From: Acidobacteriota bacterium
GTDB taxonomy: Bacteria > Acidobacteriota > Thermoanaerobaculia > UBA5066 > Gp7-AA6
Length of the DNA stretch: 64,000 bases
Direction of reading: 5' to 3'
NCBI GenBank assembly: GCA_020199905.1
Contig: JAIVJS010000012.1
Span: forward strand, 37,638-101,637
In this document: piece after piece, positions 1 through 64,000 of the stretch
Position numbering within the stretch: position 1 is the stretch's first letter
How the letters are laid out: each line of letters starts with the position of its first letter
Notes under the pieces: generated by a model
Seen by the model: the letters and a program-made list of their open reading frames with translations, nothing else
What the model was told of the DNA's origin: nothing
The model's database searches: none
Position numbers and translations under genes: made by a program

Positions 1-512
1 ATCGCGAGCTGGTCCCACGGGAGCAGGTACCCGGTGAAGGACAGCAGCAGGGTCAGCACGAGGAGGATCACGCCGATCACCCAGTTGAACTCCCGCGGCG
101 GCTTGTACGAGCCCGTCATGAAGACGCGGAACATGTGGATCCAGACCGAGATCACCATCGCGTGCGCGCCCCAGCGGTGCACTTCGCGCATGATCCCGAA
201 CGGCACCTGCTCCCGCAGGTCCAGGATGTCGACGAAGGCGTACTCGACGGTCGGCCGGTAATAGAACATGAGGAGGAGGCCGGTGAACGTCAGCACGAGA
301 AAGAGGAAGAAGGTGACGCCGCCCGCGCACCAGGTATAGCGCATCTTGACCCCGGACTTGCGGGTCTTGACGGGGTGCAGATGCAGGACGACGTTGCCGA
401 GCATCGCCAGGACGCGCTTGCGGTTGGTGTTCGGGATGCCGACCCGGAAGATGGACTTCCAGAACTGGCTCGCGACAATCTGCTCTTGTATCTGGCGCCA
501 ACGAGGAACCAA
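1..512 (-). CDS. Cytochrome b (N-terminal part, cut by window edge)
   Basis: This is the quinol-oxidising, heme-binding subunit of a bc-type complex in the cytoplasmic membrane. Reading the minus strand gives a cytochrome b/b6-like N-terminus. A first membrane helix (about residues 55-75, [20 protein letters not shown]) is followed by the heme-helix signature [21 protein letters not shown], with paired histidines 13-14 residues apart, and then GYLLPWDQ, the conserved Qo-side sequence. I chose the TTG start at 512 because GGAGGT lies 4 bases upstream and no ATG precedes the conserved region. The upstream Rieske gene ends 51 bases before it. The remaining helices lie beyond position 1. A split b6-type gene is possible because the C-terminus is not visible. 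Confidence 0.88.
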
Positions 513-563
513 AAAGACCTCCGCTTTCGCTTCGGAAACGGGGCGCGAACCGGGGAGCCTGTC

Positions 564-1106
564 CTAAACCATCTTCACGAATGCCTTGGGATCGCTCCAC
601 TGCCCTCGTTCGTAGAGATACCGCGTGGCCTTATCGACGACGATCTGGCCGTCGTCGGGGGAAAGCGTGATCTCGGCGCGCTCGAGCGGCCGCGGAGCGG
701 GGCCCTCGAAGTTGATCCCGGAGACGTAGTAGCCCGATCCGTGGCACGGGCACTTGAACTTGTTCTGAGCGGCGAGCCAGTTCGGCGTGCAGCCCAGGTG
801 GACGCACACCGCCACCAGGGCGTAGATCGACTCGGTGTTCCGCACGATCCAGACGCCGAACTTTTCCTTCCAGCGCTCGTCGACACCCGGGCTGTAGGTG
901 GACGGCTCGCCCGCCTTGAACCGCGTGGGCGGCTCGAACAGCACGTTCGGGAAGAGGAAGCGGACCGTCGCGGTCAGTCCGACGACGGTCGCGGCGGTGA
1001 AACCGAGCCACGCGGCAGTCATCCACTTCAGGGTGGAGCGGCGTGTGAGTCCGTCGGCGAGGACCTCGTCCGAGGGAGAGGGGACCTGTTTTTCTGCCGT
1101 GGCCAT
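564..1106 (-). CDS. qcrA: Rieske [2Fe-2S] protein
   Basis: This 180-residue Rieske subunit moves electrons from quinol at the cytochrome b Qo site to the next carrier. A cytoplasmic N-terminus with a twin-arginine-like TRRS (residues 21-24) precedes one membrane anchor at about residues 28-50. The soluble domain has the two cluster-binding loops: CVHLGC gives C101 and H103 as ligands, and CPCHGS gives C119 and H122. C106 and C121 would form the usual disulfide. It lies 9 bases after the HEAT-repeat gene and is followed by cytochrome b, so the four genes ferredoxin, HEAT, Rieske and cytochrome b read as one operon. Family assignment is firm; which bc complex variant it belongs to is not decided. 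Confidence 0.93.
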   Translation of the reverse strand: MATAEKQVPSPSDEVLADGLTRRSTLKWMTAAWLGFTAATVVGLTATVRFLFPNVLFEPPTRFKAGEPSTYSPGVDERWKEKFGVWIVRNTESIYALVAVCVHLGCTPNWLAAQNKFKCPCHGSGYYVSGINFEGPAPRPLERAEITLSPDDGQIVVDKATRYLYERGQWSDPKAFVKMV

Positions 1107-1115
1107 CGGTCCGCC

Positions 1116-2084
1116 TCAGACTACCAAAAGCGCGGCGCGACGCTCAAGGATTCCCGAGGTCTTCGCCGGAGAGCCGGCGGGCACGCCGCGCGTCGCGTCC
1201 GCCGCTCGGCGGGCCGCTTCGCGCACGCGCAGGTTCGGGTCTTCGCGCGCGACGCGGTCGATGAGTGCGAGGCTTCCGGGATCGCGCAGCACGGCGAGGG
1301 CCTGAAGGGCCGAGACCATGGCCGTTTCCGCCTGTTCCGTGGAAAGGCTCGCCTGACGCGAGAGCGCGCCGCGATCGATCATCGCGCGCAGCACCTCGAG
1401 GCCGGAGCCGTCGTGCAGCAGAGCGAGCGCGATGGCGGCATTCCACCGGACGTCGGCGACCGGGTCCCCCAGCAGGACGCGAAGACGCGGAGCGGCGCGC
1501 GGGTCGCCGAGCTTTCCCAGGACGTAAGCCGCCATTTTCCGGGCGCCTGCGTCCGGCGACGACGAGCTCTCGATGACGGGATCGACGGCGGCGCGGTCCC
1601 CGAGCATTCCGAGGCCCCAGATCGCATAGAGGCGCGTCTCCGGGTCGTCGTCCCGGGCGGCCGCGAGCAGCTGAGGCAGCGCCGCCCGGTCCTGCAGCTT
1701 CCCGAGGACGAGGACCAGATATCGGCGGACCTTCACGTCGTCGGGCCGCTTGCCGGAGAGCCCGTCGAAGACCCGGCGGGTCTCCGCCGAGAGGGCGTCG
1801 CGCTCGGGACCCGGGGACATGTGGCCGATCGTGCGCGAGAGCTCGAAAGCGGCCTGCCATCGCCGGCTGGCGGTTCCGCCGCGCACTTCGGCGAGCTCGT
1901 CGGCGGGCGACCGGCGCTCGAAGGTCATCAGGTTGAAGACGAAGAAGATGACGAGGGCCGTGCCCACGACCAGAAGGGGAAGGACGAAGAATCGCGCGAC
2001 GGTCGCCCCGCGGGCCGGGGGTGCTTCGTCTTCTTCCGACTCCCCCGGGGCCGAACCGGAATCCGAACGCGGGTCGTCGGTCAC
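1116..2084 (-). CDS. Membrane-anchored HEAT-repeat protein
   Basis: A 322-residue protein between a ferredoxin and a Rieske gene. An acidic N-terminal segment (about residues 1-28) is followed by one membrane helix (ARFFVLPLLVVGTALVIFF, about residues 30-52). The remainder is a run of roughly five HEAT/PBS-lyase-type helical repeats, e.g. DDPETRLYAIWGLGMLGDRAAV and SPDAGARKMAAYVLGKLGDPRA. Such repeats are protein-binding scaffolds, so I infer a docking or assembly role for the neighbouring electron-transfer proteins. The GTG start overlaps the ferredoxin stop (GTGA), indicating translational coupling; no clear Shine-Dalgarno is present. No enzymatic motif is visible. Confidence 0.8.
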   Translation of the reverse strand: MTDDPRSDSGSAPGESEEDEAPPARGATVARFFVLPLLVVGTALVIFFVFNLMTFERRSPADELAEVRGGTASRRWQAAFELSRTIGHMSPGPERDALSAETRRVFDGLSGKRPDDVKVRRYLVLVLGKLQDRAALPQLLAAARDDDPETRLYAIWGLGMLGDRAAVDPVIESSSSPDAGARKMAAYVLGKLGDPRAAPRLRVLLGDPVADVRWNAAIALALLHDGSGLEVLRAMIDRGALSRQASLSTEQAETAMVSALQALAVLRDPGSLALIDRVAREDPNLRVREAARRAADATRGVPAGSPAKTSGILERRAALLVV

Positions 2085-2527
2085 AGGGCCGGGAGGTATC
2101 TCTTCGCGGATGTAATCGGGTTCGGAACGAAGATCGCGTCCTTTTCGCAGACCGTCTCGCAGAGGCGGCAGGAGACGCATGGCCCCGCGTCGACCTCCGC
2201 GATTTTGTGAAACGTCTCCTTCAGGGGGTCCTCGATCAGGTAGATGCAGTCGAACGGACAGATGTCGATGCAGAACTCGCACCCCGTGCAGAGGTCCCGG
2301 TCGACGATCGCCTTCGGAATGTCGCGGGGCTTGACCTTCTCGACGAGCAGCCCGCGATTGTCCTGGATGCACGAAACCGGGCAATACCGGGCGCAGACGG
2401 AGCAGTCGATGCACCGGTCCTCGTGGATGACGTATTTCTCGCTCTTGTCGCCCGTGATCGTGTGCGTGGGGCACTTGATTTCGCACACCCCGCACCCGAT
2501 GCACGTGTCTGTAATGAAATGAGGCAT
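2081..2527 (-). CDS. Ferredoxin with four 4Fe-4S cluster motifs
   Basis: A 148-residue polyferredoxin, first gene of the bc-complex operon. It carries four CxxCxxCxxxC/P-type motifs: CIGCGVCEIKCP, CIDCSVCARYCP, CTGCEFCIDICP and CVSCRLCETVCE (first cysteines at residues 9, 39, 80 and 117). The first three end in CP; the last ends in CE and may bind a cluster less classically. No signal peptide or membrane helix is present, so it should be cytoplasmic. I chose ATG 2527, with GAGGG about 11 bases upstream; an in-frame TTG at 2536 is the alternative. Location upstream of Rieske and cytochrome b suggests electron exchange between a low-potential pool and the quinone pool. That role is inference. 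Confidence 0.88.
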   Translation of the reverse strand: MPHFITDTCIGCGVCEIKCPTHTITGDKSEKYVIHEDRCIDCSVCARYCPVSCIQDNRGLLVEKVKPRDIPKAIVDRDLCTGCEFCIDICPFDCIYLIEDPLKETFHKIAEVDAGPCVSCRLCETVCEKDAIFVPNPITSAKRYLPAL

Positions 2528-2644
2528 TTGTCGCAAGTCCCTCGCGGAGAGCAGGTTCGTCCGAAGGCAAAAATATCACACGGGGAGGCGTCCGGAGTGA
2601 GGCTCCCTCTCTCCCGCGCCCGCGGAGGTGGCTGGGGTGGAGAA

Positions 2645-2712
2645 GGGAGGAGCGTGCCGGCTCGAGTCCTGAGTGTGGCGAGGACACACCCGGGCGGGAG
2701 GCGAGCCGGAAC
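2645..2712 (+). repeat. Dispersed intergenic repeat, copy A
   Basis: The blocks at 2645-2679 and 2696-2712 recur nearly identically on the opposite strand at 9318-9352 and 9259-9275. The first block begins GGGAGGAGCGTGCCGGCTCG and continues into GTCCTGAGTGTGGC; the second is GGGAGGCGAGCCGGAA. The middle differs and copy B is longer. The repeat lies in the 230-base gap between the divergent ferredoxin operon and the gene at 2758. Confidence 0.8.
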
Positions 2713-2757
2713 TGACACACGGCGCGACCGGAACATATTCAGTCAAGATGCGTTCCC

Positions 2758-3324
2758 ATGGGCATGAAAGAAGTCCGCGCGGTCGTCCTCGGCCTCATCG
2801 TGGTGATCCTGGGAGCGCTGGCCCTCTCCATGTGGCAGCGCCCCGCCCGCGAGTTCCACCGGGTGCGCGGGTACCGGGTCGAGATCCGGAAGGCGGAAAA
2901 CGGCGGCAGTCGCCACGTGGCGTTCACGGTTCCGATCAGCCTCGTCGCCCGGATGGCCTCGCTCGTCCCCGTCTCCGACATCGGCGGCAACATGAGGGCG
3001 GACTTCGGCGACGGCGAGATCACCGCGCGCGACATCCTCGAGGCGGGAAACGCAAGCTCCCCCGGCAAGCCCGGCGTCATCACCCGCGGGCATGCGCACA
3101 TAGAGGTCCTCTCCGAAGGGGCTGTCCTCGACATCCAGGCCAAGGACGACTGGGACAAGAACGTCCACATACGGGTGCCCCGGGCGCTCGTCGAGTCCCT
3201 GTCGAAGGAAAGCCGGGTCTCTCCTAAAGACATCCTCCGCCGCCTGGACGAGCTCGGCCCGGGAGACATCGTTTCGATCAAGGACCGGGACAACGACGTG
3301 ACGATCACGGCGCAGGGAAAGTAG
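2758..3324 (+). CDS. Unknown single-span membrane protein
   Basis: A 188-residue protein I do not recognise. Residues about 7-25 (RAVVLGLIVVILGALALSM) form one membrane helix or uncleaved signal anchor, so most of the chain is probably extracytoplasmic. The soluble part is rich in short alternating hydrophobic segments (HAHIEVLSEGAVLDIQ, KNVHIRVPRALVESL, GDIVSIKDRDNDVTITA), which suggests a small beta-rich fold. No catalytic motif is evident. The ATG at 2758 gives MGMKEV; a second ATG lies two codons later. The TAG stop is followed directly by a heptamer array. The gene stands alone between a divergent operon and the yyaL-like gene. Confidence 0.6.
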   Translation: MGMKEVRAVVLGLIVVILGALALSMWQRPAREFHRVRGYRVEIRKAENGGSRHVAFTVPISLVARMASLVPVSDIGGNMRADFGDGEITARDILEAGNASSPGKPGVITRGHAHIEVLSEGAVLDIQAKDDWDKNVHIRVPRALVESLSKESRVSPKDILRRLDELGPGDIVSIKDRDNDVTITAQGK

Positions 3325-3352
3325 CTGTCAGCTTTCAGCTCTCAGCTTTCAG
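3325..3352 (+). repeat. Heptamer array directly after a stop codon
   Basis: Four perfect-phase 7-base units, CTGTCAG, CTTTCAG, CTCTCAG and CTTTCAG, begin on the base after the TAG of the preceding gene. Together with 3428-3455 it forms an inverted pair. Confidence 0.9.
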
Positions 3353-3427
3353 CCTGAAAGGGAATGGTGCACCGTCGTCCGTCGAAACCGCCAGCGTTCC
3401 GACGACCGATGCCCGGAACCGGGACCC

Positions 3428-3455
3428 GCTGACAGCTGACCGCTGACAGCTGAGA
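3428..3455 (+). repeat. Heptamer array, inverted partner of 3325-3352
   Basis: Four units, GCTGACA, GCTGACC, GCTGACA and GCTGAGA, are complementary in sense to the array at 3325. The 75 bases between could form the loop of a hairpin. The array lies 46 bases upstream of the next start codon. Confidence 0.88.
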
Positions 3456-3501
3456 GCTTCCTTCGGAATCCCCTCCCTCCCGCCGGGGTTATCGTCTCGC
3501 C

Positions 3502-5539
<2,038 letters not shown>

Positions 5540-5547
<8 letters not shown>

Positions 5548-5995
5548 TCCGGGGCCGGCCGACCGCTCCCGGCTGCGGATCGTTCCTCCGGGCGAGCCGC
5601 CGCCACCGGTCCGGCGACCGCGGCGACCGGGCCCCGCCGTCCTCCTCGTTCTGCTTTACGGGGCGATTTTCGCCGCGGGTCTGTGGTGGCTGCGGGCTCG
5701 CAGCCCGCTCTTCCGCGCTCGCCGGAGCGCCGGACCGGCCGGCACGAGCGCTTCTCCCGCGGCGGGCCGTGGCTCGCCTCCCCCGCCCGCGGCCGCGTCG
5801 CTGACGGACCGGCGCAGGGCGCTTCTCGCCGGTGAAGGGCTCTCCGGACCGGCGGCCGACAAATACGCGGCGCGGCTCGGAGCGGAACACTGCACCTGCG
5901 GGTGCGATCTCTCGCTCAACGTGTGCCTCGCCCGCGACACCTCCTGCACGCGAAGTCCGGAGCTCGCGGAGCGGATCCGGGACGCGCTGCGATGA
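5540..5995 (+). CDS. Small unknown membrane protein with Cys-rich C-terminus
   Basis: A 151-residue protein I do not recognise. A basic, proline-rich N-terminus (residues 1-33) precedes one membrane helix (about residues 35-53, [19 protein letters not shown]). An Ala/Pro-rich linker follows. The C-terminal 60 residues have a compact segment containing [20 protein letters not shown], five cysteines that could bind metal or form disulfides. The ATG lies within the end of yyaL (8-base overlap), and its TGA overlaps the ATG of the HDAC-like gene (ATGA), so the three genes form one operon. The cysteine-dense end is similar in style to small domains seen in cytochrome-maturation proteins, but I cannot assign it. 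Confidence 0.65.
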
Positions 5996-7161
5996 GCGCC
6001 GCGACCGGAATCCTCTTCGACCGGCGGTTCCAGTCCCACGCCGCGCCGTACGAGCACCCGGAAAGGCCGGCCCGGCTGGGGGCAATCGAGGCGCGCCTGG
6101 CGGCGGACGGACTCACGCCGCGGTGCCGGAGGGTCCCGGCGCGGGAGGCGACCAGGGAGGAGCTGCTCGCGGTCCATTCCGCGGGGCACATCGACGAGAT
6201 CGCGGCGACCGCGGACCGCACGTACACGTCCCTCGATCCCGACACGTACGCGTCCGCGGGCTCGGCCCTGGCGGCCAGGCTCGCAGCAGGCGGTCTCGTC
6301 GACCTGACGCTCGCCGTCGTGAGAGGCGAGCTCCGAAACGGCCTCGCCCTCATCCGGCCGCCGGGACACCATGCGGAGGAGGATCGCGCGATGGGCTTCT
6401 GCCTCTTCAACAGCGTGGCGGTCGCGGCAAGGGCCGCGCAAAACAAATTCGCCGCGAGAGCGGCGCAGGGCGACTTCGCCGCAGAGGCCGCGCAGAGCGG
6501 AATCATCGCGGGGGCCTCGCCGAGCGAAATCGTCGCCGGGGCCGCGCAAAGCGCCACCATCGCGAAGTCCGCGCCGGCCGCGAAGGCGCCGCGCGTCCTG
6601 ATCGTCGACTGGGACGTTCACCACGGCAATGGCACCCAGAACACGTTCTGGGAAGACGCCGGCGTTCTTTATTTCTCGACCCACCAGTGGCCGTTCTATC
6701 CGGGGACGGGAGCCATCGGAGAAACCGGCGGGGTCGGCGCCCGGGGGCGGACGGTCAACGTCGCGTGGCCGGCGGGCCGGGGCGACGCCGACCACCTGGC
6801 CGCGTTCGACGAGGTGCTTCTTCCGATCGCCCGCGAATTTCAGCCCGACTTCGTCCTGGTCTCGTGCGGATTCGACGCGGCCCGCGGCGACCTCCTCGGC
6901 CAGCAGCTCCTCTCGCCGGGCGGATACGCGGCGATGACCGAGCGGCTTCAGAGCCTGGCGGGCGGAAAAGTCGTCCTGGCCCTCGAGGGCGGATACGCGC
7001 TCGAGGTCATCGCCGCGTCCGCCGCCGCCTGCCTGGGAACCCTCCTCGGCGACGCCGCCCGCGAGCCGGAGCCGGGCGAACCGTCGGCCGCGGCCCGCGA
7101 CGTGATCGCGAAGGTCCGGGAAGCGCACACGCCCTATTGGGGAGCGCTTCAGAGACGATAG
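5992..7161 (+). CDS. Histone-deacetylase-family amidohydrolase with repeat insert
   Basis: A 389-residue member of the zinc-dependent HDAC/AcuC/acetylpolyamine amidohydrolase family, which removes acyl groups from amines or lysines. Visible signatures are the double histidine RPPGHHAE (about residues 122-130), GFCLFN, the zinc ligands in DWDVHHGNGTQ and GFDAARGD, and the tyrosine loop LEGGYAL. Between GFCLFNSVAVAA and VLIVDWDVHHG the protein carries about 50 extra residues made of five 9-residue repeats (AAQNKFAAR, AAQGDFAAE, AAQSGIIAG, ASPSEIVAG, AAQSATIAK), which the family normally lacks. All catalytic positions survive, so the enzyme may still be active. The ATG overlaps the previous stop. 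The stop codon falls inside a heptamer array. Confidence 0.93.
   Translation: MSAATGILFDRRFQSHAAPYEHPERPARLGAIEARLAADGLTPRCRRVPAREATREELLAVHSAGHIDEIAATADRTYTSLDPDTYASAGSALAARLAAGGLVDLTLAVVRGELRNGLALIRPPGHHAEEDRAMGFCLFNSVAVAARAAQNKFAARAAQGDFAAEAAQSGIIAGASPSEIVAGAAQSATIAKSAPAAKAPRVLIVDWDVHHGNGTQNTFWEDAGVLYFSTHQWPFYPGTGAIGETGGVGARGRTVNVAWPAGRGDADHLAAFDEVLLPIAREFQPDFVLVSCGFDAARGDLLGQQLLSPGGYAAMTERLQSLAGGKVVLALEGGYALEVIAASAAACLGTLLGDAAREPEPGEPSAAARDVIAKVREAHTPYWGALQRR
6442..6576 (+). repeat. 27-base coding repeat inside the HDAC-like gene
   Basis: Five in-frame 27-base units encode a degenerate nonapeptide (A-A-Q-x-x-x-x-A-x). The most similar units begin GCCGCGCA. Phase is kept at 9 codons throughout, so the reading frame is preserved. 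Confidence 0.82.
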
Positions 7162-7205
7162 GGGGTAGGCGGCAGGCGATAGGCGTGAAACGGGAAACGG
7201 GAAAC
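7157..7205 (+). repeat. Heptamer array spanning the HDAC-like stop codon
   Basis: Seven units in exact 7-base phase: GATAGGG, GGTAGGC, GGCAGGC, GATAGGC, GTGAAAC, GGGAAAC, GGGAAAC. The TAG stop (7159-7161) is part of unit 1. The unit sequence drifts from GGTAGGC type to GGGAAAC type within one array. Confidence 0.9.
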
Positions 7206-7287
7206 GAAAAAGGGCGGGGAGCGGGCGTTACCTCGCTACCGGGTCCGAATGACGATCAACGCTCAACCCTCCCTCGGGCCCGCAAAC

Positions 7288-9222
7288 TTACTTCAACAAA
7301 TTCTCCTGCATGAACTCGACGGCCGCGTAGAACTGAAAGTCCTGGTTGCGCTTCTTGGCGAACCCGTGGCCTTCGTCCTTCGCCATGAGGAACCAGACCG
7401 GAGCGCCGTTTCTCCGGACCGTGGCGACCATCTGCTCCGACTCGTTGCGCGGCACGCGCGGGTCGTTCGCGCCCTGGACGACGAACAGGGGCTTCGTGAT
7501 CTTCGACGCCGAGGTGAGCGGAGAGATCTTCTGCAGAAACTCCCTCATCTTCGGATCGCGTTCGTCTCCATACTCGACGCGCCGCAGGTCGCGTCGGTAC
7601 GCCTCGGTCTTCTCGAGAAAGGTGACGAAGTTGGAGATCCCGACCACGTCGAGCGAGCAGCGGATCCGGTCGTTGTAGGCGACCGCCGAGGCGAGCGTCA
7701 TGAAGCCGCCGTAGCTGCCGCCCGTCACCATGACCCTGTCGGCGTCGAGGTCCGGCCGCGTGCGGATCCAGTCGAGCAGCGCCCCGATGTCCTTGACGGA
7801 GTCTTCGCGGAGCATGCCGTTGTCGAGCTTGGAAAACGTCTTTCCGAAGCCCGTCGAGCCGCGAACGTTCGGAAAGATCATCGCGAGGCCGAGCTCGTTC
7901 ATGAAGTAGTTGTTCCGGCCGAGATACTGGGGGCGCGATTGTCCTTCGGGGCCCCCGTGAATGTTGATGATCACCGGCCGCTTTCCGGGAAATCGGGCCC
8001 CCGGCTTGTAGAGAAAGCCCGAGATCGGCTTTCCGTCGAAGCTCTTCCACCGCACGAGCTCCGGCTCGCTGAAGCTCTCGGGATTCGATCCGCCCGTCTC
8101 GCTCTCCGTCCAGCGATCGAGCTTTCCCGAGGCCGCATCGAAGGAGTAGACGTCCGACGGCGAGCGCGCGCTCGAGAAGCTGAATCCGAGATCACGGCCG
8201 TTCTCGTGCCACTGGAGCGACCCGATCGTCCCGAGGGGCAGGCCGGGAACCCGGAGCTCCTTTCCCGAATCGACTTCCAGGATCCGGATGACGCTGGAGC
8301 CGTCCTCGTCGGTCACGTAGGCGATTCGTTTTCCGTCGTGGGTCACGTCGAAGTCCTCGACGTCCCACGGGATCTTTCCCGTGAGCACGGTCTGCCGGCC
8401 GGACGCGAGGTCGAGCCGGACGAGACGCTGGAACTCGGCGTCCTTGTCCGTCGTCGTGTAAAGGGCGTTTCCGGCCGGTACGAACTTGCCCGATCCGTAG
8501 GACACCTTCTCTCCCGGACCCTTGGGCGTCACGAGCGTCTTGACGCCGGTCACGGCGTCGACGAGCCAGAGGTAGGACTCGTTGACGGAGATCCCTTCGA
8601 CCACCAGCAGCTTCTTCCCGTCCGTCGACCAGTCGACAGCCTGCCAGCCCCCGCCGGAGAGCTCCGCGAGGCGCCGGTCGGTCTTCGGGTCGGAAGGATC
8701 CTGGACGTAGAGGTCGGTGTCCCGGCCGTTGCGCCGGGTCGAGCTGTACGCGATCCACTTTCCGTCGTGAGACCAGACGGCGCCGCTGTTGCGCGATTTC
8801 CCGTCCGTCAGAAGGGTCACGGCGCCCGTCGCGAGATCGTCGCGGTAGAGCTGAAAGAACTCTCCGCCACCGACGTCTTTCGAGAAGATGAAGGACTGGC
8901 CGCGCGCGGGCTGGAAGGCGGCTCCTCCGACGCGATCCGGGAAAAAGGTGAGCTGCCGGCGCGCTCCGCCCGGCATTTTTACGAGATGGACCTGGGCCGT
9001 GTCGGCGAAGCGGGTCGTGATCAGCATCTCCCGGCGCGTCGGATGCCAGCTCGCGAACCCGGCGGCGCGGCTCTCGGTGTAAGGCCGGACCGCTTCGGCG
9101 ATCGCCGCCGGAACGGGCGGGATCCCTTCGACGACGAGGTTTTCATTGGGGACGATCGAGCCCGACTGGGCGGAGACGACCGAGGCGGAGAGGACGGCGG
9201 CAAATCCCAGGGCAAATTTCAT
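7288..9222 (-). CDS. S9 family serine peptidase (prolyl oligopeptidase/acylaminoacyl type)
   Basis: A 644-residue secreted or periplasmic S9 peptidase. Residues 1-19 (MKFALGFAAVLSASVVSAQ) are a signal peptide ending in an AxA-like site. Residues about 40-380 form the WD40-like/TolB-type beta-propeller gate (repeated SHDGKWIAY, THDGKRIAYVTDEDG). The C-terminal alpha/beta-hydrolase domain has the nucleophile elbow GGSYGGF (Ser503), Asp587 in GANDPRV and His619 in EGHGF, a complete triad. Length is typical for the family. The gene is convergent with the HDAC-like operon and stands alone. Substrate cannot be told; family members cleave short peptides or acyl-peptides. Confidence 0.94.
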   Translation of the reverse strand: MKFALGFAAVLSASVVSAQSGSIVPNENLVVEGIPPVPAAIAEAVRPYTESRAAGFASWHPTRREMLITTRFADTAQVHLVKMPGGARRQLTFFPDRVGGAAFQPARGQSFIFSKDVGGGEFFQLYRDDLATGAVTLLTDGKSRNSGAVWSHDGKWIAYSSTRRNGRDTDLYVQDPSDPKTDRRLAELSGGGWQAVDWSTDGKKLLVVEGISVNESYLWLVDAVTGVKTLVTPKGPGEKVSYGSGKFVPAGNALYTTTDKDAEFQRLVRLDLASGRQTVLTGKIPWDVEDFDVTHDGKRIAYVTDEDGSSVIRILEVDSGKELRVPGLPLGTIGSLQWHENGRDLGFSFSSARSPSDVYSFDAASGKLDRWTESETGGSNPESFSEPELVRWKSFDGKPISGFLYKPGARFPGKRPVIINIHGGPEGQSRPQYLGRNNYFMNELGLAMIFPNVRGSTGFGKTFSKLDNGMLREDSVKDIGALLDWIRTRPDLDADRVMVTGGSYGGFMTLASAVAYNDRIRCSLDVVGISNFVTFLEKTEAYRRDLRRVEYGDERDPKMREFLQKISPLTSASKITKPLFVVQGANDPRVPRNESEQMVATVRRNGAPVWFLMAKDEGHGFAKKRNQDFQFYAAVEFMQENLLK

Positions 9223-9540
9223 GCGAGTCCCTTCGTTTTTGGAGCGAGTGTATAAGTTTCCGGCTCGCCTCCCGAGTGTGTATGTCCCGGCTCGCGTTTC
9301 GCCCGTGTCGTCTCAAAGCCACACTCAGGACGCGAGCCGGCACGCTCCTCCCCTGTCTACGCGCGACAGCCGGAGAAAGGAAGGGTGAGGGGGGCAGGCG
9401 CAACAGTCCTGCTCTGATCGACGGAGAAACTGCCCCTCACACCGACCCTCTTCCGGGGCCCGGGGAGCGGGGGCCCTACAGAAGGGCGCGGCGAGGATGG
9501 CTCGTGAGCCTTGCAGGGCGTAAAATCGCTCAGCCCTATC
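9223..9540. other. 318-base intergenic region with dispersed repeat
   Basis: This gap lies between the divergent S9 peptidase and the LssY-type pseudogene. Positions 9259-9352 hold the inverted copy B of the repeat also found at 2645-2712. The remainder (9360-9530) is GC-rich, with a short GGGGCCCGGGG-type palindrome near 9457, but I see no gene. Promoters for both flanking genes should be here; none is clear enough to place. Confidence 0.6.
9259..9352 (-). repeat. Dispersed intergenic repeat, copy B (inverted)
   Basis: On the minus strand this reads GGGAGGAGCGTGCCGGCTCG, then GTCCTGAGTGTGGC, and ends GGGAGGCGAGCCGGAA, matching copy A at 2645-2712. It contains one extra internal segment of about 25 bases with another CGAGCCGGGA. 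It lies upstream of the S9 peptidase start. Confidence 0.8.
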
Positions 9541-10189
9541 ATGCGATTGCACATTTTCCGGGCAGGCGCGCCGCGCCTGCGCCCTCTGGCACTGCGCGCC
9601 GCGGCGTTCGCGACGCTGCTGCTGCCTTCGTATGCGCTCCTGGCGTACGTCCTGCTGCCGGCGGCCTGGCGGCGTCCGGCGACGCGGCTCCTGCAGCCGC
9701 CGGCCGAGCGCGTTACCTTCACCCGGGAGGGCATCCCCTCCGACCCTCTCAACGTCGCGCTGATCGGCAGCCGGGCGGCGGTCATCGAAGGCATGCGATG
9801 CGCCGGGTGGAAGCTGGCCGATCCCATCTCGTTTCGCTCGGGGCTTCGGGACGCGCACAGCGTTCTCTTCGACCGGCCGTACGAGACCGCGCCGGTGAGC
9901 ACGCAATACCTGTGGAACCGGCCGCAGGATCTCGCGTTCGAGAAGACCGTCGGTGGAAGCCCACGCCGGCGCCACCACGCGAGATTCTGGGCGACGGCGG
10001 AACCGCCGGATCCCTCGAAGACGCTCTGGATCGGCGCGGCGACGTATGACCTGAACGTCGGCGTCAGTTACCGGACTGGCGAAGTCATGCACCACATCGA
10101 CGAGGACGTCGACGCCGAACGGGCCCGACGATTACCGGACCGACGGCGCCATCCTGATCGGCACCCTCGGGGCGGCGCCGGCGCGCTGA
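9541..10189 (+). pseudogene. LssY C-terminal-domain protein, frameshifted near its end
   Basis: A membrane-anchored LssY_C-type protein. A basic N-terminus and one hydrophobic helix (about residues 18-40) precede the domain, which has the family-like DPLNVALIGSRAAVIEGM, GWKLADPIS, DLAFEKTVGGSPRRRHHARFW and MHHIDEDVDAER. After DVDAER the frame (running to 10254) turns into Arg-rich nonsense. Shifting by one base near 10127 restores a family-like ending (NGPDDYRTDGAILIGTLGAA) with a stop at 10187-10189. About 25-30 residues normally between these blocks are missing, so I infer a non-multiple-of-three deletion. The ATG at 9541 fits the N-terminus; no strong ribosome site. If the long frame is translated it would give a 237-residue protein with an aberrant tail. 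Confidence 0.7.
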
Positions 10190-10205
10190 GGGTCTGCCGC
10201 CGCGA

Positions 10206-10745
10206 TCAGTCCGTGTCGTCCACGGGGGACCGCAGAAGGTCGGAGAGATCGTAGGACCCGCTCGCGAACTGGAGGGTGAGCTGCCCCGGCTCGAAGAGCG
10301 TCCGCTCCAGGGAGAGGTCTATGCCGGGCGGCATCCAATCGTTCAGGTTGACGACCATGATGCGGTCTTCCGGATAAAAAGTCAGCAGTCCCGGCGGGGC
10401 TTTCTGCACCACGTAATGCAGGAGCTGATCGGGAATCGGGATGAAGGAGAGCGCCTGGACCTTGTCGAGCACGAAGGCGAGGAATCCATCCTTCAGTCGC
10501 AGTTGCGACAGGGTCGCCTTGGCGGACAGCGGAACCCCGAACCGGTGAACGACGACGGTCGCCGCGAGCTCGCCCGAAGTCACCGCGATCCGGAGATCCT
10601 TCAGATCCGGGATGCGGTCGACGAGCCTCTCGACGAAAGCGTTCAAAGTTCGCTCATCGAAGATCAGGGAAAGGCCGCTCCAGCGGACCCGTCCCTGCTC
10701 GATGGCGGCCGGCGGGAGAATCTCCGCCGTAGCCTCGTTTTCCAT
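10206..10745 (-). CDS. Conserved-looking protein of unknown function
   Basis: A 179-residue protein I cannot assign. There is no signal peptide or membrane span. It starts MENEATAEILPP and contains evenly spaced beta-strand-like segments (GRVRWSGLSLIFDERTLNAFV, LRIAVTSGELAATVVVH, VPLSAKATLSQLRLKDGFLAFVLDKVQAL) followed by a Pro-rich middle (SFIPIPDQLLHYVVQKAPPG) and DRIMVVNLNDWMPPGIDL. The alternating amphipathic strands faintly recall LmeA/DUF2993-type lipid-binding proteins, but the match is impressionistic. It is convergent with the LssY pseudogene (16-base gap) and separated from the UbiA gene by an inverted pair of heptamer arrays. Confidence 0.65.
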   Translation of the reverse strand: MENEATAEILPPAAIEQGRVRWSGLSLIFDERTLNAFVERLVDRIPDLKDLRIAVTSGELAATVVVHRFGVPLSAKATLSQLRLKDGFLAFVLDKVQALSFIPIPDQLLHYVVQKAPPGLLTFYPEDRIMVVNLNDWMPPGIDLSLERTLFEPGQLTLQFASGSYDLSDLLRSPVDDTD

Positions 10746-10779
10746 CTCGAATCATTGTAACGCCCGGGAAGAAAGGTAA

Positions 10780-10800
10780 GAGTTGAGAGTTCAGCGCTGA
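10780..10800 (+). repeat. Heptamer array, left half of an inverted pair
   Basis: Units GAGTTGA, GAGTTCA and GCGCTGA, followed by a weaker GAGCAAA, lie upstream of the start at 10745. They can pair with 10830-10857 on the same strand to form a hairpin. Confidence 0.85.
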
Positions 10801-10829
10801 GAGCAAAAGCCCGCTAAAAGTCGTCTTTT

Positions 10830-10857
10830 GAGTCTCAACTCTCGACTCTCGACTCTC
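10830..10857 (+). repeat. Heptamer array just past the UbiA stop codon
   Basis: Units GAGTCTC, AACTCTC, GACTCTC and GACTCTC. In the sense of the minus-strand UbiA gene this begins 6 bases after its TAG. Confidence 0.88.
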
Positions 10858-10863
10858 AACTTC

Positions 10864-11859
10864 CTAGAACAGATACGCCAGCGCGAACCCCACCTGCGCG
10901 GCCATCATCAGCAGGTACATGTGGGTCCACGCCGGATGGTTTTCCGAGCGCGCCAGCTCGTCGGGGTCCCGGAGGAGGAGGTGCGCGGCCCAGGCCCCCC
11001 ACGCCGCCAGGCCGATTCCGAGCGCGGTCAGGAGGGCGCGGTTCCCCGTCAGCAGCGCGGCCGTCCCGTGAGGGCCCGGCATCCACGCGAACAGAGGAAT
11101 CAGGAGCCAGGGCAGCACGAAGAACGGGGCGATGATGCGCGCCGCGCGCCGGACGCCGAAGCGGATCGGGAGCGTGATGCACCCGTGCGCCCGGTCCCCG
11201 TCCATGTCCGAGAAGTCCTTCGTCGACATCGCTCCGAGAAGGAAAAGAGCGAAGGTCCCCCCGATCGCCCACGCTTCGAGCGCCGCGACGCTCGCCACGA
11301 ACGCCCACCCGGCGACCTTGAGCAGACCCCCCCTCGGAATCGCGATCGTCAGGTTCGCGGCGAGCCAGTGCCGCTTGGTCCGCCCCAGGACGGGGAACGA
11401 GTAGGCGAGCGTTGCGAGCGCGCCGACGCAATAGATGAAGAAGGCGGCGTGCAGCGGGGCGGGCGCGAGAAAACGCTCGGAGAGCCGGCTGTAGGGATAG
11501 GGCACCACGATCCAGGTCGGAAGAATTGCCAGGGCGTAAAGCGCTCCCGCGGCCTGCCAGGCGCGGCGAATGGAAATCTCCCCCGTCACGAGCGGCCTCC
11601 CGGGCTTGTTGCGTCGGTCGATCTCGAGGTCGGCGATCTGATTCACGATGTTCGAGGCCGCGTTCATCGCCGACGCGCAGAGAGAGCCGATCGCCACGGT
11701 CAGCACGACCGCCCACGTGACGCGCCTCGCGGGATCGGGATTGTGGACGGATCCGAACGCGCAGACCGCCCCCGAAACGATCCCGAGCAGCGGCGGCAGG
11801 AGGGTGAACGGCCGCGCGAGCCGGAGATACCGCTTCAAAAGTCCGCCTTGTCCGGGCAC
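10864..11859 (-). CDS. UbiA-family prenyltransferase
   Basis: A 331-residue polytopic membrane enzyme that transfers a polyprenyl group to an aromatic or glycerol-phosphate acceptor. About nine hydrophobic helices are visible. The two Asp-rich, Mg-prenyl-diphosphate motifs are NIVNQIADLEIDRRNKPGRPL (about residues 67-87) and DFSDMDGDRAHG (about 215-226). The first is of the NxxNDxxDxxxD type but with the pattern NQIADLEID, nearer to the geranylgeranylglyceryl-phosphate/chlorophyll-synthase-like branch than to UbiA itself. A GTG start gives MPGQGGLL. The gene follows a kinase-fusion gene for prenyl-alcohol phosphorylation, which could supply its donor. Acceptor unknown. Confidence 0.88.
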   Translation of the reverse strand: MPGQGGLLKRYLRLARPFTLLPPLLGIVSGAVCAFGSVHNPDPARRVTWAVVLTVAIGSLCASAMNAASNIVNQIADLEIDRRNKPGRPLVTGEISIRRAWQAAGALYALAILPTWIVVPYPYSRLSERFLAPAPLHAAFFIYCVGALATLAYSFPVLGRTKRHWLAANLTIAIPRGGLLKVAGWAFVASVAALEAWAIGGTFALFLLGAMSTKDFSDMDGDRAHGCITLPIRFGVRRAARIIAPFFVLPWLLIPLFAWMPGPHGTAALLTGNRALLTALGIGLAAWGAWAAHLLLRDPDELARSENHPAWTHMYLLMMAAQVGFALAYLF

Positions 11860-11883
11860 CAGCGCACCGGCGGCCGGACCTTC

Positions 11884-11918
11884 GACTCGGAACTCTCGAG
11901 TCCCAACTCTCGACTCAA
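11884..11918 (+). repeat. Heptamer array containing a stop codon
   Basis: Units GACTCGG, AACTCTC, GAGTCCC, AACTCTC and GACTCAA. The TGA of the minus-strand gene ending at 11915 lies inside the last unit. Confidence 0.85.
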
Positions 11919-13279
11919 CTCAGCTCAAACGGAAGATAGATCCGTCCCTTCGCGATCGACATCGCGATCTCCGCCGCGACGGCCGCGCCGGCAAACGTGT
12001 TCAGCGCGTTGGCAAACTCGTGGTCCGGACGAAACCCGCGGCGGGCCCCGAGATCCGACAGCAGGCTCTCGCACACCGAGCCGGCGACGCCCGCCGCGCC
12101 GACGACCCACACGAGACACAGCGGGATGAGGCCCGCCGCGTATCCAACCGCTCCCATCGCGAGAGCGCCCGCCGCGCCGGCGAGCGTGCCGGGCCAGGAG
12201 ATCGCGCCGGGGGTTCCGGGCGGGACGCGCCGCGCCGTCAGCAGCGACATCGGATCGCGTCCCGCCAGGCTGCCGACCTCCGTTCCGAGCGTGTCCGCGA
12301 GAGCGGCCGCAAACGCCGCGGTCAACGCCGCGAACACGGCGTCCGGAAGGAAAGGCCGGCGGCCCGACGCGACGAGGAGAATCGCCACCGCCACCCCGCA
12401 GTTGGCGACGACGTGGCGCGCCCCCCGGCGGCCGCCCCCGGCCTGGGCCGTTCCGCGCGCGGACTTCGCCGCCCAGCCGAGCTTCGTCGCCGCGGTCCCC
12501 AGCGCGAAGAACGCCCAGAGGAGCTCGTACGCGCCCCAGCCTCCTATCGCGAGAAGGAGGGTCCCGACGACGAAACCCGCGGCGGCGCCGGAAAGGGAAA
12601 CGAGCTTCCATCGCGCCATCACGAAGGCGAGGCCGGCGTTCAACGCCACGGCGACGAAGAGGTGGTTCGCAAAACCGGGGTAATGGATCAACAGGCTCCA
12701 GGCGCCGGGGCCGGCGGCGAGCGAGCCCCACAGGACGAGGGACGCGGGAAGAGGCGCCACCGCGTTGTCTTCGATCCCGGTGCGAAGGGATTCCACGAAC
12801 GCGAACGCGCCGGCGGCGGCCAGAACGGGACCCGTCGCCTGGGCCGCGGGCGCCCGGGAAACGAAGTGGAACAGGAAGAGCCCCGCCGCCAGTGACACGA
12901 CGAAGTTCGCCAGGAGACCCGCCCACGTCTTTTCCCGGTTCCAGGGAAGCCGTGGCCCGCCGAGAGCACGGCCGGCGAGAGCGGCGGCGGGATCGCCGAA
13001 CGCCAGCATTCCCCAGACCGACGCCGCGATCTCGAGGCGATGGCGGTACAGCAGCACGAGCGCGAGGACTACGGCCGCGTAGGCGACGATGCCCGGGTCG
13101 CGCGCCCGCGAGGGGTCGCGGTAGATGGCGCGGCCGATCCTCGGCATCCCGAATAAGTTGAAGAGGAGCGCGGCGGCGCCGAGGAGAGCCGCTCCGCGCC
13201 AGTCGAGGACCGCCAGGAGGAGCGCAAAAAGCCCCATGGCGGCGTGGACCGCCTTTCGTCTGCCGTCGTTCGAGATCAA
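11915..13279 (-). CDS. Phytol-kinase-like / DUF92 (phytyl-phosphate-kinase-like) fusion
   Basis: A 454-residue, very hydrophobic protein with two CTP-dependent kinase-like halves. Residues 1-200 resemble dolichol/phytol kinases (plant VTE5, SEC59): RRKAVHAAMGLFALLL at the start and FGDPAAALAGRALGGPRLPWNREKTWAG. Residues about 205-454 are a DUF92 domain (plant VTE6): ADTLGTEVGSLAGRDPMSLLT and SVCESLLSDLGARRG. In plants the two enzymes act in sequence to turn phytol into phytyl diphosphate. Here both would be on one chain, directly upstream of a UbiA prenyltransferase, so I infer salvage of an isoprenoid alcohol into a prenyl donor. The TTG start has GGAGG 9 bases upstream. It lies 4 bases after rfbD. 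Confidence 0.85.
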   Translation of the reverse strand: MISNDGRRKAVHAAMGLFALLLAVLDWRGAALLGAAALLFNLFGMPRIGRAIYRDPSRARDPGIVAYAAVVLALVLLYRHRLEIAASVWGMLAFGDPAAALAGRALGGPRLPWNREKTWAGLLANFVVSLAAGLFLFHFVSRAPAAQATGPVLAAAGAFAFVESLRTGIEDNAVAPLPASLVLWGSLAAGPGAWSLLIHYPGFANHLFVAVALNAGLAFVMARWKLVSLSGAAAGFVVGTLLLAIGGWGAYELLWAFFALGTAATKLGWAAKSARGTAQAGGGRRGARHVVANCGVAVAILLVASGRRPFLPDAVFAALTAAFAAALADTLGTEVGSLAGRDPMSLLTARRVPPGTPGAISWPGTLAGAAGALAMGAVGYAAGLIPLCLVWVVGAAGVAGSVCESLLSDLGARRGFRPDHEFANALNTFAGAAVAAEIAMSIAKGRIYLPFELS

Positions 13280-13283
13280 TCCC

Positions 13284-14210
13284 TCAGGCCTCCGGCCGCG
13301 CGCGCGCCGCGAGGTACTCGGCGAGCGCGTCGCGCCAGGGTCGAATCGGCTTTCCCGTCTTCGCCTCGTACCGACCCGTATCGAGTACGGAGTAGGCCGG
13401 CCGGACCGCGGGCCTCGCGAGCGTCGCCGAGTCGATCGGCCGCACGGGGATCTCTGCGCGGCCGGCGAGGGCGACGATCGCCTCGGCGAACTCGAGCCAG
13501 CTCGCCTCGCCGCGGTTGGCGAAGTGGTACACGCCCGAACCGCGGGTGAGAATCAGCGCCACGATCGCCTCCGCGAGGTCCGGCGTTGCGGTGGGGCGCC
13601 CCCTCTGATCGTGGACGACCGAGAGCTGCGCGCGCCCCGACTCGACCTGCCGCAGGATCGCCTCGACGAAGTTCCAGCCCGAGCGGCCGAACAGCCACGA
13701 GCTGCGCACGACCAGCCCGTCCGGCGCTCGCAGCGCCGCTTCCTCGCCCTCGCGTTTGGTTCGGCCATACGCCGAAAGCGGAGCGGTTTCGTCCTGCTCC
13801 GTATAAGGAGAGCCTTTCGCGCCGTCGAAGACGAAGTCGGTCGAGACGTGGACGAGCTGGATCGATCGCGCGAGACACTCCTCCGCCAGAATTTCGACGG
13901 CCGCGGCATTGACCGCGTGCGCGCGCGGGTCGGTCTCGCAGTCGTCGACCTTCGTGTACGCGGCGCAATTGACGACGACGTCGGGAACGGCTTCCCGAAA
14001 GGCGCGCCCGACGGCGGCGCGGTCGGTGACGTCGAGATCTTCCCGCGCCCGTGGGACGACCTGGAACCCCGCCCCTGCGAGCGCCGGAACGACGTCGGAT
14101 CCCAGCATCCCCGCCGCCCCGGTCACGAGCGCCCGGCGGGGGATGGCCAGCCCGACGTGACCGCGCGGGAGCGATTCCGCCGGAGACGCAGGGCCGGAGG
14201 CGGTGCTCAC
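13284..14210 (-). CDS. rfbD: dTDP-4-dehydrorhamnose reductase
   Basis: A 308-residue extended short-chain dehydrogenase that reduces dTDP-4-keto-rhamnose to dTDP-L-rhamnose with NAD(P)H in the cytoplasm. The nucleotide-binding loop is RALVTGAAGMLGSDV (about residues 26-40). The catalytic triad region is VHVSTDFVFDG and the YGRTK (YxxxK) motif. VVNCAAYTKVDDCE is characteristic of RfbD rather than RfbB. The GTG start at 14210, 8 bases after the rfbB stop, adds about 25 residues to the usual N-terminus; translation could begin closer to the Rossmann strand. Last sugar gene of rfbA-rfbB-rfbD. Confidence 0.93.
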   Translation of the reverse strand: MSTASGPASPAESLPRGHVGLAIPRRALVTGAAGMLGSDVVPALAGAGFQVVPRAREDLDVTDRAAVGRAFREAVPDVVVNCAAYTKVDDCETDPRAHAVNAAAVEILAEECLARSIQLVHVSTDFVFDGAKGSPYTEQDETAPLSAYGRTKREGEEAALRAPDGLVVRSSWLFGRSGWNFVEAILRQVESGRAQLSVVHDQRGRPTATPDLAEAIVALILTRGSGVYHFANRGEASWLEFAEAIVALAGRAEIPVRPIDSATLARPAVRPAYSVLDTGRYEAKTGKPIRPWRDALAEYLAARARPEA

Positions 14211-14218
14211 AGGAGCCG

Positions 14219-15271
14219 CTAGCGGCGTCCGGCGGGCTCTTTCGCCGTCGCCGAGGAGGTGGCGAGCCGGTCTCCGTACTGCGTGCGGTAGTACTCCCGA
14301 TACGCGGCGTCCTTCTCCTTGACGGGCCGCCACCAGTCCTCGCGGTTCCGGTACCACGCGACCGTTTCGGAGAGGCCGCTCTGAAAGGCCGTGCGGCTCG
14401 CGAAGCCGAGCCGCGCGAGCTTCGACGCGTCGAGGGAATAACGGCGGTCGTGCCCGGGGCGGTCGTTGACGAAGCGGATCAGGCTCTCCGGCTTCTTCAG
14501 CTCGCGCAGGACCTGGCGGGTGATCTCGATGTTTTCCGCCTCGTTTCCTCCCGCGATGTTGTAGACCTCCCCCGGCTCACCGGCGTCCAGAAGGAAGTCG
14601 ATCGCGGCCGCGTGATCCCGGACGTAGAGCCAGTCGCGAACGTTCCGCCCGTCTCCGTAAAGCGGCAGCGGCTGGTCGTCAATCGCGTTGGTGACGAAAA
14701 GCGGAATCAGCTTCTCCGGATACTGGTACGGGCCGTAATTGTTGGACGCCCGCGTGATCACGACGGGGACTCCGTACGAGGCCCAGTAGGAATACGCCAG
14801 CCGGTCGCCGCCCGCCTTCGAGGCGGAGTAGGGATTCCTCGGGTTCAGCGGGGATTCCTCCGTGAAGGAGCCCTCCGCGATCGTCCCGTACACCTCGTCC
14901 GTCGAGATCTGGATGAACCGCCGGACGCCGCGCTTTCGGGCTTCCTCGAGCAGGACGAAGACTCCTCGAACGTCCGTCTCGATGAAGGACGCGTCCCCCA
15001 GGAGCGAGCGGTCCACGTGCGTCTCGGCGGCGAAGTTCACGACGTCCGTGCACCCCTCCATCGCGGTCCGGACGGCCTCCGGATCGGTGATGTCGCCGTG
15101 AATGAACTGATAGTTGGGCCGCTGGTCGACGTCCGCGAGATTCGCGGGGTTGGCGGCATACGTCAGCTTGTCGAGATTGACGACGCGCACGCCATCGCCG
15201 CGCGACTCGAGGATCTGGCGGATGAAGTTCGATCCGATGAATCCGGATCCGCCCGTCACGAGGAGTTTCAT
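14219..15271 (-). CDS. rfbB: dTDP-glucose 4,6-dehydratase
   Basis: A 350-residue SDR enzyme that converts dTDP-glucose to dTDP-4-keto-6-deoxyglucose using bound NAD+. It starts MKLLVTGGSGFIGSNF (GxxGxxG). The active-site region is QISTDEVYG (Thr-Asp-Glu, dehydratase-specific) and YSASKAGGD (YxxxK). RASNNYGPYQYPEKLIP and RDWLYVRDH are family landmarks. Length is normal. The ATG overlaps the rfbA stop (ATGA, 15268-15271). The C-terminus has about 20 extra low-complexity residues. Confidence 0.96.
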   Translation of the reverse strand: MKLLVTGGSGFIGSNFIRQILESRGDGVRVVNLDKLTYAANPANLADVDQRPNYQFIHGDITDPEAVRTAMEGCTDVVNFAAETHVDRSLLGDASFIETDVRGVFVLLEEARKRGVRRFIQISTDEVYGTIAEGSFTEESPLNPRNPYSASKAGGDRLAYSYWASYGVPVVITRASNNYGPYQYPEKLIPLFVTNAIDDQPLPLYGDGRNVRDWLYVRDHAAAIDFLLDAGEPGEVYNIAGGNEAENIEITRQVLRELKKPESLIRFVNDRPGHDRRYSLDASKLARLGFASRTAFQSGLSETVAWYRNREDWWRPVKEKDAAYREYYRTQYGDRLATSSATAKEPAGRR

Positions 15272-16332
15272 ACGATTCCGATCTCGGAGTTGTCTCCGAT
15301 CAGGAAACGGTGCACGCGGGGGCGCTCAGCGCCCGGATGAATCCGCACGTTTGTGCCGATGAGCGAGTCGGCGATGCGCCCGGGGATGCTGACGACCTGC
15401 GAGCCGCGGAGGATGATCGAGTTTTCGATCTCGCACCGGTCGATCAGGCAGTCCGGCCCGATCGCCGTGTAGGGGCCGACGAACGCGTCGCGGATCTCGG
15501 ATCCCGCCCCGATGATCGCGGGGCCGCGGACGATGCTGCGCACGAGCTTCGCCCCCTCTTCCACCACGACCTTGCCCTCGACACGGCAGCCCGAGTCGAC
15601 GGCGGCGAGGCCGTTTGGCGAAAAGGTGTCGAGAATGATCCGGTTGGCCTCGAGCATGTCCTCGATCTTGCCCGTGTCCTTCCACCATCCGGACACGAGG
15701 TGCGGATGGACCGTCTTCCCGTGGTCGATGAGCCACTGGATGGCGTCCGTGATCTCGAGCTCGTCGCGCGCGCTCGGGCGGATCGCCTTGACCGCCTCCC
15801 AGATGGTGTCGTCGAACATGTAGACGCCGACGAGCGCGAGGTCCGACCGGGGATTCTTCGGCTTCTCGGTCAGCCGGAAGACGCGATCGCCGTCGAGCTC
15901 CGCCACCCCGAACTGCTCCGGGTTCGGCACCTTCGCGAGCAGGATCTGAGAGTTGCAGCCGATGCGCCGGTACTCGTCGACGAGGCTCGAGATCCCGTCG
16001 GCGATCAGGTTGTCTCCGAGATACATGACGAACGGAGAGCCCCGCAAAAATCCCTCGGAGATGAGGACCGCGTGGGCGAGACCGCGCGGAGCGTCCTGTT
16101 CGATGTAGGTGATCTTCGCGCCGAACCGGGCGCCGTCGCCGAGCGCCGCCTGGATTTCCTCCCGGGTGTCTCCCACGACCACGCCGATCTCGCGGATGCC
16201 CGCGGCGACGATGGCCTCCACCCCATAGAAGAGGACCGGCTTGTTCGCGACCGGGACGAGCTGCTTCGCCCGCGTGTACGTCAGCGGGCGCAGACGGGTG
16301 CCCCTGCCGCCCGAGAGGATCAGACCTTTCAT
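15268..16332 (-). CDS. rfbA: Glucose-1-phosphate thymidylyltransferase, long form
   Basis: A 354-residue nucleotidyltransferase that makes dTDP-glucose from dTTP and glucose-1-phosphate, first step of the dTDP-sugar pathway. The N-terminal 235 residues hold the nucleotide-binding signature LSGGRGTRLRPLTYTRAKQL and PVANKPVLFYGVE. The C-terminal 110 residues are a left-handed beta-helix (hexapeptide) domain (GCRVEGKVVVEEGAKL, GPYTAIGPDCLIDRC). This is the long RmlA/StrD-like form (about 355 residues), not the 290-residue short RmlA. No rfbC (3,5-epimerase) is seen among the neighbours. An 88-base gap separates it from lptD upstream. Confidence 0.93.
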   Translation of the reverse strand: MKGLILSGGRGTRLRPLTYTRAKQLVPVANKPVLFYGVEAIVAAGIREIGVVVGDTREEIQAALGDGARFGAKITYIEQDAPRGLAHAVLISEGFLRGSPFVMYLGDNLIADGISSLVDEYRRIGCNSQILLAKVPNPEQFGVAELDGDRVFRLTEKPKNPRSDLALVGVYMFDDTIWEAVKAIRPSARDELEITDAIQWLIDHGKTVHPHLVSGWWKDTGKIEDMLEANRIILDTFSPNGLAAVDSGCRVEGKVVVEEGAKLVRSIVRGPAIIGAGSEIRDAFVGPYTAIGPDCLIDRCEIENSIILRGSQVVSIPGRIADSLIGTNVRIHPGAERPRVHRFLIGDNSEIGIV

Positions 16333-16420
16333 TCGCGAGGGATCATAACCGGGCGGGAGGCGGGAGGCGGCGGCGGCGCCGAAAACGAGTGTCCCTGACC
16401 GTGCGGCGCCCGGCGCCTTC

Positions 16421-18763
16421 TTACTGCCCGAATATCCGATCGACGCTCTGATGCAGATCGAGCAGCGTTCCGATGTCCTTGAGGTTCACCACGAACCGGA
16501 TGTCTCGGCGCGTGTTGGGCGGTAGCCGCAGCTGGCGCAGCTCCACGAAAACGGTGTAGCAGGCGGCGCGGAAGGCGACGAGGGTGCGGTCCTCGAGCAG
16601 GAGGTTCTGGCGGGCGTCGTAGTTCAACTGCGTATCCACCCGGAACTGTTTCGAGAGCTCGATGCCCGCGGCCACCCGGAACTGGTCCGAGTTCGGCGAG
16701 GGAGAGCCGGCGGGCAGGGGCGCGGCCAGGATCGGGCGGCTCGCAAACCACGTCGCGTTGACGAAGCTCGTCTTGTGGTTGTACGCCGCCGAAATCGAGG
16801 TGCCGGTGACCTGGGAAGCCTTGCCGTCGTAGGAGAGCCGCCCGTCGAGGTGGAACGCGGGCCCGGGGGCGACGCGGAGCGTGGCCTCGACGGGGCCCGT
16901 CTTCGTGACGAGAGGATTGGCGAACGTGGTCGCGCTCGGGAGCAGGCTCTGCGGCAGCGTGAAGGCGCGCGTCTGCGCGACCTCGAACGAGGCGATCTCC
17001 TCGGCGGCCGGGGCCTTCGGGTCGGCGGCACGGGCGAGCAGCCGGTTCACCAGCGCGTAGCGGACCTGGTTCTGTCCGAGCTGCAGGTCCACTTCGTCGA
17101 ACGAAGGGATCCGTTCCGGGTCGCCGACCTCCGAAACGTACGTGTAGTCGATCCGCGGCTCGATCACGTGCTTGAACTTGCCGAACCGCCCGATCGACGC
17201 GTCGAAGATCCGGGAAAACGAGGGACCGACGATCGAGAGGCCCGCTTCCCCGTACTCGCGTGTCAGGGACCTCCCGACGAAGCGGGTCTGGGTGGCGGAG
17301 TCGGTCGAGTCCGTGTACTCGGTGAAGCGGCCGCCCGCGCGGGCCGTGATCGACAGCCAGGGAATCCTCTTCCACGGGAGCGACAGCGTCGGATGGAGGT
17401 CGAATCGCCCGTAGTCTCCGCGGGGAAGCCCGGGTCCGCGGTTCAGGTAGAGCCAGGACGCCGAGGACTCGAGCGCGAAGAACAGCGGCGTTTGCCCGAC
17501 GCGCGACGTCCGCCGGAAGAATTCCGCGCTCGGCAAACGCTCCGAGATCACCGTCGTTCCGAAGAACGTTTCCGCCCGCTCGAACCGGATGTTGAGCGAG
17601 TCGTCCCCGAAATTCTTCGTGAGAAACGCGCGCGAGAGGATCTGCCGCGCCGAGTTCAACGCGAACGAGCGCTCGAGGTCCTGGAGGTATTGCTCGTCGG
17701 AATAATCGCGCAACGCGAGCACCCCCCGGAAACCGCCGGGAAGATCGTCGGACACGTGATCCAGCCGGTACTTCCAGCGGTTCTTCGTCTTTCGCGTGAA
17801 AACGCCGGTCGTCCCGTCCGGCAGCGTGCAGAAGTTCGTTTCGCCCGGCGCCTGGTCGAGCGGGACGCACGCCGTCGCGTCCGTGTCGTGAATGGCATAT
17901 CCCTGAAAAAGCCCGGCGGATTCCGCGGTCGGGGTCCAGCGGAACTCCTCGCCCAGGCCGACGGAGCCCTTCGAGTAGAGGTCCAGGTTCGAGGTGAGAT
18001 CGGTCGAGCGCCCCGTGACCCAGTAATGCGTCAGGCCGAGGTAGGCGCCCCGCGAGCTGTACCCCGCGCCGGGAACGAGCAGCCCGGACGCGCGATCCTC
18101 CTTCGTGGGCCAGACGAGGTAGGGCGTCCAGAGCAGGGGCACGGAGCCGGCGCGGAACGAGACGTTCTTCATGCGGGCATAGTCGTCGAGCGTGACGATC
18201 GCCTCGGAGAGCCGGAAGGACCAGGATGGCTTCGGAACGTCGCACGCCGTGAAGAGCCCGTCGTGGATCCGGTAGGTCGCCTCCCCGATCTTCTCGATCG
18301 ACTTCGCAATCACGTGGTACGCGGGCGAGAGATCGGCCGTGGCGTCCTCCATGCGTCCGGTTTTCGCTTCGAGCTGGAAGGTGCCGCGGCTGCCGGAAAG
18401 CCGGGTCGGCCCCTGGTCGATCACGACGTGGCCCTCGAGGGTGGCGGTCTTCGTCGGGAAGTCGTACCGCGCGGCGTCCGCGGTGATCTTCACGTCCTGG
18501 TACTCGATGACGACCTCGTCCGATCCCTCCCACGACACGTCCTTCTCGTAGTGCACGGGCTTCTTCGTGTAGAGCCGGACCTCTCCGCCCCTGGTCGGAG
18601 GGCGGAATCGCAGTTGAAAGTTGGGCCGGACCTTGAACCGGCCCTCGAAGGGATCCGACGAGCCGAAGGGGTCCTGCGCGACAAGCGCGCGGGAACAGAG
18701 GACGGAAGCGAGGAGAATCGCCGCGGAGACGGCTGTCCGCAGGTGATCCGGCGATGGCCTCAC
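16421..18763 (-). CDS. lptD: LPS-assembly protein LptD
   Basis: A 780-residue outer-membrane protein that inserts lipopolysaccharide into the outer leaflet. The N-terminus (residues 1-30) has a signal peptide ([20 protein letters not shown]). Residues about 70-190 form the OstA/LptA-like jellyroll ([32 protein letters not shown]). The rest is the LptD barrel, with the typical [37 protein letters not shown] region, often ending strands in aromatic residues. A GTG start at 18763 overlaps the CoA-transferase stop (GTGA) by 4 bases. I discard an upstream in-frame extension since it would run antisense-like through the CoA-transferase gene. Its presence supports a diderm with LPS. Confidence 0.9.
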
Positions 18764-19419
18764 GCCGGCATGGAGCGCACGTCGGAGGCGACACGGAACG
18801 CCGCTTCGGTCTTCGCCCGGATCTCCTCCTCGCCGACTCCCGGAGCCAGCTCGACCAGGACGAGCTGGCGCGCCCTTCGATCGACGTCGAAGACACAGAG
18901 GTCCGTGATGATGCGGTCCACGCAGCCGCGGCCCGTCAGGGGCAAAGTGCACCGCCGCAGGATCTTCTTCTCGCCGGAGCGCGCCGTGTGCTCCATCGTG
19001 ACGACGAGGCGGCGAGCTCCCGCGACGAGATCCATCGCGCCGCCCATCCCCTTCACCATTTTTCCGGGGATCATGTAATTGGCGATCGAGCCCTCCTCGT
19101 CCACCTGCATCGCCCCGAGGATCGAAAGGTCGACGTGCCCCCCCCGGATCATCGCGAACGAGTCCGCCGAAGAAAAGTACGAAGCGCCCGGCCGGACCGT
19201 CACCGTCTCTTTACCGGCGTTGATGAGATCGGGATCGATCTCCGCCTCGGTGGGATAGGGACCCAGCCCGAGAATCCCGTTCTCCGACTGCAGGATCACT
19301 TCCATGTCCGCGGGGATGTGATTCGCGATCAGGGTCGGCATCCCGATCCCGAGGTTCACCGTGTAGCCGTCCTCGAGCTCGAGAACCGCACGGCGGATGA
19401 TGCCTTCCCGATCGAGCAT
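18760..19419 (-). CDS. scoB: 3-oxoacid CoA-transferase subunit B
   Basis: A 219-residue beta subunit of a two-subunit succinyl-CoA:3-oxoacid or acetate-type CoA-transferase. It has the catalytic glutamate motif [12 protein letters not shown] (Glu at about residue 46) and the glycine-rich [16 protein letters not shown] and [17 protein letters not shown] segments. It transfers CoA between an acyl-CoA and acetoacetate or a related acid through a glutamyl-CoA intermediate. The A subunit lies 76 bases upstream; the gap is filled by an inverted pair of heptamer arrays. The stop overlaps lptD (GTGA). Confidence 0.94.
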
Positions 19420-19429
19420 GGGAGTTAAG

Positions 19430-19457
19430 TTATCAGTTGTCAGTTCTCAGTCATCAG
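19430..19457 (+). repeat. Heptamer array between the CoA-transferase subunit genes, left arm
   Basis: Units TTATCAG, TTGTCAG, TTCTCAG and TCATCAG. The core GTTGTCAGTTCTCAGT is perfectly complementary to the right arm at 19469-19496, giving a 16-base-pair stem. Confidence 0.9.
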
Positions 19458-19468
19458 TTCCGGGAGGG

Positions 19469-19496
19469 CACTGAGAACTGACAACCGAGGACTGAT
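19469..19496 (+). repeat. Heptamer array at the scoA stop codon, right arm
   Basis: Units CACTGAG, AACTGAC, AACCGAG and GACTGAT. It ends on the last base of the scoA stop codon (TAA, minus strand, 19496-19498). Confidence 0.9.
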
Positions 19497-20191
19497 TACT
19501 CCTTCCTCACCGTCCGCCGCTCGATGCGCTTCTCCCGCGGGGCGACGACGACCCGGTGGACGAAGATCCCGGGTGTGTGGACGTTCTCGGGGTCGATCTC
19601 CCCCACCTCCACCAGCTCTTCGACCTCCGCGATCGAGATGCGGCCCGCCGTCGCCGCCACCGGGTTGAAGTTGCGGGCGGCGCGGCGGTAGACGAGATTG
19701 CCCAGCCGATCTCCCTTCCAGGCCGCGACAAGGGAAAAATCGCCGACGATGCCGCGCTCGAGAACGTAGTCGCGGCCGTCGATCGTCCGCGTCTCCTTCC
19801 CTTCCGCGACGAGAGTCCCGACGCCGGTGGGGGTGAAGAAGGCAGGGATCCCGGCGCCTCCCGCGCGCATCCGCTCCGCGAGCGTCCCCTGGGGAACGAG
19901 CTCGACCTCGAGCTCGCCGCTCAGGAACTGCCGCTCGAATTCCGCATTCTCCCCGACATAGGAAGACACCATTTTGCGGATCTGCCGGTTCTTGAGCAGA
20001 AGCCCGAGGCCCCAGTCGTCGATCCCGCAGTTGTTCGACACCGCCGTGAGGTTTGCGACTCCGCGGCGGCGGAGCGCCGCGATCAGGTTCTCCGGAATGC
20101 CGCAGAGGCCGAAGCCGCCGACCACGAGCGTCGCGCCCGCGGGAACGTCGGCGACGGCCGCGTCCGCGCTCGCGACGAGTTTGTTGATCAC
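19496..20191 (-). CDS. scoA: 3-oxoacid CoA-transferase subunit A
   Basis: A 231-residue alpha subunit. It opens [37 protein letters not shown], with the family GGFGxxGxPxxLI motif. [30 protein letters not shown] and [16 protein letters not shown] are further landmarks. With subunit B it forms the heterotetrameric CoA-transferase. With the thiolase 1.5 kb upstream on the same strand it would interconvert acetoacetate and acetyl-CoA; that pathway link is inferred from context. Heptamer arrays flank both ends of the gene. Confidence 0.94.
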
Positions 20192-20210
20192 GGTTGGATC
20201 ATACGGGAGG

Positions 20211-20259
20211 GTTGAGCGTCGAGCGTCGAGCGTCGAGAGTTCAGAGTTGAGAGTTCAGA
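20211..20259 (+). repeat. Heptamer array upstream of scoA
   Basis: Seven units: GTTGAGC, GTCGAGC, GTCGAGC, GTCGAGA, GTTCAGA, GTTGAGA and GTTCAGA. It is inverted relative to the array at 20294-20321. Confidence 0.9.
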
Positions 20260-20293
20260 AATCCGAGTTGGAAAGCCGGTTCCCGTGTTCGCA

Positions 20294-20321
20294 TCGAACG
20301 CTCGAACGCTCAACGCTCAAC
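20294..20321 (+). repeat. Seven/eight-base repeat array containing the methyltransferase stop
   Basis: Units TCGAACGC, TCGAACGC, TCAACGC and TCAACCG; the first two are 8 bases long. The minus-strand TGA (20317-20319) is inside the last unit. Confidence 0.82.
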
Positions 20322-21468
20322 CGGCTTCCCGTCGGGCCACCGCCACGAACTCGACCACGTCGAGATCGTCTGACGCGCCCGGAACGCGTCTCAGTCTCTC
20401 CAGCGCTTTTTCTCCGAACGGGGACGGCGCGAAGCGAACCGTCTCGATGCGCGGGGACTCGAATCCGCATGCCTCGAACAGATCCCGCAGCGTCCGGCGG
20501 GTGAAGAACCTCACGTGCGTGCCCGAGAGAATCGAGTAGGGCACGTAGTCGAAGTGGCCCCGCAGAAGATCGGCGATCACCGACCAATGGCCGATGTTGG
20601 GAACGGACGCGACGACGGCTCCGCGGGCGGAAAGCCACGGGCGAACGCGCAAGAGGGCGGCGGAGGGATCCGCCAGATGCTCCAGCACGTCGCCGAAGAG
20701 GATCGCGTCGAAGCGCCCGGCGAAGTCCTCCGAAACCGACTCGAGCGGAACCGCGAGAACCCGGTCGTATCGCCGGGCGGCCTGACGGGCGTCTCCCGGG
20801 TCGGGCTCGATGCCGACGATCTCGGTCACGCCGCCCCGTCGGAGCGCCGCGGCCGTCGCGCCCCGGGAGCAACCGACATCGAGCACGACGCGCGACCCCT
20901 CCGGGATCCGCGCCGCGAGGTCCTCGCGCGCCTGCCCGTCCATCTCGCCATAGCGGTGCAGGTAGGCGCCCGGGTCGATGCGGACCCGCCTGCCGAGGAC
21001 CGCCGCGCGCTCGACCGCCGCGTCGAGCGGAAGATCCCTCGGAAATCCGGCCAGCGCTTCGCGGCGGGCGGCGAAGACAGGAGACCGGAAGGGGCCTTGG
21101 CGAGCCGGTTCCCCGGCCGCCGCGGCGACCGCGCGGGCGGCCTCTTCGAGCAACGCCGGCGTATGGTACGGAAAAGGCGCTTCACGCCGCGCTGCCTGGC
21201 ACCACGGCTCGTTCGACACGGGCAGCGCGACGTCCGCCTCGCCGGATTCCAGAAGACCGAGAAGCCGCCGCGCCGCGAGGGCCGGAAGGTAAGCCTCGGG
21301 ATCCGCCTGCACGAGGACGTGCGGGCTCTCCCCTTCGAGGTCCGCGATGGTCGGCCTGGCGCCCGGCCGCATCGTTCTCGCAGAAGCCGGCAGCGTTGCG
21401 AGGCACCGGCGAGCAAGCCGCCACGCCCACGGCGATTCCGCATCGAACCGGGGAACGCCTCCGAGCAC
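20317..21468 (-). CDS. SAM-dependent methyltransferase with N-terminal extra domain
   Basis: A protein of about 383 residues. The C-terminal 210 residues are a class I methyltransferase (Methyltransf_12/UbiG-like): motif I VVLDVGCSRGATAAAL, motif II GIEPDPGDARQAAR, FDAILFGDVLEHLADP and VVASVPNIGHWSVIADLL. The C-terminal shape (HVRFFTRRTLRDLFEACGF) matches enzymes that accompany glycosyltransferases and polysaccharide genes. The N-terminal 165 residues resemble a degraded sugar- or nucleotidyl-transferase fold (HVLVQADPEAYLPALAARRLLGLLESGEADVALPV), which I cannot assign. The start is uncertain: GTG 21468 is the first plausible codon; upstream sequence is a tandem 58-base repeat. Confidence 0.78.
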   Translation of the reverse strand: MLGGVPRFDAESPWAWRLARRCLATLPASARTMRPGARPTIADLEGESPHVLVQADPEAYLPALAARRLLGLLESGEADVALPVSNEPWCQAARREAPFPYHTPALLEEAARAVAAAAGEPARQGPFRSPVFAARREALAGFPRDLPLDAAVERAAVLGRRVRIDPGAYLHRYGEMDGQAREDLAARIPEGSRVVLDVGCSRGATAAALRRGGVTEIVGIEPDPGDARQAARRYDRVLAVPLESVSEDFAGRFDAILFGDVLEHLADPSAALLRVRPWLSARGAVVASVPNIGHWSVIADLLRGHFDYVPYSILSGTHVRFFTRRTLRDLFEACGFESPRIETVRFAPSPFGEKALERLRRVPGASDDLDVVEFVAVARREAG

Positions 21469-21510
21469 CAGATCGAAGGGAGTGTTCGAGTCCTTCGTTT
21501 CCGGATCTCT

Positions 21511-21677
21511 TTGACCGCGGAGTCCCGCGGCCGTCTCGCTCCCGTCGGGCGCTCGGCTCCCGATCGAGTTGACCGCGGCGTCCCGCAGCCGTCTCGCTCC
21601 CGTTGGTCGCTCGGCTCCCGATCGAGTTAACCGCGGAGTACCGCGGCCGTCTCGCTCCCGTTGGTCGCTCGGCTCCC
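21511..21677 (+). repeat. 58-base tandem repeat, about 2.9 units
   Basis: Units start at 21511, 21569 and 21627 and are 58 bases each, with a few substitutions. Each begins TTGACCGCGG (or TTAACCGCGG), has a CCGCGG-type palindrome pair, then CCGTCTCGCTCCCGTTGGTC and CTCGGCTCCCGATCGAG. A single inverted copy lies at 43394-43446. The array occupies the gap between the thiolase and methyltransferase genes. Confidence 0.93.
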
Positions 21678-21704
21678 CGCTGCTCCCGCGGTCGCGGTCT
21701 TCGA

Positions 21705-22886
21705 TCAGAGCGCCTCGAGAAGCATCGCGGTGGCCTCGCCTCCTCCGATACAGATCGCCGCCACGCCGCGCTTCTTGCCTTCCCGGCGCAGCGAGTGCAC
21801 GAGCGTCGTCAGGAGCCTCGCGCCCGAAGCGCCGATCGGGTGGCCAAGGGCGACGGCGCCGCCGAGGACATTGACCCTTGCAGGATCGAGGTCGAGCTCC
21901 CGGATCGCCGCCATCCCCACGGCGGCAAAGGCCTCGTTCACCTCGAAGAGGTCGATGTCGGAGACCTTCAGTCCCGCCTTGTCGAGGAGCTTGCGGACGG
22001 CGCCGATCGGGGCGGTGGTGAACCACTCGGGTTCCTGCGCCACGCTGCACCAGCCGGCGATCCGGGCGAGTGCCTTGATGCCGAGCGACGCGGCCTTCTC
22101 TTCGGAGGAAAGGATCAGCGCGGCCGCTCCGTCGTTGATCTTGGAGGAATTGGCGGCCGTCACCGTCCCGCCTTCCTTCTGAAACGCGGGTTTCAATCCG
22201 CCCATCTTGTCGAGCGGCGCCGCGAAGGGCTCTTCGTCGGCGTCGACGACGGCGGGCGCGCCTTTCTTCGAGGGCACCTCGACCGGAACGATCTCGTCCG
22301 CGAACAGGCCGCGCCTGGAGGCGTCCTGGGCCCGCCGGTACGACTCGAGGCTGAAGGCGTCCTGCTCCTCCCGGGAGAAGTTGTACTTTGCCACGCACTT
22401 CTCCGCGCAATTCCCCATGTGGACGTCGCCGTACGGGTCCCAGAGCCCGTCCTTGATCATCGAATCGACGAGGACGCCGTTGCCCATCCGGTACCCCGTC
22501 CTGGCCCGATCCAGCAGGTAGGGCGCGTTCGACATCGACTCCATGCCGCCCGCCACCGCGATGTCGTACTCGCCCGCGATGATCGCGTTCGCGACGTCCA
22601 TCGCCGCGCGCATCCCCGAGCCGCAGACCTTGTGCACCGTCACGCAGGGGACGGAGTTCGGGATGCCGGCGCCGAGCGACGCCTGCCGTGCCGGCGCCTG
22701 CCCGAGACCCGCCTGGAGGACGTTCCCGAGGACGACCGCCTCGATCGCATCGGGCGCCACGCCGGAGCGCGCGAGCACTCCGCGGATGGCCGCCGAGCCG
22801 AGCGCCGGGGCGGAAAGGGAAGAGAGCTTGCCGAGAAAGGAGCCCACGGGAGTCCGCACAGCGCCCAGAATCACCACGTTCTTCAT
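21705..22886 (-). CDS. Acetyl-CoA acetyltransferase (thiolase)
   Basis: A 393-residue thiolase that cleaves or forms acetoacetyl-CoA. It has the acyl-accepting cysteine in VHKVCGSGMRAA (about residue 88), the NEAFA motif, the histidine loop GGAVALGHPIGASGAR and the C-terminal cysteine in AICIGGGEATA. The last motif differs slightly from the usual CIGGGQG (Glu-Ala in place of Gln-Gly). Length is standard (390-395). Sharing a strand with scoA/scoB points to acetoacetate use or short-chain acyl metabolism. Start ATG 22886 is conserved in position (MKNVVILGAVRTPVG). Confidence 0.94.
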   Translation of the reverse strand: MKNVVILGAVRTPVGSFLGKLSSLSAPALGSAAIRGVLARSGVAPDAIEAVVLGNVLQAGLGQAPARQASLGAGIPNSVPCVTVHKVCGSGMRAAMDVANAIIAGEYDIAVAGGMESMSNAPYLLDRARTGYRMGNGVLVDSMIKDGLWDPYGDVHMGNCAEKCVAKYNFSREEQDAFSLESYRRAQDASRRGLFADEIVPVEVPSKKGAPAVVDADEEPFAAPLDKMGGLKPAFQKEGGTVTAANSSKINDGAAALILSSEEKAASLGIKALARIAGWCSVAQEPEWFTTAPIGAVRKLLDKAGLKVSDIDLFEVNEAFAAVGMAAIRELDLDPARVNVLGGAVALGHPIGASGARLLTTLVHSLRREGKKRGVAAICIGGGEATAMLLEAL

Positions 22887-22940
22887 GACCGGGATTCTAA
22901 CCGTGGGTGGCGGGAGTGGATTCCCGGCCGGGGACTGGCC

Positions 22941-22967
22941 GTTGAGCGTCGAGCGTTGGCGTTGAGC
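22941..22967 (+). repeat. Heptamer array in the thiolase/yqgF divergent gap
   Basis: GTTGAGC, GTCGAGC, a 6-base GTTGGC and GTTGAGC. Phase slips by one base at the third unit. Confidence 0.82.
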
Positions 22968-23017
22968 GTTGTTTCAGAGCGTTGGAACCCTTCGGGGCTC
23001 ATTCCGAACCGTCTCAA

Positions 23018-23038
23018 AACTGAGAACTGACGACTGTA
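23018..23038 (+). repeat. Short heptamer array upstream of yqgF
   Basis: Units AACTGAG, AACTGAC and GACTGTA end 11 bases before the GTG start at 23050. Confidence 0.82.
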
Positions 23039-23049
23039 GACTCCTCCCC

Positions 23050-23463
23050 GTGCCCCGAATTCTGGCTATCGACTTCGGCGAAAAGCGGATCGGGCTCGCG
23101 ACGTGCGACGCGGCCGGGATGATCGCGACGCCGCGGCGAACTCTGGCCCGAAAAGGAGACGACGCCTCGATCACCGCGATCCTGGCGTTCTGCGCCGAGG
23201 AGGAGGCGGAGGGCATCCTCTTCGGAATCCCCCGGTCGCCCGAGGGGATCGAAAGCCCGTTTGCGGCGCGGATCCGATCGTTCGCGCGCAAGCTCGCGCG
23301 CCGAACCGCTCTCCCCATCCACTTCCACGAGGAAACGCTGACGTCCAACGAGGCGGCGCGGCGGCTTGCGCCGGGCTTCTCCCGGGAGGCGGCGGACCGG
23401 ACCGCCGCGGCGGTCCTCCTCGAGGACTGGCTGTCGCATGTGGCAAACGGGCGGCGTCCGTGA
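23050..23463 (+). CDS. yqgF: YqgF/RuvX-type pre-16S rRNA nuclease
   Basis: A 137-residue RNase H-fold protein of the YqgF family, implicated in 16S rRNA 5' maturation. It has the first catalytic strand ILAIDFGEKRIGLATCD (Asp at residue 8), EEEAEGILFGIPRSPEG, the FHEETLTSNEAARRL segment and the C-terminal REAADRTAAAVLLEDWL, which contributes the last acidic residue. Length matches the family (about 138). The GTG at 23050 precedes the conserved strand; no ATG is available. The TGA overlaps the mltG GTG start. Confidence 0.9.
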   Translation: MPRILAIDFGEKRIGLATCDAAGMIATPRRTLARKGDDASITAILAFCAEEEAEGILFGIPRSPEGIESPFAARIRSFARKLARRTALPIHFHEETLTSNEAARRLAPGFSREAADRTAAAVLLEDWLSHVANGRRP

Positions 23464-24539
23464 CCGCGGCCCGCCGCATCGCCTGGGTCGTTCTCCTCCT
23501 CGCCGTGCTCGGCGTTCTCGCGGTCGTCTATGCCTACGATCGCCTCGAGCATCCCCGGCGGCCGCCCGTGCCCGCAGGCAGGACGACGGTCCTCTTTCCG
23601 CCAAAGACCTCCACGAAGCAGATCTTCGAACGGCTGGCAAAGGAGGGAGTCATTCAGGACGCCCGCCTGGCGGAGATCTATTACCGCGTCTACCGGAGCG
23701 GCACCCGCCTCCAGGCCGGCGAGTACCAGTTCGACCGGCCCATGCCGATCGACGAGATCATCAACCGCATGGGCAAGGGGGAGGTCGTTCAATACACGAT
23801 CGTGGTCCCGGAGGGATTGACCGAAGAGGAAACGTTCGAACTCTTCTGGAGCCGGGGGATCGGCGGACCGGAAGCCTTCACGCGCGCTCTCACCGAGACC
23901 GAGCTTCTGCCGGGCCTCACCACCGGCGTCAACGACCTCGAGGGGTTTCTGTTCCCTGAGACCTACGTCGTGACGCGCACGACTTCGGCGCGACAGATCG
24001 TCGACAGCATGGTGGCGCAGTTCCGGAAGAACTTCACTCCGGACCTCCGCGAAAAGGCGCGCCAGCTCGGGTTCACCCCCCGGCAGGCGGTCATCCTCGC
24101 TTCGATCATCGAGAAGGAAAGCGCAATCAAGAGCGAGGGGCCGCTGATCGCGGCCGTCTACTGGAATCGCCTCAGGAAGAACATGAGGCTGCAGGCGGAC
24201 CCCACCGTCTCCTACGCCCTGAAACGCGACGGGCGCTGGACGGGCACTCTGCACCGCTCGGACTACACCTACGCGTCGCCCTACAACACGTACGCGAACG
24301 ACGGCCTCCCTCCCGGCCCGATCTGCAACCCGGGCCTCGCGGCGTTGAAGGCGGCGCTCTCCCCCGCGAAGACGGACTTCCTTTACTTCGTCGCGGACAC
24401 GACCGGCGGGCACACGTTCACCCGGACCTACGAGGAGCACCTCGAGGCGATCGCGACCGCGCACCACCTGCGGGAAGCGGGCGCCCAGTCCCCGGCGCCG
24501 GCCGCCACCCCCGAGCCGACGCCGGCCCGGTCGCTGTAG
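23460..24539 (+). CDS. mltG: Endolytic murein transglycosylase MltG
   Basis: A 359-residue inner-membrane lytic transglycosylase that cuts nascent peptidoglycan strands. An N-terminal helix (about residues 5-24) anchors it. A LysM-like segment (RTTVLFPPKTSTKQIFERLAKEGVI) precedes the YceG catalytic domain with DLEGFLFPETYVV, the catalytic glutamate in ASIIEKESAI, LQADPTVSYAL and YNTYANDGLPPGPICNPG. The GTG start overlaps the yqgF stop (GTGA). The last 20 residues are a Pro/Ala-rich tail. The pairing with yqgF is common in bacteria. Confidence 0.95.
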   Translation: MTAARRIAWVVLLLAVLGVLAVVYAYDRLEHPRRPPVPAGRTTVLFPPKTSTKQIFERLAKEGVIQDARLAEIYYRVYRSGTRLQAGEYQFDRPMPIDEIINRMGKGEVVQYTIVVPEGLTEEETFELFWSRGIGGPEAFTRALTETELLPGLTTGVNDLEGFLFPETYVVTRTTSARQIVDSMVAQFRKNFTPDLREKARQLGFTPRQAVILASIIEKESAIKSEGPLIAAVYWNRLRKNMRLQADPTVSYALKRDGRWTGTLHRSDYTYASPYNTYANDGLPPGPICNPGLAALKAALSPAKTDFLYFVADTTGGHTFTRTYEEHLEAIATAHHLREAGAQSPAPAATPEPTPARSL

Positions 24540-24564
24540 GGCCTTCGCGGCCGCGGCGGCCCCC

Positions 24565-24613
24565 GTTTCGCGTTTCGCGTTTCGCCGCTCGCCGCTCGCC
24601 GTTCGCCGTTCGC
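24565..24613 (+). repeat. Heptamer array after mltG
   Basis: Seven units in strict phase: three GTTTCGC, two CGCTCGC and two CGTTCGC. It begins 26 bases after the mltG stop. Confidence 0.92.
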
Positions 24614-24694
24614 CCGGGCATCCGAGCGGCGGAAAGCCCCGAAAACGAAGGGGTTATCGCCCCGAGGCCCCTCCGCCGACCTCGTCCCGACTCC

Positions 24695-24722
24695 GGGAAC
24701 TGAAAACTGAAAACCCAAAACT
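24695..24722 (+). repeat. Heptamer array upstream of the pseudokinase gene
   Basis: Units GGGAACT, GAAAACT, GAAAACC and CAAAACT, ending just before the ATG at 24730. Confidence 0.88.
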
Positions 24723-24729
24723 GATTACA

Positions 24730-26436
24730 ATGAAAGGCGAATCCACACATCATGAAAGCCTTCTCTCCCGGCCAGCGCCGCCGCGCGTGGCGATGACGGA
24801 CGAGCCTCTGCCGCGGCGTTTCGGGCCGTACCTCCTGACCGCATACCTCCACGAGGACGCGCTCGGCCGCGTCTATCGGGCGCTCCGCGTCACGGGGGAG
24901 AAGGGCTTCGCCCGTCTCCGCATCCTCGAGGGGCCGGAGATCTCCGAGGACGCGGTGCTCGACGCCATCGAGGAAAACGGCGAGATCCATACTTTCCTGA
25001 AGAACACCGCGATCTCGCGCGGCGTCGTTCTCGATTCCGCGGACGGGATTCCCTACCTCGCCTGGAGCGAGGACAACGGACGGACCCTCGACGCGGTCCT
25101 GGAGAAGTCGCGGACCGAGCGCCAGGCAATCCCGTACGAGCATGCGCTTCTGATCGTCGAGAAGGTGGCGACGGCGCTCGACCATGCGTACAACACGACG
25201 ATCGAGGGAGAGCGGACGCTGCACGGCCTCGTCTGGCCGGGCTTCGTCTCGCTTTCGGACGACGGCGAGATCCGACTGACGGGCTTCGGCCTGGCCGGAG
25301 GCTTCCTCCCCTCGGTGGGCCGCCCGCGCTTCGCCCGGGAGATCGCGCCGTACCTCGCGCCGGAGGAACGCGCCCGGACTCGGATCGAGAAGAACTCCGA
25401 CGTCTATTCGCTCGGAGCGCTCCTCTTCGAGATGCTCGTCGGCAAGGCGCCGAGCCCGTCCGATCCGGCGGGAGACCTTCGCACCGCGCTGCGGGAGGGC
25501 GCCCCCATCGCGCCCGAGGTCTCAGCCGTGCTGCGTCTCTGCCTCGGTCCCACGGAGGCGCGTTTCCAGTCGAGCCGAGAATTGCGCCGCGAGCTCGGAA
25601 AGCTTCTCTTCTCCGGCCCGTATTCGCCGTCCACCTTCAATCTCGCGTTCTTCCTGAACGGGCTTTTCTCCCCGGAGATGGAGGCGGAAGGAAAGGCCCG
25701 GGCGGCGGAAGCGGCGCTCGACCTCCCCGGAGGAAGCGTGTCCCCGGCGCCCGCCCCGCGCCCGAAGGTCGCCCTGCCGCCCGCTCCCGTCCGTTCGACG
25801 CCCGCGTTCCCGGCGCCGGCTCCGGTGATCGTCTCGGGCCCGACGACGCGGTTGACCGACGCCGAATTCAAGGACGAGGTCGCGCGCCGCGTGTCTCAGG
25901 AGCTGCGAAAACTGGATCAGGAGATGCGAAGACGCACGCCGCCCGACGCCTTGAACGCCGCAGCGGCGCTCAAGGCCCGCCCGCTGCCTCCCGTCGCGAC
26001 GGCCCCCGCGCGTCCGGAGCCCGCGGCAGCCGCCTCGGTTGAGGCGCCGACGCCTTCTCCCGTCCGGGTCGCGGTCGCGCCGCCGCCCGAGCCCACTCCC
26101 CCTCCTGAAAGCGAAACCTCCGCTCCCGCAGCCCCCGCGCCGGCCGCGCCCGCCGCGGCGGGGCCCGTCGTCGAAGTTGCCCCGAAGATCTCCCGGGTGA
26201 TCAAGCCGCAGTACCCGCAGATGGCGCTGCGCGCCCACATCGGCGGCATCGTGCTGCTGCGCGTCCTCGTCTCGGAAACGGGCGAGCCGGTCGAAGTCCA
26301 GGTCTTGAAAGGAGCCGCAGGCGGCCTGACGGAAAGCGCCGTCGCCGCGGTCCGCGGTTGGCGATTCCAGCCCGCGACCCGCGGCGGATCGCCCGTACGC
26401 GGATGGACGACGATACCGATTCCGTTTGAACCGTAA
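24730..26436 (+). CDS. Pseudokinase fused to a TonB C-terminal domain
   Basis: A 568-residue protein with a Hanks-type kinase fold at the N-terminus (about residues 30-295). Key residues are lost: the lysine strand reads FARLRILEG, the HRD loop reads LHGLVWPGFVSL without the Asp, and DFG reads TGFG. YLAPEER and the NSDVYSLGALLFEMLVGKAP helix remain. A Pro/Ala-rich linker (about residues 330-480) leads to a TonB_C domain (PQYPQMALRAHIGGIVLLRV, AVAAVRGWRFQPA). No membrane helix is evident, unlike ordinary TonB. An in-frame ATG at 24793, closer to the kinase fold, is an alternative start. I infer a scaffold or sensor, not an active kinase. Confidence 0.87.
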   Translation: MKGESTHHESLLSRPAPPRVAMTDEPLPRRFGPYLLTAYLHEDALGRVYRALRVTGEKGFARLRILEGPEISEDAVLDAIEENGEIHTFLKNTAISRGVVLDSADGIPYLAWSEDNGRTLDAVLEKSRTERQAIPYEHALLIVEKVATALDHAYNTTIEGERTLHGLVWPGFVSLSDDGEIRLTGFGLAGGFLPSVGRPRFAREIAPYLAPEERARTRIEKNSDVYSLGALLFEMLVGKAPSPSDPAGDLRTALREGAPIAPEVSAVLRLCLGPTEARFQSSRELRRELGKLLFSGPYSPSTFNLAFFLNGLFSPEMEAEGKARAAEAALDLPGGSVSPAPAPRPKVALPPAPVRSTPAFPAPAPVIVSGPTTRLTDAEFKDEVARRVSQELRKLDQEMRRRTPPDALNAAAALKARPLPPVATAPARPEPAAAASVEAPTPSPVRVAVAPPPEPTPPPESETSAPAAPAPAAPAAAGPVVEVAPKISRVIKPQYPQMALRAHIGGIVLLRVLVSETGEPVEVQVLKGAAGGLTESAVAAVRGWRFQPATRGGSPVRGWTTIPIPFEP

Positions 26437-26463
26437 GGGAAGAGAGTTGAGCGACCCTTTCGA

Positions 26464-27606
26464 TCATTTGCCGAAGATCGACTTGAGCTTCGGCGCGAGC
26501 GTACGGAGAAAGTCTTCCATCACCTTGTCTTCGAGCCAGGTGATCTCCGTCCCGTCGATGAAGTACGTCGGGGTCGAGTTGACGCCGAGCCGGTAGCCCT
26601 CCTCGATCTCGTGCCGGACGCGCGAGAAGCTTGCCTCCTGCAGGTAGCAGGCGAGGAAATCCGCGGACGAGATCCCTTCCGCTCCCGCGCTCGTCACCGC
26701 GATCTCGTCGATCCCGGAGACCGTCATGCTCTCCTGCCGCGCATAGACCTGCTCCTTGAAGCGGAAGAACGCGGGCGCTCCGGCGGACCTGAAGATGCAG
26801 TCGCCCGCGGAGGCGGCCTTCATGGCCCACACGTGGCCGAACCACAGAGGAAAAAACTTGTAATGCCGCCGCGCGTTGGCGATTCCGGAATTCACTTCGA
26901 GCAGCTTGTCCATCTGGAGGCCGCGCATCTTGCAGTAGCCGCATTCCATGTCCGCGAACTCGACGATCGAGACCGCCGCCTCGGGCTTGCCGCTCGCGCG
27001 ACCGAGTGAAAGGTCGATGTGGCGGCGCCTCTCCTCGCGCGGGTCCATGCGGAAATCCCGGAAGACTCCCTGAAGGAACCGGCTTCCATCCGCGGAAACG
27101 TAGCCGGGCATCCGGACCGGGCCGTATCCCGTCTCGACGGCGACGTTGACCCCCCTGTAGGGAGGGGCGTCCCGCTCGGGAGCCAGTTGCGGCGTGACCT
27201 TCGTCCGGAAGAGGCCGGAAAATTTCTCTCCGACCCATGAAAGGTCCGCGGCGGAGCGGATCGGCTTCGGCGCCGGATTCGCAACCGAGTCGCCTTCGAA
27301 GAACCACTTCCCATCGTCGGAAACGTAGCAGGTCCGGTCGACATTCAGCTTCTCGTAGCGCCCCTTCCGGACGACCTTGTAACCCTGCATGCCGGGAAGG
27401 CGCTCGGCCGACTTCGTCACCGTGATGCGGCTGTCCGGGTCCCACGAAAGGAAGCGGAGCGCGTACGTCTGAAGCTGCGCCTCGACGCCCGCCGCCGCCG
27501 GCGCCTGGGCAGCCGCCGGACGGGCGGCCGCTTTCTGCGGGGGGGCGGCCGCGACTGCCCCGAGGGCCGCCGCAACGAGCACGGCCGTGACGATTCTCTT
27601 CTTCAT
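26464..27606 (-). CDS. DsbA-family thioredoxin-fold protein (secreted)
   Basis: A 380-residue periplasmic protein. Residues 1-21 are a signal peptide (RIVTAVLVAAALGAVAAA) followed by an Ala/Pro linker. Residues about 45-190 are a domain of unknown type with YVSDDGKWFFEGD. Residues about 205-370 form a DsbA-like thioredoxin fold: VSIVEFADMECGYCKMRG (CGYC active site), FFPLWFGHVWAMKAA and the cis-proline loop GVNSTPTYFIDG. It probably oxidises or isomerises disulfides. GAGGAG lies 4 bases before ATG 27606. It follows the phosphodiesterase gene after 8 bases. The gene at 29645 has the same overall plan. Confidence 0.88.
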   Translation of the reverse strand: MKKRIVTAVLVAAALGAVAAAPPQKAAARPAAAQAPAAAGVEAQLQTYALRFLSWDPDSRITVTKSAERLPGMQGYKVVRKGRYEKLNVDRTCYVSDDGKWFFEGDSVANPAPKPIRSAADLSWVGEKFSGLFRTKVTPQLAPERDAPPYRGVNVAVETGYGPVRMPGYVSADGSRFLQGVFRDFRMDPREERRRHIDLSLGRASGKPEAAVSIVEFADMECGYCKMRGLQMDKLLEVNSGIANARRHYKFFPLWFGHVWAMKAASAGDCIFRSAGAPAFFRFKEQVYARQESMTVSGIDEIAVTSAGAEGISSADFLACYLQEASFSRVRHEIEEGYRLGVNSTPTYFIDGTEITWLEDKVMEDFLRTLAPKLKSIFGK

Positions 27607-27614
27607 GTGTCTCC

Positions 27615-29648
27615 TCAAGATCGGGGAGGCGCTCCCCCGCGGACGACCCGGAGGGATTCGACCACCCCGGGCTGGCTGGCATTCATCGCCAGAGAACGTT
27701 GAAAGAGGCGCTCCGCTTCCTCGCGCTCCCCGAGGCAGGTGTGAAAAAGGCCGAGGGCGTTCAAGGTCTCGACGTCGCGCGTGGCGGTCTCGAAGGTCCT
27801 CAGGGCGTCCAGAGCCCCCGCGCAGTCGCGCGACCGGAATCGCGCCAGGGCCGCTTCCCGCGCGACGGACTCGTTCGCCGGAATCTCGCGCAGGGCCCTC
27901 TCCGCCAGGGCACGCGCCTCCCGGGTCTTCCCGCGCCGCTCGTAGTCGTCCGCCCACTGGCGGAGGGTGCCGGGCGGGTCCGCATGCCCGGCGGCCAGGG
28001 ACCGGAAGAGCCACTCCTGCGCCTGGGCGTCTTTCCCCGCCGTGCGCTCGAGCACCGCCAGATTGAACATCGGCGAATGATAGTCGGGACGCAGCTCGAG
28101 CGCCTTGAGAAATGCGGCGCGGGCCGCCGGCAGGTCCCGCTCGCTCTCCCGCTCGTACAGTCCGAGATTGTTCCAGGCGCCCTCGGTGCGGCCGGGAAGC
28201 TCTCCGCCCGGGGGCGCGAGCGGTCTGGTCTCGGAGCCCGAGAGATAGCCGAGAGCGAGCAGCTTCTTCGCGTACTCCGACGCCTGCGCGGAGGACATCT
28301 CCTGCGCCTCGACCCGCCTCACCTGCACCTTCGAGGCGACGTCCGCCCGGGGCGGCGGCTTCAGATCCGAGAACGCCGCGGAGACGGGACGCCCCGGCAT
28401 GCGCCGGTCCGCGGCCAGCCCCAGGAGCGCGAGAACGGTCGGCGCCGGATCGAACATCGACAGGTTCGAGGCGGACTTTCCGGGCTTCACCCGCTCCCCC
28501 CACGCGGCAAAGACGCCATCGAGACGATGCCAGAACGCCGCCGTGCTCCAGTTGAGCGACGACCGCTCGCAGGGCCGGTCCGCTCCCCACTTGAAGCCGT
28601 GATCGGACTGAACGATCAGCGTCGCGTGATCCTCCCCGGCGCGGCGCATCCACTGGCCGAGCATCCGATCGATGACCGCGTAGTACTCGTCCACGGCGCG
28701 GCCGTACCGGGCGAAATCCGCCTCCGGCGTGCACGCCAGACGCGGGGGCGCATCCGAGCCGAACACGTGGCCGATCTCGTCCGTTCCCTCGAGGTAGAGC
28801 ATCGTCAGGTCCGGCAGGTTCCGGTCGTAGAGGTCGCGAGCCGCGCGGTGCGAGACGCGGGTGGCGCCCACGATGCGGGAGAGCGCGACGATCGGGTTCT
28901 CCATGCCGGCGCCGCTCGCGAGGGCCTGCTCGACCTCGCCAGCCGGCACGTCGATGAAGCGCGAGAGCTCCGCGGGGGGCACGCGCCCGTCGCGCGCGAT
29001 GACCTGCGCGACTCCCCCTTCCAGCGCCGCGGGCCAGGCGACTCCGGACAGCGGGAGCCTGTCGTACAGGATGGGGCTCGCGTGATCGGTCAGAAAAAAC
29101 CCGTTCACCTCTTCCGCCGGATGCGTGGCCCACCACCCGACGACACCCACTTTTTTCCCCGCCGACGAGGCGAGGTTCCACACGGCCGGCACGCGGCGCG
29201 AGCGTCCCGAGATCGGAACCTTCTGCCCGCTCTTCGGGTCCACCTCCTGGAAGTCGAGGACGCCGTGCTCCATGGGCGAGACCCCCGTGGCCACCGTCGT
29301 CCAGACGATCGGCGAGAGGATCGGCACAAAGCTCGTGATCCGCGAAGACCAGCCGGTCGAGACGAGCCGGGTCCAGTGCGGCATCTTCCCGGCGCGGGAG
29401 AGCCGGTCGAGGATCTCCCAGTCGAGCCCGTCGAGCCCGATCCAGAGGACGGGCCGGGGGCCGCCGTCGGGCCGTCGCGCGCGCGTGGCGACATCGGCCG
29501 TCTCCACCGCCGGCAGGGCGGCGGCGGGCGCTTTGGGGGGCACGGCCGAGGGGGTCGCCTTGCCCGACCGCCGCTCGGATCGGCCGCAGGAAAGCGCGAG
29601 GCCGCAGACCAGAAGGGCCAGAAGAGACCGACCCGCCCTTCCCTTCAA
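27615..29648 (-). CDS. Alkaline-phosphatase-superfamily phosphodiesterase with TPR tail
   Basis: A 677-residue exported protein. A hydrophobic N-terminus ending in LALSC suggests a lipoprotein, though the lipobox is imperfect. Residues about 65-420 are a type I phosphodiesterase/nucleotide-pyrophosphatase domain: VLWIGLDGLDWEIL (metal Asp), SPIVWTTVATGVSPMEHG (Thr nucleophile), TDEIGHVFG and VQSDHGFKWGAD (Asp-His). Residues about 480-677 are TPR-like repeats (AWNNLGLYERESERDLPAARAAFLKALELRPDY). The substrate is not evident; related proteins act on lipid or nucleotide phosphodiesters. The TTG start overlaps the upstream DsbA-like stop (TTGA). Confidence 0.87.
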   Translation of the reverse strand: MKGRAGRSLLALLVCGLALSCGRSERRSGKATPSAVPPKAPAAALPAVETADVATRARRPDGGPRPVLWIGLDGLDWEILDRLSRAGKMPHWTRLVSTGWSSRITSFVPILSPIVWTTVATGVSPMEHGVLDFQEVDPKSGQKVPISGRSRRVPAVWNLASSAGKKVGVVGWWATHPAEEVNGFFLTDHASPILYDRLPLSGVAWPAALEGGVAQVIARDGRVPPAELSRFIDVPAGEVEQALASGAGMENPIVALSRIVGATRVSHRAARDLYDRNLPDLTMLYLEGTDEIGHVFGSDAPPRLACTPEADFARYGRAVDEYYAVIDRMLGQWMRRAGEDHATLIVQSDHGFKWGADRPCERSSLNWSTAAFWHRLDGVFAAWGERVKPGKSASNLSMFDPAPTVLALLGLAADRRMPGRPVSAAFSDLKPPPRADVASKVQVRRVEAQEMSSAQASEYAKKLLALGYLSGSETRPLAPPGGELPGRTEGAWNNLGLYERESERDLPAARAAFLKALELRPDYHSPMFNLAVLERTAGKDAQAQEWLFRSLAAGHADPPGTLRQWADDYERRGKTREARALAERALREIPANESVAREAALARFRSRDCAGALDALRTFETATRDVETLNALGLFHTCLGEREEAERLFQRSLAMNASQPGVVESLRVVRGGAPPRS

Positions 29649-30757
29649 CGGATGTCCGGCGCGGGAGAGGGGGCCCTCTTCGCGGACGGTCCGCCGCGAG
29701 CGAGGAAGACGGCGTTCTCGAGAAGGCCTCGCTCGCCCGGGACGAGCCGGCCGTCCAGAACGAAGGCCGGCGTTCCGTGGATGCCGAGGCGAAGGGCGAG
29801 CTCGATGTCGTGGAGGACCCGGTCACGCGCGCGATGGCTCACGACCTCCGCGCGGAACGACTCGACGGCGCCGGCGCCTTCCGCGACGTCGGCCGCGAGC
29901 TGGCGCGCCGAGGCCGCCGTCATTCCTTGGGGGCGCTCGAAAATCATCTCCTGGTAACGGGCATAAAGCGCGGGGTCGGCGGCGGCGAGCCCGGCCGCCG
30001 ACTCGGCCGCTGCGAACGCCCAGTCGTGGGCCTGCACGAGCGGCAGGAAATGAACGTCGAGCGCTCCGCCGGACCGGGCGACAGCGAGCCGGACCTCCGG
30101 AGCGCGAAGGCGGCAACGCTCGCACTGGAAGTCGAGGAACTCTGCCACGTAGAACGAGCCCCGATCGGGCCGGATCCCGGGGCGGTCGGAGAGGAGCGCG
30201 CGGCGCCACCGCGCCGCTCCCTCACCGACGGGACGGAACTCGCCGAGAAGCAGCGTCGCGCCATCCGCCGAGATGAACCCGGGGCGGGCGGCGAACGCGT
30301 CCTGGTCCTGCCGGAGAAAGAGCGTCATCGGCAGCAGCGGGCCGGTTCCGGGAGCCGGTCCGTCGATCCGCACGGCAACCCCGAAGGCCTCCTGAAGCGA
30401 CGCGCGGATGACGGGAAGGTCGGAACCCGCGTCGAAGGGATGGCGCGCCGCGGCGCGCGACGCGTCGTGAAGGACCTCTCCCAGAAAGACCTGGTCCTTC
30501 ACGGAGTCGTAGAGCGTCACGCTCGATTCCTCGCGAACCCGGGCCGTACCGCCCGCCTCCGCGACGCGCTCCACCCGAAACGCCGAAAATCCGGCAACCG
30601 TCACGTCGCGGGCAGGCGATACCGCAACGTGAGTCCCGGGAACCGCCGCGTACCAGTCGGCGAAGTAAGCCGTCAGCCTCTCGACGACCGACGCCGGCGC
30701 CGCCCATAGCGGCGCGGCAAGGCAGAGGCCAGACAGGGAAAAGAGAAGTTTCCGCAC
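29645..30757 (-). CDS. Second DsbA-like secreted protein
   Basis: A 370-residue exported protein with signal peptide MRKLLFSLSGLCLAAPLWAA. The middle (about residues 45-195) is a divergent domain containing PGFISADGATLLLGEF, which parallels SADGSRFLQGVF in the 26464 gene, so the two are likely paralogs. The C-terminal thioredoxin fold has FYVAEFLDFQCERCRLRAPE (CERC active site) and LGIHGTPAFVLDG. The CERC centre differs from CGYC in the paralog, implying different redox potentials. A GTG start gives MRKLLF. It is the first gene of the three-gene operon 30757-26464. Confidence 0.86.
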   Translation of the reverse strand: MRKLLFSLSGLCLAAPLWAAPASVVERLTAYFADWYAAVPGTHVAVSPARDVTVAGFSAFRVERVAEAGGTARVREESSVTLYDSVKDQVFLGEVLHDASRAAARHPFDAGSDLPVIRASLQEAFGVAVRIDGPAPGTGPLLPMTLFLRQDQDAFAARPGFISADGATLLLGEFRPVGEGAARWRRALLSDRPGIRPDRGSFYVAEFLDFQCERCRLRAPEVRLAVARSGGALDVHFLPLVQAHDWAFAAAESAAGLAAADPALYARYQEMIFERPQGMTAASARQLAADVAEGAGAVESFRAEVVSHRARDRVLHDIELALRLGIHGTPAFVLDGRLVPGERGLLENAVFLARGGPSAKRAPSPAPDIR

Positions 30758-30791
30758 GAACCCGATGATAGTGGACGGCGCCCTTCCGGAC

Positions 30792-30819
30792 GGTCAACGC
30801 TCAACGCTTGACGCTCAAC
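30792..30819 (+). repeat. Heptamer array containing a GWxTD-gene stop codon
   Basis: Units GGTCAAC, GCTCAAC, GCTTGAC and GCTCAAC. The TGA of the minus-strand gene (30815-30817) is inside the last unit. Confidence 0.9.
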
Positions 30820-31888
30820 CTTTCCTCGCCGGCACCCTCGCGCGATCGAGGGACGTCAGAACGCGCGTGTCCCTCTGAAGCACGTTCTGTCCGTACCCCT
30901 GCTTGGTGACGAACTCGAAGCTCACCTCCGGATAGGGAATTTCTTTCGGAAGGTTGGCGCGCTGGTAATGCCAGATCTCCACCCAGTTGGAAGCCCCCTG
31001 GTGGATCGTCGCCCCGGGACCGGTCACCTTATCCACCCGAGCCGCCTTGTCGGTGTTGGATCCTCCGCCCTGGCCGGCGGCCCGGATCTCCGACGGGTTG
31101 TACCGCGAGAGGCCGGACGCGTCCGAGACGTCCTCTCCGGTCTTCAGAGGTTTTCGTCCACTGTAGGTGGGAGGCCCGAGGAGAACGAAGACCATGCCCC
31201 GGTCCGTCAGGCTGCCCCGCACCTCGTTCTGGGTGAACCGCTCGTCGGCGAACGCGACGCGGCGCTCGAACTCTTCCCGAAGCTCGTTCTCGGGAGTCTC
31301 CGCGCGTGGATCCCTCGACTTCCAGAAGGCCGTAATGAATTCCGAGCGCGAGAGCGGATCGGAGAGAACGGTGAAGTCCCGCCTTTCGGACGCCGTCAGA
31401 AGCCACCGCACGGGTCCCTCCGCCCAGGCCTCCGACGCGTCGTTGGGAGGGTCTCGTTTGACGCTCGAGAAGGAGCGGTAGGTGGACGCGAGAGATCCCT
31501 CTTCGGCGGCCGCCGCCACGGGGGCGGCGATCGAGCGCCGGGCGCCCTCGATCGCCTCGACGACCGGCTTCGGATAGATGGCGGGATCGACGCGCGCGTT
31601 GGGCTGGTGCGCGAGATAGGCCTCGAAGGCCGACCTCGCCTCGGCGTCGCGCTTCAACATCGCGAGATTCGCGCCGCGGTAGAAGAGCAGGGCGGGGGCC
31701 ATGCGCTCCGCCTCGCGCGGGTCGCGGCGGCTCTCCGCGTCCAGCTGATCGAGAGTTTCGAGGGAACGGGCGTAGGCGCCGACGCGGAACTGCTCCTTCG
31801 CCTTCTGGAAGAGGTCAGGCAGCGCGGCGAGGGCCCCGAAGGCCATCACTGCGCTCACGAGGGCCAAGAGCGAAAGACGTCGCGCCAT
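30815..31888 (-). CDS. GWxTD domain protein with TPR-like N-terminus
   Basis: A 357-residue secreted protein. Residues 1-22 are a signal peptide (LSLLALVSAVMAFGALAA). Residues about 25-110 form two TPR-like helix pairs (FRVGAYARSLETLDQLD, FYRGANLAMLKRDAEARSAFEAYL). Residues about 150-330 are the GWxTD domain (WAEGPVRWLLTASERRDFTVLSDPLSRSEFI, FWKSRDPRAETPENELREEFERRVAFAD, DRGMVFVLLGPPT). The function of the domain is unknown; it is common in Acidobacteriota-type genomes. GGAGGAGG lies 5 bases before ATG 31888. It follows a TonB receptor gene and its terminator. A truncated paralog lies at 35162. Confidence 0.9.
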   Translation of the reverse strand: MARRLSLLALVSAVMAFGALAALPDLFQKAKEQFRVGAYARSLETLDQLDAESRRDPREAERMAPALLFYRGANLAMLKRDAEARSAFEAYLAHQPNARVDPAIYPKPVVEAIEGARRSIAAPVAAAAEEGSLASTYRSFSSVKRDPPNDASEAWAEGPVRWLLTASERRDFTVLSDPLSRSEFITAFWKSRDPRAETPENELREEFERRVAFADERFTQNEVRGSLTDRGMVFVLLGPPTYSGRKPLKTGEDVSDASGLSRYNPSEIRAAGQGGGSNTDKAARVDKVTGPGATIHQGASNWVEIWHYQRANLPKEIPYPEVSFEFVTKQGYGQNVLQRDTRVLTSLDRARVPARKG

Positions 31889-31927
31889 AACGCCTCCTCC
31901 CCGAATTCTAAGGCCGCAGAGCCGGGC

Positions 31928-31957
31928 AAAAAAAAGGGGGGCGTTGCCGCCCCCCCG
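31928..31957 (-). terminator. Rho-independent terminator after TonB receptor 1
   Basis: On the minus strand, GGGGGGCGGCAACGCCCCCC is followed by eight T residues. It lies 20 bases past the receptor stop and before the GWxTD gene, so read-through or a separate promoter must serve the latter. Confidence 0.92.
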
Positions 31958-31976
31958 GGTGTGATAGCCGAGAGTC

Positions 31977-34904
31977 CTAGAAGGCGACCTTGATCGATCC
32001 CCGGAAAAGCCTCGGATCCTGCCGCTGGGTGATCTTCCCGAAGTTGGAGTTGGTCTGCTGCTGATTCGGGTCGAAGAGCGAAGCCGGGTAGTTCGCCGGC
32101 TGGCTCGTCGAGAAACGGACGTCCTCCAGCGTCTCTGTCTGCCGGTTCAGAAGGTTGAAGACGTACGCCTGCAGCGTCACCGTGACGGGTCCTAAGGCGA
32201 TCGGATAGCCGAGGGTCAGGTTGGCCTCGTAGGTGGCGGGAAGACGCTTCGCGCTGCCGCGCTCGACGAGCTGGACCTCGGCGCCGTAGCCGGAGTTGAA
32301 GTACCCCTGCTTGTTGAGCGGAGCGCCCGACTGCACGTAGGTCTGCAGGCCGACGAACAGCTTGAACGGCGTCGTGTAGGAAAGGTCGAGCCGGAGGTTG
32401 TGCGGCCGGTCGAGGAAGAGCTTGCCGTAGTTGTTGACGTTGAACGCCGCGTAGTCGAAGTCGGCGTTGATGCCGGGGTCCGTCTGGCCGCGGCCCTCAC
32501 GGACCTCGCCGTCATAGTTGCCGCGCAGCGAGGAGAAGACGTAGGACGCCTGGGCCCAGAACGTCTGAGAGAAGGACTTGCGCCCGACCAACTCGATTCC
32601 GCGGTAGATCCGGCGAGCCCTCGGCGTGGCCGGGATGCTTTCTCCGCAGGCGGCCGCTTTGCCATCCAGACCGTTGCAGCCCGGGATCGCCCCCCGGGAG
32701 ATCGCTCCGGAAGAACCGGGATTGATGAGAGCGCAGGTGTTGAAGTTGGTTTCCGCACGTTCGCCGTCCAGGTCGCACCTGTCTTCGATCACTTGACCCA
32801 GGTTGCGGTAGGTCCCCTTGATCCCGACGGAAAGCGTCGGGTCGAGCAGCATCTCGCCGCCGATCGTGAACTCATCCTGATAGATCCCCTTGATTCCGGC
32901 TTCGGAGGGCTCGGTGAAAGCACCCCCCTGAACGAACGGCTTCGAGTGGCCGATGACGGCTGCATCCTGGTGCGTGTTGATCGGGTCGAAGTTGAAGGTC
33001 GTCACCTGAGTCTGCGCCCCGTAGGCCCGGACGTTCAAGTCCGTCGGGATCGCGTAGTAGAAGCGGCCGAAGAACCCGTAGATCTTGGCCGCGCCATTGC
33101 CTTTGGGATCCCAGATCACGCCGACGCGCGGCTGCCACTCGTTCTTGGTCTTGATGGCGGTCGTGCCCGTGTAGTCCTGGACGTCTTCCTGATCCCACCG
33201 GATTCCCGCGTTGAAAGTCAGGCCGGGAATCACCTTCCAGGAGTCCTGAAAGTACGCTCCGTAGTTGATGGACTTCGGCGTCACGGTGTTGTCGATCGGG
33301 TCCTGCGAGGAAGCGCCGGCGGAGAAGAAGTCGTGCTCGTAGTAGGTCTGGCCGTACTCGTTGAGTTTCGTGACCTGCTGGCCGCCCGTGTAATACGTAA
33401 TCGCGGTCGTCTTGCCGATCTCATAATCGCCACCCGCTTTCACCTCGTGGGTGCCGAAGTAGAAGGCCAGGTCGCCGCGATACTGGTTGCGGTTCGACCG
33501 GTTGTTCCGCGTCGGCCCGAAAATCTGGCCGAAGCCGCCGGTTGTGGACCGCGACGAAGCGGGCTGGACGCACGGAGTCGTCGCCGTCCCTCCGGTGCAG
33601 GTGAAGTCGTCCACCCGGATGCCGGAGCCGGCGCCCGAAGGCGTCAGCTGATAGCGGTCCTCGTGGTGCGAAGCCTGAAGAGTCAGAAGGCCGAGCGACC
33701 CGAAGAGCTGGTTGAATCTCAGCCCTCCGTCCTGGCCTCCGACGTCGCGGCGAGACTCGTAAGTGCGGGGATCGAAGCTCGTGATGCTCGCGACTCGGGC
33801 GTGCCGCGGGTCGGCGTTGGCGGCGCCTTCGATGATCGTCGGATCCGCGAAGGCCGTCGCGACCAGCGTGCTCCCCTGCGCGATGTTCCAGGTGAGCTTT
33901 CCGGAATAGAGGTTGTCCGTCTCGTCGAGCTTGAATTTGGCCGACGTGGGGATGGCGGAGCTCGCCACCGCCCGCGAAACCGTTCCGGGGTTGTTGACCC
34001 GGTCGAAAGCGGCGAAGAACCAGAGGTGGTCCTTAAAAATGAAACCGCCGACGTCCGCTCCGAAGTCCGTGCGCTTGTAGTCGGAGATCACCATGCCGGT
34101 CAGTGAGTCCTGAGGAGTGATTTTGCGGTCCGACTGCGTCTTGAAGGAGTCGTAGTAACCGAACGCGTCGCCGTGGAACTCGTTGCCACCCGACTTCGTG
34201 ATGACGTTGATGACGCCGCCCAGCGCGCGCCCGTACTCGGCCTGATAGCCGCCCGTCTTCACCTCGACCTCCTGGATGAACTCGGTGTTGATCGATTTGC
34301 CCTGGAATCCCTTGATGACGTTGGTCGTGTTGACTCCATCGATCACGTATTGATTCTCGACGGACGTCGCGCCGTAGACGGTCAACGCCAGCGCGCGTCC
34401 CTGCGTCTCGCCTCTGTCCGTGTTGACGCCGGGGTTCGAGCGCACGATGTCGGCGTAATTGCGCGCGACCGGCAGCCGCTCGATGACCTTCGCCGAGTAG
34501 CTGCTCCCGGTGGTCGTGTTGGTCACGTCCACCAGAGGCGCCTCGCCGCTGACGACGACTTCCTCTTTCGCCGTGATGCGCATCGTCAGGTTGACGGTGG
34601 CGGTGGCATCCAGGGTGACCGGCACGCTGCGTTCCGCGGTCGAGAAACCCGACAGCGTCGCCTTCACCGTGTAGGTTCCGGGGGAAAGGGACGGAAAACG
34701 GTAGGTGCCGTTTCCACTCGTCACGACGACCCGGGTCCCCTGAAGAGCGGGACTCGTCGCTTCGACGGTCACGCCCGGGAGCGGCTTCCCGTCATTGTCG
34801 TTGACCGCCCCCGTGATGGAGCCCGTGGTCTGGGCGACAGCCGCGGGTCCGGTTGCCAAGAGACAGATCGCCACGAGAATGAGAATCGGGGTGAACTTGC
34901 GCAT
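31977..34904 (-). CDS. TonB-dependent receptor with carboxypeptidase-regulatory domain (copy 1)
   Basis: A 975-residue outer-membrane receptor. Residues 1-25 are a signal peptide (TPILILVAICLLATGPAAVAQ). A CarboxypepD_reg domain follows (GSITGAVNDNDGKPLPGVTV to LSGFSTAERSV). The plug region contains VERLPVARNYADIVRSNPGV-like sequence, YVIDGVNTTNVIKGFQG and EFIQEVEVKTGGYQAEYGRALGGVINVITKSGGN. The remainder is a 22-strand-type barrel ending KVAF, with a terminal aromatic residue. AAGGAGGAGG lies just before ATG 34904. Substrate unknown; in Acidobacteriota such receptors often serve carbohydrate or peptide uptake. About half of the residues match copy 2 at 36189. Confidence 0.93.
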   Translation of the reverse strand: MRKFTPILILVAICLLATGPAAVAQTTGSITGAVNDNDGKPLPGVTVEATSPALQGTRVVVTSGNGTYRFPSLSPGTYTVKATLSGFSTAERSVPVTLDATATVNLTMRITAKEEVVVSGEAPLVDVTNTTTGSSYSAKVIERLPVARNYADIVRSNPGVNTDRGETQGRALALTVYGATSVENQYVIDGVNTTNVIKGFQGKSINTEFIQEVEVKTGGYQAEYGRALGGVINVITKSGGNEFHGDAFGYYDSFKTQSDRKITPQDSLTGMVISDYKRTDFGADVGGFIFKDHLWFFAAFDRVNNPGTVSRAVASSAIPTSAKFKLDETDNLYSGKLTWNIAQGSTLVATAFADPTIIEGAANADPRHARVASITSFDPRTYESRRDVGGQDGGLRFNQLFGSLGLLTLQASHHEDRYQLTPSGAGSGIRVDDFTCTGGTATTPCVQPASSRSTTGGFGQIFGPTRNNRSNRNQYRGDLAFYFGTHEVKAGGDYEIGKTTAITYYTGGQQVTKLNEYGQTYYEHDFFSAGASSQDPIDNTVTPKSINYGAYFQDSWKVIPGLTFNAGIRWDQEDVQDYTGTTAIKTKNEWQPRVGVIWDPKGNGAAKIYGFFGRFYYAIPTDLNVRAYGAQTQVTTFNFDPINTHQDAAVIGHSKPFVQGGAFTEPSEAGIKGIYQDEFTIGGEMLLDPTLSVGIKGTYRNLGQVIEDRCDLDGERAETNFNTCALINPGSSGAISRGAIPGCNGLDGKAAACGESIPATPRARRIYRGIELVGRKSFSQTFWAQASYVFSSLRGNYDGEVREGRGQTDPGINADFDYAAFNVNNYGKLFLDRPHNLRLDLSYTTPFKLFVGLQTYVQSGAPLNKQGYFNSGYGAEVQLVERGSAKRLPATYEANLTLGYPIALGPVTVTLQAYVFNLLNRQTETLEDVRFSTSQPANYPASLFDPNQQQTNSNFGKITQRQDPRLFRGSIKVAF

Positions 34905-35161
34905 GCCTCCTCCTTCAAAATGGGGATCCCGACGCGAAAGAATCTGCCGTCGTCTCACGAGTGAGTTGTCTTGTCGCTCGTTTCTGCCTGTCCGCAGCGT
35001 AGAACCGTCGCCCCAAAAGCGCAAGATGGCAGCGGATAATAGCGAAACGGACTCAGGGACCCTGACTTGCGCTGCGCCGAAACGTCACAGACTTCGCTCA
35101 GAAATTTGAAGAAAGTTCAAGTCCCGGGATTCGATTCAGGAAAGCCGACTCCGGAGGATGG
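34905..35161. promoter_or_regulatory. 257-base leader/promoter gap of TonB receptor 1
   Basis: AT-richer than its surroundings. It holds the ribosome site AAGGAGGAGG next to the start. On the minus strand a weak TTGCGC/TACGCT pair about 17 bases apart lies near 35000, and CTATTATCC near 35040; neither is convincing. No gene is seen. Confidence 0.4.
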
Positions 35162-35980
35162 TCAGCGCGTCGCCTGCACCCACGCCGCCCGGTCGAGAAG
35201 GCTCTTCCTCGCCGCGTCGATTGCCGAAAGAGACTGCTCTTCGCGCTGGAGGACGTTCTGCCCGTAGCCGCGGCGCGTGATGAAGTCGAAGTCCACCTGG
35301 TGATACGGGAGTCCCTTCGGAAGGGCTTCCCGGCGGTAATGCCAGATCTCGCGCCAGTCGACACCCGCCTGCGGCAGCTTGTTCGTCGGTCTCGTCATGT
35401 TGTCGACGATGACGCCCGATGAGCGCGGGTCTTTTCCGCTCTGAGCCAGGACCACGTCGTTTCGCGAAAAGCGCGACATCCCGGCGGGGTCCGAGGTGTC
35501 CTCACCGGTCGTAATCGGCCGGCGCCCCACCCAGGTGGGCGGCCCGAGCAGGATGAACACCATCCCGCGATCCGTCAGCGCCCCCCGGGTTTCCTCCTGG
35601 GTGAAGTGGGAATCCGCGAAGGCGACCCTCTTGTCGAATTCCTCTCGCAGCTCGTTGTCGGACGTTTCGGGCTTCGGATCGTGCGACCGCCAGAAGTTGA
35701 CGACGAACTCGCTTCTCGAAACCGGATCGGAGAGGCGGAGGAATTCGCGGCGGTCCTGGGGCGCCAGGAGAAAGCGGACCGGACCGTCGGCCCAGTCTTC
35801 CCCGAGCCTTTCCTCGCGGTCACCCTGCGGGCGGGAAAACACCTTGTAGGCGGAGGCCACCGATCCGCTTTCGGTCGGACGGACGCGTGTGACCGCGACC
35901 GAACGCCGCGCCTCGTCTAAGGCCTGAACCACGGGCTTCGGATAGACCGCCGGATCGATCACGACCGAGGGCTGATACAC
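35162..35980 (-). CDS. GWxTD domain protein, 5'-truncated paralog (possible pseudogene)
   Basis: The GWxTD domain is intact: WADGPVRFLLAPQDRREFLRLSDPVSRSEFVVNFW, HDPKPETSDNELREEFDKRVAFAD and DRGMVFILLGPPTWVG, closely matching the paralog at 30815. In-frame sequence continues upstream to about 36090 with paralog-like FYRGACLAALGRAAEARSQFEIYL. Further 5' there is no signal peptide, no first helix pair and no ATG; the homology stops beside the terminator of TonB receptor 2. I give the GTG at 35980 as the first in-frame start codon, but a protein begun there would lack export and TPR parts. Probably a relic of a duplicated TonB-GWxTD module. Confidence 0.7.
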   Translation of the reverse strand: MYQPSVVIDPAVYPKPVVQALDEARRSVAVTRVRPTESGSVASAYKVFSRPQGDREERLGEDWADGPVRFLLAPQDRREFLRLSDPVSRSEFVVNFWRSHDPKPETSDNELREEFDKRVAFADSHFTQEETRGALTDRGMVFILLGPPTWVGRRPITTGEDTSDPAGMSRFSRNDVVLAQSGKDPRSSGVIVDNMTRPTNKLPQAGVDWREIWHYRREALPKGLPYHQVDFDFITRRGYGQNVLQREEQSLSAIDAARKSLLDRAAWVQATR

Positions 35981-36133
35981 GAGGTAGATCTCGAACTGGC
36001 TTCTCGCTTCCGCCGCCCGGCCGAGCGCGGCGAGACACGCGCCCCGGTAGAACGCGAGGCCCGGACCGAGCGCCGTGCGGAAGGATTCGTTCTCGGCATT
36101 CTGCTTACGCCCGCGACGGAGGCCGGCGCGGGA

Positions 36134-36164
36134 GAAAAGAAAAGGGGCGGCCGAAGCCGCCCCT
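36134..36164 (-). terminator. Rho-independent terminator after TonB receptor 2
   Basis: On the minus strand, AAGGGGCGGC-TTCG-GCCGCCCC is followed by TTTTCTTTT. It is placed like the terminator after receptor 1, between a TonB receptor and a GWxTD gene. Confidence 0.93.
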
Positions 36165-36188
36165 TGCTGAAAATCGAATCGAGAAACC

Positions 36189-39140
36189 TTAGAACGAGAT
36201 CTTCAGCGCCGCACGGAACAGGCGGGGATCCACCCGGGCGCTGGCTCCCGGCGACAGGTTGACGTTCGAGGCCTTGCGGTAGTCCGGGTTGTCGGTGCAC
36301 GGTGTCGAGCTCGTGCAGCGCGTTCCATCCGGAGCCGTCGTGCCGGGCTCGACACCCGCCTGGCCGTAGAACGGGCTGTTCCGATTCGTGACGAACGACC
36401 CGTTCGGATTGAAGCGGGTATCGGTCCCGACGACCGTCTGACGATTCAGCACGTTGAAGACGTAGAGCTGAGGCGTGATGGTCACCTTTCCGATGTTGAT
36501 GTTGTAGGCGAGCGAGAGGTTCGCCTCGTAATCGGTCGGAAGGCGGCCGTTCGATCCGCGCTGATCGAGGAAGAGCTCGGTCGAGTACTGAGAGTTGAAG
36601 TAGCCCTGCCGAGAGGTCGGCACGCCGCTGCGGATGTACGCATTCACACCGACGGCGAGGCCGAAAGGCGTGTTGTATACCGCGTCGAGGCGGAACTGGT
36701 GCGGACGGTCGAGCTCGAGGTTGCCGTAGGAGTTGATCAGGAACTGGTTGTAGTCGTAGTCGGCGTTGATGCCGGGGTCCGTCTGACCGGAGGCTTCGCG
36801 GATCGCGCCGGAATAGTTGCCGCGAAGGCTCGAGTACAGATAGGACGCCTGCAGCCAGAGAGTCTGGGAGAACGCCTTGCGGGCGGTCAGCTCGATTCCC
36901 CGGAAGATGCGCTTGGCATCGGGAACGGGCGTTCCCGCCACTTCTTTGCCGCCGAAGGGGTCTGTCGGGTTCGCGGAACCGTTGTACCCGCCAAACACGC
37001 CCCGCGCGCCGGGGCCGCTGCTGCCCGGGTTGAAGATCGCGCACGTCCCCGCCGGAGCGAGGTCGCATCGGTCTTCGACCGCGCGGCCAAGAGACCGGTA
37101 CGTGCCCTTGATGCCTACCGAAAGGGTCGGATCCAGGGCCTTTTCGACGCCGAGGGTCAGCTCGTCCTGATAAGGAGCCTTGATGCCGGGATCGACCGGC
37201 TCGCCTTCGACGGAGCCGATCTGCAGGGTCCGGTTGCGGCCGGCGGGCGCCGTCGGGTCCTGTGTCCCGATGTCGGTGGGGCTGTAGTTGAACACGGTGA
37301 TGGCGGTGTTCCCCGTGAAAACGCGCGCGTTCAAGTCCGTCGGAATGGCGTAGAAGAAGCGCCCGACCGAGCCGTAGACCTTGCTCGAGCCGTCGCCCAC
37401 GAAGTCCCACACGAAGCCGAAGCGGGGCGCCCACTGGTTGTTGAGCTTGAACGCCGTGACCTGGTCTCCTCGGAAGAACTCTTCCTGGTCCCAGCGGACG
37501 CCGGCATTGACCGACAGGGACGGCGTAATCCGCCAGGAGTCCTGGACGAACGCGCCGTACCGCTTGGTCGGCGTGTCGAACGGCGACTCGACGAGAGGCG
37601 TGAGGTCCGTTCCGTTCGCCGCGTAGTAACCGTGCTGATAGAAGACCTGGAGCCTCTGGCCGAGCGGGTTCGTGTAGAACGGCGCCTTGGTGAGGTCGCA
37701 GTTGTTGATTCCCGCGCCGGTGCAGGGGCGAATCGTCAAGGCCTGTCCGCCGGTGCGGAACGTCGACCCGAACGTGTCGTCCTTCTGGTAATCGCCGCCG
37801 AACTTCAGCTCGTTGTTGAAAAAGTAGGCGGTAAAGCTGCCCTGGTACCCGTCGCGCTTGGACGAGTTGTTGAGCGTCGGGCCGAATACATTGCCAAAGC
37901 CGCCGGTGACGATGCTGCCACGCAGAGCCGCATTCGGGTTCGTGGCCGGCGTGACGTCCGTGATGCGGGGCAGGTCGCTTCCCTCAGGCTTGGTCTGGTA
38001 ACGATCCTTGTGCTGGCTGTACTGCGCCGTGAAGATGCCGAACGCGCCGAACAGCTGATTGTAGCGAGCGGCGTAGTCGGTTCCTCCGACGTCCCGGCGC
38101 CCGTTGTACGTGGTCGGCCGCGTGCCGGCCGGCACCAGGAGCGCGCCTTCCTGGACGCGGGGATCCGCAAAGAACGTCCCGACGAGCGTCGAGCCCTGCG
38201 CGATGTTGAAAGTCAGCTTTCCTGCCGCGAGGCTCTCGGTGTACTTGATCGGGAAGTCCTGGCCCGCCACCGGTCCGCCCGTGGGGCGGACGTCCTGGTC
38301 GGTGATCGTCCGGTCATACGCGCCGTAAAACCAGATCCTGTCTCTCCAGAAAAACCCACCGAGATCGACGCCGCCTTCTTTCCGCTCGAGCTTCGGAGTG
38401 GTCGAGCTGGTCAGAGCGTCGCCGCCCTGGGAGTAGGGGGCTGACTGGTTGTTCTTCACGTCCGAGCGCATGCTCGTGGTGTTGTAGTACCCGAAGACGT
38501 CGCCGTGGAACTCGTTGCCGCCGGACTTCGTGATCACGTTGACCACGCCGCCGGTGTTGCGGCCGTACTCGGCCTGGTAGCCGCCCGTCTTGACTTCGAC
38601 TTCCTGGATGAACTCGGTGTTGATGTTCTTGCCCTGGAACCCCTTGATGACGTTCGTCGTGTTGACGCCGTCGATCAGGAACAGGTTTTCCGCCGAGGTC
38701 GACCCGTAGATCGAGAGAGCGAGGGAACGACCCTGGGTCTCGCCGTTGTCCGTCTGCACGCCCGGCTGGGAGAGCACGATGGACGCGTAGTTACGGCCGA
38801 GGGGAAGCTTGTCCATCACCTTGGCCGTGTAGTTGCTGCCCGTGGTCGTCGAGGTGACGTCCACGATGGGCGCCTCGCCCGTGACCGTTACGGATTCCTT
38901 GGTCGCGAGGCTCAACTGCAGATTGACGTCCGACGTCTTGTCGAGACCGACGTTCGCGGTTTTCTGCACGTTGCCGAACCCGGAGAGATTCCCGGTGACC
39001 GTGTAGCGGCCCGGCGGGAGAGCGACGAAACGATACCGGCCGTCGTTGCCCGTGACCGCGGTGCGGCCGCCCTGGAGGTTGGGGCTCGAGAGCTCCACCG
39101 TCACCCAGACCCTTGGGACGATGATGTAGAGCAATGTCAC
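36189..39140 (-). CDS. TonB-dependent receptor (copy 2), N-terminus rearranged
   Basis: Its plug and barrel match copy 1 (LFLIDGVNTTNVIKGFQGKN, EFIQEVEVKTGGYQAEYGRNTGGVVNVITKSGGN; barrel ending KISF). The N-terminus does not: copy 1 has a signal peptide and GSITGAVNDNDGKPLPG, whereas here only the second half of the carboxypeptidase-regulatory domain remains (VTVELSSPNLQGGRTAV). It is preceded by a short hydrophobic stretch LTLVVTLAVTLLYIIVPRVW after a TAG. The GTG at 39140 falls inside that stretch; no ribosome site is evident. I infer a deletion or rearrangement that removed about 50 codons. Export is doubtful unless the hydrophobic stretch acts as a signal from a non-standard start. Confidence 0.85.
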   Translation of the reverse strand: MTLLYIIVPRVWVTVELSSPNLQGGRTAVTGNDGRYRFVALPPGRYTVTGNLSGFGNVQKTANVGLDKTSDVNLQLSLATKESVTVTGEAPIVDVTSTTTGSNYTAKVMDKLPLGRNYASIVLSQPGVQTDNGETQGRSLALSIYGSTSAENLFLIDGVNTTNVIKGFQGKNINTEFIQEVEVKTGGYQAEYGRNTGGVVNVITKSGGNEFHGDVFGYYNTTSMRSDVKNNQSAPYSQGGDALTSSTTPKLERKEGGVDLGGFFWRDRIWFYGAYDRTITDQDVRPTGGPVAGQDFPIKYTESLAAGKLTFNIAQGSTLVGTFFADPRVQEGALLVPAGTRPTTYNGRRDVGGTDYAARYNQLFGAFGIFTAQYSQHKDRYQTKPEGSDLPRITDVTPATNPNAALRGSIVTGGFGNVFGPTLNNSSKRDGYQGSFTAYFFNNELKFGGDYQKDDTFGSTFRTGGQALTIRPCTGAGINNCDLTKAPFYTNPLGQRLQVFYQHGYYAANGTDLTPLVESPFDTPTKRYGAFVQDSWRITPSLSVNAGVRWDQEEFFRGDQVTAFKLNNQWAPRFGFVWDFVGDGSSKVYGSVGRFFYAIPTDLNARVFTGNTAITVFNYSPTDIGTQDPTAPAGRNRTLQIGSVEGEPVDPGIKAPYQDELTLGVEKALDPTLSVGIKGTYRSLGRAVEDRCDLAPAGTCAIFNPGSSGPGARGVFGGYNGSANPTDPFGGKEVAGTPVPDAKRIFRGIELTARKAFSQTLWLQASYLYSSLRGNYSGAIREASGQTDPGINADYDYNQFLINSYGNLELDRPHQFRLDAVYNTPFGLAVGVNAYIRSGVPTSRQGYFNSQYSTELFLDQRGSNGRLPTDYEANLSLAYNINIGKVTITPQLYVFNVLNRQTVVGTDTRFNPNGSFVTNRNSPFYGQAGVEPGTTAPDGTRCTSSTPCTDNPDYRKASNVNLSPGASARVDPRLFRAALKISF

Positions 39141-39324
39141 TGCCAGAGTGACAACGAGGGTCAGAGAAGACTAAGTGTCTCACTCAGAAGGAGCAACGGA
39201 AAAAGAGGACACTCAGGGGCGCCTGGAAACCGGGGTTTTTTGGACTGCTATCCAAAAGAATGGATAAACGCTGAAGCCCGGGTTTTGGCCGTTCCGGGAC
39301 GGGCGCCGGAAGGCCGGTACGCCG

Positions 39325-39347
39325 CGCTCCCGCGTACCGCCTCCCGC

Positions 39348-39352
<5 letters not shown>
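39325..39352 (+). repeat. Heptamer array containing the biotin-carrier stop codon
   Basis: Units CGCTCCC, GCGTACC, GCCTCCC and GCCTACC. The minus-strand TAG (39348-39350) is inside the last unit. Confidence 0.85.
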
Positions 39353-39874
<522 letters not shown>

Positions 39875-39878
<4 letters not shown>

Positions 39879-41359
39879 CGAAGGAGATCCCGGCGGGACT
39901 CGCGCCGCCAGAGAGATCCGTCCTCGTCCGGGCGCGCGCCGTTCGTCGTCTCCTTCGGGGCCGGGCGCGCGGCGCCGGCGGCCGCGAGAAGGATCTCTTC
40001 TTTCGAGGGCCCTCGTTGCTCGAAGAGGCCGCCGGCGAGACGACGGTCCAGCCACTGGACGTCGAAATCCGCGGACAGAAACTCGGGCAGCTCGCAGAGC
40101 CGCCGAAACAGCGGCAGCGTCGTCTCGACTCCCGAGATCTCGTACTCCGAGAGTGCGCGCCGCAGACGGGACAGCGCGGCCTGCCGGTCGGGCCCATGCA
40201 CGATGAGCTTGCCGAGCATGGGGTCGTAATCGATCGGGACGACGGAGCCCGCCTCGACACCCACGTCGTTGCGAATGCCCGGGCCGGCGGGCAGACGAAG
40301 CGCGGTGATCGTTCCCGGTGACGGAGCGAAGCCCTGGCGGGGGTCCTCCGCATAGATCCGGCATTCGATCGCGTGCCCGCGAGGGGCCAGGTCCCCGAAC
40401 GAGAGCGGCTCCCCCCGCGCGATGCGAATCATCTCGACGGCGAGGTCGACGCCGAACACCTCTTCCGTCACGGGATGCTCGACCTGGAGGCGGGTGTTCA
40501 TTTCGAGAAAGTAGAAGGAGCCGTCGGGTGCGAGCAGGAACTCGACCGTGCCGCAGGACGTGTACCGGACCGCCCGCGCGGCCGCCACGGCGGCCTCGGA
40601 GAGGCGCGCGCGGAGGGCGCCGTCGACCACCGGCGAAGGGCACTCCTCTATGACCTTCTGGTGCCGGCGCTGGATGCTGCACTCGCGCTCTCCGACCGCC
40701 ACGATCCGCCCCTGGCGGTCCCCAACGACCTGGACTTCCACGTGGCGGGGCCGCTCGATCAGCTTCTCCGCGTAAACGGCGCCGTCGCCGAACGAGAGCT
40801 TCGCCTCGGAGGACGTCCGGGCAAACGCCGCAGCGGCTTCCGCCTCGTTCTCGACGCGGCGCATTCCTTTCCCGCCGCCCCCCGCGGAGGCCTTGAGCAG
40901 GATCGGGAAGCCGGACTCATGGCCGAAGCGGGCGATCTCGGCGGCGTCGCGCGCGGGCGAGGTCATGCCGGGCACGATCGGCACTCCGGCCGCTCTCATG
41001 CGCGCCCGGCTCTCGGTCTTGCTGCCCATCGCTTCGATCGCATCGGCCGCGGGGCCCACGAACGTCAACCCGGCGCGGACGCACGCGCGCGCGAAGCCCG
41101 CGTTCTCGGCCAGAAAGCCGTAACCCGGATGAATCAGCGTGGCGCTCGTCTTCCGGGCCGCGTCGAGCAGAGCGGGAATCGAAAGGTAGCTCTCGGCGGC
41201 CGGCGCCGGACCGAGGCGCACCGCGTAGTCCGCGGCCGCGACATGAGGCGCCAAACGGTCCGCGTCTGAGAACACCGCGACGGTCTCGATGCCGAGATCC
41301 CGGCACGCGCGGAAGATCCGAAGAGCGATCTCGCCGCGGTTGGCGACGAGGAGCCTCAT
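39875..41359 (-). CDS. Biotin carboxylase subunit of an acyl-CoA carboxylase
   Basis: A 494-residue ATP-grasp enzyme that carboxylates biotin with bicarbonate and ATP. It starts MRLLVANRGEIALRIFRAC. Landmarks are HPGYGFLAENAGFA, the glycine-rich LLKASAGGGGKGMRRV, ERECSIQRRHQKVIEE, FLEMNTRLQVEHPVTE and AIECRIYAEDPRQGFAPSPG. The C-terminal 45 residues are a low-complexity extension. With the carrier (39348) and the carboxyltransferase (41779) it forms a propionyl-/acetyl-/methylcrotonyl-type carboxylase. A relic gene and two heptamer arrays separate it from the carboxyltransferase. Confidence 0.94.
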
Positions 41360-41363
41360 GGAC

Positions 41364-41391
41364 GGGAAACGGGAAACGGAAAACGGGAAAC
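41364..41391 (+). repeat. Heptamer array, left arm around the four-helix-bundle relic
   Basis: Units GGGAAAC, GGGAAAC, GGAAAAC and GGGAAAC. The inverse of 41748-41775. It lies 5 bases upstream of the biotin carboxylase start and 12 bases past the relic's stop. Confidence 0.93.
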
Positions 41392-41402
41392 GACTTTCCG
41401 GA

Positions 41403-41725
41403 TCACGCTTTCCCCTTTGAGTCGGTGTTGGCGCGTCGCATCAGTCCGCTCGTCATCGCAAAGATGCGGTGCCGGTCTGGCAGGCAACATCCAGAAGAAG
41501 ATTGAGCTCTGTCGCCGACCCGCGAGCGACGGAAAGGAATTGACTGAACTCCTTCTTCGACCGTCGGGCGGCGCCCTCAGCGATGTTTGCTGGGATCGAT
41601 ATTGCCGCGCGGCGTATCTGCGAACTCAGACCAAACCGTTCGGCGGCTGGATAACCCGAAGTGTCTCGATAGAGATCGAGGACCAGACTCCTCGAAACCT
41701 GAAACACATCGAGTTTTTCATGGAA
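41403..41725 (-). pseudogene. Four-helix-bundle (23S rRNA intervening-sequence/S23 type) protein relic
   Basis: On the minus strand, FHEKLDVFQVSRSLVLDLYRD, QIRRAAISIPANIAEGAARRSK and EFSQFLSVARGSATELNLLLDVA are the core of the IVP/S23 four-helix-bundle family (usually about 115-125 residues). Upstream of FHEK there is no in-frame ATG; an ATG at 41722 is out of frame. After DVACQTG the frame stops at 41453. In another frame RIFAMTSGLMRRANTDSKGKA, a family-like final helix, runs to a TGA at 41403-41405. About 15-20 residues between the halves are missing. So both ends are damaged. The family is found in 23S rRNA insertions and as free-standing genes; this copy sits between inverted GGGAAAC arrays. 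Confidence 0.78.
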
Positions 41726-41747
41726 AGGGCGTGATCTCGCGCCGCTC

Positions 41748-41782
41748 GTTTCCCGTTTCCCGTTTCCCGTTTCCCGACTCAA
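41748..41782 (+). repeat. Heptamer array containing the carboxyltransferase stop codon
   Basis: Units GTTTCCC four times, then GACTCAA. The minus-strand TGA of the gene ending at 41779 is inside the last unit. Confidence 0.93.
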
Positions 41783-43323
41783 AGGGGTATGTTCCCGTGC
41801 TTCTTCTTCGGGAGCGAGACTCTCTTTCCTTCGAGCAGGCCGAACGCCTGGATCAGTTTTTCGCGGGTCTCCGACGGCTCGATGACCTGGTCGACGTAGC
41901 CTCGCCTGGCGGCGATGTACGGGTTCGCGAAGTTGTCCACGTACTCGGCGACCTTCTCCGCTCTCTTCTCCGGCGGGGCGTCCGGCGGCAGCTCGCGGCG
42001 GTAAAGGACGTTCACCGCTCCCTCGGGGCCCATCACGGCGATCTCCGCGGTCGGGTAGGCGAAGTTGAAATCGGTGGCGATGTCCTTGGAGAGCATGACG
42101 CAGTACGCCCCCCCGTACGCCTTGCGCGTGACGACGGAGACCTTTGGGACCGTGGCCTCGGCAAACGCGTAGAGCAGCTTGGCGCCGTGGCGGATGATCC
42201 CGCCGTATTCCTGCTGGGTACCGGGAAGAAACCCCGGCACGTCTTCGAAGACGAGCAGCGGAATGTTGAACGCGTCGCAGAAGCGCACGAAGCGCGCCGC
42301 CTTGACGGACGCGTCGATGTCCAGAACCCCGGCGAGGTGCATCGGCTGATTCGCCACGACTCCGATCGAGCGCCCCCCGAGGCGCCCGAAACCGCAGAGG
42401 ATGTTCTGCGCGAAGGCGCCCTGGACCTCGAGGAAGAGCCCGCCATCCGCCACCCGGCGCACGAGCTCGGCCATGTCGTACGGCCGGTTCGGCTCCTCCG
42501 GGATGAAGGAGTCGAGCTCGGACGCGCTGCGCGGCGGATCGAGGGCCTCCGTGCGAGGCGGATCGTCGAGGTTGTTCGAAGGCAGATAAGAGAGAAGCTG
42601 CCGGATCCCCGCCAGCACGGCCTCGTCGTTCTTACGCACGAAATGGGCGACGCCCGAGACGGCGGAATGCGTGCGCGAGCCTCCGAGGTCTTCTTTCGTC
42701 ACTTCCTCGTGCGTCACGGTCCGAATGACGTCCGGTCCCGTGACGAAGAGGTACGAGGTCTTCTCCGTCATGAAGATGAAGTCGGTGATCGCCGGCGAAT
42801 ACACGGCGCCCCCGGCGCACGGTCCGAGGATCGCGGAGATCTGGGGCACGACACCGGAGGCCCGCGTGTTCCGGAGAAAGACCTTCGAGTAGCCGGCGAG
42901 CGACACGACGCCTTCCTGGATCCTCGCTCCCCCGGAGTCGTTCAGGCCGATGATCGGCGCTCCGTTCTGGACGGCCAGATCCATCACCTTGCAGATCTTT
43001 TCCGCGTTCGACTCGGAGAGCGACCCTCCGAAGATGGTGAAGTCCTGCGCGAAGACGTAGACGGCGCGGCCGTCGATTCTCCCCGCGCCGCAGACGACTC
43101 CGTCTCCCGGAAACGACGTCTTCTCCATGCCGAAATCCCGGCACCGGTGGACCACGAAAGGATCGAGCTCGAGAAACGATCCGGGGTCGAGAAGGAGCTC
43201 GACGCGCTCGTGGGCCGAGAGCTTCCCCTCCGCATGCTGGCGCGCCAGCCGTTCGGGGCCGCCCCCTTCGCGGATGCGGTCCCGCAGCGCCTCGAGATCC
43301 GCGATCCTCTTTTCGACGGTCAT
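41779..43323 (-). CDS. pccB: Acyl-CoA carboxylase carboxyltransferase (propionyl-CoA carboxylase beta type)
   Basis: A 514-residue carboxyltransferase with two crotonase-like halves. The N-half has [37 protein letters not shown] and [18 protein letters not shown]; the C-half has [30 protein letters not shown] and [13 protein letters not shown], with [20 protein letters not shown]. These are typical of PccB. It transfers carboxyl from biotin to propionyl-CoA or a similar acyl-CoA. ATG 43323 fits the conserved N-terminus; upstream codons belong to the inverted 58-base repeat. No clear ribosome site is visible. Confidence 0.94.
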
Positions 43324-43393
43324 GGGGGGAAAAGCTATCAGCAAGCGGCTTGGCCGCGGCAGGGGGAAGGCGACAGGCGGGAGGGGGACGGGC

Positions 43394-43446
43394 CCGGGAG
43401 CCGAGCGACCAACGGGAGCGAGACGGCCGCGGTACTCCGCGGTCAA
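43394..43446 (-). repeat. 58-base repeat, solitary inverted copy
   Basis: The minus strand of this segment matches the third unit of the array at 21511-21677 nearly base for base (CCGCGGAGTACCGCGGCCGT, then CTCGCTCCCGTTGGTCGCTC). It lies directly upstream of the carboxyltransferase gene. Confidence 0.92.
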
Positions 43447-43489
43447 CTAGAATGTGGAATCGAAAAAGACCCTTCGGATCGAACCCGAA

Positions 43490-43510
43490 GCTCAACGCTA
43501 AACGCTCGGC
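43490..43510 (+). repeat. Short heptamer array beside the DUF507 stop
   Basis: Units GCTCAAC, GCTAAAC and GCTCGGC, ending 2 bases from the minus-strand TAG at 43513-43515. Confidence 0.82.
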
Positions 43511-43512
43511 CG

Positions 43513-43791
43513 CTAAAGAACGATCCCCCTCTGCTCGGCGAGCTTTCTTCGTATCCTCCGGAAGAGCTCCTGGCCATCGACGCGGCCGGAGGCGATCTCC
43601 GCTCTGGCCGCTTCCATCATCCGCCGGGCTTCCTCATCGAGCGTGCGCTCCTTCTCGACTTCCTCCGCGAGCGCCGCGAGCACCGAGCCGCGCAACGCGC
43701 CCGGCACGCGCTCCTCGAAGAGCTTTCGCCCCGCGAGGCCGCGCGCGGCCCTCACCGCGATGAATTCCTTGCGGGTGTCGGCGGCGCCCAT
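43513..43791 (-). CDS. DUF507-like small protein
   Basis: A 92-residue, charged, all-helical cytoplasmic protein. The second half, ERTLDEEARRMMEAARAEI and DGQELFRRIRRKLAEQRGIVL, resembles the DUF507 family (about 90 residues, ending in a KLAxERG-type sequence), which is known from Deltaproteobacteria and Acidobacteriota and has no assigned function. The ATG at 43791 fits family length; a longer in-frame extension to 44019 would overlap the divergent tldD start region and is rejected. A run of CTTCCGAC octamers lies in its upstream gap. Confidence 0.75.
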   Translation of the reverse strand: MGAADTRKEFIAVRAARGLAGRKLFEERVPGALRGSVLAALAEEVEKERTLDEEARRMMEAARAEIASGRVDGQELFRRIRRKLAEQRGIVL

Positions 43792-43812
43792 CGGCGCAGT
43801 ATAGCCGCGGGC

Positions 43813-43844
43813 TTTCCGACCTTCCGACCTTCCGACCTTCCGGC
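43813..43844 (+). repeat. Octamer array between DUF507 and tldD
   Basis: TTTCCGAC, CTTCCGAC, CTTCCGAC and CTTCCGGC in strict 8-base phase. It differs from the other arrays in having a period of 8. Confidence 0.88.
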
Positions 43845-43891
43845 CGCCTTCCGCCTTTCGAGCCGCCGATCCATCGTACCCTTGTCGGCCG

Positions 43892-45214
43892 ATGGAACTG
43901 GACGCCCCGCGCATCGCCGGATGGATCGAGCCTCTCGCGAAACGCCCCGGCGAGCTCGCCGAGGTTTTCGTCGAGAGCCGGCGCGAAGCCGTTCTCGAGC
44001 TCGAGGACGGGCAGGTCACCGGACTGCGCGCCGCGCGGATCAGCGGGATCTCGGCGCGGTGGGCCCATGCCGGCGCGGAAAGCCTCGCGTTCGTCTCTCG
44101 CGCGGACGAAGCCGGCGCCCGCGACTGCGTTCGGGCCCTCCAGGTCTCGCTCGGCCGCGCGCCCCTGCCGTCTCGCGCTGGCTCTCCCCCTCCTCCGGAG
44201 ACACCCGCGGAGAGCTCCGATCTGGAGCGCTGGAGCCGCCGGTTGACCGCCGTGCTCGCGCGGCACGCGCCGCGTCACCGGCTGCGGTGGACCCTCGTGG
44301 AAAGCGCGCGGCAGGTCATCCCGTCGAAGGGCGCGGCCGCCTCCTTCTCGCGCAGGCTTCTCTCCCTCGAGGGGACCTTCCGCGCCGCCTCCCGGCGCGG
44401 CGACGAGACGCGCGCGTTCGCGTTCCACGCTCCCGACTCGGACGCGACCGCGGACGAGCTGCGCAACGCCTTCGCGCACGCCGTCGAGCCGCGCGACGCA
44501 CCCGTCCCGTGCGGCGACGGCGCCATGGACATCCTGCTCGCGCAGGGCTGCGCCGCCGTTCTGTTCCACGAGATCCTCGCTCATCCGCTCGAAGCCGGCG
44601 AGGCGTCGCTGCTCTCCACCCTCGAGCAGGCGCGCGTGGCGATTCCTGAGCTCGACGTGCGGGACGACCCGACCCGCCTCGAGCTCTTCGGCGGCTACGA
44701 GCGCGACGACGAGGGAGTGAAGCCACGCGCCGTGAAGCTTCTCGACGGAGGGCTCCTCGCCGGGCGGCTCCTCGGCCAGGGACACGCCCCCCCGGGAGGG
44801 TCGACCGGGCACGCCCGGCGCGCCGCTCCCTCCGATTCTCCCCTTCCGCGAAGCTCGAACGTGATGGTGGCGGCGGGGCATGCGACCGCGGACGAGATGG
44901 CGCGACGCCTCGGCAACGGCCTCTGGATCGGCGACCTCCGCGGCGGATCGGTTGAGCTTTCCAGCGGCCGGTTTCGCCTGCGATTCCCCCGTGCGCGCCG
45001 GATCCGCCGGGGACGCCTCGCCGACGAGTGCGGCGCGGGCGTCCTCTCGGGAGAGATTCTTTCGACCCTGAAGGCCATCGAGCCCGGCCTCGGGCGGGAG
45101 GTGCGTCCCTATCGCGCGCTCGGATGGTGCTCCCGGGCGGGCCAGGTGGTTCCCGTTCAGGGAGCCGCTCCCGACATTCTGATCCGCGGCATGTCGGTTC
45201 GTTCGAGCGCATGA
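43892..45214 (+). CDS. tldD: TldD-family metallopeptidase subunit
   Basis: A 440-residue member of the TldD/PmbA family, the metal-bearing subunit of a TldD-TldE heterodimer that degrades unfolded peptides and matures some peptide natural products. The zinc motif is FHEILAHPLEAG (H226, E227, H231, HExxxH); a distal GWCSRAGQVVPV supplies the third ligand, cysteine. VMVAAGHATADEMARRLGNGLWIGDLRGGSVELSSGRFRL-type sequence follows the family pattern, as does GEILSTLKAI. The sequence is more Arg/Ala-rich and slightly shorter than E. coli TldD (481). The stop overlaps the tldE start (ATGA). Confidence 0.88.
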   Translation: MELDAPRIAGWIEPLAKRPGELAEVFVESRREAVLELEDGQVTGLRAARISGISARWAHAGAESLAFVSRADEAGARDCVRALQVSLGRAPLPSRAGSPPPPETPAESSDLERWSRRLTAVLARHAPRHRLRWTLVESARQVIPSKGAAASFSRRLLSLEGTFRAASRRGDETRAFAFHAPDSDATADELRNAFAHAVEPRDAPVPCGDGAMDILLAQGCAAVLFHEILAHPLEAGEASLLSTLEQARVAIPELDVRDDPTRLELFGGYERDDEGVKPRAVKLLDGGLLAGRLLGQGHAPPGGSTGHARRAAPSDSPLPRSSNVMVAAGHATADEMARRLGNGLWIGDLRGGSVELSSGRFRLRFPRARRIRRGRLADECGAGVLSGEILSTLKAIEPGLGREVRPYRALGWCSRAGQVVPVQGAAPDILIRGMSVRSSA

Positions 45215-46464
45215 GCGGCGCCGTTCTCCGCCAGGAGCTCGAGCGCCGCGCCCCGCAAGAGTGGGAGCTGTATCGCAAGCGCGCCGAGTCGAGACAGACC
45301 TCTTTCTCGGGAGGTCCCCCGCGGACCGTGTCCCGTTCGGAAGAAGGCTGGGCCGCACGCTGGTGGGAAAGCGGCCTCCCCCGATTTGCCGCCGGATCGA
45401 CCGACTCGGACCTGCGATTCGCGATCCGCGACGCGGCGCGGGCGGCGTCCGCGCCCGAGCCGCCTCCGGAGTGGCCGTCCTCGAAGTCTCCCCCTGTGGA
45501 GGACCCCTCTCCCGCGGAAGCCCCGCCCGAGCTCTACGACGCCCTCTCGCGGCTCGTCGCCGCGGAGTCGCGCGGCGACGCGGTACTGGCGGAGCTCTCT
45601 GTTTCCTCCGGCGCGCGGACCGAACGAGTCGTCAACGGGCGCGGAGCGGACGTCTCCGTCCGCGCTTTCTCTCTCGAGGGATTCGCGCGAGCGACCGGCC
45701 GGAAGGAAGCGAGGGTCTGCGACGCCCGAGTCCTCTTTCGCTGGGAGGGACCGCCGGAGCTCGACGCTCTCGCCAGACGTCTCTCGGACCGCGCCACCCT
45801 CCCACTCTCGGAGCGCGCCTCTCCTCTGGCGCACGGCGAGTGGCTGCTCGACCCGTCCGTCGGCGCCGCGCTTCTGGCCGCCCTCGCTCCGCTCTTCACC
45901 GCGAGCGCGCTTCCCACCTGGGTCCAGCGCGGACAGCTCTTTTCGAAGCAGGTGACCGTCGTCGACGACGCCGCGGCGGACGGGGCGTTCGACGGGGAGG
46001 GCACGCCCACCCGGCGCGTCGTCCTGGTCGACGAAGGCGCGCTGCGGGCCCGCCTCTACGACCTCAGATCGGCGCGCGCGAGCGGGACGTCCTCGACGGG
46101 GCACGGCGTCCGCACCTCGTATCGCACCCCGCCCGCCGCCGGTCCGCGGCGGCTCTTCTTCGAGACCTCGCGCGGAGCGTCGGCCCGGGACCTGCTGTCG
46201 GCCGTCAAGCGCGGCCTGTTCGCCTCCGCGCTGACGTCTCCGGTCCGGATGAATTTCGAGGGCGACCGTTTCGAGGTCGAGTTCACCGGCATCTCGATCG
46301 TCGCGGGCCGCGCGCAGGGTCCGGTCGCCGGCGCGCGGGCCCGCGGGCGCATCTCCCAGCTGTTGCGGCGAATCTCCGCCGTCTCGACGGACCGGCAGTT
46401 CTTCGCCTCGCCCTATCCGGCGGGATCACCGACCCTGCTGATCGAGAGAGCGGAGTTTGATTGA
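45211..46464 (+). CDS. tldE: TldE/PmbA-family partner protein
   Basis: A 417-residue second member of the TldD/PmbA family. It lacks the HExxxH motif, as expected for the non-catalytic TldE/PmbA partner. Weak family features are VSSGARTERVVNGRGADVSVRAFSLEGFARATG, HGEWLLDPSVGAALLAAL, LFSKQVTVVDDAAADGAFDGEGTPTRRVVLVDEGAL and FTGISIVAGRAQGPV. It is unusually divergent, with a Pro-rich stretch (about residues 80-105). The ATG overlaps the tldD stop. The TGA (46462-46464) falls in the first unit of a heptamer array. Confidence 0.85.
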   Translation: MSGAVLRQELERRAPQEWELYRKRAESRQTSFSGGPPRTVSRSEEGWAARWWESGLPRFAAGSTDSDLRFAIRDAARAASAPEPPPEWPSSKSPPVEDPSPAEAPPELYDALSRLVAAESRGDAVLAELSVSSGARTERVVNGRGADVSVRAFSLEGFARATGRKEARVCDARVLFRWEGPPELDALARRLSDRATLPLSERASPLAHGEWLLDPSVGAALLAALAPLFTASALPTWVQRGQLFSKQVTVVDDAAADGAFDGEGTPTRRVVLVDEGALRARLYDLRSARASGTSSTGHGVRTSYRTPPAAGPRRLFFETSRGASARDLLSAVKRGLFASALTSPVRMNFEGDRFEVEFTGISIVAGRAQGPVAGARARGRISQLLRRISAVSTDRQFFASPYPAGSPTLLIERAEFD

Positions 46465-46494
46465 GAGGTTGAGAGTTGAGTTGAGAGTTGAGAG
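46461..46494 (+). repeat. Heptamer array containing the tldE stop codon
   Basis: TTGAGAG, an extra G, TTGAGAG, a 5-base TTGAG, then TTGAGAG twice. The tldE TGA is inside unit 1. Confidence 0.9.
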
Positions 46495-46521
46495 TTAAGC
46501 GAAAAATCTTCCCGTCTGGAC

Positions 46522-46549
46522 GCTCAACGCTTAACTCTCGACGCTCAAC
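46522..46549 (+). repeat. Heptamer array containing the TPR-gene stop codon
   Basis: Units GCTCAAC, GCTTAAC, TCTCGAC and GCTCAAC. The minus-strand TGA (46545-46547) is in the last unit. The two convergent genes thus each end inside their own array. Confidence 0.9.
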
Positions 46550-47519
46550 GTCCCCCCTGCGGCAACGGGGTCGGCAGCGGCGGTCGCGGACGGAGACCCA
46601 GCGGATTGTCCTGGGGCGCGTCGGGGGGTGGACCCGCCGGCGGCGCGGGATTCAGGGTCCCCGGCGATGTTGTCGGGCCCGCGGGCAGGGACGCCGGGGC
46701 ATTCTCCGGCTGCGCCGGGCCGGCGCCGGACGGTGGCGGCGCGGGGCGACCGCCGAGCTCCTGAGGGCGCACCTGGCCGGGCGCGGCCGGCATCGTGGCC
46801 GGGGCGCGCGGGGATGTCGCGCGCGGCCCGTCGACGGGCTCGGGCTCCAGAGTGTCGACGACCTCGCTGGTCCAGACGGGCCGGTCGGTCGGGACCTTCC
46901 GGAATCTGGCCTCATCGGCGTAGACGGCCTGGGTCGCGAAGGACGCGCGGGCGACGTCTTTCTCGTAGTTCTGCAGCGAGACGCGGTCGAGCAGCCGCGT
47001 CTCGGCGACGAGCGGGTTGCGGCGCACGTCCCGCATCGACGGGTCGATCTGGAATGCCCGCGCGTACTGCTCGACGGCGGCGGCCGTCGATCCCCGCCGT
47101 TCGTACAGGCGTCCGAGACGGAATCGCGCCGGCGGGAAGCCGCGATTGCGGTCGATCGACTTCTCGTAGGCGGAAATGGCGGCTCCCGCGCGTCCCTCGG
47201 TCTCCAGGACGATCCCCATGTTGTACGGGGCGAGGAAGTTCGTCTTGTCGAGCTTCATCGCGGTCTCGTATTGCTCGCGCGCTTCCCTGGGAAACCGCCG
47301 CGCCGCCAGAAGGTTCCCGAGGTCATTGTGCAGCGGCGCCGAATCCGGATCGGAGGCGATTCTTTTTTCCTGAGCGCGGATCCTGTCGTCCAGAGGGTTC
47401 CCGACGATGAGATAACGGCGGTAGAAGGGCTCTTCGGATTTCTTTTCGCGCGCCTGCGCCGGGAGCGGCAGGAAAAGGCCGGCGAGCAGGACCGCGGTCC
47501 ACATCTTTTTCGATTTCAT
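46545..47519 (-). CDS. Secreted TPR protein with Pro-rich tail
   Basis: A 324-residue exported protein. Residues about 5-23 are a signal peptide (MWTAVLLAGLFLPLPAQA). Residues about 50-155 form three TPR repeats (APLHNDLGNLLAARRFPREAREQYETAMKLDKTN, APYNMGIVLETEGRAGAAISAYEKSID, RLGRLYERRGSTAAAVEQYARAFQIDP). The last 110 residues are Pro/Ala/Gly-rich and probably disordered. I chose ATG 47519 (GGAGG 7 bases upstream) over an in-frame TTG at 47525. Likely a periplasmic scaffold; no specific partner is evident. Confidence 0.82.
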   Translation of the reverse strand: MKSKKMWTAVLLAGLFLPLPAQAREKKSEEPFYRRYLIVGNPLDDRIRAQEKRIASDPDSAPLHNDLGNLLAARRFPREAREQYETAMKLDKTNFLAPYNMGIVLETEGRAGAAISAYEKSIDRNRGFPPARFRLGRLYERRGSTAAAVEQYARAFQIDPSMRDVRRNPLVAETRLLDRVSLQNYEKDVARASFATQAVYADEARFRKVPTDRPVWTSEVVDTLEPEPVDGPRATSPRAPATMPAAPGQVRPQELGGRPAPPPSGAGPAQPENAPASLPAGPTTSPGTLNPAPPAGPPPDAPQDNPLGLRPRPPLPTPLPQGGR

Positions 47520-47556
47520 CGTCAATCCTCCCGGACGCCGCCAGTCCGCCCGCTTC

Positions 47557-48141
47557 TCATGTTTTCCGTCTCGCCACGAGCTTGACTCGCCCGTCCCGCT
47601 CCGCGACGTCGAACTCGACCTCCGCCCCTCCGAACCGCTCCCTGACCCGCTCCGTCTCCCGCTGCAGGCTGTCGGCGAACCGCTCGAAGTTGAGCCCTTC
47701 CGCCGATTCGCCCCGGGCCTTGCGGGCGGCGAGGTACTTCTCGAACAGCTCCCGCCGCGAATCCGGCGAGGCCGCAGGAGGCGTCTTCGGGTCTACGGAG
47801 CGGGAGGCGGCCGCGTTGGGCGGTCCGGCCATCGCGGCCTTCTCGCCGCCCGAGGCGCCGAAGCGGCCGTAGATCCCCGGCCTCTTCCCCGCTTCCTTCT
47901 CCCCCTGAAGCCTTTCCCACCGCTCGACCAGGGTGTTCCACCGGCCCTGGATCGTCGAGAAGCGGTAGCGGTCCGCCGCCGATTCGGGATCGCTCCGGCT
48001 GAGCTCCCGTATGAGGCGGTCCACGTTCTTCCGGCTCTCGACGGGGGGCTTCGTCGCCGATCCGTAGAGAAACGCGTCGTACTCGGCGTTGACGTGAGCG
48101 ATCGCCCTCTCGAGAGACTGCAGGTCGAGCTCCCAGGACAT
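47557..48141 (-). CDS. MXAN_5187 C-terminal-domain-like protein
   Basis: A 194-residue cytoplasmic protein. The N-terminal 85 residues are helical (LQSLERAIAHVNAEYDAFLYG, NVDRLIRELSRSDPESAADRYRF). A Pro/Ala/Gly linker follows. The C-terminal 65 residues, LFEKYLAARKARGESAEGLNFERFADSL-like then FGGAEVEFDVAERDGRVKLVAR, resemble the MXAN_5187 C-terminal domain family of Myxococcota and Acidobacteriota, function unknown. I recall that family's pattern rather than having searched it. It precedes the TPR gene by 37 bases and is divergent from selA (53 bases). Confidence 0.72.
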   Translation of the reverse strand: MSWELDLQSLERAIAHVNAEYDAFLYGSATKPPVESRKNVDRLIRELSRSDPESAADRYRFSTIQGRWNTLVERWERLQGEKEAGKRPGIYGRFGASGGEKAAMAGPPNAAASRSVDPKTPPAASPDSRRELFEKYLAARKARGESAEGLNFERFADSLQRETERVRERFGGAEVEFDVAERDGRVKLVARRKT

Positions 48142-48194
48142 GGACCTATAGTAACGGGCGTGAGCGGCAAGCGGTCGCGGGGACGGAGCCGAAG

Positions 48195-49595
48195 GTGAAG
48201 GCGGGACCGCCCGAGGCGCCGCCGGACGAGGCGGATTCCCGCGCGGATCGCCCGGATCATCCCCGGCGCCCTCCCTCGATGGACTCCCTTCTCTCGGACG
48301 CCGCCGCGGGGGAGCTGCTGGCCGCGTTCGGCCGCGAGGCGGTCAAGGAGGAGCTCCGCCGCGCCATCGCGGACGGGTCGACGGAGTCCTCGGAGATCCT
48401 CTCGCGGGGCCGTCAATCCCTCTCGACGCGCTTTGCGCCGAGCCTCCGCCGGGTCATCAACGGCACCGGAGTGCTGCTACACACGAACCTGGGCCGCGCG
48501 CCCCTGTCCGACGCCGCGCGGCGGGAGATCGAAGTCGTCGCCGCCGGTTACTCCAGCCTCGAATACGACGCGCCGAGCGGCGAGCGCGGACGCCGCCAGG
48601 ATCACGTTCGCGATCTCGCCCGCGACGTGTTCGGCTGCGAGGACGCGCTCGCCGTCAACAACAACGCCTCGGCGGTCTTTCTCGCCCTGTCCGCCCTCGC
48701 GCGGGGGCGCCGGGTCCTCATCTCGCGCGGGGAGCTCGTCGCGATCGGCGGATCCTTTCAGGTCCCGGCAATCCTGGAAGCGAGCGGAGCGCGGCTCGCC
48801 GAGGTGGGCACCACGAATCGGACCACCATCGACGACTATCGCCGGGGGCTCACTCCCGACGTCGCGCTCCTCCTCACCGTTCACCCGTCCAATTACGAGA
48901 TCCGCGGGTTCACGGCGACCGCCCCCCCGGCGGAGATCGCGGCGCTGGCGCGCGAGGCGAAGATTCCGTGGCTGCACGACCAGGGAACCGGCAGCGTCGT
49001 CGATCTCGCGGAGTTCGGCGTCGGCGGCGAGCCCACCGTCGCCGGCTGTCTCGCCGAGGGCGCGACCCTCGTGACGTTCTCGGGCGACAAGCTGCTGGGC
49101 GGCCCGCAGGCGGGGATCGTCGCGGGCGCGGCGGAGGCGATGTCCCGGCTGGCCGAACACCCGGTCGCACGCGTCGTGCGTCCCGACAAGTTGACGTTCG
49201 CGGCCCTGCACGCGACACTGGCGGCGTGGAAGACGGGCCGGTGGCGGGACCTGCCGATCTACCGCGCCGCGGCAGCGCCCCTCGACGCCCTCGAGCGCCG
49301 GGGCGAGTCGATCCGGTCGCGCGCGGCAGCGTCGGAGCTCGAGGTGGCCGTCGTCGCGGCGCTCGCGCTCTTCGGCGGCGGCACGAGCCCCGAGAAGCGG
49401 TTCGCCTCGCGCGCGCTGGCGCTGACCCATCGCCGCCTCTCCGCCGACGCTCTCGCGCAGCGTCTTCGCCTCTTCGACCCGCCGGTCGCGGGGAGGGTCG
49501 AAGACGATCGCGTCCTGCTCGATCTGCGGTCGATCGCGCCCGAGGAAGACGCGATCGTGGAGTCGGCCCTGGCCTCGATTTCCGCCGAAGCGTGA
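48195..49595 (+). CDS. selA: L-seryl-tRNA(Sec) selenium transferase
   Basis: A 466-residue PLP enzyme that converts seryl-tRNA(Sec) to selenocysteinyl-tRNA(Sec). It has the SelA N-terminal domain (about residues 28-75), INGTGVLLHTNLGRAPLS, DHVRDLARDVFGCEDALAVNNNASAVFLAL, HPSNYEIRGFT, LHDQGTGSVVDL and the PLP lysine in VTFSGDKLLGGPQAG (K299). Length matches the family (about 460). The GTG start at 48195 keeps the N-terminal domain; an internal ATG (MDSLL) would remove part of it. No selB, selC, selD or obvious selenoprotein gene is in this window; a small lipoprotein gene follows. Confidence 0.95.
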   Translation: MKAGPPEAPPDEADSRADRPDHPRRPPSMDSLLSDAAAGELLAAFGREAVKEELRRAIADGSTESSEILSRGRQSLSTRFAPSLRRVINGTGVLLHTNLGRAPLSDAARREIEVVAAGYSSLEYDAPSGERGRRQDHVRDLARDVFGCEDALAVNNNASAVFLALSALARGRRVLISRGELVAIGGSFQVPAILEASGARLAEVGTTNRTTIDDYRRGLTPDVALLLTVHPSNYEIRGFTATAPPAEIAALAREAKIPWLHDQGTGSVVDLAEFGVGGEPTVAGCLAEGATLVTFSGDKLLGGPQAGIVAGAAEAMSRLAEHPVARVVRPDKLTFAALHATLAAWKTGRWRDLPIYRAAAAPLDALERRGESIRSRAAASELEVAVVAALALFGGGTSPEKRFASRALALTHRRLSADALAQRLRLFDPPVAGRVEDDRVLLDLRSIAPEEDAIVESALASISAEA

Positions 49596-49599
49596 GAAA

Positions 49600-49821
49600 A
49601 TGACCTCGATGCGCCGCCCGCTCTTCTCCATAGCTCTCGCGACGACTCTGGGGCTGACGCTCGGCGCGGCCGCGGCCTGCAACCGCAAGGCGGCGGGCCC
49701 GACTCCCGGCCCGGCGAAGGCCACGCCGGTTCCCTCGCTTCAGTACACCCCCATGCCCGCGCCGCCCACACCGACGCTGCGCCCCGGAATGCCGACGCGG
49801 CTGCCCTCGCTGCCGGGGTAG
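49600..49821 (+). CDS. Small Pro-rich lipoprotein
   Basis: A 73-residue putative lipoprotein. The signal peptide (RRPLFSIALATTLGLTLGAAAAC) ends in a lipobox-like AAAAC with Cys at about residue 27. The mature part is about 46 residues of Pro/Thr-rich sequence (TPGPAKATPVPSLQYTPMPAPP), probably an extended linker or wall spacer. It starts 4 bases after selA; ATG 49600 or ATG 49609 are both possible. No function is assigned. Confidence 0.6.
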   Translation: MTSMRRPLFSIALATTLGLTLGAAAACNRKAAGPTPGPAKATPVPSLQYTPMPAPPTPTLRPGMPTRLPSLPG

Positions 49822-49872
49822 GGGTTCAGACAGGCGGAGAGGCGCGGGGCGCGGGGGGGCTAGGCGCTCCCC

Positions 49873-49893
49873 GACAACTGATAGCTGACAGCT
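49873..49893 (+). repeat. Heptamer array beside the response-regulator stop
   Basis: Units GACAACT, GATAGCT and GACAGCT, ending one base from the minus-strand TAG at 49895-49897. Confidence 0.85.
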
Positions 49894-49894
49894 T

Positions 49895-51256
<1,362 letters not shown>

Positions 51257-51271
51257 GGGTCTTCGAAGGGT

Positions 51272-51299
51272 AACAAAAAAGCCGCCCGCGGGCGGCTTG
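51272..51299 (-). terminator. Rho-independent terminator ending the pilus operon
   Basis: On the minus strand AAGCCGCCCGCGGGCGGC is followed by TTTTTTG. It lies between the gene ending at 51321 and the regulator start at 51256, so the two are separate transcription units. Confidence 0.9.
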
Positions 51300-51320
51300 G
51301 GAGCTTCCGCGTCCGAGCGG

Positions 51321-52250
51321 CTACTGGGGCGGTTTCGGCTGGTTCTCCGGGCTCGCGGCGCCGGGGATGTATCCGGTCTTGCCGTCGGCGGGAGCAACGG
51401 AAGGCGCGGAGGGCGCGGGGGCCGCGTAGAGCGATCCCTGGCCGTAAGGCGTCGGCGCGGGCGCCGGCGGCTTCGCGGCGGCGGAACCGGCGGCGGTGGA
51501 ACCGGGAGAGGCGGCCGAGGCGGCTGCGGTGGTGCCGGCCGGCGCTCCGGCCGCCGGAGGAGGCGCTGGAGGAGGCGGGGGCGTCTGCCACATCGGCGAG
51601 AAGCGGACCTGATTGACCGTTCGGTCGCCGATCGGAAGAGTCGCCGCAAAGGTGACGGAGCGGCCTCCCTCGATCGTCCCCGTCGCCAGCGTCGCGTTGC
51701 CCGTGGACACAGCGTTGCCGGCCTCGTCGATCGCGGACACGGTCAGATGCGTGTTGGTGACGGGCGTGGTCCCCGGGTTGCGAAGGGAGCCCGTCACCAG
51801 GAGGTTCGTGCCCGATTTCTGCTGCGTGTAGTCGCCGATCTCGACCCGGCCGGCGCCCGCGCGGGTCTCGACGCCCTTTTCCTTCTCGCCGGGGGCGGGC
51901 GCCGCCTCCGCATGGCCGACGTCCGCGTCCGTCACGCGAACGCGCGCCTTCTCCTGCTTTCCCGTCCGGACGGCGTCGGCCGGAGTGGAGGGCGGCAGCG
52001 CCACGGCAGGCCTTACCGCCACGGGACCGCTGGCGCGCGCGGCGCTGGTGGCCTTCCAGTCGATCTCCGTCAGGGGAACGGACAGGAGGGTTCCGTCCGC
52101 CCGGGTGAGAAGGGCGTTGTTCCCCTGTTGAACGAGCGGCGTCTTCAGCTCGATGCGGGTGCCACCCCGAAGAACGACGACGTCGGCCGCCGCCGCGGCC
52201 GCCGCGGCGGCCGCGGCGGCGAGAAGAGCGGCCAGGATCGCTTTCCTCAT
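51321..52250 (-). CDS. Exported Ala/Pro-rich protein with FxLYD-like beta domain
   Basis: A 309-residue protein. Its signal peptide is an almost pure alanine run (residues 8-22, encoded by GCC/GCG codons). Residues 23-60 ([41 protein letters not shown]) form a small beta unit typical of proteins that handle short SLA1-like repeats. Residues about 135-225 ([41 protein letters not shown]) look like an FxLYD/Ig-like domain. The tail is Pro/Ala-rich. The ATG overlaps the PilY1 stop (ATGA), making it the last gene of the minor-pilin operon. Its role is not known. Confidence 0.75.
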
Positions 52251-55200
52251 TGTTCCTTCCAGTTCTGGTTGATCGTCCGGATCGTCCCGCGCGTGACGTC
52301 CTGCTTCAGGCATCCGCCCGAGCACAGGATCATGTCGATTGTATCGCCATCCGGCGTGGTCGACTGTGTCCCGGACGCGAGACCCGAGCCCTCGCTCTCC
52401 CGGTAGTCGCTGAAGTTTCCCGTCGGCGACCCCACGTTGTATCCGCCAGTCCCGTCCAGGAAGAAGAACCGGTAGCGGAATGAGCTGCCCTCCGTCGCAC
52501 ACGGGTTGTTCGAATCCGGCGTGAAGGTGATGAGCGTCAGATATCCCTGGGTCGAGTAGACAGTCGAAGTCGTTTTTTCGTTCTGAGTCGCAAAATCGAG
52601 GAAGAGGCCGCTGTACGTCCCGTTGAAGATCGGGCCCGGCCCGACTCCGACCGGAGTCACGCCCCCCGTGGGAGTGATGTTGCGCAGGTTGGCCTCGTGC
52701 AGCGTCGTCGTGCCGCCGTTGTCGATGACGAAGAAGAAGCGGTTGACCGAGGGGTTGGGGACCCGGAGGAGGTTCGCGCGATCGCCGGTGCCGAAGGCGA
52801 CTCCGAGGGTCGGGCGCGCGCCGCCGGCCAGATAAATGATCGAGGGCTCCAGGAAAACCGGCTGGTTCGTCTGGGTCGGCGAAACCGTTTGAGTCGACGC
52901 GTCGTACAGCATGAAGGGCGTCCACCCGCCGATCATCCCGGCCACGAGCTCGCCCGGCTTGGGGCTCGCCACGGACGTCAAGTCGGCGGCCAGATCGAGC
53001 CGCCACATCCGGCCGTTCTCGTCGCCGAAGTACACGACGTCCAGGTACCCGTCGTCGTCGTAATCGGCCACGGCCGGCGTCGCGGGCGACGGCGCCATCT
53101 CGACGAGCGGGCCGATGGCGCTGTCTTTGCCCTTGCTCGCCTTGTAGATCACTTTTCCGGTCTCGACGTCCACGACGTAAATCGCCCGCCCCTTGACCGT
53201 GCTCGCGGCGGCGATCGGATCCCCGGCGTTGAAAAGTGGGTCGAACCCGCCGCCGAAGATCGCGACGTAGCGGTCTTCATAAGCCGCGCCATTGATCACC
53301 TTGATGCGGCCCATGATCGGCTTCGACCATGTCTGGCCGATGGCCGGGACTCCCAGACAGGTCCCCGGACTCAGCACGCAGTCATCGGTCGTCTCCCAGA
53401 GGATGCTCGGGTACTTCGTCGCGCAGGACCCCCCGCCGTCCAGGCAGTCCGGGGAGCTTTCCGGCAGACTGGCGTTCTTCACGCCGGTGGTCGTGTCGAC
53501 GCGGTCGGGCTGCGTGACGTCGAGGCCGTAGACGTAGCGGCCGCCCTGCCGGAGCGTGCCGGCGAGAACGGTCCTCCAGATCCGGTTGCCGGCGTTCGGC
53601 GTTCCGTTGTGGCTCGGATCCATGAAGACGTCCGCGAAGGAGACGCTGCCGTCCACGAAATAGAAGGGCCGGGGCGGGAACCGGAGGAGTTGCGGCTCGC
53701 TCCGCATGACGGGCTTCGGTCCGTACGCAAAGATCTCCTGGCCCGTTCCGAGGTCAAACGAGTTCACGAAAGCCGGATCGCGTGGAGTGGCCCCGGCGCT
53801 GTCGGACCAGACTCCGGAGTCAAACGCGTGCAGGAATCCGTCGTTCGAGCCGACGAACGAAACGCGGCGCCTCTTGGAATGCAGGTTGGCGAACGCGCTG
53901 TAGGACTGGCCCGCGCGAGGCGTCAGGTTCGCCGAAAGGTACTGGAAGTACTTGGGAGGATCGAGGACCACGGGCTCGGAGTGGAAGATGTCGCCGAGCT
54001 TGTGCCCGTACCCGACCGGCGCGGTGGCGTCCGTCCGGACCTGGGGCGCCCCCGGGAGCGGCTGGTCGTCCTGGTACACGTAGGAGAAGCGCTGCTGCTG
54101 TCCGGCGCCCGGACCGATGACGGGTCCCGGCGGTTTGATGCCCGCCAGGTTCAGGATCTCGTCGCGGTTTCCCGCGGCGGTCAGCCCTCCTCGCAGGAAG
54201 CTCACCGTGCGCTGAGCAAGCGTCCGGTCCGTACCCGACGCCGGGTTCAACCCCATGTTGGTCATGAGCGTGTCGAAACATCCGCCGCCGCACGCGGTGT
54301 TGTGAAACTCGGACCGGGTGAGGGGGACCGTCGCGCCGGTCGTGCTCGCCCACACCATCTTGCGGCCCGGCCAGACCCGGACGTTCGGGGCGTTGGTGGC
54401 CGAGGCGGCCGAGGACGCCGCTCCTCCCGTCAGGACGGCCGTGGGATCGGTGTACCCGAGAGACCGACCCGCGTTCCAGACCGGCTTGCGCGTGGTCTGC
54501 GACGGGTCGTCGGGAAGCGTCTCGTCCGGATAGCTCAAGACGGGAGTTCCGCCGGTCACGACGGGGATCTTGCCGTTCAGGTCCAGGCGGAACGCCTTCA
54601 GCGATCCGTTCCAGATGGACCACTGGGAGGCCGACCCGTCGATGTTTCCGTGACTCGGGATGACCGCGCCGAGCTGAGCGGTGTCGGCGAGCCCGCCGGC
54701 AAACGCCGGCAAGGCCGGAGCGGCGATGAAGTTCGCCGTCCGCTTGAACTCGAGGATGCTCTGGAGCGCCGTCACGAGGCTGGCGCGGTCGCTCGCGGCG
54801 AAGACCTGCCCGCCGCTGTTGTCCGCGATGCACCTCAACCGGGGGTCGCTCGGGTTGGTGTTCATGGCGACGACGAACACCGGGACGCCCGTCACCCGGA
54901 TGCTCGGGTCGGCCGCGCGGGCGAGGGCCCGGGCGCCGGCCGGGTTCTCCGGCAGAGTCACGACGCCGAGGTCTTTGGAGGGGCCGAGCCCCGTCGGGCC
55001 GCCCACGCACGGGTTCGAGTAGCATTCGTCGAGCCCGTCCGTCACGAGCACCACGATGTAGTTGCGGCAATTGATCGCCGGATCGTCGGTCTGCGGAAAG
55101 ACGCTGTTGACGAAGTAGTTGTAGGCGTCCTTCAAGGCTCCCGCGAGCGGCGTGCCGGGGGCGGTGACGACCACGTTGCGGGCGTCTTCTTCCAGCGTGT

Positions 55201-57931
55201 ACTCCTGCATGTGCGTCTGCGACGAGTCGTAGCTCACGATCGACGTCGTGAATCGCAGCAGGCGCTTGATCGCCGACGTGCTGTCGGCATCGCTGGCCTT
55301 GAACGGGTTCCAGTCGCGCGGGAACGGAATGACCGGCCAGCTCGCCTGGCTCGGGGGGTCGCCGAAACCGCCCGGATAGGGGTCGTACAAGGGGTTCGTC
55401 GGCTTGGCGCTGTTGTAGAGCGCGATGCCGCCGCAGTCGGTCGAGTAGACGTCGCACGGGATGGCGAGGGGCGGGAAGGGACAGGACACTTCCGCCATGG
55501 CGTCGTTCGGGAACTGCTGGTCCCGCTGCGGGCCATCGGTATTCGGACCGGCGGCATAGGCGCCCTGGTTGTGGCGATCCGCGATCGGCGAGATGTCGTC
55601 CACCGAGTCGGCGTCTCCGTCGGTCGGAGACGAGCCCCACCGGGGATTGCCGAACAGGACGTCGTCGACCGTCGTGTTGTAGACCGGGGGCAGGTCATAC
55701 AGGTCCCCCCGGATGTAGCGGACGTACGTGGTGCGGGTCAGGACCAGGCCGGCGGCCGGGTCGGCCTGGGGATCGTCGAAGCCGCGGTACTGCAGGGGCA
55801 GAGGATCGCCGTCCGGCAACCCATCCCCGTCCTGGTCCACGAAAGAGCAGGTCTTCGTCGCGTCGTACAGGCACGGGCCGCACAGGAGGGGCGCCGCGGG
55901 CGGGCTGGCGAAGAGTGCCTGCGGAACGCCGGGGCAGGGAACTCCGGGCGGGGCGGCCTGCGGCGGAGGCGCCATGGCGAGAAGACCGCGGAGGGCGCTC
56001 GTAACCCAGTTTCCGACCGCCGGCATCGCGCTCGCCACGGGCATCTGGCCGAAGGGCAGCGGGGCGGGCGTCGGCGTGATGGTCCGCGTGGTCGTCGGGG
56101 TGCCGGTCGGCGTCCGGGTCCGGGTCGCGGTCGGCGTGAACGTCGGCGTGGACGTCGGGGTCGAGGTCGGGGGGAGCGGCGTCTGCGTGAACGTCGGCGT
56201 GGATGTCGAGGTCGCCGTGGCCGTGGGCGTCCGGGTCGGCGTGTTGGTCACGGTGAACGTCGGCGTGTTCGTCGAAGTCTGAGTCGGCGTCGAGGTCGGA
56301 GTGACCGTCGGCGTCTGAGTGAACGTCGCCGTCGCCGTCGCGGTGGGCGTCACCGTGAACGTCGGGGTGATGGTCGGGGTCGCCGTGTTGGTCGCCGTCG
56401 GCGTGTTCGTGGGCGTCTGCGTATTCGTCGGCGTCCGCGTGAACGTCGGCGTGATGGTCGGCGTGGCGGTTCTCGTTGCGGTGGGGGTCGGAGTAGACGT
56501 CCGCGTGTTCGTGAAGGTCGGCGTGATCGTCGGCGTCTGAGTGCCCGTCGGGGTGCTGGTGTAAGTCGCGGTGCGCGTGAACGTCGGCGTGATCGTCGGC
56601 GTGTTGGTCTTCGTGAACGTCGGCGTGATCGTCGGCGTGTTGGTGGCTGTCGGGGTGTTCGTGAAGGTCGCCGTGTTCGTCGGCGTGCTCGTCTTCGTAA
56701 AGGTCTGCGTGATGGTCGGCGTGTTCGTCGCGGTAAAGGTCTGAGTCGCCGTCGGCGTGTTGGTGAAAGTCGGCGTGATCGTCCGAGTGTTCGTCGGCGT
56801 CCGCGTGCTCGTCGGCGTCCGCGTGCTCGTCGCGGTGAACGTCTGCGTGGCGGTCGGCGTCTGGGTCGCGGTCGGGGTCGATGTCGCCGTCCTGGTCTGA
56901 GTCGGCGTATTCGTCCGCGTCGGCGTGTTGGTCGAGGTGAAAGTGGGCGTCGACGTCGGCGTGGACGTGCTCGTGGGGGTCGCCGTCGCCGTCGGAGTCG
57001 CCGTGTTGGTCGGCGTGTTCGTCGGCGTGAACGTCGGCGTGTCCGTCGGTGTCGCCGTGGGGGTCGGCGCCGGCGCGTACTCGTCGATCTGGACGATCAG
57101 GCTCGTGTCGCTGTAGTTCCCGGACACGACGTGCATCCGCAGCTCGGATCCGGGTCGGGCGGGGCTCCGGTAGATGACCGTGCCCTGGTTCAGGCCCTTC
57201 GGACCAAAGGCGCCGCGGAACTTCCCGGGGGAAGGCTCGCCGGCCGACGGGAGCCCGACCGCCGTGTCGTAGGGCAGCCGCGTGTCGAAGTTCTCGTTGG
57301 TCGTGTACTTCGCGTAGGGATGCATCACCTTGTGCCCGAACTGCAGGAACCGGCCCTGGGAGATGTCCGGGTAGTTCCACACGCCGGCCGGGTTGAAGAC
57401 GTTGTCGACCGTGTCGATGGTCGTCCCGCCGGCGTCGGTCACGGCGTCGGCGAAGTAAAGCCACTCGACGCCGCCGTTCTCGAGTTTGTCGTTCTTGTTG
57501 TGCGCGCCGCCGACCGCCTGCCCGACGGGGCCGGTCTGCGCGGCGCCGAACGTCTGATTGGGGTTGCGGTAATACGCGAAGGCCCAGTTCACGTTCAGAG
57601 TGGTCGAGAGCACCTGGCGGAGCACGCTCTTGGCCACGCCGATCTTGGAGCCATTGGTCCCGAGCGCGGTGCCCTGCGGATACAGGAAGTCGTCCATGTA
57701 CGCGGGCAGCTCGAACGTGTCGGTGAACTCCCGGTTCATCGAGCCGGAGGAGTCGAGGATGACGAGCACGTCCGTCGCGGAGCCCGAGTTGGCCTGGAGA
57801 AGCTGCCGGTCGTCCGGGAGCGCCGGAGACGCGGTCACGAAGAGCAGCAGCATCGCCACGCCGACCCGGTGGCGCCGCGCCAGCGCCGACAGGCGCACCA
57901 GGGAGAAGAGCCGCCGTTCCGGATGGCTCAT
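52247..57931 (-). CDS. pilY1: PilY1-type pilus-tip adhesin with Thr-Pro repeat insert
   Basis: An 1894-residue exported protein. After a signal peptide ([17 protein letters not shown]) comes a von Willebrand A start with the MIDAS motif [12 protein letters not shown] (about residue 55). From about residue 287 to 622 the chain is a TPT-type Thr/Pro repeat (TPTFTPT, TATPTIT). The remaining vWA elements appear only after it ([13 protein letters not shown], about residue 964). The C-terminal 700 residues are the PilY1 beta-propeller ([23 protein letters not shown], with the calcium loop [15 protein letters not shown]). It should sit at the pilus tip and control retraction or adhesion. First ATG overlaps the PilX-like stop. 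PilY1 proteins are usually 1000-1400 residues; this one is longer because of the insert. Confidence 0.88.
56066..57070 (-). repeat. Coding Thr-Pro minisatellite in pilY1
   Basis: About 1 kb of imperfect 6-codon units (ACGCCGACV-type, encoding TPTxTx) read on the minus strand. Substitutions are mainly at third positions and in the variable residue. The frame is open throughout, and the opposite strand is also fully open (GVGVxVxV). Confidence 0.93.
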
Positions 57932-58524
57932 TGCGCCCTCGCGGGCCGCGGACCGACCTCTATGTCGGCCACCAGCGCCTTCGAGTACTGCAGAAACGCG
58001 TCGTTCTCGCCGCCCGTCGTCCGCACTTCGTATGCCCACATGAACTGCGCTTTCTCCGCTCCCTCGTTCAGTTTTCCCCCGCGGTAGGGGCGCCGGCCCA
58101 CGAGGCTCGGCGTCTGCACCCGGACCTGGATGTCGGACTCTGTTGGATCCCCGGAAAAGAAGGTGGCCCCGTTGCGGTGGCTGGGCATACGAAACAGAAC
58201 GCTCCCGAAGGGAGACGCGGTGAACTCGGGACGGACGAGGAAGACCCGCGGGCTCGTCATTTCGGCGGACGCCCAGCGGATCCCGGCGTCAGACGCGTAG
58301 AACGCGCGGTTGACCGACCACTCATTGGCGGCGATCCGCGACTCGGTGCTCGTGACGAGCATCAGGGCGATTCCGACGACCGTCAGGATCGCGAGAACCA
58401 GGATGGCGATCACGAGCGCGGCGCCGCGCTCTCCCGGCCGGCCCGCCGAAACGGGTCCGGCGGAGCAGCGGCGGGGGACGATGCGCCTGCGGGCGGATGT
58501 CGCGAGTCTCATGAGCGGCCTCAT
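57928..58524 (-). CDS. PilX-type minor pilin assembly protein
   Basis: A 198-residue protein. After a basic N-terminus (residues 1-32) it has the PilX N-terminal signature [43 protein letters not shown] helix, then [15 protein letters not shown], the conserved block following the helix in PilX/PilX_N proteins. The C-terminal region is beta-rich with no motif I recognise. It starts with an ATG overlapping the pilW-like stop and its TGA overlaps pilY1, so the five pilin genes are translationally coupled. Confidence 0.85.
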
Positions 58525-59927
58525 CCCGGAAACGCGTAGTTACGAAGGTTGATCTTCAGAGTCTGGACGCGCCGCCGGAAGTGCGGCTCGCCCGGCAGCG
58601 TCGGATACGCCGCCGCGGTCAACGGAGTGCCGGGCGAATTCATGGTGCGGAAACCGAGGGCGGACGGCGAAATGAATCGCGGGTCCGGGTCCTTGGACTT
58701 GGCGACCAGCGAGATCATCACGCCGTGGAGGCGCGGGCAATGCGCCACGAGAATTCCGGCGTGCGCGAACGCGGGCGGAGTCCCGGGCGGGATCGGCGGC
58801 CGGATGAAGGCCGTGGGGACGAGGTTGGCCTCGCCCGGGATGTTGGGCGACCACTCGTCGCCGTTGGCCTGCGTCGAGACGTTCCGGTCGGTGTCCGTGA
58901 CGGCCACGTTGGCGACCGTGCGGCGAACCGCATCGTCGTCGTTGGCGTCGACTCCGTACGCGATCTGCATGTCCTCGACGTCGTCCGCCAGCCTCTCGAC
59001 TTCGAACCGCGCTCCGCGGCGGATTCCCTGCGCGAGCGCCGGGTGGGCCGGGTCCGAGTTGTCGATGAAGAAGATCAGATCGTCCAGGATCCCGACGCGC
59101 CGCACCGCGGTATTGATCGGCGTCGGACCGACGGCGGCTTCGGCCGGCGTCTCCGTGCCGAACTCCTCCGCCGTGGCGTCGGTAAAGTTGACGTTCCCGA
59201 AAGAGTTCAACGCGGCGAGCGTCGTCGGGGCGGTGATCACCCCGACGTTGTAGGTGGGCTGGGGGTATCGCTGCGGTCCGAAGGGAACGGAGCAGCCCTC
59301 GTGGATGTCGTCGCTTCCGCTCACGAAGACGTAGCGCGGGCTGCCCGCGGCCGCGCCGAGAGTGTACGCGTCGATGGCCGCGAACTGAGGGCGCTGCGCG
59401 ACGTCGTTGTTGACGTGGGTGCCGATCAGCGGATCGCCGGTGATGGCCTTGGCCTTCAGCACGTTCACCGCGTTGCAGGTGCCGCACCCGGACGCCGCCT
59501 TGTCCAGATCGAATCCGATGAGCGGGGAGTTGATGACGCCGCGGACCTCGATCATGTCCGTCCCGTCGCGCACGGGAAGGTTGTTTCCGTTGACATCCGT
59601 GACCGTCGCGCCGATCACGTTGTCGAACCCCCGTCCGGCGGTGCCCTCGTTGACGCCTCCCATCTGCGGATCCGCCGCGTTCAACACGGCCTGCGTCACG
59701 AAGAGACCGCCCGAGCCGGCCATGCGGACGGCGCGGGTCATCTGGTAGATCCCGTAGCGAACGGCGCCCTGCGCGTCCGCCACTTCCTGCTCCCCCTTGT
59801 TGATCCGGGCGCTGGCATCGAACACGGCGAGGATCCCGAGCATGGCGATCGCCAGCAGGAAGACCACGATGATCATCTCGATCAGCGTGAATCCGCGCTC
59901 GTTCCCGTCGAAGCGGCGAGAGGTCAT
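58521..59927 (-). CDS. PilW-type minor pilin
   Basis: A 468-residue type IV pilin-like protein. It carries a type III (prepilin) signal: RRFDGNERGFTLIEMIIVVFLLAIAMLGILAVF, cut by PilD between Gly and Phe. The conserved Glu is five residues after the cut. The next segment (QGAVRYGIYQMTRAVRMAGSGG) matches PilW. It is longer than most PilW proteins (about 350), with extra loops, including CGTC (about residues 183-186). ATG 59927 overlaps the pilV-like stop. Confidence 0.87.
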   Translation of the reverse strand: MTSRRFDGNERGFTLIEMIIVVFLLAIAMLGILAVFDASARINKGEQEVADAQGAVRYGIYQMTRAVRMAGSGGLFVTQAVLNAADPQMGGVNEGTAGRGFDNVIGATVTDVNGNNLPVRDGTDMIEVRGVINSPLIGFDLDKAASGCGTCNAVNVLKAKAITGDPLIGTHVNNDVAQRPQFAAIDAYTLGAAAGSPRYVFVSGSDDIHEGCSVPFGPQRYPQPTYNVGVITAPTTLAALNSFGNVNFTDATAEEFGTETPAEAAVGPTPINTAVRRVGILDDLIFFIDNSDPAHPALAQGIRRGARFEVERLADDVEDMQIAYGVDANDDDAVRRTVANVAVTDTDRNVSTQANGDEWSPNIPGEANLVPTAFIRPPIPPGTPPAFAHAGILVAHCPRLHGVMISLVAKSKDPDPRFISPSALGFRTMNSPGTPLTAAAYPTLPGEPHFRRRVQTLKINLRNYAFPG

Positions 59928-60526
59928 GGGCAGGGCGCCGCCGCGCCGACGGCGCACGTGTCCGCGACCGACGCAAAAGCGGCGGCCGTGGGCGCCGGGC
60001 TCGCCAGGAATCCGCTGACTCGCGCGCTCCTGGCCCCGATGCCCATGGGGCCGGTCCCGGCCGTCACGGTGACGTCGACGCGTTTGTACTGATAGGGCTG
60101 CCCGGCGACCGTGATCCGCGTCGGGGTAAACGCCGCGCCATTGGGGACTGTGGCGACGTCCGCGGCCGGCACCTGGTACTGGATGACCTGGTAGGTGATC
60201 CGGAACGGGTTGGCGACGCCGCCGGAGGCGGGCGGAAGGCCGGTGACCGGATCCGGCAGCTTCGGGGGCAGGTCGTTGACCTTGACTCCCGGAGTGAGCT
60301 GCGGATCCAGGAACGGCAGGTTCATCAGCTGCTCCAGCCGGTCGCGCGCGATCACGTTGATGCTGGTGTACTCGCTCGCCGAATAGTTCGACTTGACACT
60401 CGCGACGAACAGCGGCGCGATGCCGAGCAGGATGAAGCCCAGAATCGCGATCGCGATGATCATCTCGACCAGGGTCAGGCCGGCCTCGGCATTCGCCTTC
60501 CGCATCGCGAAGTTCATCCGGATCAC
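59924..60526 (-). CDS. PilV/GspI-type minor pilin
   Basis: A 200-residue prepilin-like protein. The signal is KANAEAGLTLVEMIIAIAILGFILLGIAPLFV, with the cut after Gly and Glu at +5. ASEYTSINVIARDRLEQLMNLPF is a helix typical of PilV/GspI. The C-terminal part is beta-rich with Pro-rich loops. I chose the GTG at 60526, overlapping the GspH-like stop (GTGA) as all its neighbours do; an ATG at 60517 would shorten it by three residues. Confidence 0.83.
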   Translation of the reverse strand: MIRMNFAMRKANAEAGLTLVEMIIAIAILGFILLGIAPLFVASVKSNYSASEYTSINVIARDRLEQLMNLPFLDPQLTPGVKVNDLPPKLPDPVTGLPPASGGVANPFRITYQVIQYQVPAADVATVPNGAAFTPTRITVAGQPYQYKRVDVTVTAGTGPMGIGARSARVSGFLASPAPTAAAFASVADTCAVGAAAPCP

Positions 60527-61071
60527 TGCCACACCGCGGGCGTCACGACCTCGACGCGCCCGGTCGGGGACGTGCGGATCGTGATCTGGTTTCGGTCGCC
60601 GGCGCCCGTCGGGCCTTCGACGACGATGTCCGCCGCCGCCGCGCCGGCGGGAGCGATCCGCCGGCCGTTTCCGTCGAATGTGATCTTGTTGGAGGCCGGG
60701 AGCGTCAGGAAAACGAGCGACCCCGAAGAGATCGCGTGCTGCGCTGACGGCTGCGGGGTCGGAGTCGGAGCGGGCGTGTCGGCTTCGATCGTCTGCAAGA
60801 CGTGGCTCGGCGCCGACGCGGACGCCGGGACGACGAGGACGCTCGCCGGAAGGTTCCGCCGGACGGCGCGCATCCGCGCGGCGAGCAGGCTCGTCTGGAT
60901 TTCGCGCGCCGCGCTCCGGAACTGGCTGCGGCGGAGCGTGCGGCTGAGGGCGGGGATGGCCACGGCGGCCACGATGCCGACGATCGCCAGGACGACGACG
61001 AGCTCGACCGCGGTGAAACCGCGCGCGGGAGAACCGTCTCCTTCCCATGGATCTGCCTGTCTGCGGAGCAT
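60523..61071 (-). CDS. GspH/FimT-type pseudopilin
   Basis: A 182-residue prepilin. The signal is GSPARGFTAVELVVVLAIVGIVAAVAIPAL, with the cut Gly-Phe and the +5 Glu. SQFRSAAREIQTSLLAARMRAVRRN is the conserved helix of GspH/FimT. A Thr/Pro-rich linker (TPAPTPTPQPSAQ) lies in the middle, similar in style to the pilY1 insert. ATG 61071 is the first gene of the pilin operon, which runs on the minus strand to 51321. Confidence 0.85.
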   Translation of the reverse strand: MLRRQADPWEGDGSPARGFTAVELVVVLAIVGIVAAVAIPALSRTLRRSQFRSAAREIQTSLLAARMRAVRRNLPASVLVVPASASAPSHVLQTIEADTPAPTPTPQPSAQHAISSGSLVFLTLPASNKITFDGNGRRIAPAGAAAADIVVEGPTGAGDRNQITIRTSPTGRVEVVTPAVWQ

Positions 61072-61442
61072 TCGTGCGATTTATGAGCGATTCCCGTGCC
61101 CGGGCCGCTGGCGAGAGACAAGGGCATTGGTAACAGTGAGTTGCGAGTTGAGAGCGGACGGGGAACACCTCGGAACCGACCATAAAACGTCACTTTCGGT
61201 AGCGGCCGGACGAAGAGATTGGGCGCTCGAAAAGGTGGGACGCCGGGCGGTGTCGGCGCGGGGCGTCACAGAGGCGGCCGCCGGAGACAGGCTCATCTCT
61301 GCGCCTCACCGTCCTTCGTCCTTCCTCCCCCGGGGGCCGGGCGGTCGTGCACGCCCATCGGCTTTTCCCCGTCCGGCGCCCGGCTTCCTTCCTCCGGCGC
61401 TCGGGCGCCCTCCCCCGGACCGGTTACACTTTCGAAACCTCC
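61072..61442. promoter_or_regulatory. 371-base divergent intergenic region of the pilus locus
   Basis: It lies between the pilin operon (minus) and pilT-like gene (plus), so it should hold both promoters. I looked for a sigma-54 site (TGGC-N8-TTGC type) for the nearby NtrC-type regulator and saw none that was convincing. A short heptamer-phase stretch (GTGAGTT, GCGAGTT, GAGAGCG) is at 61136-61156. No gene is seen. Confidence 0.55.
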
Positions 61443-63944
61443 ATGTGGTCAAAGAAGCGGCGATCGGCGCCTCCCGAGGCGCGGGCTCTGCTCGCCCGCG
61501 TGCGCGCTCACGGATGGAAGAGCGACGGCGAGCGGGAGGACCTGCTGCGGAAGATCGCCGCCCAGGCGGGCCTCGAGGCGGAGGACGTCGCCTGGATGGC
61601 CGCGGAGAACGAGGGGCCCGTCCGGAAGGCCGCCATCTCGATCCTTCAGCGATTCCCGTTCGAGGAAGCCTCGACGGCCATGTATCCCTATCTGACGGCG
61701 CACGGCGACGCCGCGCGCCGCAACATCGGCACGTCGGTCGAAGAGCTCGCCGGCTCCTCGTTCCCGAAGCACGTTCCGACCCTCCTCGCCAGCGCCGACC
61801 CCGGGGTCGTCCTGATCGCGCTCGACTGGCTGAAGCGCAACCCCTCGGAGCCTGTCCTCGACAGCATCGTCCCCGCGCTGTCCTCGACGTCGCCCGTCGT
61901 GCGCCGCAAGGCCTTCGCGATCGTCGAGGCCACGCCTTCGAAAAGGAGCGTCGTGCTGGCCCGCAAGGCGCTGGTTCACGACGACGAGGAAATCCGGTTC
62001 CGCGCCATCCAGTACCTTGCGAAGTTTCCCGAGGAAGCCAACATCGCCCCGCTGCTCGTGCGCTGCAACGCGGACTCCGCCCGGGTGCAGGAAGCCGCTC
62101 TCGCCGCGCTCGCTCCCCTGCTGAGCGCCGCCCTCGCGGGCCAGGGCGCTGATCCGCGCTTCAACGAGTACATCCTCCCGCTCTTAACCGACGCGAACCC
62201 GAAGGTCCGTCACCTCGCAATCAAGATCCTGGAGACTCAGAACCCGGCGCGAGTCGCCGACGCCTTCCTGAAGGGGTTTCGCGACAACTACGGTCCCGCC
62301 CGAGACCGCGCGATCGAGGGCCTGAGAGAGCTCGGGCCCGAGTTCATTCAGGCATTCCTCGACAGAGACGACGACCCGGACCGGGGAGTCGCCGCTCTCG
62401 CGTCGTCCATCGCGATCAACCTGCGGACGCCGGAAGTCGTTCCGCACTGCATCCTGTTTCTGGAAGGCTCGGACTGGTGGCTGCGCGACCGCGCGGCGCA
62501 GGCCCTCGCGGAGATGCGCGATCCGCGGGGACTGGCGCCGCTCCTCCGGATGCTGACCGACCCGGAATCGGACCTGTCGGCCGCTTCGGCGCTCGGAGCG
62601 TGGGGGGCCCCGCAGGCCCTCCCCGGACTGCTCGACGCCTTCAAGCGCGGCGCGACGGACCTCCGGCTCGAGATTCTCGAGGCTTTCTGGAAGATCGCGG
62701 ATCCCCGCGTCGGGCCGCTTCTCGAGCAGATCGCACGCATGGTCACCGACCCCCTCGTCCAGGAGAAAGCCCAGCGCATCATCGCGGCGCGCGCGGGCAA
62801 CCTTCCCTATTACGAGGCGCAGGTCGCGGCGTCGAAGAGCTTCCCGGAAATCAATTTCCGCGAGAACCCGAACCCGACGCTGCGCGATCTCCTCGCGCAC
62901 GCGCGCGCGGTGGGCGCGTCCGACCTGCATCTGGCCGCCGGCACCCGGCCCCACCTGCGCTCGATCGGGCGGCTCCAGCCTCTTCCGCTGGCCGAGACGA
63001 CCGACGAGCAGATGGCGGACTGGATCCCGCCGATCGTCGGGCGATCCTGGGCGGATCTCCTCTCCGCGCGGCAGCTCGACTTCTGCTACAAGGACGCCGA
63101 GCTGGGGCGCTTCCGCACGAACGTCTTCTACCAGCGCAAGGGCATGAACGCGGTCTTCCGTCTCGTTCCGCTCGAGATCCCGTCGCTCTCCGACATCGGG
63201 TTTCCGGAGAACCTCCGGGAGATCACGACCTACAGCCAGGGGCTCGTCCTGGTCACCGGGCCGGCGGGCTGCGGGAAGACGACCACGCTCGCCGCCCTCG
63301 TGGATCGGATCAACGAGACGGAGAGGTCCCACATCCTGACCATCGAGGATCCGATCGAGTACGTCCACACGAACAAGGAGTCTCTCGTCAACCAGCGGGA
63401 GATCCCGGCGCACTCGAAGTCCTTCGCGAAGGCGCTCCGCCAGTCGCTGCGCGAGGACCCCGACGTCATCCTGGTCGGGGAGATGCGCGACCTCGAGACG
63501 ATCTCGCTCGCGATCACGGCCTCGGAGACCGGACACCTGGTCCTCGGCACCCTTCACACGACGACCGCCGCGTCGACGGTCGACCGGATCATCAACGCCT
63601 TTCCTCCCGAGCAGCAGGGGCAGATCCGGATGATGATCTCGGACTCCCTGAAGGCGGTGATCTCGCAGACGCTTCTGCCACGGCGCGACGGCTCGGGGCG
63701 GATCGCGGCGTACGAGGTCCTGCGGAACACGCCGAACGTGGCGGGGCTCATCCGCGAAGGCAAGACGTTCCAGCTGCCGACCGCCATGCAGACGGGCTCC
63801 GCCTCCGGCATGCAGCTGCTCGACACGTCGCTCCTCGCGATGGTCAACGAAGGGCTGATCGAGCCCCGCGCCGCCTACAACCGGGCAACGCGCAAGGAGC
63901 CGTTCGACGCGCTCGTGCAGGCGGAAGAGGGCGCCGCTTCGTGA
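61443..63944 (+). CDS. pilT: PilT-type retraction ATPase with N-terminal HEAT repeats
   Basis: An 833-residue fusion. Residues about 1-455 are HEAT repeats (GPVRKAAISILQRFPFEEASTAM, DEEIRFRAIQYLAKFPEEANIAPLL, PKVRHLAIKILETQNPARVADAF, WWLRDRAAQALAEMRDPRGLAPLL). Residues about 470-833 are a PilT ATPase: LLAHARAVGASDLHLAAGTRPHLR, Walker A VTGPAGCGKTTTLAALV (K612), Asp box EDPIEYVH, Walker B LREDPDVILVGEMRD, His box HLVLGTLHT and AYEVLRNTPNV. It powers pilus retraction. The HEAT half is not part of normal PilT (about 350 residues) and would bind another protein, perhaps in the pilus base. ATG 61443. Confidence 0.93.
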   Translation: MWSKKRRSAPPEARALLARVRAHGWKSDGEREDLLRKIAAQAGLEAEDVAWMAAENEGPVRKAAISILQRFPFEEASTAMYPYLTAHGDAARRNIGTSVEELAGSSFPKHVPTLLASADPGVVLIALDWLKRNPSEPVLDSIVPALSSTSPVVRRKAFAIVEATPSKRSVVLARKALVHDDEEIRFRAIQYLAKFPEEANIAPLLVRCNADSARVQEAALAALAPLLSAALAGQGADPRFNEYILPLLTDANPKVRHLAIKILETQNPARVADAFLKGFRDNYGPARDRAIEGLRELGPEFIQAFLDRDDDPDRGVAALASSIAINLRTPEVVPHCILFLEGSDWWLRDRAAQALAEMRDPRGLAPLLRMLTDPESDLSAASALGAWGAPQALPGLLDAFKRGATDLRLEILEAFWKIADPRVGPLLEQIARMVTDPLVQEKAQRIIAARAGNLPYYEAQVAASKSFPEINFRENPNPTLRDLLAHARAVGASDLHLAAGTRPHLRSIGRLQPLPLAETTDEQMADWIPPIVGRSWADLLSARQLDFCYKDAELGRFRTNVFYQRKGMNAVFRLVPLEIPSLSDIGFPENLREITTYSQGLVLVTGPAGCGKTTTLAALVDRINETERSHILTIEDPIEYVHTNKESLVNQREIPAHSKSFAKALRQSLREDPDVILVGEMRDLETISLAITASETGHLVLGTLHTTTAASTVDRIINAFPPEQQGQIRMMISDSLKAVISQTLLPRRDGSGRIAAYEVLRNTPNVAGLIREGKTFQLPTAMQTGSASGMQLLDTSLLAMVNEGLIEPRAAYNRATRKEPFDALVQAEEGAAS

Positions 63945-64000
63945 TGGACCCGGAAGATCCGTTCCCGGACGACCCGATCGTCGCCGAGCCGGACCCGCGC
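63944..64000 (+). CDS. Start of a gene cut by the window end
   Basis: An open frame of 19 codons (MDPEDPFPDDPIVAEPDPR) follows the pilT-like stop. ATG 63944 overlaps the pilT TGA (63942-63944) by one base; an in-frame GTG at 63941 overlaps it further. The acidic, Pro-rich start resembles the leader of another PilT or PilB-like gene, but the fragment is too short to tell. Confidence 0.4.
   Translation, partial: MDPEDPFPDDPIVAEPDPR

Follow-up and report, generated by a model that had tools for sequence, protein, structure and literature searches.

Heptamer repeats have been noted for decades in scattered bacteria and, to our knowledge, have no agreed function; they have been explained separately as quadruplexes, as translational regulators and as products of polymerase slippage. 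A 64,000-nucleotide stretch of an Acidobacteriota genome (contig JAIVJS010000012.1; hereafter the window) raises the question of what such repeats are, as an earlier note had listed 21 places in it where units recur every 7 bases and had described these arrays as apparently genome-wide, spaced by exactly 7 bases and confined to the gaps between genes. A period scan covered 853,425 bases of the window's own genome, 96,193 of them intergenic according to a home-made gene caller whose start positions are uncertain. Arrays were detected with Tandem Repeats Finder (TRF) and with the period scan, both of which yield them, and period counts were compared with 20 dinucleotide-preserving shuffles. Intergenic DNA contained 125 period-7 arrays against a shuffle mean of 0.3 and a maximum of 2, while periods 4-6 and 8-13 gave 0-5 arrays each; periods 14 and 21, both multiples of 7, gave 35 and 14. 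Period 7 is in clear excess over the shuffled controls, which rejects a chance origin and bears out the first two claims. Confinement to gaps is nearly but not wholly correct, since 24 period-7 arrays lie in coding DNA, which is 7.9 times longer. The arrays are also, as had been claimed, lower in GC (59.4%) than other intergenic DNA (66.0%) and coding DNA (67.6%). The assembly containing the window comprises 3.92 Mb in 115 contigs and is 92.5% complete. Arrays of one window unit recur in independent assemblies, including the one-record chromosome CP128386.1 (L099, L126); an artefact of the window's assembly was rejected, as arrays are present in other assemblies and in isolates and orthologous arrays in several assemblies.

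When each listed start was scored against shuffled 80-bp windows around it, 15 of the 21 places had a period-7 run at p<0.01 and a further five (10780, 19469, 23018, 46522 and 49873) at p=0.02; only 11884 fell away (p=0.30). At 7157 and 46461 the best run lies further on, at 7187-7206 and 46478-46496, and the listed start corresponds to a more degenerate TRF array.

Except where another basis is given, the arrays below were found by TRF, the period scan and the shuffle test. Several form inverted pairs. An AGCTNTC array on the minus strand (3323-3353), which directly abuts the stop codon of the gene that ends at 3324 and varies in its free base from unit to unit, is the 5′ arm of a pair completed by a GCTGACA/ARCTGAN array on the plus strand (3428-3458). 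A short GTTGAGA run (10779-10791, plus; shuffle test p=0.02) is the weak 5′ arm to a TCTCAAC array of the MGTYGAG family (10833-10861, minus). An AGTTNTC array of the ARCTGAN family (19428-19458, minus) is partnered by a short ACTGANA run (19470-19485, plus; shuffle test p=0.02), a seven-unit MGTYGAG array (20207-20259, plus) by an AACGCTC array (20305-20321, minus; TRF and period scan), and a GGGAAAC array (41362-41392, plus) by a GTTTCCC array about 355 bases off (41747-41776, minus). A GTTGAGA array (46478-46496, plus), degenerate with indels from 46461 in TRF, has a short ACGCTCA run as its partner (46520-46535, minus; shuffle test p=0.02). The plus strand further carries a degenerate GGYAGGC/CGATAGG array that overlaps the last bases of a gene ending at 7161 (7156-7185; TRF, 73% matches), a GGGAAAC array (7187-7206), a GTTGAGC/GTCGAGC run that reaches 22971 with an indel in TRF (22940-22956; TRF and shuffle test), a short AACTGAG run (23018-23030; shuffle test p=0.02), an AACTGAA array (24698-24721) and a short CTGATAG/CTGACAG run (49878-49893; shuffle test p=0.02). 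On the minus strand lie an AACGCTC array just beyond the stop of the minus-strand gene at 30815-31849 (30790-30815), a CCGCCTN array of the AGGCGGN family that overlaps the stop of the minus-strand gene at 39348-39878 (39330-39355), and a GCTCAAC run (43490-43506; shuffle test p=0.004). A seven-unit array of CGTTTCG, CCGCTCG and CCGTTCG (24564-24614, no strand assigned) stands outside the four families described next.

Across the genome, 158 of 169 gap arrays fall into four unit families, ARCTGAN, GGGAAWC, MGTYGAG and AGGCGGN, and 11 are unassigned; the families were defined after the units had been seen, and each was given its own fitted orientation sign, so that four signs serve 158 arrays. 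The units are related after rotation and strand choice, as had been proposed, but the single consensus R-N-N-R-R-N-M offered for them is too loose. The consensus class of GGGAATC (AATCGGG) accounts for 16 of the 169 arrays and that of GGGAAAC, which does not fit the GGGANTN pattern of the Xanthomonas/Nostoc repeats, for 20; most arrays have different units; in genome G050, 32 arrays comprise 18 exact unit classes. Four whole units are commonest (54/169), and 87 arrays have only two or three. GTTGAGC fits the core site of attC, GTTRRRY, but the other families do not, and an attC-like reading was dropped.

In two families, ARCTGAN and AGGCGGN, one position of the unit is free. Minority letters make up 28% at this seventh base of ARCTGAN versus 3-11% at the other positions (chi-square p 2e-21), and 34% versus 2-4% in AGGCGGN (p 2e-24). 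The free base of ARCTGAN is A in 54, C in 71, G in 62 and T in 25 cases, a composition that departs from the exact TAACTGA unit (MacGregor 2015). A small test of neighbouring free bases gave one of 11 comparisons at p=0.03 in the genome's own arrays (AGGCGGN, lag 2) and p=0.012 at lag 1 in named loci; in other genomes, many long arrays are uniform at the free base. Strings of 18-28 bases were shared between arrays with no excess beyond column content in any of the four families, and spread by copying between loci was rejected. Base-paired stems formed by facing arms were likewise rejected, as the free bases of the two arms are complementary at the null level (8 of ~16, 9 of ~21 and 19 of ~49, with nulls of 7.0, 8.9 and 18.3). 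Neither copying nor arm pairing therefore accounts for the unit core.

The arrays are also oriented. In the window's genome, 129 of 153 in sum point from a gene edge into the gap, a count that leaves out the 11 unassigned arrays and five outside placed regions; divergent gaps fit less well (14/20). Of the GGGAAWC arrays in tandem gaps, 11 of 14 follow the rule where they lie in the stop half, as do 9 of 11 where they lie in the start half. The order of arms agrees with it in three sets, other phyla included, by 13:0, 14:1 and 22:2, the second of which contains orthologous loci of four related genomes and so is not 15 independent cases. Inverted partners are present in 42 of 117 regions versus 7% of controls, and 94 of 122 array-bearing regions have a single array; in other phyla, at least two opposite-strand hexamers lie nearby at only 25 of 97 loci, versus 8 control windows. 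Inverted neighbours belong to one family in 13 of 23 cases, where 27% is expected from family sizes, and in G050 units agree at 5.6 of 7 positions in 12 neighbour pairs versus 4.0 in other pairs.

Arrays crowd at stop codons rather than starts, and many abut the stop. ARCTGAN arrays are in register with it, 15 of 23 occupying one of seven phases, together with an excess of TAG stops. AGGCGGN and GGGAAWC arrays showed no preferred phase relative to the stop codon, and an excess of TGA at MGTYGAG arrays was not significant (7/10, p=0.52). Supply of stop codons in all frames was rejected, as ARCTGAN arrays facing a stop read NTCAGYT, a unit without one. Arrays tend to begin at AGCT on their outer side, a tendency that depends on how units are cut. 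The earlier note had described neither the free base nor the orientation rule, inverted pairing or stop-codon register.

Comparison between species separates the core from the free base. In the gap between gcvT and gcvH, the arrays of nine non-redundant species of genus g66 stand in one phase to the stop codon. Over positions 2-27 the mean pairwise difference is 0.71 at the free base (random, 0.75) and 0.11, 0.00, 0.40, 0.11, 0.20 and 0.37 along TCAGCT. When G217, which has lost its first unit, was left out and three whole units were compared, the values were 0.71 and 0.00, 0.00, 0.42, 0.00, 0.08 and 0.31. Of the six core bases, four hardly vary, and the variable core positions are A/G and T/C swaps. 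At this one site, on which the comparison rests, a scrambled free base beside a mostly kept core is what purifying selection on a putative recognition core, TCRGCY, would produce. Relatives of another genus bear out the expectation that position is conserved while unit content changes, and unit number also differs between species. In relatives including G189 and G271, arms between secA and rapZ flank an apparent intrinsic terminator, judged by eye. In G231 an array seems to take the place of half a terminator stem, and this species has a uniform array of six units. A synteny comparison of G189 and G271 gave only 10 regions with an array, at least three of which (113, 155 and 271) are weak or doubtful; in one place an 86-bp inverted module lying between a stop and a start is cleanly present in one of the two and absent from the other, through either gain or loss. 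Among sister species, G189, G360, G231 and G157 are rich in arrays, whereas G140, G109 and G085 are array-free. In a scan without a reversed control, public genomes of many phyla yielded at least 109 stretches with the AGCTGAN unit; in another scan, a few genomes (G166, G336) gave good scores with the reversed pattern. The cultured, array-bearing isolate Geothrix oryzisoli SG189 has a matching locus (L179).

By analogy with a plasmid system, we tentatively favour the possibility that the arrays are tandem binding sites for a putative oligomeric DNA-binding protein and mark the boundaries of transcription units. Such a protein would assemble along the array with one subunit pair every 7 bp, reading the six-base core and skipping the seventh base; the 7-base step may be set by the helix, of which roughly two turns (21 bp) would hold three units, and the assembly would insulate or end transcription. 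The sharp, almost exclusively noncoding period 7 is consistent with this, as are variation at a single unit position, the kept core at gcvT|gcvH, a core explained neither by copying nor by base-pairing, the prevailing orientation and the preference for four whole units. Several observations pull the other way. We know of no protein that binds the arrays, and four families per genome, with 18 classes in G050, would call for several proteins or a loose code. Neither the ARCTGAN register nor the TAG excess is predicted, two core positions vary at gcvT|gcvH, the contrast between core and free base between species comes from that one site, the G231 array seems to replace half of a terminator stem, and the long arrays with a uniform free base are what plain slippage gives. 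The closest model, Omega (ParB) of pSM19035, moreover needs more units than the 87 shorter arrays have and tolerates mixed repeat orientation, at odds with the prevailing orientation here (PMC9499535).

Binding sites rank close ahead of a strand-directed process that adds repeats in place, extending 3′ ends from the gene edge into the gap. In each cycle a putative enzyme with telomerase-like logic would add six templated bases and one unfaithful base. We regard this process as doubtful. It predicts orientation on both sides of a gap together with arm order, an independent free base, no copying between loci, shared units in inverted neighbours, and the ARCTGAN register, which would follow if arrays were primed by the gene end. 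The accessible text on DRT10 indicates that bacteria can make tandem repeats in this way (PMC12632851). A search for reverse transcriptases (PF00078) gave no match in the window's genome (G000; assembly 92.5% complete), whereas 3 of 14 control genomes matched, which counts against the process; so do the AGGCGGN and GGGAAWC arrays, which lack a preferred phase to the stop, and a core that is mostly kept over long times at a fixed place, which would require repeated rebuilding. The boldest form, a gene-edge-capping machine in many phyla that would extend 3′ ends into gaps in seven-base cycles of six templated bases and a random one, primed on the stop codon and leaving gaps bracketed by inward-pointing arrays, seems unlikely.

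Neutral slippage with a 7-base step, set for instance by a polymerase footprint, would build arrays in DNA that tolerates them and be purged from coding DNA, 7 not being divisible by 3. According to PMC4692102 and PMC4679880, heptamers have been found over-represented among the repeats of many bacteria, and a polymerase footprint has been proposed. The period-14 and period-21 gap repeats, the uniform long arrays, the six-unit array of G231 and the differences in unit number suggest that slippage occurs. As a full explanation it is improbable, since it predicts neither a single free position, nor the scrambling of that base while most of the core stays fixed, nor the same unit in many phyla, nor a fixed orientation.

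Still less probable is that the inverted arms pair in RNA, acting as 3′-end hairpins or extended terminators. The frequency of inverted partners and the arms around the apparent terminator at secA|rapZ would fit; the free bases of facing arms are not complementary, most array-bearing regions have a single array, and the gcvT|gcvH array lies within an apparent operon with no partner arm. A strict home-made finder placed terminator-like sites at 7 of 124 array-bearing gene ends, at 18 of 262 that lack an array and at 4 of 386 shuffled, so such sites are no commoner at gene ends with arrays and an association with terminators was rejected. Small REP/BIME-type mobile palindromes that a tyrosine transposase would spread are very improbable and were rejected: REPs are often located at the ends of genes and provide a TAG stop (PMC3733652), the 86-bp module is present or absent as a whole, and the genome has one Y1 transposase gene (Y1_Tnp, C112:4813-5133), but no period-7 array was found in the 3.3-kb locus of that gene, inspected loci differ in unit number, in their free bases and in their centres, and the arrays have no shared palindrome copies and no strings in common beyond column content, which largely refutes this reading.

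The earlier note knew only one parallel, the STRRs of cyanobacteria, which are 7-base tandem units. This was too narrow, as heptamers have been published for Xanthomonas, Nostoc, Beggiatoaceae and Bacteroidetes and AGCTGAN occurs in many phyla. Our literature search, mainly of freely accessible journals, turned up no report of the arrays from this organism, nor of a free base or an orientation rule that holds for different units. The G-rich repeats of Xanthomonas (GGGAATC) and Nostoc (GGGGA(C/T)T) resemble the arrays in their 7-base unit, mostly intergenic position near stops, usual four units, frequent inverted pairs and some variable unit positions, and GGGAATC is among the commonest units of the window's genome; Calothrix heptamers are mentioned in the same source (PMC4692102). 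Here, unlike there, other families follow the orientation rule too, and a scrambled free base against a kept core and a stop register are not reported in the part of that source available (PMC4692102). As ARCTGAN has no GGG tract, the quadruplex reading of those repeats cannot be general, and quadruplexes were rejected as the general cause of heptamer repeats. The intergenic TAACTGA direct repeats of Beggiatoaceae, cyanobacteria and Bacteroidetes, AACTGA plus one base, are members of ARCTGAN and mostly read towards a start codon, as do start-side arrays here; their seventh base is nearly always T, with single-base variants rarely repeated, whereas here it is free and arrays crowd at stops, not starts (PMC4679880, accessible text). 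The published heptamers of Xanthomonas, Nostoc and Beggiatoa fit the same orientation rule as the arrays of the window's genome.

Other systems resemble the arrays in part, as far as the available portions of the sources go. Each dimer of Omega, an RHH protein, binds one 7-bp repeat, and four contiguous repeats are needed for full activity; its parS heptads are likewise contiguous, non-palindromic and variable in their outer bases, but belong to a plasmid centromere with its own protein, in mixed orientation and with nothing specific to gene edges (PMC9499535). DRT10, like telomerase, adds a short unit from a template with re-alignment, but makes cDNA for phage defence with a 9-base unit in one system (PMC12632851). 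REP/BIME elements are also extragenic and palindromic and often supply the TAG stop; they are conserved palindromes of 20-40 bp tagged GTAG or CGTC at one end, whereas the arrays share no long strings (PMC3733652). Taken together, the free base, one orientation rule for four units, the ARCTGAN register and a mostly kept core suggest one shared process, and the question is now testable, as sister species of one genus can be compared at a gene pair where their arrays differ, and the unit is also present in named isolates.

Tandem Repeats Finder placed many period-7 arrays in the gene gaps of the window, which belongs to a 3.92 Mb assembly of 115 contigs (92.5% complete). The scan was extended to 853,425 bases of this genome, comprising the window and further stretches, with 746 called genes, 96,193 intergenic bases and 404 intergenic regions of at least 60 bp. 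At a score of at least 11, 125 intergenic arrays had period 7, and 20 dinucleotide shuffles averaged 0.3; periods 4–6 and 8–13 gave 0–5 intergenic arrays each, and periods 14 and 21, both multiples of 7, gave 35 and 14. Coding DNA of the sample held 24 period-7 arrays. With the score lowered to 9, 169 intergenic arrays were found across 132 regions. An earlier note had listed 21 array positions in the window from sequence alone. Against shuffled 80-bp windows, 15, counting 7157 and 46461 through runs starting 30 and 17 bases further on, were upheld at p<0.01, and 5 more had p=0.02; the array at 11884 failed. A long run of 6-, 12-, 18- and 36-base repeats also lies at 56094–57075, inside a minus-strand gene (52247–57931, 1894 aa), and at 13284–18763 the dTDP-rhamnose genes rmlD, rmlB and rmlA adjoin an LptD-like gene (NCBIfam).

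Four unit families, each requiring a match at no fewer than six positions of the heptamer, included 158 of the 169 intergenic arrays: ARCTGAN (55), GGGAAWC (42), MGTYGAG (35) and AGGCGGN (26). Minority letters within arrays reached 28% at the N of ARCTGAN vs. 3–11% at its other positions, and 34% at the N of AGGCGGN vs. 2–4%. Because they cluster at a single position, the unit often consists of six fixed bases (the core) and one free base. MGTYGAG arrays varied at Y and the following G (17–18%), and GGGAAWC arrays varied little, W being A or T. Long identical strings were shared between loci of one family no more than column contents predict, which rules out copying of arrays from one another.

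Array density per kb was 2.6 in convergent, 1.9 in tandem and 0.7 in divergent gaps. Distances from array to stop codon were 8 nt or less in 63 of 170 cases, vs. 30 on average under the null (at most 45 in 200 draws), and start codons had no nearby excess (12/136 vs. a null of 19). Flush ARCTGAN arrays were in register with the stop, which fell at the unit's CAG, one phase of seven, in 15/23; flush MGTYGAG arrays used a single phase in 6/10, and flush AGGCGGN (7) and GGGAAWC (7) arrays had no preferred phase. TAG was the stop codon in 20 of 30 genes whose flush array was ARCTGAN or AGGCGGN, vs. 120 of the 417 remaining gene ends (p=5e-5); a TGA excess at MGTYGAG arrays (7/10) was not significant.

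Orientation followed gene edges. On the coding strand, 45/56 arrays in the stop half of tandem gaps read NTCAGYT, GGGAAWC, AGGCGGN or MGTYGAG, and 38/40 in the start half read the reverse complement. The rule fitted 32/37 arrays in convergent and 14/20 in divergent gaps, so that 129/153 pointed away from the gene edge, into the gap, with orientation signs fitted family by family (four altogether). Inverted partner arrays were present in 42/117 regions vs. 7% of mismatched controls, and direct partners in 11% vs. 8%. Within 150 bases, TCAGYT...ARCTGA outnumbered the reversed order by 13:0 in the window's genome. Complementarity between facing arms was lacking at the free base, and base-paired stems were rejected on this ground.

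Terminator-like sites were not enriched at array-bearing gene ends (7/124 vs. 18/262 without arrays); in some relatives the arms bracket a terminator-like structure. A reverse transcriptase search of the 92.5% complete assembly gave no match, and the only Y1 transposase-like gene found (G000:C112:4813-5133), with a long C-terminal extension, had no period-7 arrays at its locus. A 58-base GC-rich dispersed repeat, with about three tandem copies at 21511–21677, has 36 matches in 853 kb; for 15 of these, a period-7 array, mostly of GGGAAWC type, lies no more than 30 bp away. Many of the displayed loci of genome G050 (L053, L203, L204, L205) carry heptamer arms around an inner CCCACCC...GGGTGGG-like stem, and the arrays at these loci may belong to a larger palindromic element; 18 exact unit classes were counted among 32 G050 arrays. 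Two regions of G360 (L197, L199) with heptamer arms have, by eye, a common inner sequence and look like a small composite element.

Orthologous gaps were compared in g66, a genus other than the window's own (41 genomes searched; 30 loci per gap, a few partial). At secA|rapZ and gcvT|gcvH, arrays are present in some species and absent from others, and the two sites can differ (G157 has an array at the former, G120 at the latter). At secA|rapZ, G189, G157 and G231 combine a flush array with TAG; species without an array mostly have TGA (exceptions: TAG in G293 and G413, TAA in G407), and in G181, G196 and G271 the array begins later and the stop stays TGA. In G231 the terminator stem seems to have lost its left half to a uniform six-unit array. 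At this site (L209–L238), close species alternate between two unrelated types of terminator, as though entire noncoding regions had been exchanged.

Of 27 species with a readable gcvT|gcvH region, 10 have an array, and the nine non-redundant ones share a single phase to the stop. Their mean pairwise difference was 0.71 at the free base vs. 0.11, 0.00, 0.40, 0.11, 0.20 and 0.37 along TCAGCT. Over three whole units, leaving out G217, which has lost the first, the values were 0.71 vs. 0.00, 0.00, 0.42, 0.00, 0.08 and 0.31, and core changes were A/G and T/C swaps. Among 137 syntenic gaps of G189 and G271, arrays were found in both genomes in 4, in G189 only in 4 and in G271 only in 2, at least three of these gaps being weak or doubtful. 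One clean difference involved an entire inverted module 3′ of the stop (109 vs. 23 bp), which in this two-genome comparison may be a gain or a loss.

The same-family genomes G001 and G002 showed no period-7 arrays in 43 kb and 24 kb, respectively. GTYGAGM pairs numbered 5 and 2 there, and 176 in the window's genome; the reversed control scored 58 in the latter, likely through resemblance to another of its units. Three-unit ARCTGAN matches occurred in 69/396 genomes of the phylum, patchily inside g66, with 105 in the window's genome vs. 3 for the reversed pattern, which equals or beats the forward one in a few genomes (G166, G336). Four-unit AGCTGAN matched at least 109 stretches of named genomes, vs. 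about 0.002 expected by arithmetic for 24 fixed bases assuming even base use. Titles among the matches listed, mostly binned genomes, include Acidobacteria, Planctomycetota, Chloroflexi, cyanobacteria, Balneolaceae, Chitinophagaceae, Gammaproteobacteria, Actinomycetota, Gemmatimonadetes, Omnitrophota, Myxococcota, Armatimonadota, Bacillota, Gottesmanbacteria, Woesebacteria and others; named strains listed are Moorena bouillonii, Vibrio, Halomonas, Pseudoalteromonas, Okeania hirsuta, Geothrix oryzisoli and a Chitinophagaceae chromosome. The ARCTGAN orientation rule is also present at these loci. Opposite-strand hexamers within 300 bases lay on the expected side 85 times and on the other 10 times (97 usable loci), and 25/97 loci had two or more vs. 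8 in control windows. TCAGYT...ARCTGA outnumbered the reversed order by 22:2 among the matches listed and by 14:1 in four g66 genomes, counting orthologous loci.

We tentatively propose that the arrays are rows of putative sites for a DNA-binding protein marking transcription-unit boundaries. Since the core is mostly kept, the seventh base scrambled and the step strictly 7 bases, this appears the simplest reading. It stands nearly even with another possible, though doubtful, account, by which a putative repeat-building process would extend repeats from gene edges. The protein-site reading is weakened by the presence of several unit families in a single genome, by the many arrays with no more than two or three units, by the stop-codon register and by the invasive appearance of certain arrays, features that suit repeat building. 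Slippage alone seems an unlikely source of the arrays. If they are rows of protein sites, the protein would contact the six-base core and advance 7 bp per unit, and gene-edge orientation and crowding would turn the row into a marker of transcription-unit borders. Omega, the ParB-like protein of plasmid pSM19035, offers a precedent for rows of this kind on the 7-bp repeats of parS (PMC9499535).
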